A stretch of DNA of 23,678 bases from a virus. A model generated the notes under the pieces. It saw only the letters and a list, made by a program, of their open reading frames with translations. It made no database searches and was not told where the DNA came from. The translations under genes and the position numbers were made by a program. The stretch lies in IMG/VR virus record IMGVR_UViG_3300033148_002497, positions 1 to 23,678 of that record; one strand, 5' to 3'. This document shows positions 1 through 23,678 of the stretch, piece after piece (within the stretch, counting starts at the first letter, position 1; every line of letters begins with the position of its first letter).

Positions 1-2
1 CG

Positions 3-26
3 GTGTTGATGAAAGCGGTGGAATGA
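3..26 (+). CDS. possible 3' end of an upstream gene (partial)
   Basis: Frame 3 is open from the window edge and stops at TGA 24-26, giving a tail that reads VLMKAVE. Genes here are packed head to tail, so this is probably the end of the preceding gene. Only seven codons are visible and no function can be given. Confidence 0.25.
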   Translation: MLMKAVE

Positions 27-64
27 TGGAAGATGCCAGGGCATCAAACAGAAAGGGGACAACT

Positions 65-418
65 ATGACAGACAAAGACCATGAAGGGGTTATTGATGAA
101 ACTGAACGGGATTGTTCTACAACAATCTTGACGGCGGATGAATACAACCGGTTGTTGGTGGATATGAAACCCGGAGTTAATCCAGGCACAACCGTTCCCA
201 ACGTGACGTTGAAGCGGCTGTTAGGATTCCAGCGGGCATGGGAAGTGATCGGACACACGGACCCGGAAGACCTGAACATGTTGCGGAAGCTGTCCCACCA
301 TGAACTGTTGGCTGAATGTATCAGGCGGACCAGCGTGACCAAGCGGATGTGGACAGGGGCTATGAAAATCTATGGTCAGACAGGCTTCAGCAAACTGTTG
401 GACTATGTGAAGGGATAA
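65..418 (+). CDS. hypothetical phage protein, 117 aa
   Basis: I do not recognise this family. The protein is soluble, has no membrane segment or cysteine cluster beyond single Cys residues, and has an acidic N-terminus followed by a helical C-terminal half (LTADEYNRLL, LRKLSHHELLAECIRR). The start at 65 is chosen because it follows AAAGGGG with a 6-nt spacer. An in-frame ATG at 23 would extend it but has no good ribosome site. The stop lies 2 nt before the next start, so the two genes are probably co-translated. It contains one of the rare GAG triplets of the window (174-176). Confidence 0.75.
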   Translation: MTDKDHEGVIDETERDCSTTILTADEYNRLLVDMKPGVNPGTTVPNVTLKRLLGFQRAWEVIGHTDPEDLNMLRKLSHHELLAECIRRTSVTKRMWTGAMKIYGQTGFSKLLDYVKG

Positions 419-420
419 AC

Positions 421-972
421 ATGACTTGTAATTGTAGACGGCCCATTCGGGGGGCAAAGCTGTGGGAAATTTGCAACGGGTGCAACAGACCTGTCCGAAT
501 CGGGAAGCCTTGCAAGCGTTGCAAGACCGAACCAGAACCCAATCCGCTTCAGCCAACTGTGGATGACCTACGGGTGGAAGTGGAACGGTTGCGGCGGCGT
601 GAACAGACCTTGTTGCAATACAACAATGAACAACTGAAACAGCGGCGGGCGGCGGAAACCAAACTGGAAGATGTCTTGTCACCAATCACCGGGTTGTTGA
701 ACAAGATTCTTCCCAACCCACCATCACTTCCAAAACTTCCTGACTACGGGGAAATGGAAGTCCGGGTCTTGGCCATGGAAGAACAATCCCGTGAACAGGA
801 ACGGGAAGTGATTGTGAAGTGGTTGCGTGGTCTGGCCGGGTCAATCCGGAACAGGAAGCCACCGGACCCGGACCTGGAAGGCCGTCAATACTGGTATGAC
901 GGTGTTGCCGATGACATCAAGAACGGCAATGGCACGTTGGACCTGTTGCGGAAGGAACAACGCGGCTATTGA
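421..972 (+). CDS. cysteine-rich coiled-coil hypothetical protein, 183 aa
   Basis: The first 35 residues hold seven cysteines in a knuckle-like arrangement (CNCRRP, CNGCNRP, CKRCK), suggesting one or two zinc sites. Residues of about 45-85 are heptad-rich and highly charged (VDDLRVEVERLRRREQ), predicting a coiled coil. A proline-rich linker (PNPPSLPKLP) follows, then a second helical region. A zinc knuckle plus coiled coil suggests a nucleic-acid-binding oligomer, but this is inference and no family is recognised. ATG 421 follows AAGGGA and almost touches the preceding stop, so a longer frame beginning at 316 inside the previous gene is rejected. Confidence 0.72.
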   Translation: MTCNCRRPIRGAKLWEICNGCNRPVRIGKPCKRCKTEPEPNPLQPTVDDLRVEVERLRRREQTLLQYNNEQLKQRRAAETKLEDVLSPITGLLNKILPNPPSLPKLPDYGEMEVRVLAMEEQSREQEREVIVKWLRGLAGSIRNRKPPDPDLEGRQYWYDGVADDIKNGNGTLDLLRKEQRGY

Positions 973-990
973 TGTTGGACAGGGGGGAAC

Positions 991-1212
991 ATGGATAAGG
1001 TCAAACAGATTGAACTGTTGATTCCAGCGGGGGTGGCTGTGGGCCTGGCTGAAAAGCTGGTGTCCCTGGCACAGTACATCTTTGGTGTGGAAATTGTCCG
1101 CTGTGAAACGCGGGCTGTGAAACATTTTCCGGTGATGATTTGTGAATATGTGCCGGTGAAGCGGGTGGATGCACCATACACGGAATATGGAACGCACGGA
1201 AAACCACATTAA
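991..1212 (+). CDS. hypothetical protein, 73 aa
   Basis: Small soluble protein with alternating hydrophobic stretches (IELLIPAGVAVGLAEKLVSLAQ) and two cysteines. The hydrophobic part is too short and too interrupted by charge for a confident membrane helix. The start is supported by AGGGGGG immediately upstream (AGGGGGG-AAC-ATG). It sits in the same plus-strand operon as its neighbours. No family recognised. Confidence 0.65.
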   Translation: MDKVKQIELLIPAGVAVGLAEKLVSLAQYIFGVEIVRCETRAVKHFPVMICEYVPVKRVDAPYTEYGTHGKPH

Positions 1213-1225
1213 TTAGGGGGAAACA

Positions 1226-1432
1226 ATGCGGGAAAGGTTATGTGAAGATTGTGGGGAACCAATACCGGAAGCCAGATTGAAGGCCAGACCTTTAGCCAGG
1301 CTGTGTGTGGGTTGTCAGGAACAGGCGGAAGATGACGGCAAGTTTCAGCGGCCGTTGATGGACTTCAAACCGCACATGAAGTGCGGGGAAGTGGAAAGTG
1401 TTGAATCGGTGTTCTACAGGGGGACGGTGTGA
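1226..1432 (+). CDS. TraR/DksA-type zinc-finger protein, 68 aa
   Basis: Residues 5-31 match the C4 zinc finger of the DksA/TraR family: C6-x2-C9-G, then the IPEARLKARPLARLC stretch, with C27-x2-C30-Q closing the site. DksA and the short TraR-like proteins of plasmids and phages bind the secondary channel of RNA polymerase and shift promoter choice. TraR itself is about 73 aa, so the size fits. This version starts right at the finger, with little of the acidic N-terminal helix that enters the channel in TraR, and carries a roughly 35-residue tail after the finger instead. The RNAP-binding role is therefore an inference. Start: AGGGGG-AAACA-ATG. It overlaps the next gene by 4 bp. Confidence 0.82.
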   Translation: MRERLCEDCGEPIPEARLKARPLARLCVGCQEQAEDDGKFQRPLMDFKPHMKCGEVESVESVFYRGTV

Positions 1433-1830
1433 TTAGTTATTCAGAAGTTCACATATTCAGGCCACCACAATTGCGGGCCTTCCGGCTTGCCACAGCGGTG
1501 GTGTATAACGTGCAAGACCCCGACCTGAAAATCAGGTGCCATGAAATAGTGCGGGCTGTGTGGAACGTCCTTGCGTCCCGTCAAATCAAAGACATCAAAA
1601 TCAGGATTGTGGACGGCCACTATGGTGACATTGAACATTCATGGTTGATGCTGGACAATGATGTGTTGGATGTCTACTGTTGCGGGGCTTTGCCGATGGT
1701 CCAGTTGATTGCACCACAGGTGCGGGACATGCCGCCACTGAAGTTCATCTATAGGCCGTCACTATATCCACGGGATGACATCCGGCAAGACGTTGTTGAA
1801 CAATTAACTAGAACCATGGGCGGTGTTTGA
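1429..1830 (+). CDS. putative transglutaminase-like/papain-fold protein, 133 aa
   Basis: The residue pattern resembles small transglutaminase/NlpC-like cysteine enzymes: C37 at the head of a helix (RCHEIVRAVWNVL), then VDGHYGDIEHSWL with H70, then LDVYCCG with D81, the order Cys-His-Asp expected for a catalytic triad. The segment VDGxYGxxEHSWLxLxxxxLDVY looks like a conserved core. I cannot name the family with certainty, so the enzymatic role is inference. The start is GTG 1429 (AGGGGG-ACGGT-GTG), overlapping the stop of the zinc-finger gene by 4 bp, a typical translational coupling. Confidence 0.7.
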   Translation: MISYSEVHIFRPPQLRAFRLATAVVYNVQDPDLKIRCHEIVRAVWNVLASRQIKDIKIRIVDGHYGDIEHSWLMLDNDVLDVYCCGALPMVQLIAPQVRDMPPLKFIYRPSLYPRDDIRQDVVEQLTRTMGGV

Positions 1831-1831
1831 T

Positions 1832-2056
1832 ATGAGTATTTTTTTGTGGGTGACTATTGTTGGAAGTCTTGTTTTATCTTCTGTGAAGAATCAGGAAGAA
1901 CCGTTTGGTGAACGTATAGTCCGGATTATACTTTTTTGGGTTGGTGCTTTGGGCATACATTGGGCGGCCACCGGAACACTAATGATTGGGTCTTCAGAAG
2001 AATATGTTCCTAAGTGTCAGTGTGTTCAGATTGAACAAAAGATTCAGGTGAAATGA
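1832..2056 (+). CDS. small membrane protein, 74 aa
   Basis: Two predicted membrane helices are visible: FLWVTIVGSLVLSSV near the N-terminus and IILFWVGALGIHWAATGTLMI in the middle. A polar tail with two cysteines (KCQCVQ) follows. No family is recognised. The size would allow a holin or superinfection-type role, but nothing in the sequence decides this and no endolysin adjoins it. ATG 1832 is preferred over an upstream in-frame GTG at 1823, though neither has a strong ribosome site. Base use is more AT-rich than its neighbours, and the gene contains a GAG (1834-1836). Confidence 0.6.
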   Translation: MSIFLWVTIVGSLVLSSVKNQEEPFGERIVRIILFWVGALGIHWAATGTLMIGSSEEYVPKCQCVQIEQKIQVK

Positions 2057-2337
2057 TGTCTGTTTACGTGGACCAAATCAGGAAGACAGAACGCACCAAG
2101 AATTGGCCGTTTGTTGCGTCTTGCCATATGACGGCGGACACGTTGGAAGAATTACACCGCATGGCCAGCCGGTTGAAGATGCGGCCGTCCTGGTTCCAGA
2201 AACGCTTGCCCCACTATGATTTGACTTTCAACAAACGCATCAAGGCTGTTGAAGCTGGTGCGGTGGAGGTGGATTCAAGGGAACTGTTGGTCAAGGCCAA
2301 GGTTCTGAAGGAAGGGATGGAAGATGCCAAAGGATGA
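2053..2337 (+). CDS. DUF4031 domain protein, 94 aa
   Basis: The sequence follows the DUF4031 pattern: an N-terminal VYVDQ strand, then HMTADTLEELHRMASRLKMRPSWFQ, then HYDLTFNKRIKAVEAGAVEV. The combination of a short VYVD strand, ADT.EELH helix, W-F-Q and HYD...KR.KAV..GAVEV identifies it well. The family is common in actinobacterial and proteobacterial genomes and phages and has no established function. ATG 2053 overlaps the upstream stop; ATG 2056 is an equally good start with AGGTG five bases upstream. Confidence 0.82.
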   Translation: MMSVYVDQIRKTERTKNWPFVASCHMTADTLEELHRMASRLKMRPSWFQKRLPHYDLTFNKRIKAVEAGAVEVDSRELLVKAKVLKEGMEDAKG

Positions 2338-2527
2338 ACGGAAGACCTACCGCATGGAAGTTGAGTGTTGGGCACAGCTTGCACGGGCAATGCAAGTGGT
2401 GAAAGAACTGGATAAGGCCGCAACCGCCACACAAGAAACATCCCGGGCCTTTAAGGCAACCACCAAGTTGTCAGAACAGGACTTGATGCGGAAGATTCCT
2501 GGTGTGTATGTGGTGGATGAAATTTAG
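2324..2527 (+). CDS. hypothetical protein, 67 aa
   Basis: Small, charged, mostly helical protein with no recognisable motif. The start at 2324 follows AAGGGATGGA and overlaps the DUF4031 gene by 14 bp. The next ATG (2335) would leave its purine tract too close. It is part of the same polycistron, followed after 8 nt by a membrane/zinc-ribbon gene. Confidence 0.6.
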   Translation: MPKDERKTYRMEVECWAQLARAMQVVKELDKAATATQETSRAFKATTKLSEQDLMRKIPGVYVVDEI

Positions 2528-2535
2528 GGGGAACT

Positions 2536-2748
2536 ATGGAAAAGGGTGAATTAGGTTTTTTGATTGCTGTTGGCATCATCATCTTGGTGCTGTTGATTAT
2601 CCGGATTAAATATCCACAGCGTTGTCCACGTTGTGGTGGCACCAAGTTGGAAGATTGGGCCTTTGGGACACGGTGCCAGGCATGTGGTGTTGCTTGGGAA
2701 GGGAAGGAAATTGTTTATGACCCAAAAAAAGACAAAACTGGAAGATGA
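2536..2748 (+). CDS. membrane-anchored zinc-ribbon protein, 70 aa
   Basis: One N-terminal membrane helix (residues about 7-24, LGFLIAVGIIILVLLIIRI) is followed directly by a zinc ribbon: CPRCGG then CQACG, spaced 18 residues apart. The short N-terminus suggests the ribbon faces the cytoplasm. Zinc ribbons of this form bind metal and often nucleic acid or protein partners; the role here is unknown. Start: AGGGGG-AACT-ATG. Confidence 0.7.
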   Translation: MEKGELGFLIAVGIIILVLLIIRIKYPQRCPRCGGTKLEDWAFGTRCQACGVAWEGKEIVYDPKKDKTGR

Positions 2749-2947
2749 CATGGACCGTGTTCAGCGTCCCGGTTTCCGTTTGAGGGAATTGGAATACGGA
2801 TTCACATGGGGGCCAGTCACTATTGAAAGGGTTTGTTCCCATCCAAAAGCCGGGGTCATTCTTTCAATCAGCACAGCCCGTCAAACAAAAGAAATCAGGG
2901 TCACCCCGTCCGGGTTGATTCGGTTTGATGAAAAGGGGAAAGCCTGA
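2717..2947 (+). CDS. hypothetical protein, 76 aa
   Basis: Small soluble protein with a basic N-terminus and a beta-rich middle (GFTWGPVTIERVCSHP, GVILSISTARQTKEIRVTPSG). No family recognised. ATG 2717 is preceded by AAGGAAA at good distance but overlaps the previous gene by 32 bp. ATG 2750 (after GGAAG) would remove the overlap, so the first eleven residues are uncertain. The longer in-frame ATG at 2633 is rejected because it lies deep in the upstream gene. Confidence 0.62.
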   Translation: MTQKKTKLEDDMDRVQRPGFRLRELEYGFTWGPVTIERVCSHPKAGVILSISTARQTKEIRVTPSGLIRFDEKGKA

Positions 2948-3171
2948 TGCCAAGAAAGCCACAGGAAATGTGGATGGTGAAGAATGTCACCACAGCCACC
3001 ATTCAAATCAAGCGGAAGGATGAATCAACATCCGTGTTGGGGTATCACAATGAAATCATTGTCAACCGTGCGGAACTGACTGACTTCCTTCTTAGGGATG
3101 TCTTCAAAGGGCACCATGTCCAGATAACCAACTACATAATGACAAGGGAACCAGTCCATGCCAAGCGTTGA
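2947..3171 (+). CDS. hypothetical protein, 74 aa
   Basis: Beta-rich small protein without recognised motifs (MWMVKNVTTATIQIKRKD, VLGYHNEIIVNRAELTD). The pattern vaguely resembles short phage head-completion or decoration proteins, but its place in an early-type operon argues against that and I assign nothing. Its start codon overlaps the upstream stop (TGATG), with AAAGGGG upstream. A 49-nt gap follows, the largest in this part of the operon, with the SD of the next gene at its end. Confidence 0.62.
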   Translation: MPRKPQEMWMVKNVTTATIQIKRKDESTSVLGYHNEIIVNRAELTDFLLRDVFKGHHVQITNYIMTREPVHAKR

Positions 3172-3220
3172 ACACATCCAGGGCTACATTGGGTTTTTGG
3201 GATAACTTCGGGGGTGAAAC

Positions 3221-3673
3221 ATGGTGGGAATAAAAAAGAACGGAATTATTGTGGACCTGGACAACACGCTGACTGATTGCACACACCGGTTGCATCACAT
3301 CCAGCGGGAACACCCAAACTGGAATGCTTTTTATCATGACATGGCCACGGACCGGTTGAACATCTGGTGTTCAGTGTTGATTGAAGCCGTGTTTCATAAG
3401 AACGTGGATGTCCTGTTGGTCACCGGTAGGCCGGAAGGCTTCAGGACAGCCACCAGGGATTGGCTGGAACGCTTTCAGATTCCCTTCAGCGGTCTGTTCA
3501 TGCGCAGTGCAAAAGATAGACGTGATGACACAGAAGTCAAAGCGGGGATCTATGAACGGAAAATTGAACCAGAATACAACGTGCTGTTTGCTGTGGAAGA
3601 CCGCAAGCGGGTGGCGGACATGTGGCGGGCCAAGGGCTTGGTCTGTCTTCAGTGTGCGGAAGGGAACTATTGA
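3221..3673 (+). CDS. HAD-superfamily phosphatase, PNKP 3'-phosphatase-like
   Basis: All four HAD motifs are visible. Motif I is D12-L-D14-N-T-L-T near the N-terminus, with D12 the expected nucleophile and D14 the acid/base. Motif II is T68 in VTGR. Motif III is K107 in the segment after RSAKDRRDDTEVK. Motif IV is E126-D127-R in FAVEDRKRV. The order VTGRPEGFR, MRSAKDRRDDTEVK, YNVLFAVEDR closely parallels the phosphatase domain of T4-like polynucleotide kinase, which removes 3'-phosphates from nucleic-acid ends. There is no kinase P-loop, so this would be a stand-alone phosphatase, possibly for end repair or tRNA/DNA nick repair (inference). 150 aa; start GGGGG-TGAAAC-ATG. Confidence 0.85.
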   Translation: MVGIKKNGIIVDLDNTLTDCTHRLHHIQREHPNWNAFYHDMATDRLNIWCSVLIEAVFHKNVDVLLVTGRPEGFRTATRDWLERFQIPFSGLFMRSAKDRRDDTEVKAGIYERKIEPEYNVLFAVEDRKRVADMWRAKGLVCLQCAEGNY

Positions 3674-3942
3674 TGTTGTTTAACAACGGGAACCAACACG
3701 GGAATAGGTATGGAAAAATGGAACTGAAAGAACGGCAAGAAATTCAGGCTGAATGCAACAGCCACAAATGTTCACGGCTTGAAGTTTTGACTGAACGGAA
3801 ATGTGGGTATTGCCCACATTCAGTTATTAGGGAAACCGAATCCACCAAGACCAGATACTATGCGTGTATTTTCAGCCAGCGGCCACACACATGGGAACTT
3901 CCGGAAGAACAAAAAGGGGAAAACAATGGCAAACAACTGTGA
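3673..3942 (+). CDS. cysteine-rich hypothetical protein, 89 aa
   Basis: Contains five cysteines in the middle (AECNSHKCSRL, KCGYCPHS, ACIFS), consistent with a small zinc-binding fold, followed by a polar tail. ATG 3673 overlaps the phosphatase stop (TGATG) with AAGGGA upstream; internal ATGs at 3709 or 3718 are possible starts. No family is recognised. Confidence 0.62.
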   Translation: MLFNNGNQHGNRYGKMELKERQEIQAECNSHKCSRLEVLTERKCGYCPHSVIRETESTKTRYYACIFSQRPHTWELPEEQKGENNGKQL

Positions 3943-4261
3943 AGTGCTGGGATGTAAACATGAAGCGTCACACTATTTTCTGTGTGACGTTCACTACAAG
4001 GAACTGTTGGAATTTCCACGGGCGGCAATGGACTACCACTTTGGCCGCACAACCAAGACCCGCTACACGGTGAAGCGGGATGTTCTGGCAATCCTACATA
4101 GGAAGGAACCGCCCGGGTCCATCAACTTTAAGGTTGTCCGGGTACTGGAAGGAATCCAGCAACAGGCGGAAGCCTACAGGGCCAGGAAGGAAGGAAGGCC
4201 CCCCCGGGCACCAAGGGAATCACCCTTCTTGCGTGACCATGAAGGAAGGGGGCCGATGTGA
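3926..4261 (+). CDS. small Cys/His protein, 111 aa
   Basis: N-terminal Cys/His cluster: NCEVLGCKHEASHYFLCDVHYKELL, giving a C-x4-C-x9-C-x2-H arrangement typical of a compact zinc knuckle. The rest is basic and ends in an Arg/Pro-rich tail. This suggests nucleic-acid binding, but no family is recognised. ATG 3926 has AAAAGGGGAAAACA before it. The longer frame from 3803 lies inside the preceding gene and is rejected. Confidence 0.66.
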   Translation: MANNCEVLGCKHEASHYFLCDVHYKELLEFPRAAMDYHFGRTTKTRYTVKRDVLAILHRKEPPGSINFKVVRVLEGIQQQAEAYRARKEGRPPRAPRESPFLRDHEGRGPM

Positions 4262-4659
4262 ACCGCAAAGAATTTCTTGTTGACAGGTTTTCCGTGAAAC
4301 ACGGGGAAAAGGGCCTGGAATTTGAACATGCCTTCATCAACGGAACGGAAGCCGTGCCGCATCTTCAGGCGGTTGCGGACAACAAGGCTGTCTTGAAGAT
4401 TGTGATTGAACCGGTCACACCAACTTCATTCATCGGCCGCCCGCTTGGTCACATTGAATCTGGTTATGCCCGCAAGCCCGGGGAACCTATTTGCAAGGTG
4501 TGCAACGGTCAGGTGGAATGTAGGTGCGGAAGACAGGCGGAACAGGATGCGGAAGCGGCCGCCCGGGGGAAAAGCGATAAGCAACCAGAACCACCGGCCC
4601 CACCAAAAAAGCCGGAATCAACCCCGACACCAGGTGATGGACAACCACAGCTTCCCTGA
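4258..4659 (+). CDS. hypothetical protein with Cys cluster and Pro-rich tail, 133 aa
   Basis: Residues 1-75 look globular and beta-rich (LKIVIEPVTPTSFIGRPLG). A cysteine cluster follows (CKVCNGQVECRCG), probably one zinc site, and then a disordered Ala/Glu and Pro/Lys-rich C-terminus. GTG 4258 overlaps the upstream TGA and follows AAGGGGG with a 5-nt spacer. Function unknown. Confidence 0.65.
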   Translation: MNRKEFLVDRFSVKHGEKGLEFEHAFINGTEAVPHLQAVADNKAVLKIVIEPVTPTSFIGRPLGHIESGYARKPGEPICKVCNGQVECRCGRQAEQDAEAAARGKSDKQPEPPAPPKKPESTPTPGDGQPQLP

Positions 4660-4843
4660 AGCCTGTCTATGCCCGGACCCGGACCTTGGGGAACGTGACC
4701 ATGAAAGGATGCTGACCCATTGCAGGGGTTGCGGCCAATGGGTTTCAGATTCTTGGATGATGGAAATCGGGAAAGAAGAAAAGCTGTGCCAGTATTTGTT
4801 GAAGCTGGAAAACGGGAAGGATGTGCCTGATGAAGATATTTGA
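4637..4843 (+). CDS. small zinc-binding-type hypothetical protein, 68 aa
   Basis: Motif CLCPDPD, then H-C-R-G-C-G, then a helical tail with one more Cys. The pattern looks like a short zinc finger (C-x-C ... H-C-x2-C). The start at 4637 has only a weak, too-close AGGTG, and it overlaps the previous gene by 23 bp, so the exact start is uncertain. Translation is probably coupled. Confidence 0.55.
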   Translation: MDNHSFPEACLCPDPDLGERDHERMLTHCRGCGQWVSDSWMMEIGKEEKLCQYLLKLENGKDVPDEDI

Positions 4844-5231
4844 AACTGACCATGACTTTATTCGGTCCCATCTGTTGAAGGGTGTGTTCCCGCCCGAAGC
4901 CCCACCACCGGACCCACGGTTTCAGCTTGACCAGTTGGCCAAAACGGAATGGTCACCGGGCTTTGAAGAATTGATGCGGAACCGGCTTGTGTTGGGTGCC
5001 TTCCGGTATGGTCTGTTGGATGACCCAACAAAACCACAGTGGGACCGGATGACACGCATCAAACAGGAAGTGGAACGCTATATGGAAGGCGGCAACCTGG
5101 AATGTTTGGTGGACATTGCCAACATGGCACTATTGGAATTTGTGGAAGGAAAGCATCCCAAGCGTCACTTCAAAGCAAGTGATGGTGGGTTGCATTGTCA
5201 AATAAAGAAAGGAAGACGAATAAATGATTGA
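4830..5231 (+). CDS. MazG-like/dNTP pyrophosphohydrolase-like protein, 133 aa
   Basis: The C-terminal helical part reads VLGAFRYGLLDDP, then WDRMTRIKQEVERYMEGGNLECLVDIANMALLEFVEGKHPKRHF. A long helix with the E..E/D..N pattern after a Y-rich helix resembles all-alpha NTP pyrophosphohydrolase-like phage proteins that carry an LVDIAN-type motif. The lone cluster E-x3-Y...E-x3-D-x2-N could bind Mg. This is recognition by pattern, not by a firm family hit. Lying immediately upstream of thyX (8-bp overlap) supports a role in nucleotide metabolism. ATG 4830 is preferred over 4821 because AAGG would touch the earlier ATG. Confidence 0.68.
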   Translation: MKIFETDHDFIRSHLLKGVFPPEAPPPDPRFQLDQLAKTEWSPGFEELMRNRLVLGAFRYGLLDDPTKPQWDRMTRIKQEVERYMEGGNLECLVDIANMALLEFVEGKHPKRHFKASDGGLHCQIKKGRRIND

Positions 5232-5883
5232 TGTAATCAAACCGAAGGTGGAATTTTTGGATGGGTTGGAACCGGAAAGTGTTGCCGGGATGATGCGGCT
5301 GTTGGAACGTGCCGCCCGCACCTGTTACAAGACAGAAGAAAGGGCCGGGCCTGGAACAGCGGATAAGTTAATAAAGAACATCCTTTCCAGGAAACCGTTT
5401 CCGCATGAATCAGTTATTGAACACCGGGTCATCACTGTGAAGTTCATCTGTGACCGGTCAGCTTCCCACCAGCTTGTGCGCCACCGTCTTGCGGCCTACA
5501 GCCAGGAAAGCCAGCGGTATTGCAATTACAACAAGTCAGGCAACCTGGAAGTGATTTGCCCACCCACCATCCAAGCAATTCCAGCAATGATGAACGCATG
5601 GGTGAATCATGTGGAACTGCAATATCTGTTCTATAAGGAAATGGTGACGGCAAAGATTCCGCCGGAAGATGCCCGTTCAGTCCTTCCGAATTGCACCAAG
5701 ACCGAAGTGGTCACCACCTACAACCTTAGACAGTGGCGGCATTTTCTAAGGATTAGAACGGACAGTCACGCACAGTGGCAAATCCGGGGCCTTGCGTTGA
5801 TGATTCTTGCTGAATTCCGTGGTAGGATTCCCATCATCTTTGATGACGTTGGGCCGGAAGAAATCACACCAGTGGAATTCTGA
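5224..5883 (+). CDS. thyX: flavin-dependent thymidylate synthase ThyX
   Basis: ThyX makes dTMP from dUMP using FAD, NADPH and methylenetetrahydrofolate. The diagnostic RHRx7S motif is present as R86-H87-R88 with S96 in QESQRY. Supporting features are the upstream FPHESVIEHRVITVKFICDR, with the folate/FAD-contacting HESVIEH, and the downstream NLRQWRHFLRIR with the conserved R-x-W/H-F-x2-R. At 219 aa the length is normal for the family and the protein appears intact. Phages use ThyX to boost dTTP supply independently of host ThyA. It overlaps the MazG-like gene by 8 bp, so both likely act in one nucleotide-supply unit. Confidence 0.96.
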   Translation: MIDVIKPKVEFLDGLEPESVAGMMRLLERAARTCYKTEERAGPGTADKLIKNILSRKPFPHESVIEHRVITVKFICDRSASHQLVRHRLAAYSQESQRYCNYNKSGNLEVICPPTIQAIPAMMNAWVNHVELQYLFYKEMVTAKIPPEDARSVLPNCTKTEVVTTYNLRQWRHFLRIRTDSHAQWQIRGLALMILAEFRGRIPIIFDDVGPEEITPVEF

Positions 5884-5902
5884 TGGTCTGAAAGGGGGGG
5901 CT

Positions 5903-6169
5903 ATGGACAAGAAACGGGAAAGACCACCAAGAAGAAAGACTGTCTACTACACGGGGCCAGAATATATACTGGACCCTGTTGTCCATCGGTTCCGGGTGAC
6001 ATACCTGGAAAAGCCCAAGGACGGGGGCCGCCCATTCATGAAGGCCAAATGGTTTGCGGAAGACCAGGAACAGAAGGCCTGCCGGTTCTACAAGGAACAG
6101 CAAAGACAATCCAAGTTTGACCGGTCAATCCAATTCACAGACACAACTACCGGGGAAAGTTTAGATTAA
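5903..6169 (+). CDS. hypothetical basic protein, 88 aa
   Basis: The N-terminus is very basic (KKRERPPRRKT), followed by a mixed region with a FRVTYLEKPKDGG strand and a Lys/Gln-rich helix. It could contact nucleic acid, but no family is recognised. The start at 5903 follows an unusually long A3G7 tract, AAAGGGGGGG-CT-ATG. A longer frame from 5807 overlaps thyX and is rejected. Confidence 0.66.
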   Translation: MDKKRERPPRRKTVYYTGPEYILDPVVHRFRVTYLEKPKDGGRPFMKAKWFAEDQEQKACRFYKEQQRQSKFDRSIQFTDTTTGESLD

Positions 6170-6183
6170 GAAAGGGGACAATT

Positions 6184-7695
6184 ATGTTGAATGAAAATTG
6201 GAAGAAATACGCTTTGATGCTTGTTGCCGCCGTTGGTGGCATCTTGGCAATTGTCACACAATGTATCAATGACGGCGGGGACACCCCTGTCAATCCACCG
6301 GACCCACCGGCCAACACCAGCACCATTCAGTGGCACAGGGGTGACCTGAAGATGTTGAACGGGACGTGGGAAACGGTCAGTCCATCACTGTGGGCCGCCC
6401 GTGGTGAAATCCTGGACCTGGTCATCCAGACTGACAGCCAGGAATGTTTACCGCTGTCCATCAGCGGTGAAGGGGTTACAGCCAAATATTTTGAAATGGA
6501 AACCACCCAAACCTATGAACCGTCTTATCAGGGGGCCTTGGTCGGTTCCTGGTATGACCCACTACCGGTTGCCAATCAGCTTTGTGACCACAGCCCTGTG
6601 TGGGTGGAAATCCATGTGGCCAGTGATGCGGAAGCCGGAACAGCGGACATCCAGGTGTGTGACCTACCGGTTCAGTTGAACGTCATTGACTTCACACTTC
6701 CGGCTTTGCCGTCCTTTCCTATCTATATGGAAATTGGGTCATGGGGTGTGGTCCGTGGGCATGGCCTACCGGAAAGCACCAACGTGTCTGTCCAGGCACC
6801 ATTGACTAGGGCCTATGTTGATGAATTGCGGGCACACCGCGTGGAACCCTACAAGCATTACATCACCGTTCCGGATGTCAGTGCGGGGGTCCTGAACGTG
6901 GACCTGTGGGATGCCTATGGTGGGTCTTTCAGACAGCTTGTGGTTGATGGGGCCTTGGCACCAATTCAGTTCCCGGCCCTTGTATGGAACGGGTCACTTC
7001 AGCGGAATGTGTTGCGGCCGGAAGCATACTTCCGGGCCATTGAAGCGTTCCTTGTGGCGGAAGACATCCAGGCATGGACTTACTTGCGGGATGAACCGCC
7101 TATGTCAGCCATGTCCGAAGTGGCTGGATGGGCCGCGTCCATCAAACAGTGGGCACCACATTTGATGGTCATGGTCACCACGGAAGCCCATGCGGTCTTG
7201 CGGCCGGTGGTGGACATCCTGGCCCCGGTCATGGACCAATACAACATGCCGGGCCGAATCCAGGCGGACCAATACACCATGGACTTGTGGCTTTACACAT
7301 CTTGCATGGAACACGGATGCCACATTGTTGGAACCCACAACGGTGTTCCGGGCATGGTGCTGGACCACACGGGGATGCACCCCCGGATGTTCCCGGCGGT
7401 TGCGTGGCGGTTGGGGGCCAAGGCGGCCTTGTATTACAACACCACGGAAGCCTATGCATCCGCTGACAGATATGAACGGTTCCACGGGAATTATGATGGT
7501 GTGTTGTTCTACCCCGGTGACCTGGAACCCATTTCCAGCGTCCGGCTGAAGCTGGTCCGCCGTGGGTCAACAGACCTGGAATTCTTGACCAGGGCACCGG
7601 AAGGAACAGTCATCCCCATCACAGATGCCAGGACGTGGGAACACAACTGGCAAACGTGGGAAGACCTTATCCTGTCCATCAAGAAGGGGATGTGA
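6184..7695 (+). CDS. secreted or membrane-anchored GH123/DUF4091-like glycosidase
   Basis: 503 aa. An N-terminal hydrophobic segment (about residues 9-26, YALMLVAAVGGILAIVTQ) ending at Cys27 looks like a signal peptide or anchor. Gln at -1 makes a lipobox unlikely. Residues 50-200 form a beta-rich accessory part. The catalytic part has the adjacent acidic pair D303-E304 in YLRDEPP, the position of the Asp-Glu pair that performs substrate-assisted catalysis in GH123 N-acetyl-beta-galactosaminidases. It ends with the family signature DGVLFYPG...PISSVRLKLVRRGSTDLEFL. The MFPAVAWRLGAKAALYYNTTEAY stretch matches the barrel strand preceding it. Substrate is unknown. Its place among early-type genes, not tail genes, is odd. 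Start AAAGGGG-ACAATT-ATG. Confidence 0.82.
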   Translation: MLNENWKKYALMLVAAVGGILAIVTQCINDGGDTPVNPPDPPANTSTIQWHRGDLKMLNGTWETVSPSLWAARGEILDLVIQTDSQECLPLSISGEGVTAKYFEMETTQTYEPSYQGALVGSWYDPLPVANQLCDHSPVWVEIHVASDAEAGTADIQVCDLPVQLNVIDFTLPALPSFPIYMEIGSWGVVRGHGLPESTNVSVQAPLTRAYVDELRAHRVEPYKHYITVPDVSAGVLNVDLWDAYGGSFRQLVVDGALAPIQFPALVWNGSLQRNVLRPEAYFRAIEAFLVAEDIQAWTYLRDEPPMSAMSEVAGWAASIKQWAPHLMVMVTTEAHAVLRPVVDILAPVMDQYNMPGRIQADQYTMDLWLYTSCMEHGCHIVGTHNGVPGMVLDHTGMHPRMFPAVAWRLGAKAALYYNTTEAYASADRYERFHGNYDGVLFYPGDLEPISSVRLKLVRRGSTDLEFLTRAPEGTVIPITDARTWEHNWQTWEDLILSIKKGM

Positions 7696-7696
7696 C

Positions 7697-7981
7697 ATGG
7701 CCGCGTTCATTGACCCAAAGGTGATGGAAGGGCTGACAAGGGAATACCCCCTGGCCGGTGAAACGGTTGTGGGGGCTTTTGACCGGTTGGACGGTCTGAT
7801 GCGGGAATACAAGTTGGACATGCCTTTCCAACACCGGGTCAGGGTTGTTGAATCAGCCATTAAGATGTCCATAGTTTTGGGCACAGGTGATGGTGGTGTT
7901 GAAGGCTGGGTGGCAACATTGTTCACCAGGGCCTTCCACCAGATTGCCGAAAAATATCCTAGAAGGGTCAGGTCAGCATGA
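7697..7981 (+). CDS. hypothetical helical protein, 94 aa
   Basis: All-helical soluble protein with no cysteine cluster or membrane segment. ATG 7697 lies 1 nt after the glycosidase stop and follows AAGGGG with a 7-nt spacer. Its stop overlaps the next ATG by 4 bp. No family recognised; co-transcription with the glycosidase is likely. Confidence 0.62.
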   Translation: MAAFIDPKVMEGLTREYPLAGETVVGAFDRLDGLMREYKLDMPFQHRVRVVESAIKMSIVLGTGDGGVEGWVATLFTRAFHQIAEKYPRRVRSA

Positions 7982-8331
7982 ATGGATTGGTTGCCTATGG
8001 CATGTTCTTGTATATGTTTGTTGGTGGGCATGGTGACAACATCACCATCAGCAATGAACTGTGGGAATTTGACCGCTTCCTTGTCAGGGATTGCACCATG
8101 CAGATTGTTGACCTGGTGAACTTGAAACAGATGTTGCCGGACGGTCGGTGGGTGTCCATTGAAGGTGTGAACAATGACCCCGCGTTCCGGAAACACCTTC
8201 AGGAGGGTGTTGAATACTACAACACCCCTGAATATCTGGCCAAGCTGAAACGGTTGAACATGTCCTTGGGTTTTTGGCAACGCAAGATGAAGCCGTTGAA
8301 TTGCCGGAAGATTCGGCTGGGTGATGACTGA
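7978..8331 (+). CDS. hypothetical protein, 117 aa
   Basis: The N-terminus is hydrophobic (NGLVAYGMFLYMFVGGHGDN), possibly one short membrane segment; the rest is soluble and basic towards the end. No family recognised. It starts in an ATGA overlap with the previous gene, with AGG five bases upstream. It is the last gene of the left operon: a promoter and a strong terminator follow. It contains an AGGAGG (8201-8206), one of the few GAG-containing sites. Confidence 0.6.
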   Translation: MNGLVAYGMFLYMFVGGHGDNITISNELWEFDRFLVRDCTMQIVDLVNLKQMLPDGRWVSIEGVNNDPAFRKHLQEGVEYYNTPEYLAKLKRLNMSLGFWQRKMKPLNCRKIRLGDD

Positions 8332-8332
8332 C

Positions 8333-8361
8333 TTGCTTCAGTGAACAGCCAGTGATAACCT
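8333..8361 (+). promoter_or_regulatory. candidate promoter upstream of a possible small RNA
   Basis: TTGCTT (8333-8338), a 17-nt spacer and TAACCT (8356-8361) followed by GGTT. The same -10 and following bases (TAACCTGGTT) occur at 13698. The -10 matches the sigma70 consensus at only three positions, so support rests on the repeat and the spacing. Confidence 0.35.
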
Positions 8362-8367
8362 GGTTTC

Positions 8368-8513
8368 ACTTGTAGTGAAGTCTGATTGTTTAAGAGCATA
8401 AAGACACTATTTCAGGGGGGACCAAACTATGAACATGCGGGATTAAAGCCCCGCACCTACAATAGAATATGGTTAGCATACTAATGGGGGGCTTGACCGG
8501 CCCCCCATTTTTT
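8368..8513 (+). ncRNA. candidate small RNA with 5-codon leader ORF
   Basis: This non-genic interval runs from a candidate promoter to a strong terminator. It begins with a tight hairpin TTCACT-TGT-AGTGAA (8365-8379). It then has AGGGGGG followed by an ATG at 8429 opening a five-codon frame, M-N-M-R-D, stop at 8446. A second hairpin, TGCGGG/CCCGCA (8436-8455), overlaps that mini-ORF, and the Rho-independent terminator ends it. It could be an sRNA, an attenuator or a leader-peptide relic. No known family is recognised. Confidence 0.35.
8484..8513 (+). terminator. strong Rho-independent terminator
   Basis: A perfect 9-bp stem, ATGGGGGGC (8484-8492) with GCCCCCCAT (8500-8508), a 7-nt loop, then six T residues. 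It closes the left plus-strand operon and lies directly at the 3' end of the opposing endonuclease gene, so it may serve both directions. Confidence 0.88.
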
Positions 8514-9007
8514 CAATACTTATGTTTTTCTATTCTTCCGCGTCCGGTCTGATTTAATCGTTTCATTTTTTTCCAACACCCCAAACGGAACTTTTTTATT
8601 TGTGGTGTTGCATCCCACCGGCTTTTGATTCTTGGGAAGTCCAAAACAAGTTGTGCCTGTTTCTTTTTCAGTCGTAGGTGTTCAATGATTTGTTTCAGGA
8701 ATGGGCGGCAATATCTGCCAGCAATAGACCATTCCGCAAGATGTCTTTGGCCCGGCCTTTTCCTAATCCATATATACCCGATGCCGCCCATTTCTTTCTG
8801 TAAGCCTTTTAAGTGTTTCGGTTCACCCCCTATCTTTATACTTGTTTCAAAACTTTCACCACGCTTTCTATCGCCTATGGTTGTTAGTTTGTCCCGCCTG
8901 ATGATTAATATAGAACCGTCCCCGTCAATCAGTCCGGCCAGGTAGTGGCATAAAGATTTGGGGAATTTTGGGATGTTTATATCTTTTCCTGTATCTTTGA
9001 ATTTCAT
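8513..9007 (-). CDS. LAGLIDADG homing endonuclease, single motif
   Basis: The motif LAGLIDGDG occupies residues 23-31 and is followed by GSI, the standard catalytic helix and first strand. The rest (ETSIKIGGEPKHLKGLQKEMGGIGYIWIRKR, EWSIAGRYCRPFLKQIIEHLRLKKKQAQL) matches the alpha-beta fold of these nucleases. With only one motif in 164 aa it should act as a homodimer cutting a long pseudo-palindromic site. It is free-standing, not in an intron or intein. It is more AT-rich than its neighbours with a different codon use, suggesting mobility. ATG 9007 is chosen; TTG 9025 would add six residues. Neither has a strong SD. It is on the minus strand, opposing the surrounding operons. Confidence 0.9.
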   Translation of the reverse strand: MKFKDTGKDINIPKFPKSLCHYLAGLIDGDGSILIIRRDKLTTIGDRKRGESFETSIKIGGEPKHLKGLQKEMGGIGYIWIRKRPGQRHLAEWSIAGRYCRPFLKQIIEHLRLKKKQAQLVLDFPRIKSRWDATPQIKKFRLGCWKKMKRLNQTGRGRIEKHKY

Positions 9008-9076
9008 GGTTGTGGTTCTTATCAATTAATTTGTGTTGTGTAAATAGTTGGTTTTCACCATCACTTTTCAACACAG

Positions 9077-9091
9077 TACCGCAATGTGGTA
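9077..9091. promoter_or_regulatory. operator A, inverted repeat
   Basis: TACCGCAATGTGGTA, a 15-bp imperfect palindrome of the type TACCRC-N3-GYGGTA. Its exact reverse complement occurs inside the recombinase promoter (14167-14181). On the minus strand it is followed directly by TACTGT, a possible -10 for the LAGLIDADG gene, about 65 nt upstream of its start. Confidence 0.6.
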
Positions 9092-9108
9092 AAAAACCTA
9101 ATGATTCT

Positions 9109-9122
9109 AACACTGTAGTGTT
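9109..9122. promoter_or_regulatory. second palindrome in the divergent control region
   Basis: AACACTGTAGTGTT is a 14-bp inverted repeat (AACACT/AGTGTT around GT) lying between operators A and B, upstream of the -35 at 9135. It differs from the TACCRC repeat, so it may bind another regulator. Confidence 0.35.
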
Positions 9123-9134
9123 GCCACTTTTGAT

Positions 9135-9162
9135 TTGACTTGTTACCGCGTTGTGGTATTCT
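9135..9162 (+). promoter_or_regulatory. promoter for leaderless mRNA, with operator in spacer
   Basis: TTGACT (9135-9140), 16-nt spacer, TATTCT (9157-9162). The -10 ends 6 nt before ATG 9169, so transcription should start at or within a base of the start codon. There is no SD. The spacer is occupied by operator B, TACCGCGTTGTGGTA (9144-9158). Confidence 0.7.
9144..9158. promoter_or_regulatory. operator B, inverted repeat in promoter spacer
   Basis: TACCGCGTTGTGGTA, same family as operators A, C, D and E. It fills the -35/-10 spacer and overlaps the first bases of the -10, the position expected for direct repression of the promoter at 9135. Confidence 0.65.
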
Positions 9163-9168
9163 TTAATC

Positions 9169-9372
9169 ATGAAGGCAACCAAATTACAAGAAACGCTGGA
9201 AGAAAAAATCAAAGAACTGGTAGCCAAGTATCAAGCCCTGGATGCTGAATGGGACCGGTTGGATTCCCAAGGCATCATGGTTGACAAACAGGCACAGATT
9301 GCCAACAAGCTGGTGGACACCAGAAAAAGTTTGGAATTCTACCGTGAACTGTTGGCCAAACTGAAGGGGTGA
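9169..9372 (+). CDS. small coiled-coil protein, leaderless, 67 aa
   Basis: An almost entirely helical, highly charged protein with heptad-like spacing (LQETLEEKIKELVAKYQALDAEWDRL, then IANKLVDTRKSLEFYRELLAKL), probably a dimeric coiled coil or helical hairpin. No family is recognised. ATG 9169 is chosen because it lies at the predicted transcription start of an operator-controlled promoter. No SD precedes it, so it should be translated as a leaderless mRNA. It is the first gene of the operon running to 13574. Confidence 0.72.
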   Translation: MKATKLQETLEEKIKELVAKYQALDAEWDRLDSQGIMVDKQAQIANKLVDTRKSLEFYRELLAKLKG

Positions 9373-9376
9373 TGAT

Positions 9377-9454
9377 ATGTGGCCAACACCACTTCAAATC
9401 ATCTGGTGGTCCCTGGTGGACTACTTGAAGGAAAGGAAAAAGAAACATGCCTAA
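9377..9454 (+). CDS. micro-protein, 25 aa, amphipathic with basic tail
   Basis: ATG 9377 follows AAGGGG with a 7-nt spacer and encodes a tryptophan-rich hydrophobic stretch (WPTPLQIIWWSLVDYL) followed by a basic tail (KERKKKHA). It overlaps the next gene's start by 8 bp, as many real genes do here. Such a peptide would sit on or in the membrane. It is supported only by SD, spacing and composition. Confidence 0.5.
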   Translation: MWPTPLQIIWWSLVDYLKERKKKHA

Positions 9455-10337
9455 AATTTGTTACATTGAAAAGAAGTTCAGTGCCGGTTCAGAAAAGTTG
9501 ATTGGACAGGCCAATCAAATCATCACGGACTTTGCTGACCAGGGGTTCAAGCTGACCTTGCGGCAATTATATTATCAGTTTGTGGCCCGTGATTTGATTA
9601 AGAACATCCCAACTGAATACAAGCGGATGGGGTCCATCATCAATGATGCCCGGTTGGCCGGGCTGATTGATTGGAAGGCCATTGAAGACCGGACCCGCAA
9701 CATCAAAGGCAACACACATTGGGACAGCCCTGGTGAAATTGTCCGGTCCTGTGCCGATGACTATACAATTGATATGTGGAAAGGCCAGACCTACAGGCCG
9801 GAAGTCTGGATTGAAAAGGATGCTTTGATTGGTGTCATTGAACGGGTTTGCACAAACCTGGACGTGACCTTCTTTTCTTGCCACGGCTACAACAGCCAGT
9901 CTGAAATGTGGGCCGGTGCCCAACGGTTGAAGTGGTATGCCGCATACCAGGGACAGACCCCAATCATCATCCATCTTGGTGACCATGACCCTTCAGGGAT
10001 TGATATGTCCCGTGACATCCTGGACAGGTTGACGTTGTTTATGGGGGGGATGAAGGTCAACCGGATTGCCTTGAACGCTGACCAAGTTGAGAAATACAAT
10101 CCGCCGCCCAATCCAACCAAGGTGACTGACAGCCGGGCGGCCGGTTACATCAAGAAGTTTGGCCGGAAAAGTTGGGAACTGGATGCCCTGGAACCAGCCG
10201 TGATGGAAAAGCTGATTGAAAAGACGGTGCTGAAACTTCGGGATGATGATGCCTATGAACAGTGTGTGGCCAAGCAACGGCAAGGCCAGAACCGTCTTCA
10301 GGAAGTGGCGGATGACCTGGAAGAATCCGAAGAATAA
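9447..10337 (+). CDS. Toprim protein resembling TopoVI-A/Spo11
   Basis: 296 aa. The Toprim core is clear: E123 in VWIEKDAL and the D179-x-D181 pair in IIIHLGDHDPSGIDMS, which coordinate Mg in topoisomerases and Spo11. Upstream, residues 37-43 read TLRQLYY, the arrangement of the winged-helix domain carrying the catalytic tyrosine in TopoVI-A/Spo11 (SxRxxYY). The protein may thus cut DNA by a tyrosine link or act as a Toprim nuclease. It lacks a visible B-type GHKL ATPase partner in the window. Downstream of the core is a basic region and an acidic tail. Its role in replication, recombination or defence is open. The start overlaps the micro-protein by 8 bp. Confidence 0.78.
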   Translation: MPKICYIEKKFSAGSEKLIGQANQIITDFADQGFKLTLRQLYYQFVARDLIKNIPTEYKRMGSIINDARLAGLIDWKAIEDRTRNIKGNTHWDSPGEIVRSCADDYTIDMWKGQTYRPEVWIEKDALIGVIERVCTNLDVTFFSCHGYNSQSEMWAGAQRLKWYAAYQGQTPIIIHLGDHDPSGIDMSRDILDRLTLFMGGMKVNRIALNADQVEKYNPPPNPTKVTDSRAAGYIKKFGRKSWELDALEPAVMEKLIEKTVLKLRDDDAYEQCVAKQRQGQNRLQEVADDLEESEE

Positions 10338-10368
10338 CACCATCAACATAAAATGTTGAAATATTGGG

Positions 10369-10392
10369 GGGGATGGGGTATGACCCCACCCC
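10369..10392 (+). promoter_or_regulatory. GC-rich hairpin before 10408
   Basis: TGGGGT-ATG-ACCCCA (10374-10388) extended by outer G/C pairs around a bulged A. No T-run follows, so it is not a typical terminator. It ends 4 nt before the SD (AGGAAG) of the next gene and could block access or mark RNA processing. Confidence 0.45.
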
Positions 10393-10407
10393 ACTAGGAA
10401 GTGCATT

Positions 10408-10623
10408 ATGGCCAAGCAAACATTCATACAATTTCTGAAGACCAACGGACTGGAAACCACCCTGACCCATCAGCAACAGGAACTTGCCCAAGCCGTGTCC
10501 TGTCAGAACCGGCTGGTGTTCCTTCCTGGTTCATCAGCCTACGGGCGGGCAATAGTGTTCCGGCTGTGGGCCAGATATATGAAGGAAGGCAAGCAATGTC
10601 AGACAATCAAAGCGACCGGTTAG
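10408..10623 (+). CDS. hypothetical helical protein, 71 aa
   Basis: Small protein with a helix-rich N-terminus (FIQFLKTNGLETTLTHQQQELAQAV), a Cys and a short basic C-terminus. No family recognised. ATG 10408 has AGGAAG upstream, one of the stronger sites available to a genome that avoids GAG. A GC-rich hairpin lies just upstream. It overlaps the next gene by 28 bp. Confidence 0.6.
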   Translation: MAKQTFIQFLKTNGLETTLTHQQQELAQAVSCQNRLVFLPGSSAYGRAIVFRLWARYMKEGKQCQTIKATG

Positions 10624-11012
10624 AATCAGCCTTGGCTGAAGTGATGGGTTTGTTGAAGCAACATGACCTTGGTGGGTTCATTATTCTTCATGACCATGAC
10701 GATGCCGTGTTTAAGATGGAATTCCCGTCCTGGTCCACAGCCCGCTTCAGACCCAAGGGCAAGGACGGTCAGGTGCTTCACCTGAAGATGGAACAGGAAA
10801 AGCACCAGGATGTTGAAGGAACCGTGACCATGCTGTTGAACATCCGGGACATCTGTTTGCGGGTGGCCAGCCAACTGGACACGGTCCGGAAGCGGATGGA
10901 ATCAGCGGGTATGGAAATTGACCACAACCCCATCATCCTGGAACGGAACAAGGTGTCACCCATATTCCCACAGAACGGCCCTGACAGCCCCCCCGGCCCC
11001 GGGGCCGCCTAA
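10596..11012 (+). CDS. hypothetical protein, 138 aa
   Basis: N-terminal helix (DRLESALAEVMGLLKQ), a beta segment (GGFIILHDHDDAVFKMEFPSWS), a helical coiled region (VTMLLNIRDICLRVASQLDTVRKRM) and a Pro/Gly tail. No family recognised. ATG 10596 is taken instead of the longer frame at 10401, which lies in the previous gene; AAGGAAGG precedes it. The tail is encoded by a GC palindrome GGCCCCGGGGCC near 10997. Confidence 0.62.
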   Translation: MSDNQSDRLESALAEVMGLLKQHDLGGFIILHDHDDAVFKMEFPSWSTARFRPKGKDGQVLHLKMEQEKHQDVEGTVTMLLNIRDICLRVASQLDTVRKRMESAGMEIDHNPIILERNKVSPIFPQNGPDSPPGPGAA

Positions 11013-11044
11013 CCCCTACCCCGGGCATGAAAAGCCCACAGCGG

Positions 11045-11079
11045 CCCCCTGTGTGGCCCTGGTATGGGATTCCAGGGGG
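11045..11079 (+). promoter_or_regulatory. stem-loop in the 11013-11166 gap
   Basis: CCCCCTG (11045-11051) pairs with CAGGGGG (11073-11079); the loop can form an inner CCTGG/CCAGG stem. There is no T-run, so termination would be weak. Apart from this and the promoter below I see nothing else in the 154-bp gap. Confidence 0.4.
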
Positions 11080-11111
11080 GCATTGACGGCCAGGTGCTTT
11101 GGAAAGTAAAC

Positions 11112-11141
11112 TTGAATAATTAAGGGGATTTTTGGTATAAA
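11112..11141 (+). promoter_or_regulatory. candidate promoter
   Basis: TTGAAT (11112-11117), 18-nt spacer, TATAAA (11136-11141) in a locally AT-rich stretch. It would give a leader of about 20 nt containing the SD (AGGGGATTGGC-ATG) of the gene at 11167. Confidence 0.55.
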
Positions 11142-11166
11142 TTATTTTAATTGACAGGGGATTGGC

Positions 11167-11610
11167 ATGAATAAGAAAACTTTGAATCTGGTGGAACTTC
11201 ACAAAGGCAAGACTACTTCTGAACATGACCTGGTCTGGAAGGGCAAGGCCCTTCACTTGGCAATCAATCCGGCACCCAAGGGGGCCTGGAATCTTATCTA
11301 TTGGTTCTGGTGTCATCATGAAGCGGTTGAAATGATGCCCGGGGTATTCATGCCGGGCCAAGACCACAAGCAACCGTTCACCGGCATAGTGGTGAAGCAA
11401 CGCTGGTGGCACGGGCTGTCGGGCACCACGGAAGACAAGTTGTTGGAACGCGGTCTAGTGAAGCTGAAAGCACTGACCGAAAAGTTGAAAGGGGAAATTG
11501 AAAGGCATGAACAAATCCAAGACAAGTTTGGAATCAGAAAAGACAATAACCAGGATTCAAAAGGCTGTTGCACAGTGCAAGAAGTGCCGCCTTCACAAGA
11601 CCCGGCATAG
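11167..11610 (+). CDS. hypothetical protein, 147 aa, overlapping UDG gene
   Basis: Globular N-terminal part with aromatic residues (WNLIYWFWCHHE, IVVKQRWWHGL), then a coiled helix (LLERGLVKLKALTEKLKGEIERHEQ). No family recognised. The last ~35 codons overlap the uracil-DNA glycosylase frame by 104 bp and encode a low-complexity tail, so an earlier stop may have been lost by frameshift. Start: AGGGGATTGGC-ATG, about 20 nt downstream of a predicted promoter. Confidence 0.65.
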   Translation: MNKKTLNLVELHKGKTTSEHDLVWKGKALHLAINPAPKGAWNLIYWFWCHHEAVEMMPGVFMPGQDHKQPFTGIVVKQRWWHGLSGTTEDKLLERGLVKLKALTEKLKGEIERHEQIQDKFGIRKDNNQDSKGCCTVQEVPPSQDPA

Positions 11611-12091
11611 AACTGTGCCGGGTGAAGGTTCACCAGGCGGAATCCTAATCATCGGGGAAGCCCCTGGTGCCGATGAAGATGACCAGGGCCGTCCGTTTGT
11701 GGGCCGGTCAGGGAAGTTGTTGCGGACATTGATAACCAAGGCCGGGATGAATGAAAAAAACACGTTCATCACCAACACTGTCAAGTGCCGTCCACCAGGT
11801 AACCGCAACCCCCTGTCAGATGAACGGGCGGAATGCAAAGGTTTCCTGAACCGGCAAATCAAAGCGGCCAAGCCCAAGGTTGTTGTGTTGGTTGGTGCGG
11901 TGGCCATGAAGAACATCCTGAACACCACCAAGACCATTGGCCAGCGGCGGGGCTGTAGGATTGTCAAGAAACACGTCACCTATGTTCCGGTGTATCATCC
12001 GGCCTATTGCTTGCGGCAACCTTCAGCCAGGAAGGTTCTGTTGAAGGACTTGCGGAAGGCCAAGGCACTTTATGATTTGCTGGTGATATGA
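11507..12091 (+). CDS. uracil-DNA glycosylase, family 4 (Fe-S type)
   Basis: Removes uracil from DNA to start base-excision repair. Family-4 marks are all present: four Fe-S cysteines C24, C27, C94 and C110 (CKKC, then KC and EC sixteen apart), motif GEAPG (50-54) followed by DQGRPFVGRSGKLL, the TNTVKCRPPGNRNP segment, and the HPAY motif (164-167) near the C-terminus. The protein is full-length at 194 aa. ATG 11507 is chosen; the SD is indirect (AAAGGGG 13 nt away, or AAAGG close by). Together with ThyX and the MazG-like protein it suggests control of uracil in phage DNA. The start lies inside the previous gene. Confidence 0.92.
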   Translation: MNKSKTSLESEKTITRIQKAVAQCKKCRLHKTRHRTVPGEGSPGGILIIGEAPGADEDDQGRPFVGRSGKLLRTLITKAGMNEKNTFITNTVKCRPPGNRNPLSDERAECKGFLNRQIKAAKPKVVVLVGAVAMKNILNTTKTIGQRRGCRIVKKHVTYVPVYHPAYCLRQPSARKVLLKDLRKAKALYDLLVI

Positions 12092-12519
12092 TGACAACAG
12101 CCATGTGGATTGTGTTTGGTGTCCTGGCCCTGGTTGGTCTGTTGACCAATTCCTTGCTTCATGAATGTGCCCATGCATTGGTGTTTGCCATATGCGGGGG
12201 CCAGATTGTGGAATTCAAACCATGGCCACACATAAAGGACAACAAGAAGTGGTGCTTTGGCCGTGTCCGTTATTACATTCCGCCGGATTCAAAGGTGACA
12301 AAAGGGCAATGGATGTTGATTCATTCAGCCCCGGCAATCAAAGGACTGTTGCTTTCAGCCGTGTGGTTCTGTCTAATGTTTTGGGTCTACCCCCCGTTCA
12401 TGGCCCTGTTGCTGTGGCAATTGATGGACGTGTTCTGGTTCTTAATAGGGTATTCATTTTTCCAATCAAGTGATGGTGGGAAGTTCAGAAAGTTGGTGGG
12501 TGGTCATGCGTCTAGATGA
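12088..12519 (+). CDS. membrane metallopeptidase-like protein, M50/S2P type
   Basis: 143 aa with an HExxH zinc motif (H25-E26-C-A-H29) in a membrane-proximal helix (LLTNSLLHECAHALVFAICGG), followed by further hydrophobic segments (LLLSAVWFCLMFWVYPPFMALLLW, DVFWFLIGYSFF). It ends with S-S-D129-G-G, resembling the third zinc ligand motif (LDGG) of site-2 proteases. This is a minimal version of an intramembrane metalloprotease. Family assignment is by motif and topology. A phage could use it to cleave a membrane-bound regulator or envelope protein (inference). Starts in an ATGA overlap with the UDG gene. Confidence 0.7.
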   Translation: MMTTAMWIVFGVLALVGLLTNSLLHECAHALVFAICGGQIVEFKPWPHIKDNKKWCFGRVRYYIPPDSKVTKGQWMLIHSAPAIKGLLLSAVWFCLMFWVYPPFMALLLWQLMDVFWFLIGYSFFQSSDGGKFRKLVGGHASR

Positions 12520-12805
12520 AAATAAGTTGATGCGCCGGGACTTATTACTGACAAGGCAGAAAGGCAATGTCAGTAGCACCCTTCTTTATTTAATCCGTGA
12601 AACTGAAAACGGAACCGAACGTCCAATAATAGATGGATTTCTGGCACACCTTAAATGTGACATTTCTGATTTATTGATTCAAACTGAACAGCTTGCCAAA
12701 GATTTAGGGTTCAATGTGGATGAGATTAGGACGTTGGGTGGGTGCCGTGTGCGGGAACGCAAGAAGGAATGTAACAAAGAAAAGAAAGCCGCTTATTGGC
12801 TATAG
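12506..12805 (+). CDS. hypothetical protein, 99 aa
   Basis: Helical protein with a basic, cysteine-containing tail (CRVRERKKECNKEKK). It is AT-richer than its neighbours. ATG 12506 overlaps the protease gene by 14 bp; the upstream purine/GT tract gives only a weak SD. No family recognised. Contains one GAG (12722-12724). Confidence 0.58.
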   Translation: MRLDENKLMRRDLLLTRQKGNVSSTLLYLIRETENGTERPIIDGFLAHLKCDISDLLIQTEQLAKDLGFNVDEIRTLGGCRVRERKKECNKEKKAAYWL

Positions 12806-12820
12806 ATGGGGGGGACAAGG

Positions 12821-13060
12821 ATGACAGTCTGGACACACCACAGGGGCCACCCCATCCGCTATGACTGGAACCAAAGAGTGTGGGTGTATGCGGACAATGG
12901 GGAACCGGCTGACCTGGAACGCCGATGTGTCCGGTGTGGAAAGTCACCAACACCTGAAGGGCATGATGCCTGTCTTGGTGTCATTGAAGGTGCCATTTCA
13001 GCATGTTGTGGCCACGGGGTAACAGAACTGTATGTCAAAAAAACGAAAAGACCGAATTAG
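12821..13060 (+). CDS. conserved phage protein with Cys/His cluster, 79 aa
   Basis: N-terminal W-T-H-H-R-G-H-P-I-R-Y-D strand, then a zinc-ribbon-like region: CVRCGKSPTPEGHDACLG, then ISACCGHG. The wording CxRCG..PTPEGHDACLG....ACCGHG recurs in a family of small uncharacterised phage and bacterial proteins that I recognise only as hypothetical. ATG 12821 is chosen because GGGGGG-ACAAGG precedes it; the upstream ATG at 12806 overlaps the G-run. Confidence 0.7.
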   Translation: MTVWTHHRGHPIRYDWNQRVWVYADNGEPADLERRCVRCGKSPTPEGHDACLGVIEGAISACCGHGVTELYVKKTKRPN

Positions 13061-13325
13061 CCTGACTGACTTGCTTGCCCTTCTTGGGAAGAAAAGCAAG
13101 GACGTGACAATCCCACGGAAGACTTTGCTTGCACTGGTTGAAGATTGGGGTGACATGGGTGATGCCCTTTCCGAATTCAAAGAAATCTGGCAACCTTTAC
13201 ACAATGAAAAGAAGTCTTGGGAATTCAGAACAGCGTCCCGGCCACTGAACAAACTGCGCTGCACAATGTTTAGTCACATTAAGAATGAACCGGGGCCAGC
13301 AAGGAAACCGTTGCCGGTAAGATAA
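13032..13325 (+). CDS. hypothetical basic protein, 97 aa
   Basis: Basic N-terminus (SKKRKDR) followed by helices (LTDLLALLGKKSKD, KTLLALVEDWGDMGDALSEFKEIW). No family recognised. It overlaps the previous gene by 29 bp and has no clear SD, so translation likely depends on coupling. Confidence 0.58.
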   Translation: MSKKRKDRISLTDLLALLGKKSKDVTIPRKTLLALVEDWGDMGDALSEFKEIWQPLHNEKKSWEFRTASRPLNKLRCTMFSHIKNEPGPARKPLPVR

Positions 13326-13340
13326 AAAAGGAGGATTAGA

Positions 13341-13574
13341 ATGGTAACATTTATTGTGTCTGTTGTAGTAGGTGCCGTTGTGGTGGCCGTTGTTATGGGA
13401 ATACTTTTTGCGGGTGCATTGCTGTTGGATGAAGCAAATGAATATGGTTGGTGGAAAGCGATATGCAACCTTTTTATTCTTGTGTGTTTTCTCTCAATTG
13501 TTGTGGCCGTGTTTGTTTTGGTGGCATACGCAATTGGTTCTAGTGCCCTTTATATTTGGGGTTTGCTGCTATAG
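13341..13574 (+). CDS. small two-helix membrane protein, 77 aa
   Basis: Two strong hydrophobic segments (VTFIVSVVVGAVVVAVVMGILFAGALLL and FILVCFLSIVVAVFVLVAYAIGS) separated by a short acidic, tryptophan-containing linker. The size and topology fit a holin, but no lysis gene is adjacent and nothing else supports that. It is preceded by AAGGAGG, the only start in the window with a canonical GAG-containing SD, and itself holds two CTC triplets, so it may be a recent arrival. Last gene of the operon. Confidence 0.65.
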   Translation: MVTFIVSVVVGAVVVAVVMGILFAGALLLDEANEYGWWKAICNLFILVCFLSIVVAVFVLVAYAIGSSALYIWGLLL

Positions 13575-13587
13575 TTACGATAAAAAA

Positions 13588-13620
13588 AGGGGTGACCGTT
13601 GCGCCACCCCTGCCTTTTAT
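13588..13620 (+). terminator. Rho-independent terminator
   Basis: Stem AGGGGTG (13588-13594) with CACCCCT (13605-13611) and a 10-nt loop, then GCCTTTTATT. It ends the 9169-13574 operon. Confidence 0.7.
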
Positions 13621-13674
13621 TCGGGTTATCCGAAGTGAAAAGGTATTTATAGAACCATCATATACACATCCCGT

Positions 13675-13703
13675 TTGCAAATACAAGGCGGCCCGTGTAA
13701 CCT
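13675..13703 (+). promoter_or_regulatory. candidate promoter for leaderless HNH mRNA
   Basis: TTGCAA (13675-13680), 17-nt spacer, TAACCT (13698-13703), then six bases to ATG 13710. The spacing equals that of the other leaderless promoters here, and the -10 region repeats that at 8356. There is no operator in the spacer. The -10 is a weak consensus match. Confidence 0.42.
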
Positions 13704-13709
13704 GGTTCC

Positions 13710-14069
13710 ATGAATGTCTGGCAAACCCTGAAGGACCGCATCCAAGGCAAGGCACCAAAGGGTGCCCGCCGGTCCAGCCGTTGGACCAAGGCCCGGAAGC
13801 GTCATCTGGAAAAGAACCCACGGTGTGAAGTGTGCGGGTCAAAGAAGGCCCTGGAAGTCCACCACGTCATTCCCTTCAGCATTGCACCAGACCTGGAACT
13901 AGACCCATCCAACTTCATCAGCCTGTGTGAAAACAAGAAATATGGAATCAACTGTCACCTGTTGCTTGGCCACCTTGGGAACTACCGGCGGTTCAATGCC
14001 AGCGTGAAAGCTGATGTGATGTATCTTCGGATGCGGTTGGGCAAGGTGCCTTCCACAACCCCACTTTAG
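13710..14069 (+). CDS. HNH endonuclease, 119 aa
   Basis: Classic HNH fold: zinc pair C39-x2-C42, catalytic H51-H52 in LEVHHVIPF, the Asn at N68 (DPSNFISLC), then C73 and CH...GH at 82-88. The length is typical for phage HNH proteins, which act as homing nucleases or assist terminase in packaging. Here it lies about 2 kb from the terminase genes, just before a recombinase. ATG 13710 has no SD and sits 6 nt after a candidate -10. A very basic N-terminal region (KGARRSSRWTKARKRH) would help DNA binding. Confidence 0.9.
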   Translation: MNVWQTLKDRIQGKAPKGARRSSRWTKARKRHLEKNPRCEVCGSKKALEVHHVIPFSIAPDLELDPSNFISLCENKKYGINCHLLLGHLGNYRRFNASVKADVMYLRMRLGKVPSTTPL

Positions 14070-14070
14070 T

Positions 14071-14093
14071 TATCACAATGCGGTCCCACTGTT
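14071..14093. repeat. direct repeat copy 1, upstream of recombinase
   Basis: GGTCCCACTGTT (14082-14093) recurs at 14146-14157, 64 bp downstream. The flanking TATCACAATGCGGTC (14071-14085) is a degenerate version of the TACCRC operator, matching site D at 12 of 15 positions. Possible arm-type recombinase site or degenerate operator. Confidence 0.4.
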
Positions 14094-14118
14094 CACCGCT
14101 TCAGCCCACCTATAACTT

Positions 14119-14129
14119 GTTAGAATCAT
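14119..14129. repeat. 11-bp shared upstream element
   Basis: GTTAGAATCAT occurs here on the plus strand and at 9101-9111 on the minus strand. In both places it precedes a TTACCAC-type operator within 5-9 nt. It points to duplicated control regions of the recombinase and endonuclease genes. Confidence 0.45.
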
Positions 14130-14134
14130 AGTGT

Positions 14135-14149
14135 TACCACACCGTGGTC
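14135..14149. promoter_or_regulatory. operator C, inverted repeat
   Basis: TACCACACCGTGGTC, containing the 12-bp near-perfect palindrome ACCACACCGTGGT. It lies 7 nt upstream of the recombinase -35, about 32 bp (three helical turns) from operator D, so cooperative binding is possible. Confidence 0.55.
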
Positions 14150-14157
14150 CCACTGTT
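14146..14157. repeat. direct repeat copy 2, upstream of recombinase
   Basis: GGTCCCACTGTT, second copy of the repeat at 14082. It ends at the first base of the recombinase -35 box. Confidence 0.4.
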
Positions 14158-14185
14158 TGACATCTATACCACATTGCGGTACTAT
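14157..14185 (+). promoter_or_regulatory. recombinase promoter, leaderless, operator-controlled
   Basis: A perfect TTGACA (14157-14162), 17-nt spacer and TACTAT (14180-14185), then six bases to ATG 14192. No SD. This is the best sigma70 promoter in the window. The spacer holds operator D. Confidence 0.8.
14167..14181. promoter_or_regulatory. operator D, inverted repeat in promoter spacer
   Basis: TACCACATTGCGGTA, exact reverse complement of operator A. It fills the spacer and overlaps the first two bases of the -10 box, so a bound protein would exclude RNA polymerase. Confidence 0.68.
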
Positions 14186-14191
14186 TTAGTC

Positions 14192-14725
14192 ATGAAAGCA
14201 TTAGACCAAAACAAGTTCCTGACAGACAAAGAATTGAACAGCCTGTTGACCCTGTGCAATCAACACAGCGGACAGCGGGATTCCATCATCATCCGCTTCA
14301 CCCTGTTCACGGGTGCCCGGGGATGTGAAGCCCTGGCCGTGAAGAAACGTGACCTGGCCGGTGGGGCCGTCACCATCAGGGGGGCCAAGGGGTCCAATGA
14401 CCGGGTGGTGCCTTTGGATGCGGGGTTCTTCCAGGAAGTGTCCGAGTATGCCAGGAACATGGCCGATGATGACCGCCTGTTCCCAATAGCGGTCCGGACC
14501 TTCAGACACATCTGGAACCTTTATAGGCCCAACCACAAGAAGGGTGTCCACTGTTTGCGGCACACCTACGGGGTCCGGTTGTATCAGAACTGTGAAAACG
14601 TGTTCACGGTGAAGTCAGCCTTGGGACATGTTTCAATTTCCAGCACAATGGTCTATTTGGATTTTGTGGAAAGCCAGCGGAAGCTGAAGCAAGCGGCAAA
14701 GGGGATGTGGAAAAAGGTTGCTTGA
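14192..14725 (+). CDS. minimal tyrosine recombinase/integrase, 177 aa
   Basis: The catalytic domain is complete: R43 (TGARGCEAL), K66 in the beta-hairpin (GAKGSNDRVVPL), H120-x2-R123 (HCLRHTYG), H146 (LGH) and the nucleophile Y155 (MVYLDF). These residues cut and rejoin DNA through a 3'-phosphotyrosine. The N-terminal core-binding (SAM-like) and arm-binding domains of ordinary phage integrases are missing, so this is roughly half the usual size. It may integrate the phage, resolve dimers or invert DNA. ATG 14192 is set by the promoter geometry (leaderless, no SD). An upstream GTG at 14144 would fall before the promoter's -35. Operators C and D suggest tight control. Confidence 0.92.
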   Translation: MKALDQNKFLTDKELNSLLTLCNQHSGQRDSIIIRFTLFTGARGCEALAVKKRDLAGGAVTIRGAKGSNDRVVPLDAGFFQEVSEYARNMADDDRLFPIAVRTFRHIWNLYRPNHKKGVHCLRHTYGVRLYQNCENVFTVKSALGHVSISSTMVYLDFVESQRKLKQAAKGMWKKVA

Positions 14726-14742
14726 AAGTTTGTTCCTGAAGC

Positions 14743-14770
14743 CGGTGTCCTAAGTGGGCACCGTCTTTCC
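14743..14770 (+). terminator. terminator after recombinase
   Basis: CGGTGTCC-TAAGT-GGGCACCG (14743-14763, one T-G pair) followed by TCTTTCCC. Short T tract, so moderate strength. Confidence 0.55.
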
Positions 14771-14775
14771 CTGGT

Positions 14776-14817
14776 GGGGTGGTCCTTGTTGCCTTCATAA
14801 ACAAGAAGGGCCACCCC
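14776..14817. terminator. large bidirectional stem-loop between convergent genes
   Basis: GGGGTGGTCC...TTGTT pairs with AACAA...GGGCCACCCC with a small internal bulge and a 9-nt loop. It lies between the converging recombinase and regulator genes and probably separates their transcripts. T tracts are short on both sides. Confidence 0.55.
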
Positions 14818-14861
14818 CGTTTCCGAAGGTGACCCTTCATTGTACTAATGGCCGGACGATA

Positions 14862-15062
14862 CTATCTTACGGATTTCATCAGCCTGTCACGGACATAGGC
14901 GGAACGGGACATGTGTTTCTTCCCGGCGGCCGTGTCCACTTTCTTCAGGAACGCACTTGGAACGCTGACATTGAAGGCAATGCTTCGGTTGCTTCGGTCA
15001 GATTTCTTGACGTTCTTGGTCCGCTTGGCATCACGTTTGGTTTTATTGGTTTTCTTAGGCAT
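14862..15062 (-). CDS. ribbon-helix-helix (Arc/CopG-type) regulator, 66 aa
   Basis: Residues 27-66 fit the RHH fold: a beta strand (RSIAFNVSVP), helix 1 (AFLKKVDTAAGKK), the turn HMSRSAYVRD and helix 2 ending RLMKSVR. The S-R-S-x-Y-V-R-D turn is the usual signature. RHH proteins dimerise through the strand and insert it into the major groove of short inverted repeats. A basic N-terminal arm (KKTNKTKRDAKRTK) adds DNA contacts. ATG 15062 is chosen from its SD, AAAGGGG-CACAAC. The frame upstream of it is rejected. It lies between operators D and E, making it the leading candidate for their ligand. Confidence 0.82.
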   Translation of the reverse strand: MPKKTNKTKRDAKRTKNVKKSDRSNRSIAFNVSVPSAFLKKVDTAAGKKHMSRSAYVRDRLMKSVR

Positions 15063-15142
15063 GTTGTGCCCCTTTCTGTTAACTTGTTTCAACACCCAAT
15101 TCCCTACCAGGTAGACCAACATTTTTCAACAACTATTTTTGG

Positions 15143-15172
15143 GTGACATGGGGTGCCGCGTTGTGGTAACAT
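15143..15172 (+). promoter_or_regulatory. promoter for leaderless 15179 mRNA, with operator in spacer
   Basis: GTGACA (15143-15148), 18-nt spacer, TAACAT (15167-15172), then six bases to GTG 15179. No SD at correct distance. Operator E lies in the spacer. Between it and the RHH gene (15063-15142) I see only the RHH leader with its SD. Confidence 0.62.
15154..15168. promoter_or_regulatory. operator E, inverted repeat in promoter spacer
   Basis: TGCCGCGTTGTGGTA, differing from operator B at a single base (A to G at position 2). It overlaps the first two bases of the -10 of the 15143 promoter and lies about 92 bp upstream of the divergent RHH gene, so it could also serve autoregulation. Confidence 0.62.
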
Positions 15173-15178
15173 AGTGGG

Positions 15179-15481
15179 GTGAAACCAGATAAATGTATTT
15201 GCGGAAACATAGCGGTGTATGGCATAACGTCTTGGAACAGCCATGAAGACTGGTGCCAACGCTGTTGCAGCTTCATGAAAGGAAGAAAAATGGCAAAGCC
15301 TACACACAAAAGATTGAAGAACGGGGCCAAGGTGGTTGTTGAACGGTATGAAGGAAACATCTTGGTGGTGAAGAACCGGCGGGGGAAGGTGCTTGGAAGT
15401 TATGGCCCTGAACCAGAACGGCTGGCCCTTTTCAGAAAGCGGTATGAATCATTGCGGGCTGGAAAGCCAGCCAGGGGGTGA
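15179..15481 (+). CDS. small zinc-binding-type protein with leaderless GTG start, 100 aa
   Basis: N-terminal cysteine cluster (CICGNIAVYG...WCQRCCSF), consistent with one zinc site, then a beta-rich, basic region (GAKVVVERYEGNILVVKNRRGKVLGSYG). It could be a transcription factor, but no family is recognised. GTG 15179 is favoured because it sits at the start site of an operator-bearing promoter. An internal ATG at 15290 with a good AAAGGAAG site could yield a second, shorter product lacking the cysteines. First gene of the morphogenesis operon. Confidence 0.66.
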   Translation: MKPDKCICGNIAVYGITSWNSHEDWCQRCCSFMKGRKMAKPTHKRLKNGAKVVVERYEGNILVVKNRRGKVLGSYGPEPERLALFRKRYESLRAGKPARG

Positions 15482-15484
15482 CCC

Positions 15485-15895
15485 ATGGGAAAAAAGGGAT
15501 GGTTGACAATTAGGAATGTGCCCCGGATGGATTCATCCAAAGCCGGGAACGCACACTTCCAGGAAATGGTGAAGTTCTTTAAGACCCACAGACTGTGCCC
15601 CAAATGCCGGGGTCTTGGTCACAGGATGCGGGACGTGAAGGACAAGGAAATCCAGGACACTGTGGTCCGCTTCAGTGGGCTTGCCCCATTGGAAAAATTG
15701 CGGGATATGGACATTCCGCTGACAGATGTTATTAGGGACATCTTGGAAAGACGTGTCTTTGGGAAGCGGGCTTGTAGTTTGTGTCACGGTTCCCACTTTG
15801 TTGACAAAGAAACAGCACTGAAGTTCAAACGGAAAAGGGGAAAGAACCGTGGCGGAAAAAAGGGTCAGGGGAAGAAAAAGAAGGAAGCTGGTTGA
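15485..15895 (+). CDS. zinc-finger protein with Lys-rich tail, 136 aa
   Basis: Two C-x2-C pairs (CPKCRGLGH near residue 38 and CSLCHGSHF near residue 98) flank a helical insert. The CxxCxGxGH pattern resembles DnaJ-type or Q-antiterminator zinc fingers. The tail is almost pure Lys/Gly/Arg. The location before the terminase genes would suit a late-gene antiterminator, but that is inference from position. Start: AGGGGGTGACCC-ATG. It overlaps the next gene by 47 bp. Confidence 0.66.
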   Translation: MGKKGWLTIRNVPRMDSSKAGNAHFQEMVKFFKTHRLCPKCRGLGHRMRDVKDKEIQDTVVRFSGLAPLEKLRDMDIPLTDVIRDILERRVFGKRACSLCHGSHFVDKETALKFKRKRGKNRGGKKGQGKKKKEAG

Positions 15896-16505
15896 AAAGG
15901 TCCGCCGTCTAATCGGCAAGAACTACACTGATGGTGAAGTCTGTGACCAGCTTGACATCCGGCCAGATTCACTGACCGCAATCAAGTCTGAAATTCTGAA
16001 CTTTGACCAGGTGTCATTTGAACACATGGAATCAGGTGCAGTCCTTTCAGACTATGTCATGAAGGCCAGACAAAACATCACGGACCTGAATCATCTAATT
16101 AAGGCCACCAACATCCGCCGGGCACCGGGGTCTGAAAAGGCGGCCTATGTTGCGGCAATCAAATTGCGGTCTGAAATCCAGGACAAGGTTGTCCGATTGG
16201 GTCAGGACCTTGGCTTCATTGACCGCAAGGCACAGGAAACCAAGAACACCACCACACTTGAAGGTGGCATCAATCTGTCCATCGGCAAGATGTCTGATGA
16301 AGAAATCAAAGCCGAAATCAAAGCCGAAGTGGCACAGATGAACAAGATTGTGTCCGGCAAGGTCATCACCATGCGGCCTGAATTGTTGGGGGTTACAGAT
16401 TCGGATGTGAAGAAATTTCTTCCAGCCAATGTCATTGATGTGGAAGCCAAGGTCATCAAGAAAAAGAAGAAAGCCCGCGTCAACAAAGTCAAGTTGAATA
16501 AATAA
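15849..16505 (+). CDS. terS: candidate terminase small subunit, 218 aa
   Basis: Located directly before terL, with an N-terminal basic helix-turn-helix-like segment (RLIGKNYTDGEVCDQLDIRPDSLTAIKSEI) and helical oligomerisation regions typical of small terminases, which recognise the packaging site. It ends in a very basic tail (KKKKKARVNKVKLNK). The assignment rests on position, length and HTH and not on a family signature. GTG 15849 is preceded by AAAAGGGGAAAGAACC. Confidence 0.66.
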   Translation: MAEKRVRGRKRRKLVEKVRRLIGKNYTDGEVCDQLDIRPDSLTAIKSEILNFDQVSFEHMESGAVLSDYVMKARQNITDLNHLIKATNIRRAPGSEKAAYVAAIKLRSEIQDKVVRLGQDLGFIDRKAQETKNTTTLEGGINLSIGKMSDEEIKAEIKAEVAQMNKIVSGKVITMRPELLGVTDSDVKKFLPANVIDVEAKVIKKKKKARVNKVKLNK

Positions 16506-16522
16506 GTATAACATTGTATAAC
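16494..16522 (+). promoter_or_regulatory. promoter before terL, carrying repeat box
   Basis: TTGAAT (16494-16499), a 17-nt spacer, and TATAAC (16517-16522). The box TAAGTATAACA-TTGTATAACAT (16503-16524) recurs with one mismatch at 21070. Within it GTATAACA is repeated 11 bp apart. Confidence 0.66.
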
Positions 16523-16563
16523 ATATCTATGTAGGGGAACAATTTAACTTTCAAGGGGTGGGT

Positions 16564-18090
16564 TTGGCCGCAACAGCACAAGTCATCAGTGACACAAACA
16601 TTAAGCAATTCCGCAATAGACAGCGGGATGAAATGATGTTGAAGAAAAAGAAGGTCATCCGGTATGCCTTCTTGCGGGACCAAATCCTGAAGCGTGACCG
16701 CATTGACCTACTGATGACAGAAGTGTTGGGCTACAAGGTGGAAGACTTCCACTTGTTGATGTGGCACCACCGCCGGAAATGCTACAAGCGGATTGGGAAA
16801 CAGAAGTGGCATTTGTCATTGGCCCCCCGTGGTGGCGGCAAGACCACCATTCAGACCATCAGTTCAATCATCCTGGACATCCTGAAAGACCCGGACATCC
16901 GCATCCTGATTGCATCCAAGACCGATTCAAACGCGGTTGAAATGCTTTCAGAGATCAAGAAGAAACTGAAAAGCAAGAAACTTGTCCGCATCTTTGGTGA
17001 ACAGATTGGCGACATCTGGAATGATGGTGTCATCAATGTGAAGGGCCGTGCGGAAGATGCACCCAAGGGCAAGACTGTCAGCACCATCGGTATCGGTTCA
17101 GCCCTGGCTTCCAGACACTTTGACAAAATCTATGCTGATGACTTGATTGATGAAGACAACAGCACCACTGAAGCACAGCGGACAAAAATCTATAAATGGT
17201 TCTTCAAAATCCTTGACCCCACCCTGTTGCCGCACGGTGAAATGTCCATGATTGGAACCAGGTATCACCATTCAGACTTGTATGGGACGTTGATTGACAA
17301 ACTGTTCACCAAGAAAAACAAGTTGAACAAAGTCACTAAACAGTATTACATCCGCATTCCGGCCCTAATCAAAAAGAAGAACGCAAAGAAGTTCACCCGC
17401 AAATCCAAAAAATATATTTCCTTTTGGCCTGAACAGTTCAGCGTCAAGTTCCTTCTGAAGAAAAAGAAGACCCAAGGAACCATCATCTTCAATGCCCAAT
17501 ATCAAAATGATGTTGAAGCAATGAAGGGTAAGATTTTCAAATATGATTGGTTTGAATGGTTCAAGAAGGATGAAATCAACATCCAAGACCTGATTATTTT
17601 CCAGGGTGTGGACTTGGCAATCAAACAAAAGGAAGATGCGGACAAGTTTGCCCATGTCACCATTGGTGTGGATAAGAAGACCAAGGACATATATGTCCTG
17701 AATTACTATAACCGGATAACGCATTACACCAAACAAAAACGCATCATCTGGAAACGGTTTCAGAAGTATGACCCGTTGCGGGTTTATGTTGAGGCAAACG
17801 GGTATCAAGGGGCCTTGCTTCAGGACATGCGGTCAGACCCAAAGCTGGCAACAATAAGGGCTTTTCCGCTTTTCACGGAAAAGGACAAGACCACCAGGGC
17901 ATGGAAATTGTCAGCGTATTTTGAACGCGGTCAGATTCATTTGCTTGAAGGAATGACTGAAATGCAAGAACATTTGTTGAAGATGCCGGACGGTAGGTAT
18001 AAAGATTTATTTGATGCCCTTGATATTGCCGTGTCCGCCGCCTTTGGGAAGAAACGGAAAATCAGGAAATCAGAACCGGGGGTTATATGA
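16564..18090 (+). CDS. terL: terminase large subunit
   Basis: The ATPase-nuclease motor that packages DNA into the prohead. Walker A is at about residue 86-95 (LAPRGGGKTT), followed by the adenine/coupling strand ILIASKTDSNAVEML and Walker B at about 190 (YADDLIDED). The RNase H-like nuclease half has its acidic residues at about 350 (FQGVDLA), about 415 (VYVEANGYQG) and near the C-terminus (DLFDALDIAVSAA). At 508 aa it is full-length. TTG 16564 is preferred (AAGGGG-TGGGT-TTG); GTG 16558 would put the SD in contact with the codon. It overlaps the portal gene by 4 bp. Confidence 0.95.
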   Translation: MAATAQVISDTNIKQFRNRQRDEMMLKKKKVIRYAFLRDQILKRDRIDLLMTEVLGYKVEDFHLLMWHHRRKCYKRIGKQKWHLSLAPRGGGKTTIQTISSIILDILKDPDIRILIASKTDSNAVEMLSEIKKKLKSKKLVRIFGEQIGDIWNDGVINVKGRAEDAPKGKTVSTIGIGSALASRHFDKIYADDLIDEDNSTTEAQRTKIYKWFFKILDPTLLPHGEMSMIGTRYHHSDLYGTLIDKLFTKKNKLNKVTKQYYIRIPALIKKKNAKKFTRKSKKYISFWPEQFSVKFLLKKKKTQGTIIFNAQYQNDVEAMKGKIFKYDWFEWFKKDEINIQDLIIFQGVDLAIKQKEDADKFAHVTIGVDKKTKDIYVLNYYNRITHYTKQKRIIWKRFQKYDPLRVYVEANGYQGALLQDMRSDPKLATIRAFPLFTEKDKTTRAWKLSAYFERGQIHLLEGMTEMQEHLLKMPDGRYKDLFDALDIAVSAAFGKKRKIRKSEPGVI

Positions 18091-19946
18091 AAAAAGTCAG
18101 ACTAATCAAACAGGGAAAAAGCGGCGGCCGTGTCTCAAGACGTATAAAAGTGAAGGACACGGACGGCAACAAGCATGTGTTGAAGGCCACTGTCATCACA
18201 GTCAGCAAGACTGAAAGTGCGGAAATCACAGATGACCAGGTGACCGGCCTGTCAGCATATAAGGTTATCCGGCCCCCTTTGAATCAAGCTGAACTGGCTG
18301 TCCTGTCAGAAGTGTCCAATGAATTGGAACAGGTTGTGGATTCCATGGCCGTGGGCATTCACGGATTTGGTGGCCGCTTGAAGATGCGGGGAATGACCGA
18401 TGACCAGGCCAAAGCCAACAAAGCAATCATTGGCAAAGAAAAGGCATGGCTTGACGGCATCTTTACATTCCCGAACCCCAAGCAAACCATGCGGAAGTTT
18501 TTGAAGACCACCACCAAGGACAAAGAAAAAACCGGCAACGCATATTGGGAACTTATTAAGTCCAAGACCAAGCCGGATTTTTATTCCTGTATGAACAAGC
18601 TGGACGCGGCCACAATGTTCATCACTAAGCCAGACCGTTCCTTTGCCCGCAAGAAACTGAACTATGTGAATGACAAGTTTGAATTGCGGTCCCGCACCTT
18701 CAGCCACAAGTTCCGGACTTACCTTCAGGTGGTTGGGAACAAGAAAGTCTTTTTCAAGGAATTTGGTGACCAGCGTGTGGTTGACCGCCGCAATGGTACA
18801 GTCATTGCGTCTTCCCCGGAAGCGTGGTTGAAGCTGGATGCCGTGGACAGGGCCAAGACCCCCAAGAAGATATGGGCCAATGAAGTCTACCACCACAAAC
18901 TGGAAACATCCCGCCGGACCCCATACGGTATGCCCCGATATACTGGCAACATCATTGCGGTGAAGGGTTCCCGTTCATCCGATGAAACAAACATCATCAC
19001 CCAACAGAACAACCATGTCCCATCAATGGTCATCAGCGTGGCCGGTGGCCAGTTGACAGAAGGTTCCATTGAACGGGTGAAGGAATTTGTGGACACGCAA
19101 ATCAAAGGCGATTCCAACTATTCCAAGTTCCTGGTTCTTGAAGCGGAAAGTGACCATGACGGTCTGTCCAATGCTGGAAGCCTGAAGGTGGAAATCAAAC
19201 CGTTGTCTGAAAACCAGCATCAGGACCAGTTGTGGCAAGACTACGATAAGAACAACGCTTCCAAATTGCGGCGGTCTTTCCGGTTGCCACCTATAATGGT
19301 AGGCCATGTGGAAGATTTGAACCGGGCAACAGCACAAGAATCAGAACGTATGGCTGAAAAATACGTCTACAACCCGGAACGCGGTGATGATGATGAAGCA
19401 ATCAACCAAATCCTGATGCAACAGGGCTTCAGGTTTTGGGTGTGGAAGTCCAACAGCCCCAACGTCACCAATGACCAAGACCTGGTGAAAATCCTGACCG
19501 GCGGTGAAAAGACCGGCGGCATGACACCCAACAGGGCCACAGCAATCCTGGAAGACATCTTTGGAAAAGAACTTCCCCCGTTTGCAAAGGACCCACAATT
19601 CAACCCCGACCTTCCCTTCAGCTTCAACCTGGCCCGCTTGGTCCAAGGTGCGGGCATGGCCAATGCGGCTGGAACAGCCAGCCCACAAGGCCAGACACAG
19701 AACCCACCCAAAGCACCGGGACGGCCACAGAAAAACAATACCCTTCGGGACTTGGCCAATGTCAGTGAAGATGTTGTGGACCAGTTTGACCCGGACAACA
19801 TCATGAAGCACCTGGTGGAAGACCCTATGAAAACCCTGGAAACGCTGGCCTTTGCAAAGGACCGGATTGAAGACAGCCTGGACATAGATGCCTTTGGTTC
19901 TGAACAAGGTGACTATGATGAACAGGATGATGAACATGCTGCGTGA
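18087..19946 (+). CDS. portal protein, PBSX-like
   Basis: 619 aa, directly after terL. Middle and C-terminal segments match PBSX-family portals: GNAYWELIKSKTKPDFYSCMNKLDAATMFI, EVYHHKLETSRRTPYGMPRYTGNI, then the NNHVPSMVISVAGGQLTEGSIERVKEFVDTQIKG crown-stem region and FRLPPIMVGH. It forms the dodecameric channel at the prohead vertex. The C-terminus is long, with a Pro/Gln linker (GTASPQGQTQNPPKAPGRPQ) and an acidic tail. ATGA overlap with terL, SD GGGGG. Confidence 0.9.
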   Translation: MKKVRLIKQGKSGGRVSRRIKVKDTDGNKHVLKATVITVSKTESAEITDDQVTGLSAYKVIRPPLNQAELAVLSEVSNELEQVVDSMAVGIHGFGGRLKMRGMTDDQAKANKAIIGKEKAWLDGIFTFPNPKQTMRKFLKTTTKDKEKTGNAYWELIKSKTKPDFYSCMNKLDAATMFITKPDRSFARKKLNYVNDKFELRSRTFSHKFRTYLQVVGNKKVFFKEFGDQRVVDRRNGTVIASSPEAWLKLDAVDRAKTPKKIWANEVYHHKLETSRRTPYGMPRYTGNIIAVKGSRSSDETNIITQQNNHVPSMVISVAGGQLTEGSIERVKEFVDTQIKGDSNYSKFLVLEAESDHDGLSNAGSLKVEIKPLSENQHQDQLWQDYDKNNASKLRRSFRLPPIMVGHVEDLNRATAQESERMAEKYVYNPERGDDDEAINQILMQQGFRFWVWKSNSPNVTNDQDLVKILTGGEKTGGMTPNRATAILEDIFGKELPPFAKDPQFNPDLPFSFNLARLVQGAGMANAAGTASPQGQTQNPPKAPGRPQKNNTLRDLANVSEDVVDQFDPDNIMKHLVEDPMKTLETLAFAKDRIEDSLDIDAFGSEQGDYDEQDDEHAA

Positions 19947-21030
19947 CCTGACCTTCCGCAAACGGGAAGCAATCCACACAGCCATTGCCCTGTTTCTTGA
20001 AAAGGCAACGGGGGACAAAGGTGATGCGGCCCTGTTGCGGATGGAAAAGAACCTGGCCAGATACACGGCCGATGAATGGAACAAGGCCGCAACCAAGGCA
20101 CAGAAGTCAGCGGAAAAGGTCTGGACTTCAGGCAACCCGGAATCCCTGTTCACCGCTTCAGATGCAAAGAAGGTCTTGTCCCGGCTGACAGGCGGGTTCA
20201 AGGGCATAGACAAGAAGGTTGGTGGTCGGGTCCACAAGGACATCAAACAGATTTACAGGGTCAACAAGAAACGGTTTTCCAACAAGTTCAAAAATAAACA
20301 GTTCAGCAAGGCCGTCACCAAAGCTGGTGAAACTGAAGCGGCCGCCGCTGGTGCCGCCGCTGAAGGAAGCGGGGTCTTGACCACGGCCGTTGGTGTGTCC
20401 TTTGACCTTGTTGACAAACGGACAGTCCGCGAATTAGCCAGGCTTCAGTCTGTTGCAATCGGCAATCACTTCCCCAATCAATTGCGGCCACAGGTTTCCC
20501 GCATGATTAAAGAAGGGGTTGTGGACAAGGGCTTGAACAAAGTGAACGCGGGCAAGTTTCTTGAACGTCAACTGACAGCCCGTCTTGGTGGAAAGGCTTT
20601 TCTTCAGTCAGTGCCACCGTCCTATGCCGTGCGTGGTGCATCGGGGGTGACTTCCTACCATAAAATGTTGTCGGCCACCCACACCAACTTTGCCAGGAAC
20701 TTTGGGCAAATTAACGCAATGGCCCAAGCGGGTGTGGCAAGGTATCGGATTGACGCTACCATTGACAGGCTGACTTCCAAGATTTGCAGTCAGATGGACG
20801 GCCGCACCTTTGAATTGACCATGGCACAGGAACACATGAACCAGGTGCTTGATGCCAAAGATGTTGATGAAATTAAAGGCTTTGCACCGTGGCGGAAGGA
20901 TTTGTCCCAATTCAATTTGAAGGAAGGCAAGAAGTTGGACAATGTTGATGCGGCCCGTGTGCTGACTGAAAACGGAATGTCCATGCCACCATATCACGGG
21001 TCATGTAGAACAGATGTCAATCCAGCCTAA
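19915..21030 (+). CDS. minor head protein, Mu gpF/SPP1 gp7-like
   Basis: 371 aa. The C-terminal ~100 residues carry the Mu-F domain signature: RYRIDATIDRLTSKICSQMDGRTF, ending in PPYHGSCRTDV. Members sit beside the portal and are injected or aid head assembly. The N-terminal half is helical and basic. ATG 19915 follows AAGGTGACT; ATG 19936 (after AGGATGA) is the alternative. It overlaps the portal gene by 32 bp. Confidence 0.88.
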   Translation: MMNRMMNMLRDLTFRKREAIHTAIALFLEKATGDKGDAALLRMEKNLARYTADEWNKAATKAQKSAEKVWTSGNPESLFTASDAKKVLSRLTGGFKGIDKKVGGRVHKDIKQIYRVNKKRFSNKFKNKQFSKAVTKAGETEAAAAGAAAEGSGVLTTAVGVSFDLVDKRTVRELARLQSVAIGNHFPNQLRPQVSRMIKEGVVDKGLNKVNAGKFLERQLTARLGGKAFLQSVPPSYAVRGASGVTSYHKMLSATHTNFARNFGQINAMAQAGVARYRIDATIDRLTSKICSQMDGRTFELTMAQEHMNQVLDAKDVDEIKGFAPWRKDLSQFNLKEGKKLDNVDAARVLTENGMSMPPYHGSCRTDVNPA

Positions 21031-21060
21031 ATGTTGGAATCTGTAAAGATTTGAAAAAAA

Positions 21061-21089
21061 TTTGCTTGTTAAGTATAACAATGTATAAC
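21061..21089 (+). promoter_or_regulatory. promoter before the AAA+/protease gene, same box as 16494
   Basis: TATAAC (21084-21089) with TTTGCT (21061-21066) 17 nt upstream, embedded in the repeat TAAGTATAACA-ATGTATAACAT (21070-21091). Only one base differs from the copy before terL. The short 21031-21110 gap holds only this promoter and the SD. Confidence 0.64.
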
Positions 21090-21110
21090 ATGTAAACACG
21101 GGGACTATGG

Positions 21111-23678
21111 ATGTCAGAAAAAAAATATAAGACTATTGGTGAAGGTGGTGCCCATCAGCACGGCGTTAGTGTTCCGGAAGGAACCAACGTGGATGGGATA
21201 CACAAGCATCTGTTCTTTGCTTTTGACCGCCTATTGATGACCGAACTAGACGGCCGCCACAGTCACCCCATAAAGATTAAGTCAAACAAGACAGGGCCGG
21301 AAGGCCGGAACCATGAACATGCTGTGATGCTTCATACTCAACAAGGCATCCAATCCTTCAAAACCAAAAACGTCACCCCGCACATCCACGAACTACAATC
21401 CGGGAAGACAACCCTTTCAGGATTGCACACCCACCAACTGGTTCTTGCGGACCAGTCCTACCTTTCCCTTCTACCCGGTGACTTGTTGGAAGAAATTGCA
21501 GCGGCGGCCAAGGGGGTTCCAGCCCTAAAAAACCTGAAGTTGGAAAGTGATGAACCACTTGAAACCAACTTTGGAATGGTGAAGCGTTTGAACAAACCCG
21601 CTTTCAGGAAAGTTCTGAAGTGGGCTTGTGCCAAAACCATTATGAAAAGCCTGTCCCGATTAAAGGACGGTTATCAGGTGGAAAGCCTGATACTTTCCCG
21701 GGACCGCTTTTCTGACATCGGTGTTGCCCGCCGTTTCATCATTGACCTTGGAATGAATCCACAGTCTTCCCTGGAAGGAACGGACAGTCAGTCCCCGTTC
21801 ACGTTTCAAATCCGTTCAAGGGAACGCTTTGACCAATCCAGCCTGAACCGCATCCTGGTCACGGACGGTGTGATTGCCGTTGTGGGCCTGATGGTGGAAG
21901 GTGAAGTTGGCCAGCAAATGGAATCCGAATCAGCCGAAGAACAGCCGGAAGTCCGGGAAGCCCCCGCGTCCGATTCCCTGACAGAAAATGCTTCCGCACC
22001 CCCGGCCAAGCCGGATGTTGTGGAAGGCACCATTGATGAAATGTCAGACAGTTTGAAGGAAAAGTTTGACCGTGTCCGTGGTCTTTGCAAATCGGAAGAC
22101 GGTGAAGCGGTGGAATTTGTGGACTGGAAGACCGGCAAACCAGTGACCGGTTCAGCACAAGCCAAGTTGACTGAAGTGGCGGAAGCCTACGGGATTGACC
22201 GCAAGTATGTAACTATTGAATACCCGGAACGCCGCTTTGTTGCCCACCTGACAACTGACAAAAATTATGAAGTGGTCAGTGCGGCCTATGCTGACCTTGG
22301 TGAACAAGAAGATGATGATGAATCAGACATGCCGAATTATTCCAGTCTGGTCATCAAAGGCAAGAATGTGGATGCGTTCATCATCACCACACAGGATGAA
22401 ATGCGGTACGGAAAATCCCTGGTCATTTTCTTTGATGACCCCGCTGACCTGGATGACATCTTCAAGACAAAGGTCAAGAATTACAAGTTTGGTGCCTACC
22501 AGGTGAAGTTGACCATGCAAGGCCCCATCCTTATAACAGTTGAAAATAAGAATGCCGTGAAGCCCATTCTTGATGAAGAACTGTTGGCCAACTTGAAGCG
22601 GGACACGGATGTGTTCTTCAGCAAGGAATCAGAAGATTTCTTCAACGGGAAGAATGACATTGGGGAAAAGATGCCATACAAGCGGGGCATCCTGATGTAT
22701 GGCCCCCCGGGCAACGGCAAGACCACCTTCATCAAAAGCTATTTGAAAACTTTTAAGAATGGATATGGCATCCTGTGTGAAGCACAGGATTTCTTTGGTG
22801 GGCTTGGCAAGTATCTGAAACAGGTGCTTGGTGCTGAAGCCAAGAAAATTATTGTCTTTGAAGACGTGGATGCCATTGCCTACAACTACCGGGCACGGTC
22901 AGAACTTCTGAATTTCCTGGACGGTGTGAACACGCAACAGAAGACCCTGTTCATTTGCACCACCAATTATCCATACAGGCTTGATGAAGCCCTGGCCAAA
23001 CGGCCTTCCCGCATTGACCAGAAATATATGATTGACCTTCCAAAGCTGAAGATGCGGAAGAAATTTCTGAAGCACTTTTTCAGGAAATTGACTGACAATG
23101 AACTTCATGAATTCGGTCTGGAAACGGAAGGCTTTTCAGGGGCTATGTTCAAGGAACTGTTTGTCCTGACAGGTCTTCAGAAGATTGGTGTGGGTGAAGC
23201 AATTGAAAGGTTGAAGGAACAGATGGAAATCACCAAGTCCGTTGTGGGCCGTGATGCCGTTCTTTCAGTTGTGGTCAAGGGCTACAAGCCCAAGGAAATC
23301 ACCAAGCGGTTCAAGCGGGCTTCCAGTTTGTTTGATCAACCCAAACGGAAAAGCAAGAAGGTTGTCAGGAAAAAGCTGGAACCGAAAAGCGTCAAAAGGA
23401 AACTAGGGTTTTTTCAGATTCTTCAGAAGTCTGATGACCAACGGTTGGCCACAGGCCCCATCCTTATACCGGAAACCTTTGACCTTCAGGCGGATATTGT
23501 CAGCATTGCAGAAATCACCAAGGCCATTCACAACTACATGTTGAAGTTGGCTTTCCGTGATGACCCCGAATTTTTGGAATCCTTGGGACTGTCCACAAAA
23601 TCGGCGCGTGGATTCATGCATGTTGAATTCAGCCGCAAGATTGCGTTTGTGGAAATCTATATTGCCCCGGTGGACTTT
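21111..23678 (+). CDS. HxH array + AAA+ ATPase + XkdF-like prohead protease fusion (partial, open at right edge)
   Basis: One frame is open for 856 codons to the window edge. Residues 1-108 hold six HxH motifs (15, 31, 50, 68, 91, 106) in a beta-rich segment. After a Pro/Glu linker near 270-310 and two helical-beta regions comes a classic AAA+ domain: Walker A GPPGNGKT (531-538), Walker B IIVFEDVD (580-587), sensor-1 TTN, and the arginine-finger region KRPSRID. A basic linker (RKSKKVVRKKLEPKSVKRK) leads to the XkdF-like protease start at about 780 (TGPILIPETFDLQADIVSIAEITKAIHNYM). Other XkdF-type proteins process the scaffold and capsid; here the protease would be joined to an unfoldase. ATG 21111 follows GGGG-ACTATGG. 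The catalytic end is beyond the window. Confidence 0.86.
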   Translation, partial: MSEKKYKTIGEGGAHQHGVSVPEGTNVDGIHKHLFFAFDRLLMTELDGRHSHPIKIKSNKTGPEGRNHEHAVMLHTQQGIQSFKTKNVTPHIHELQSGKTTLSGLHTHQLVLADQSYLSLLPGDLLEEIAAAAKGVPALKNLKLESDEPLETNFGMVKRLNKPAFRKVLKWACAKTIMKSLSRLKDGYQVESLILSRDRFSDIGVARRFIIDLGMNPQSSLEGTDSQSPFTFQIRSRERFDQSSLNRILVTDGVIAVVGLMVEGEVGQQMESESAEEQPEVREAPASDSLTENASAPPAKPDVVEGTIDEMSDSLKEKFDRVRGLCKSEDGEAVEFVDWKTGKPVTGSAQAKLTEVAEAYGIDRKYVTIEYPERRFVAHLTTDKNYEVVSAAYADLGEQEDDDESDMPNYSSLVIKGKNVDAFIITTQDEMRYGKSLVIFFDDPADLDDIFKTKVKNYKFGAYQVKLTMQGPILITVENKNAVKPILDEELLANLKRDTDVFFSKESEDFFNGKNDIGEKMPYKRGILMYGPPGNGKTTFIKSYLKTFKNGYGILCEAQDFFGGLGKYLKQVLGAEAKKIIVFEDVDAIAYNYRARSELLNFLDGVNTQQKTLFICTTNYPYRLDEALAKRPSRIDQKYMIDLPKLKMRKKFLKHFFRKLTDNELHEFGLETEGFSGAMFKELFVLTGLQKIGVGEAIERLKEQMEITKSVVGRDAVLSVVVKGYKPKEITKRFKRASSLFDQPKRKSKKVVRKKLEPKSVKRKLGFFQILQKSDDQRLATGPILIPETFDLQADIVSIAEITKAIHNYMLKLAFRDDPEFLESLGLSTKSARGFMHVEFSRKIAFVEIYIAPVDF

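Follow-up and report, generated by a model that had tools for sequence, protein, structure and literature searches.

Near-complete loss of GAG/CTC from a phage genome fragment, a probable case of avoidance of a host defence with a three-base target

Why would a phage lose almost every copy of a single trinucleotide? The stretch of DNA analysed here in its entirety, referred to as the window, is a phage fragment comprising a virus record of 23,678 bases (positions 1–23678), and it has been purged of GAG and its complement CTC. The two words together occur 18 times where a first-order Markov model expects 508.5, a ratio of 0.035; base composition alone gives an expectation of 736, and 200 Markov simulations of the window yielded 516 ± 22 with a minimum of 452. 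GAG/CTC is the lowest of all 32 strand-symmetric trinucleotides, the second-lowest being CGA/TCG at 0.22. The original prediction had reported this shortage from a list of 17 sites, all of which are real although a CTC at 21337 was missed, and the computed count, which is nowhere near the Markov expectation, confirms and strengthens it. With thresholds taken from PMC6286503 (observed/expected below 0.1 and more than 15 expected), GAG is classed as avoided both in the window (18/508) and in a 7.7 kb relative, L056, which contains 3 sites against 167 expected (0.02).

The depletion is independent of strand and reading frame. On the coding strand of the window GAG (14 of 336 expected) and CTC (4 of 178) are depleted alike, rather than on the transcribed sense only as an mRNA interferase would have it. 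Each right flank is affected, with 6 copies of GAGA, 1 of GAGC, 5 of GAGG, and 6 of GAGT against about 185 each, and in the window, as in the relatives L056, G378, and G380, none of the eight NGAG and GAGN contexts escapes depletion. Codon junctions contain 5 sites compared with 171.7 ± 10.8 after synonymous shuffling of the codons (a ratio of 0.03), and the 6,025 bases outside the listed ORFs contain 6 compared with 185 predicted by base composition. Pressure on DNA rather than on codons or mRNA, as proposed initially, is thus borne out by the codon junctions and by the scarcity of both words on the coding strand, and the missing GAG reflects selection acting on double-stranded DNA to remove the word.

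The leftover sites are scattered. GAG remains on the plus strand at 174–176, 1834–1836, 2266–2268, 2363–2365, 2782–2784, 8203–8205, 8394–8396, 10089–10091, 12722–12724, 12876–12878, 13331–13333, 14444–14446, 16951–16953, and 17791–17793, and CTC (minus strand) at 13491–13495, where two copies beginning at 13491 and 13493 overlap, and at 18134–18136 and 21337–21339. Their commonest contexts are TGAGT, AGAGT, and the start-codon context ATGAGTG, and a search for a single protective context around them found none. Nor were they kept for want of a synonymous escape, as a synonymous change could remove 13 of 14 in the window.

The purge extends to the ribosome-binding sites. The usual ribosome-binding site is AGGAGG, but GGAG or GAGG is present at 1 of 31 chosen starts in the window, whereas GGGG is found at positions −17 to −4 of 15 of them (background 4.9%, binomial P = 3e-12). 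Examples on the plus strand include GGGGGG in the region 974–987 before the ATG at 991, acagggggacggt (1412–1425) before the GTG at 1429, and accgggggttat (18070–18083) before the ATG of the portal gene at 18087; the other GGGG sites precede the starts at 1226, 2536, 2947, 3221, 4258, 6184, 11167, 11498, 13032, 15485, 15849, and 21111. The only canonical AAGGAGG in the window, before the ATG at 13341, supplies the leftover GAG at 13331. When Shine-Dalgarno sites were scored with one script, GAG was present in 6/6 sites of a non-avoiding relative, L017, and in 0/22 sites of the window. Replacement of AGGAGG by AGGGGG should preserve anti-Shine-Dalgarno pairing through G-U wobble.

Relatives were found using the large terminase (16558–18090, plus strand; phrog_38, 8.9e-72), and the family tree was built from the portal protein (18087–19946, plus strand; phrog_12). 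Several share the shortage, including a 98.7-kb genome, G380, that is low along its entire length (243/1850 expected), the 108.9-kb G007 (540/1875), the 18.5 kb G378 (41/292), L018 (12/94), and L013 (59/193). It is not common to all, however, as GAG is near normal in the close kin L001 (0.77), L057 (0.90), and L017 (0.89), such that ratios among close relatives extend from 0.02 to 0.90. L001 and L056 are sisters in the portal tree (support 100/100), and the distribution of GAG-depleted phages on this tree requires 6 changes. Both states are represented, by record names, within a single metagenome (3300022707), with L018 and L055 low and L017 and L027 near normal. The GAG pressure is lineage-specific and quick to switch. 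Two relatives, L063 and L119, purge CAG or CAC. Annotated phages searched with the terminase, portal, and topoisomerase gave matches in phages of all sorts of hosts, none of these phages being a close relative, a search of annotated phages with the GH123-like protein gave no match, and a viral scan with the integrase gave no further close relatives.

The putative hosts of these phages are Bdellovibrionota, relatives of the predatory Bdellovibrio, a proposal that stems from the family-specific tyrosine recombinase/integrase (14144–14725, plus strand; PF00589). Its alignment (A4) strongly matches 95 of 369 genomes of Bdellovibrionota, the one phylum searched, nearly always as one strong copy, and it is 37–43% identical to the Bdellovibrionota copies compared but at most ~33% to the listed phage and plasmid matches. 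Carriage of an integrase also hints at a temperate ancestry, and strong site avoidance is commoner in non-temperate phages. A terminase profile (A2) revealed no prophage on genome contigs, and only weak, distant terminases in the 369 Bdellovibrionota genomes; the window yielded no tRNA, and a search for a T-loop-like attP gave one match, within the portal gene, that we judged irrelevant. GAGCTC counts in Bdellovibrionota showed no genome-wide absence, with the reversed word CTCGAG being a weak control because it itself contains GAG and CTC, and nothing direct was found in the literature on Bdellovibrio methylomes. The Bdellovibrio bacteriovorus phage phi1422 (JQ177062) is likewise a tailed phage of this putative host group that lacks several 6-bp palindromes, but its GAG content is near normal (1163/1367 by Markov, junction ratio 0.97), and it is not among the listed relatives of the window.

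We favor the interpretation, with a probability of roughly two in three, that the GAG loss is an extreme and recent recognition-site avoidance directed against a putative GAG-targeting DNA defence of the host. The strongest candidate for the agent is a restriction-modification-like nuclease that reads three bases. Of the explanations still standing, the best is a host system that recognizes a 3-nt core, one of the causes put forward at the outset. This phage, together with several though not all close relatives, would replicate in hosts whose defence acts on DNA at GAG/CTC with any flank; each lost site would bring a small gain in survival, and selection would therefore have cleared the word from codons and the junctions between them, from intergenic DNA, and from Shine-Dalgarno sites. 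We infer that this defence needs neither site pairing nor a particular orientation, because both orientations are purged. That an asymmetric 3-bp word has almost vanished from genomes of up to ~100 kb points to a defence with an unusually short target. We are aware of no restriction enzyme in bacteria whose target is 3 bp long, and our search of the literature on avoidance of 3-bp targets found nothing direct. Counted against this interpretation are the near-confinement of site elimination to orthodox Type II systems (PMC6286503), the undepleted phi1422, the temperate hint of the integrase, and the confinement of the integrase test to one phylum.

Loss of 4–6 bp palindromic restriction sites by phages is already known, and GATC in the window (8/166) fits palindromic Type II site avoidance. 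Other near-absent words, which like GATC go unmentioned in the original prediction, are GCAG (17/134), GCGC (12/84), CCCAG (3/46), and TCGA (0), and 38 of 64 six-base palindromes have zero copies in the window; typical Type II sites are avoided in the GAG-poor genomes too, with the sets of sites differing between phages. GAG itself is not an orthodox Type II site of 4–6 bp, being non-palindromic and low in every NGAG and GAGN context, nor does it behave as a Type III site, for which removal of one orientation is enough to escape head-to-head cleavage. In one survey the eliminated sites were almost all orthodox Type II, with <0.5% of the sites of other types eliminated (Rusinov et al. 2018, PMC6286503). 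The window resembles those cases in its ratio below 0.1 at a large expectation, the dsDNA phage involved, the several restriction-like words, and the lineage specificity, but differs in that the target is a non-palindromic trinucleotide, hundreds of expected sites are gone, and Shine-Dalgarno sequences are rewritten. The SspABCD-SspE phosphorothioate system is a bacterial defence whose host mark, 5′-CCA-3′ (PMC9646914), likewise has a three-base asymmetric core, but the word is CCA and not GAG, and CCA/TGG is at 0.94 of expectation in the window.

A base-modifying host toxin similar to the DNA ADP-ribosyltransferase DarT, which would recognize three bases in single-stranded DNA and modify the T of CTC or a G of GAG, is an unlikely alternative, in which motif avoidance would let replication proceed. 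DarT enzymes read 3–4 bases and defend against phage (PMC7003065, PMC11543638), and a 3-nt asymmetric target suits such enzymes better than classical restriction-modification. The described targets are TNTC for T. aquaticus and TTT/TCT for EPEC (PMC7003065), and DarT1, which is guanine-specific, prefers two G residues separated by a single base (PMC11543638). DarTG shares with the inferred agent a short target and action on phage DNA, but its TCT/AGA (574 vs 514 expected) and TTT/AAA (1031 vs 1289) motifs are not depleted in the window, and the DarT literature examined described no such enzyme with CTC or GAG specificity. DarT (PF14487) does occur in the inferred host phylum, but in only 22 of 359 genomes (6%), and the other avoided words resemble restriction sites.

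Less probable is that the phage makes a nuclease directed at GAG in host DNA, its own genome being spared for lack of sites. The window encodes HNH and homing-type endonucleases (13710–14069 and 8513–9025), and a patchy spread would result if such a gene were gained and lost; these two nuclease-like genes, however, resemble a terminase-neighbor HNH and a homing enzyme, and the further avoided words differ from phage to phage, as host repertoires do. It is slightly more doubtful again that several ordinary restriction systems with longer GAG-containing sites (e.g. CCTC/GAGG, GAGTC, GAGCTC) jointly cleared GAG. Avoidance in these genomes does extend to many restriction-like words, and in a distant relative, L103, the shortage is mainly one of GAGG (17/103), but a few longer sites are insufficient to lower all eight contexts in the window, L056, G378, and G380.

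Removal of GAG by a mutational process, for instance deamination of C within CTC (possibly by a deaminase, as raised in the original prediction), is very improbable. Of the 30 GAG sites in the L001 portal gene none survives in L056, where the median trinucleotide keeps 33%, and 19 of the 30 read GAA or AAG, the most frequent replacements, but the other 11 (GTG, GGG, TTG, GTT, GAT, or GCG) are not attainable by C-to-T or G-to-A changes. At fourfold sites in the window GGA before G occurs 0/139 times, replaced mostly by GGT, and xCT before C 1/257 times, the substitutes ending in A or C; substitution of the middle Shine-Dalgarno base by G is likewise not made by C-to-T, and the sister phages differ. 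Because substitutions of every kind remove GAG, among them transversions of its middle A, C deamination is not the main process. ThyX (5224–5883, plus strand; PF02511) and a uracil-DNA glycosylase superfamily protein (11498–12091, plus strand; PF03167), suggested to fit the deaminase idea, are judged unrelated to the deficit, since phages sharing these genes with the window (L012, L019–L025) are not strongly GAG-depleted. Just as improbable is a codon or compositional bias common to phage and host, as the Bdellovibrio-like stretches L134–L137 have only a mild shortage (0.58–0.64 by Markov, 0.75–0.84 at codon junctions) and most of 20 host-side stretches lie at 0.8–1.3 at codon junctions with none near 0.04, compared with 0.03 in the window, so that the same deficit is not seen in genes of the inferred host phylum.

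We tentatively propose, at somewhat less than even odds, that an anti-phage enzyme not yet described is present in the hosts and recognizes an asymmetric three-base S-A-S target, GAG here and perhaps CAG or CAC elsewhere; if so, it would be strong enough for phages to rewrite hundreds of sites, Shine-Dalgarno sequences included. The L001 and L056 pair indicates that an entire purge can appear or vanish between close relatives, and GAG content is a marker of host range within one phage family whose ribosome-binding sites have been bent by a constraint at the DNA level. As a signature readable from sequence, the GAG purge should make it possible to trace the host and the enzyme, and should the hosts prove to be predatory Bdellovibrionota, it would also provide an opening onto the little-known defences of these bacteria.

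GAG and its complement CTC, counted together, occur at 18 sites in the window, where a first-order Markov model predicts 508 and base composition 736; in 200 Markov simulations the count was 516 ± 22 and never fell below 452. All 17 sites listed in the original prediction are present, a CTC at 21337 had been overlooked, and the scarcity that it described is borne out by a count far below the Markov expectation. Among the 32 strand-symmetric trinucleotides GAG/CTC is by far the lowest (observed/expected 0.035), with CGA/TCG next at 0.22. The coding-strand orientations are equally short (GAG 14 of 336 expected, CTC 4 of 178), as are all flanking contexts (GAGA 6, GAGC 1, GAGG 5 and GAGT 6, each with ~185 expected). 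At codon junctions there are 5 sites, whereas a synonymous-codon shuffle preserving both the proteins and codon usage gives 172 ± 11, in agreement with the earlier argument that codon bias is insufficient across junctions. Given this uniformity across orientations, flanks and codon junctions, the deficit is not explained by codon usage or by an effect at the mRNA level.

The original prediction also offered a mutational process or deaminase acting on C in CTC, and this is rejected: deamination predicts GAA and AAG as the sole replacements of GAG, and others are seen. At fourfold-degenerate sites in the window GGA precedes G in 0 of 139 cases, with GGT used instead, and xCT precedes C in 1 of 257, with A or C instead. 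The portal genes of the related phages L001 and L056 share 73% nucleotide identity, and all 30 GAG sites of the L001 gene are altered in L056, where the median trinucleotide retains 33%. Nineteen of these have become GAA or AAG and 11 are GTG, GGG, TTG, GTT, GAT or GCG, in a comparison that is unpolarised, such that L001 may have regained GAG sites. Selection against the word GAG explains the fourfold-site and portal results alike.

The start-codon regions give the clearest sign of how strong this pressure is. GGGG lies at -17 to -4 in 15 of 31 chosen window starts, against 4.9% of random windows (binomial P 3e-12), and the canonical AAGGAGG is present at only one (ATG 13341); typical ribosome-binding sites are acaGGGGGgaacATG and cGGGGGtgaaacATG. 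An A-to-G change in AGGAGG would remove GAG and convert an A-U pair with the anti-Shine-Dalgarno to a G-U wobble, a replacement within established pairing rules, and we infer that GGGG-type sites serve in translation. An identical script, choosing its own ORFs and starts, found GAG in 6 of 6 scored Shine-Dalgarno sites of the near-normal relative L017 and in 0 of 22 in the window, the 13341 site not being among the 22. L001 (GAG 0.77) mixes both kinds, with 5 GGGG and 4 GAG among 17, small numbers that could be a relic of earlier avoidance.

The integrase of this phage family, a tyrosine recombinase (14144-14725 in the window, + strand), is the sole handle to a cellular genome, with one confirmed match, in a Bdellovibrionaceae MAG, from a pattern-based and non-exhaustive scan of 84,980 species. 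A profile search covering Bdellovibrionota only found strong matches in 95 of 369 genomes, nearly always in single copy (E ~1e-38 to 1e-51); the copies compared are 37–43% identical to the window integrase, and the phage and plasmid matches listed ~33% or less. This similarity makes Bdellovibrionota the probable hosts. The short (~180 aa) recombinase in these 95 genomes (e.g. L130-L133), mostly one copy each and kin of the phage integrase, appears to be core to a section of the phylum. A deficit equal to that of the window, which the original prediction would have taken for a host mutational bias, was not found in 20 Bdellovibrionota stretches (0.58–1.19; codon-junction ratios 0.71–1.31). Four Bdellovibrio-like stretches (L134-L137) have a mild codon-junction shortage (0.75–0.84), which may reflect the same pressure acting on hosts, and Bdellovibrio bacteriovorus phage phi1422 has normal GAG.

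Phage genomes are well known to lose restriction sites. For Rusinov et al. (PMC6286503) a site counts as eliminated when observed/expected is below 0.1, a state that they report in 7.1% of sites for orthodox Type II systems and in less than 0.5% for the other types; by this measure GAG in the window is eliminated. The window differs from known cases in that the target is three bases, non-palindromic and with hundreds of expected sites, and in that ribosome-binding sites are rewritten. The deficit is best explained as avoidance of a host defence that attacks GAG; in the plainest form the candidate enzyme would be a restriction-modification-like nuclease that recognises three bases. A serious rival is a DarT-like ADP-ribosyltransferase targeting GAG/CTC, as the targets of this enzyme class are three to four bases long (PMC7003065, PMC11543638) and DarT is present in 22 of 359 Bdellovibrionota genomes, although TCT and TTT, motifs described for DarT, show no depletion in the window. 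A phage-encoded nuclease sparing GAG-free DNA may be another candidate. Type III-like systems requiring head-to-head sites are disfavoured since both orientations are purged, as is a combination of longer sites such as CCTC, since all flanking contexts are evenly depleted.

The window is also short of GATC (8/166), GCAG (17/134), GCGC (12/84), CCCAG (3/46) and TCGA (0), and 38 of 64 six-base palindromes have no copy. The 98.7-kb relative G380 is short of GATC (4/428), CCGG (2/126), GGACC (0/39), CTGAAG (1/121), TTTAAA (0/121) and AACGTT (0/60), and the 108.9-kb relative G007 of GATC, GGACC, CTGAAG, CAGCAG and others. The avoided set varies by phage and resembles a changing repertoire of restriction systems. 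Two members of the wider portal family purge other trinucleotides in all contexts, L063 CAG (53/324) and L119 CAC (60/248); GAG, CAG and CAC each have an A flanked by G or C on either side, a post-hoc pattern that is only a lead. A milder CAG shortage is present in L086, L129 and L111 of that family. The ThyX-bearing phages L023, L024 and L025 have normal GAG but are nearly devoid of GATC (4/166, 0/144 and 0/97).

Relatives were gathered from IMG/VR via the terminase, portal and AAA-protease genes. The window protein at 21111-23678 is an unusual fusion of a mid-protein AAA ATPase domain and a C-terminal XkdF-type S78 protease domain, with a copy in L018 (53% identity); L018 is a 4.5-kb contig whose ends (2-382 and 4403-4543) both match the portal but in opposing orientations, perhaps an assembly artefact. 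The 503-aa protein at 6184-7695 has a hydrophobic N-terminus and a weak GH123 catalytic match, and a search among phages found no relatives.

GAG ratios range from 0.02 in L056 (3/167) and 0.035 in the window through 0.13 in L018, 0.13 in G380 (243/1850 along 98.7 kb), 0.14 in the 18.5-kb G378, 0.29 in G007 (540/1875 along 108.9 kb), 0.31 in L013, 0.56 in L016, 0.67 in L015 and 0.70 in L014 to 0.76 in L027, 0.77 in L001, 0.89 in L017 and 0.90 in L057. Codon-junction ratios, which rest on ORF calls of their own and are separate from the shuffle, are 0.01 in the window and L056, 0.11 in G378, 0.13 in G380, 0.28 in G007 and L013, and 0.94 in L017. The few GAG-rich patches of G380 and G007 include HNH and GIY-YIG-like genes and tail-region genes (functions assigned by eye), as would be expected, on small numbers, if recent arrivals are purged over time. 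G007 also carries a C-5 cytosine DNA methyltransferase gene (stretch L030, 5893-6885, - strand). The portal tree places L001 and L056 as fully supported sisters and requires six changes of the GAG-depleted state, and four records of metagenome 3300022707 are split, L018 and L055 being low in GAG and L017 and L027 near normal. Because sisters differ and both states occur in one metagenome, the cause is likely to be some difference among the hosts that such closely related, co-occurring phages infect.

Follow-up and report, generated by a model that had tools for sequence, protein, structure and literature searches.

The window analysed here spans positions 1 to 23,678 of IMG/VR record IMGVR_UViG_3300033148_002497 (23,678 nt), a fragment from an uncultured phage. 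It carries an operon starting at 9169 with coiled-coil-like and topoisomerase genes, a small tyrosine recombinase gene, a gene for a ribbon-helix-helix (RHH) protein on the minus strand, and a late (terminase) operon (Table 1). A sequence-only reading had pointed to a 15-bp inverted repeat, TACCRC-N3-GYGGTA, at five sites among these genes and to a degenerate copy at 14071, and a pattern scan of the window bore this out: the motif is exact at 9077, 9144 and 14167; the copies at 14135 and 15154 each deviate by one mismatch, and that at 14071 by two. The 9077 site is, as had also been noticed, the exact reverse complement of the 14167 site. All six sites are intergenic, in a region (8400-16505) of which only about 15% is non-coding.

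Table 1. Operator sites, promoter elements and genes of the window.
Feature	Position	Strand	Remarks
Apparent auxiliary operator TACCGCAATGTGGTA	9077..9091	+	exact; 67 bp upstream of 9144; possible control of LAGLIDADG gene (minus strand)
Extended -10-like TGTTAGAATCAT, second exact copy	9101..9112	-	adjoins operator 9077
9169 operon (coil/topoisomerase-like) promoter	9135..9162	+	-35 TTGACT 9135-9140, -10 TATTCT 9157-9162, 16-bp spacer
Primary operator TACCGCGTTGTGGTA	9144..9158	+	exact; in spacer of 9169 promoter
Small coiled-coil-like ORF	9169..9372	+	gene 1 of 9169 operon; L005 operator precedes 37% identical ORF
Topoisomerase (PHROG 6247)	9447..10337	+	gene of 9169 operon
Degenerate apparent auxiliary operator TATCACAATGCGGTC	14071..14085	+	2 mismatches; 96 bp upstream of 14167
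Extended -10-like TGTTAGAATCAT	14118..14129	+	adjoins auxiliary operator 14135
Apparent auxiliary operator TACCACACCGTGGTC	14135..14149	+	1 mismatch; 32 bp upstream of 14167
Recombinase promoter TTGACA-17-TACTAT	14157..14185	+	start codon 14192 at predicted +1
Primary operator TACCACATTGCGGTA	14167..14181	+	exact; in spacer of recombinase promoter
Tyrosine recombinase, 177 aa, catalytic domain only	14192..14725	+	active site intact; regulon member, rival regulator
RHH protein, 66 aa, basic N-terminal tail	14862..15062	-	leading candidate repressor; divergent gene beside late-promoter operator
Late operon promoter GTGACA-18-TAACAT	15143..15172	+	TG precedes -10
Degenerate primary operator TGCCGCGTTGTGGTA	15154..15168	+	1 mismatch; in late (terminase) operon promoter; counterparts in L005, L014, L006, L010, G2
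m1	15290..15481	+	late operon gene 1; kept across phage family
Large terminase	16558..18090	+	query for finding relatives

The proposed comparison with random expectation also came out in favour of the motif. At up to one mismatch, five copies were observed against 0.07 expected from dinucleotide shuffles, and at up to two mismatches six were observed against 1.35, a count that no shuffle reached. At up to three mismatches the enrichment was gone (23 against 16.4), and hence no sites beyond the six are counted. Because the pattern was derived post hoc from the very sites scored, these figures are partly circular. Unsupervised clustering of palindromes in the window did not single out the motif, its copy number alone not being significant, and a literature search found no published operator that matches it; independent support for the operators comes from relatives of the phage rather than from window statistics.

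The sites at 9144, 14167 and 15154 fill the spacers between the -35 and -10 elements of good sigma-70-like promoters, in agreement with the sequence-only reading, and the promoter at 14167 is the top promoter-like site within 8400-15600. Control of the recombinase, 9169 and morphogenesis operons by one operator family, as had been claimed, is supported, since the recombinase and late operon operators recur in other phages. A MerR-type activated promoter was rejected, since it requires a spacer of 19-20 bp, whereas the ordinary 16-18 bp found here point to a repressor. The end of each of the three operators lies exactly 11 nt upstream of a start codon (ATG at 9169 and 14192, GTG at 15179), which places the start codon at the predicted +1, and the transcripts are probably leaderless. 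The other three copies, at 9077, 14071 and 14135, resemble auxiliary operators, and the only two exact copies of the element TGTTAGAATCAT in the window each lie beside an operator. Control of the LAGLIDADG gene from 9077, which had been considered possible, appears weak: around the site on the minus strand a proper -35/-10 pair was not found, just an extended -10-like element, TGTTAGAAT, in common with 14118. The suggestion that the regulon governs a lysogeny decision was not supported either, as the window, a fragment, yielded no gene of CI/Cro type, and a 177-aa catalytic-domain-only recombinase need not be an integrase.

In the relative L005, whose terminase is 73% identical, TTGACT-TCGG-TACCGCATTGCGGTA-CTGT stands ahead of the orthologous operon, with a perfect TACCGC-ATT-GCGGTA in TTGACT-17-TACTGT upstream of the coil ORF homologue and the recombinase; its late promoter holds a half site. 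Two other relatives have their own dispersed operator versions, ACCACANTGTGGT and TCCTACAWTGTAGGA, again inside spacers and mostly accompanied by another copy upstream. At up to one mismatch, ACCACANTGTGGT occurs 11 times in L014 (0.07 expected), six of these being primary sites in 17-bp spacers, and G2 has 7 sites in L077 at up to three mismatches (0.24 expected). Among relatives the arms vary symmetrically (ACC.C/G.GGT, ACTAC/GTAGT, CCTAC/GTAGG), as is expected where a symmetric dimer binds. Several copies stand at several promoters, as in a dispersed phage repressor operator system, and orthologous promoters in L005, L014, G2, L006 and L010 conserve them; that related phages keep the sites in place while their sequence changes symmetrically argues that these are real repressor-binding sites. 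The lost enrichment at three mismatches and the non-significant clustering would suit chance palindromes combined with conserved promoter elements, a reading with next to no probability, already contradicted by the compensatory changes through which orthologous promoters retain the palindrome. Auxiliary spacings of 32, 42, 53, 86 and 96 bp lie near whole 10.5-bp turns (p 0.03, distinct spacings), 67 bp being the exception. A degenerate copy occurs at the late operon of all six phages (the window phage and the five relatives named above), and its left half-site is degenerate in all except L010, which suggests that the late genes may be released first or be less repressed.

The exact inverted copies at 9077 and 14167, adjoining the recombinase gene, could in principle be its recombination sites, for example as the ends of an invertible segment. 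We regard this as most improbable: the shared identity spans just 15-17 bp with a 3-bp centre, four phages all have the sites inside promoter spacers, with several in every genome, and no second arrangement was seen. The invertible segment was rejected on these grounds.

To the reading that a phage-encoded, dimeric, Arc-like RHH repressor represses the recombinase, 9169 and late promoters through spacer operators we give slightly better than even credence. We infer a repressing role for the operators, in which the dimer would occupy the 15-bp pseudo-palindrome within the spacer and shut RNA polymerase out of the recombinase and 9169 (coil/topoisomerase) promoters, whereas the late terminase promoter would be repressed via a weaker site. 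The upstream auxiliary copies would reinforce repression at the recombinase and 9169 promoters, presumably through cooperative or looped binding. The RHH protein encoded at 14862-15062 (minus) is a plausible best candidate for this repressor; as the window is a fragment, the regulator may also be encoded outside it.

In a Foldseek search with the AlphaFold model of the RHH protein, Arc was the top match (prob 0.99, E 0.16) at an identity of only 24-31%, and CopG and AmrZ were among the leading matches. The beta-strand and two helices of an Arc-type repressor were found, the helices (35-47 and 52-64) in a single-chain model and the strand in the sequence alignment only. Pfam gave the RHH part of HicB_lk at E 4e-5, short of the curated cut-off, and the PDB profile match was HicB. 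An RHH gene is present in all five phages in which the recombinase region is covered (window, L005, L014, L011 and G2); the AFN[VI]SVP type was seen only in the three phages whose operators are of the TACC type, and in G2 both the RHH protein and the operator differ. Counting against an RHH repressor, the G2 protein is not syntenic and its homology to the others is not clear, the spacer of the RHH gene's own promoter holds no operator, and the recombinase is as well conserved and tracks the phylogeny likewise. Single-sequence scans of IMG/VR with the recombinase and the RHH protein gave no matches, and two-sequence alignments were required to detect their homologues. The second of the small genes that follow an L014 operator seemed RHH-like on visual inspection and was set aside, as Pfam gave no support.

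The main rival to the RHH protein is the recombinase itself, which, with MrpR of SPbeta as the model, might repress the 9169 and late operons as well as its own promoter, perhaps while still recombining. It is the sole operator-linked gene of DNA-binding type that is clearly homologous in 5/5 phages with the region, and it lies downstream of or beside an operator in all four of those in which operators were found. There is a precedent in MrpR, a master repressor of tyrosine-recombinase fold that acts at a 15-bp element dispersed over about ten SPbeta promoters (PMC10516654). However, the active site of the recombinase (R43, K66, H120, R123, H146, Y155) is intact, unlike that of MrpR, with R, K, HxxR, H and Y kept in 5/5 homologues, and the protein consists of the catalytic domain only, whereas MrpR has a core-binding domain as well. 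The arms of tyrosine recombinase sites are usually longer and flank a spacer of 6-8 bp. Near a related recombinase in a Bdellovibrionaceae MAG lies a single palindrome that does not recur, and palindromes near distant small recombinases were not repeated within those loci, which lends no support to the recombinase as the binder. On these grounds we consider a recombinase repressor unlikely, and it is doubtful that a catalytically intact, catalytic-domain-only enzyme doubles as master repressor of dispersed spacer operators; if true, the dual role would mean that this uncultured phage family ties its late gene control to site-specific recombination.

The sites might instead be bound by a repressor, XRE/Cro-type or other, whose gene lies beyond the sequenced fragment. 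The half-site TACCAC resembles lambda-type half-sites, L005 encodes an XRE-like protein, and HTH_3 proteins are encoded by several unrelated phages that share the spacer motif, the L050 gene being divergent from its operator; that the window is a fragment leaves room for such a protein. We nevertheless hold it to be unlikely, because an HTH_3 match is absent from the window, the L014 contig and the 108.9-kb G2 contig, all three of which have operators; on the same grounds a CI/Cro lysis-lysogeny switch was rejected. TTGACA-N4-TACCAC-N3-GTGGTA-CAAT promoters are common to unrelated phages, in which the motif stands near XRE-type genes and so does not identify the protein class; an IMG/VR pattern scan mixed true relatives, unrelated phages and chance matches and is used as context only. 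Such sharing might also suggest that a host transcription factor reads the sites and ties the phage to host physiology, which is highly unlikely, since the operators of close relatives differ symmetrically, as phage-specific immunity predicts, and recur many times per phage.

For a phage family whose closest isolate terminase matches are below 60% identity, these data provide a regulatory map that can be tested, with a single control element common to the late packaging genes, the topoisomerase operon and the recombinase. The family also offers operator variants that form a natural series next to candidate repressors and may be useful for studying how small phage repressors shift specificity.

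The predicted regulon is of a known kind, namely a phage repressor regulon akin to the dispersed operators of P1, L5 and SPbeta. The RHH fold is common to the window candidate and P22 Arc, which acts at Pant from an operator lying between -35 and -10; the placement of the window operators fits the Arc-type binding predicted for the candidate RHH protein. Arc serves the single immI region, whereas the window copies are spread across three promoters, among them that of the late operon. Many operators of one repressor, C1, are likewise dispersed across the genome of phage P1; these are asymmetric 17-mers, and no C1 relative was recognised in the window. SPBRE, the element of SPbeta MrpR, is also a 15-bp repeat, and the window operators have a small tyrosine recombinase gene next to them; with about 320 aa, MrpR includes a core-binding domain and its active site is broken, in contrast to the 177 aa and intact active site of the window protein (PMC10516654). 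The Rep stoperators of cluster A mycobacteriophages are dispersed too, and their motif drifts between related phages as it does here; they are asymmetric, are bound by a monomer and also halt elongation, whereas the symmetric window sites are located within promoters (PMC9283540, PMC6550527).

The motif claimed in the sequence-only reading, TACCRC-N3-GYGGTA, was borne out in the window by three exact sites, two sites with one mismatch and one with two, all six of which are intergenic. At one mismatch or fewer, 0.07 sites would be expected there by chance, a figure that uses a pattern derived from the very sites counted, and independent evidence was therefore sought in relatives. The record (IMG/VR virus, 23,678 bases) is the sole contig of its genome and a fragment, because its last reading frame runs past the contig end. 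Genes for terminase, portal, ThyX, polynucleotide kinase phosphatase, topoisomerase and HNH identify a tailed phage, whose best terminase matches among the isolate collection show <60% identity. A 503-aa ORF matches the catalytic domain of glycoside hydrolase family 123 at E 3e-5, barely past the Pfam cut-off.

Relatives were obtained via terminase, L005 first (73% identity) and then L006-L011, and L014 through recombinase alignment. L005 carries a perfect palindrome, TACCGC-ATT-GCGGTA, within the 17-bp spacer of TTGACT/TACTGT, preceding the homologue of the 9169 ORF and the recombinase, and its late promoter retains the right half-site TTGTGGTAACAT. The L014 contig holds 11 copies of ACCACANTGTGGT at <=1 mismatch versus 0.07 expected, in addition to a late-promoter copy. 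In the L007 contig (G2, 108.9 kb), TCCTACAWTGTAGGA occurs at several promoters by the recombinase and late operon; late-promoter variants were found in L006 and L010, while in L011 the region ahead of the late operon showed no such site. Across relatives, arm changes are usually paired, a base altered in one arm being accompanied by its partner in the other, as would be expected for sites bound by a symmetric dimer. Repeated promoter, operator and leader cassettes (TTTAGATATGGAAGC...) in L014 each precede a different small gene. Two of these phages, G2 (Pfam E 4e-17) and L014, have homologous genes for a CheY-like response regulator receiver domain.

Coordinates of features in the window and in related or compared sequences
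Feature	Sequence	Position	Strand
Auxiliary operators, recombinase promoter (upstream of primary site)	window	14135, 14071	
Auxiliary operator, 9169 promoter (upstream of primary site)	window	9077	
RHH gene, 66 aa (conserved in L005 and L014)	window	14862-15062	minus
TGTTAGAATCAT, first copy	window	9101-9112	minus
TGTTAGAATCAT, second copy	window	14118-14129	plus
Glycoside hydrolase-like ORF	window	6184-7695	
Cys-rich extension	window	15179-15289	
CheY-like receiver domain	L077 (G2)	5002-5367	minus
CheY-like homologous frame	L078 (L014)	1196-1585	
Repeated cassettes	L078 (L014)	6371-10577	
Palindrome GTTAAAGTATTACTTTAAC	L114	9886-9904	

Joint control of the recombinase, the coil/topoisomerase-like operon at 9169 and the terminase/morphogenesis (late) operon was proposed from sequence and is supported; the accompanying "lysogeny decision" was not borne out, no CI/Cro-like gene having been found in the window and the recombinase, with its catalytic domain only, possibly having its role in genome resolution. 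Control of the LAGLIDADG gene would have as its sole basis a TGTTAGAATCAT element close to 9077, of which an exact second copy lies close to 14135. This 12-bp element is extended -10-like, and its two copies, in opposite orientations, both adjoin auxiliary operators.

In the window, L005, L014 and G2, the spacers measure 16-18 bp, and the centre of the primary operator falls 6-8 bp before the -10 hexamer. Because spacer length is normal and the -35/-10 hexamers are good, the arrangement points to repression by RNA polymerase exclusion; MerR-like activation was set aside on these grounds. For many of the primary sites, another copy lies 32, 42, 53, 67, 86 or 96 bp upstream, distances that cluster near whole 10.5-bp turns (R 0.73, p 0.03, distinct spacings), with 67 bp a misfit. 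Of the six phages in which a late site was found, five have a degenerate left half there, which suggests weaker control at the late operon.

The start codon always lies 11 nt past the operator end in the window and in L005; in L014 the distance is 13 nt, and the -10 is displaced by two. No Shine-Dalgarno sequence precedes the 9169 and 14192 starts, and operator-controlled transcripts are probably leaderless. A start codon stands at the predicted +1 in almost every such promoter (window 9169, 14192 and 15179; L005 7230 and 8687; the L014 promoters). The +1 ORFs of L005 are short, and their ends overlap or adjoin the start that follows (TAGAATG, TGATG). In the window, the first late gene is preceded by an in-frame, Cys-rich extension of 37 codons, read from the GTG at its promoter's predicted +1 and not conserved in L005.

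A plausible operator-binding protein, at roughly even chances, is the ribbon-helix-helix (RHH) protein encoded at 14862-15062; an RHH gene also occurs in L011 (same place) and G2 (elsewhere). The model of the window protein has confident helices, and its Foldseek matches are led by P22 Arc, with CopG and AmrZ also near the top; probabilities are high, and the shortness of the protein keeps the E-values modest. The AFN[VI]SVP-type RHH was found solely in the three phages having TACC-type operators. The recombinase is a serious rival as binder, because in SPbeta a repressor with the tyrosine-recombinase fold, MrpR, acts on a 15-bp dispersed element (PMC10516654); against this, the recombinase here has an intact active site and lacks a core-binding domain. 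It is conserved in all five phages having this region, and its model resembles the catalytic domains of XerH, XerA and HP1/P2 integrase. In a Bdellovibrionaceae MAG (L114), two divergently oriented small recombinase genes flank a perfect 19-bp palindrome, GTTAAAGTATTACTTTAAC, of which the locus has a single copy.

XRE-type genes are absent from the window, G2 and the L014 contig, and one is present in L005. The spacer motif alone cannot name the binder, because an identical motif adjoins XRE genes in unrelated phages. TTGACA-N4-TACCAC-N3-GTGGTA-CAAT promoters occur in unrelated phages (L018, L020, L028, L031, L033, L037, L042, L049 and others). Some of their contigs hold two sites, and XRE genes are present in some of them; these operators are apparently convergent.

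P22 Arc is an RHH protein that binds spacer operators. Dispersed operators are known in P1 (e.g., PMC8546580), L5-like mycobacteriophages (PMC9283540, PMC6550527) and SPbeta (PMC10516654). The present system joins this known dispersed/spacer operator kind, in an undescribed phage family.
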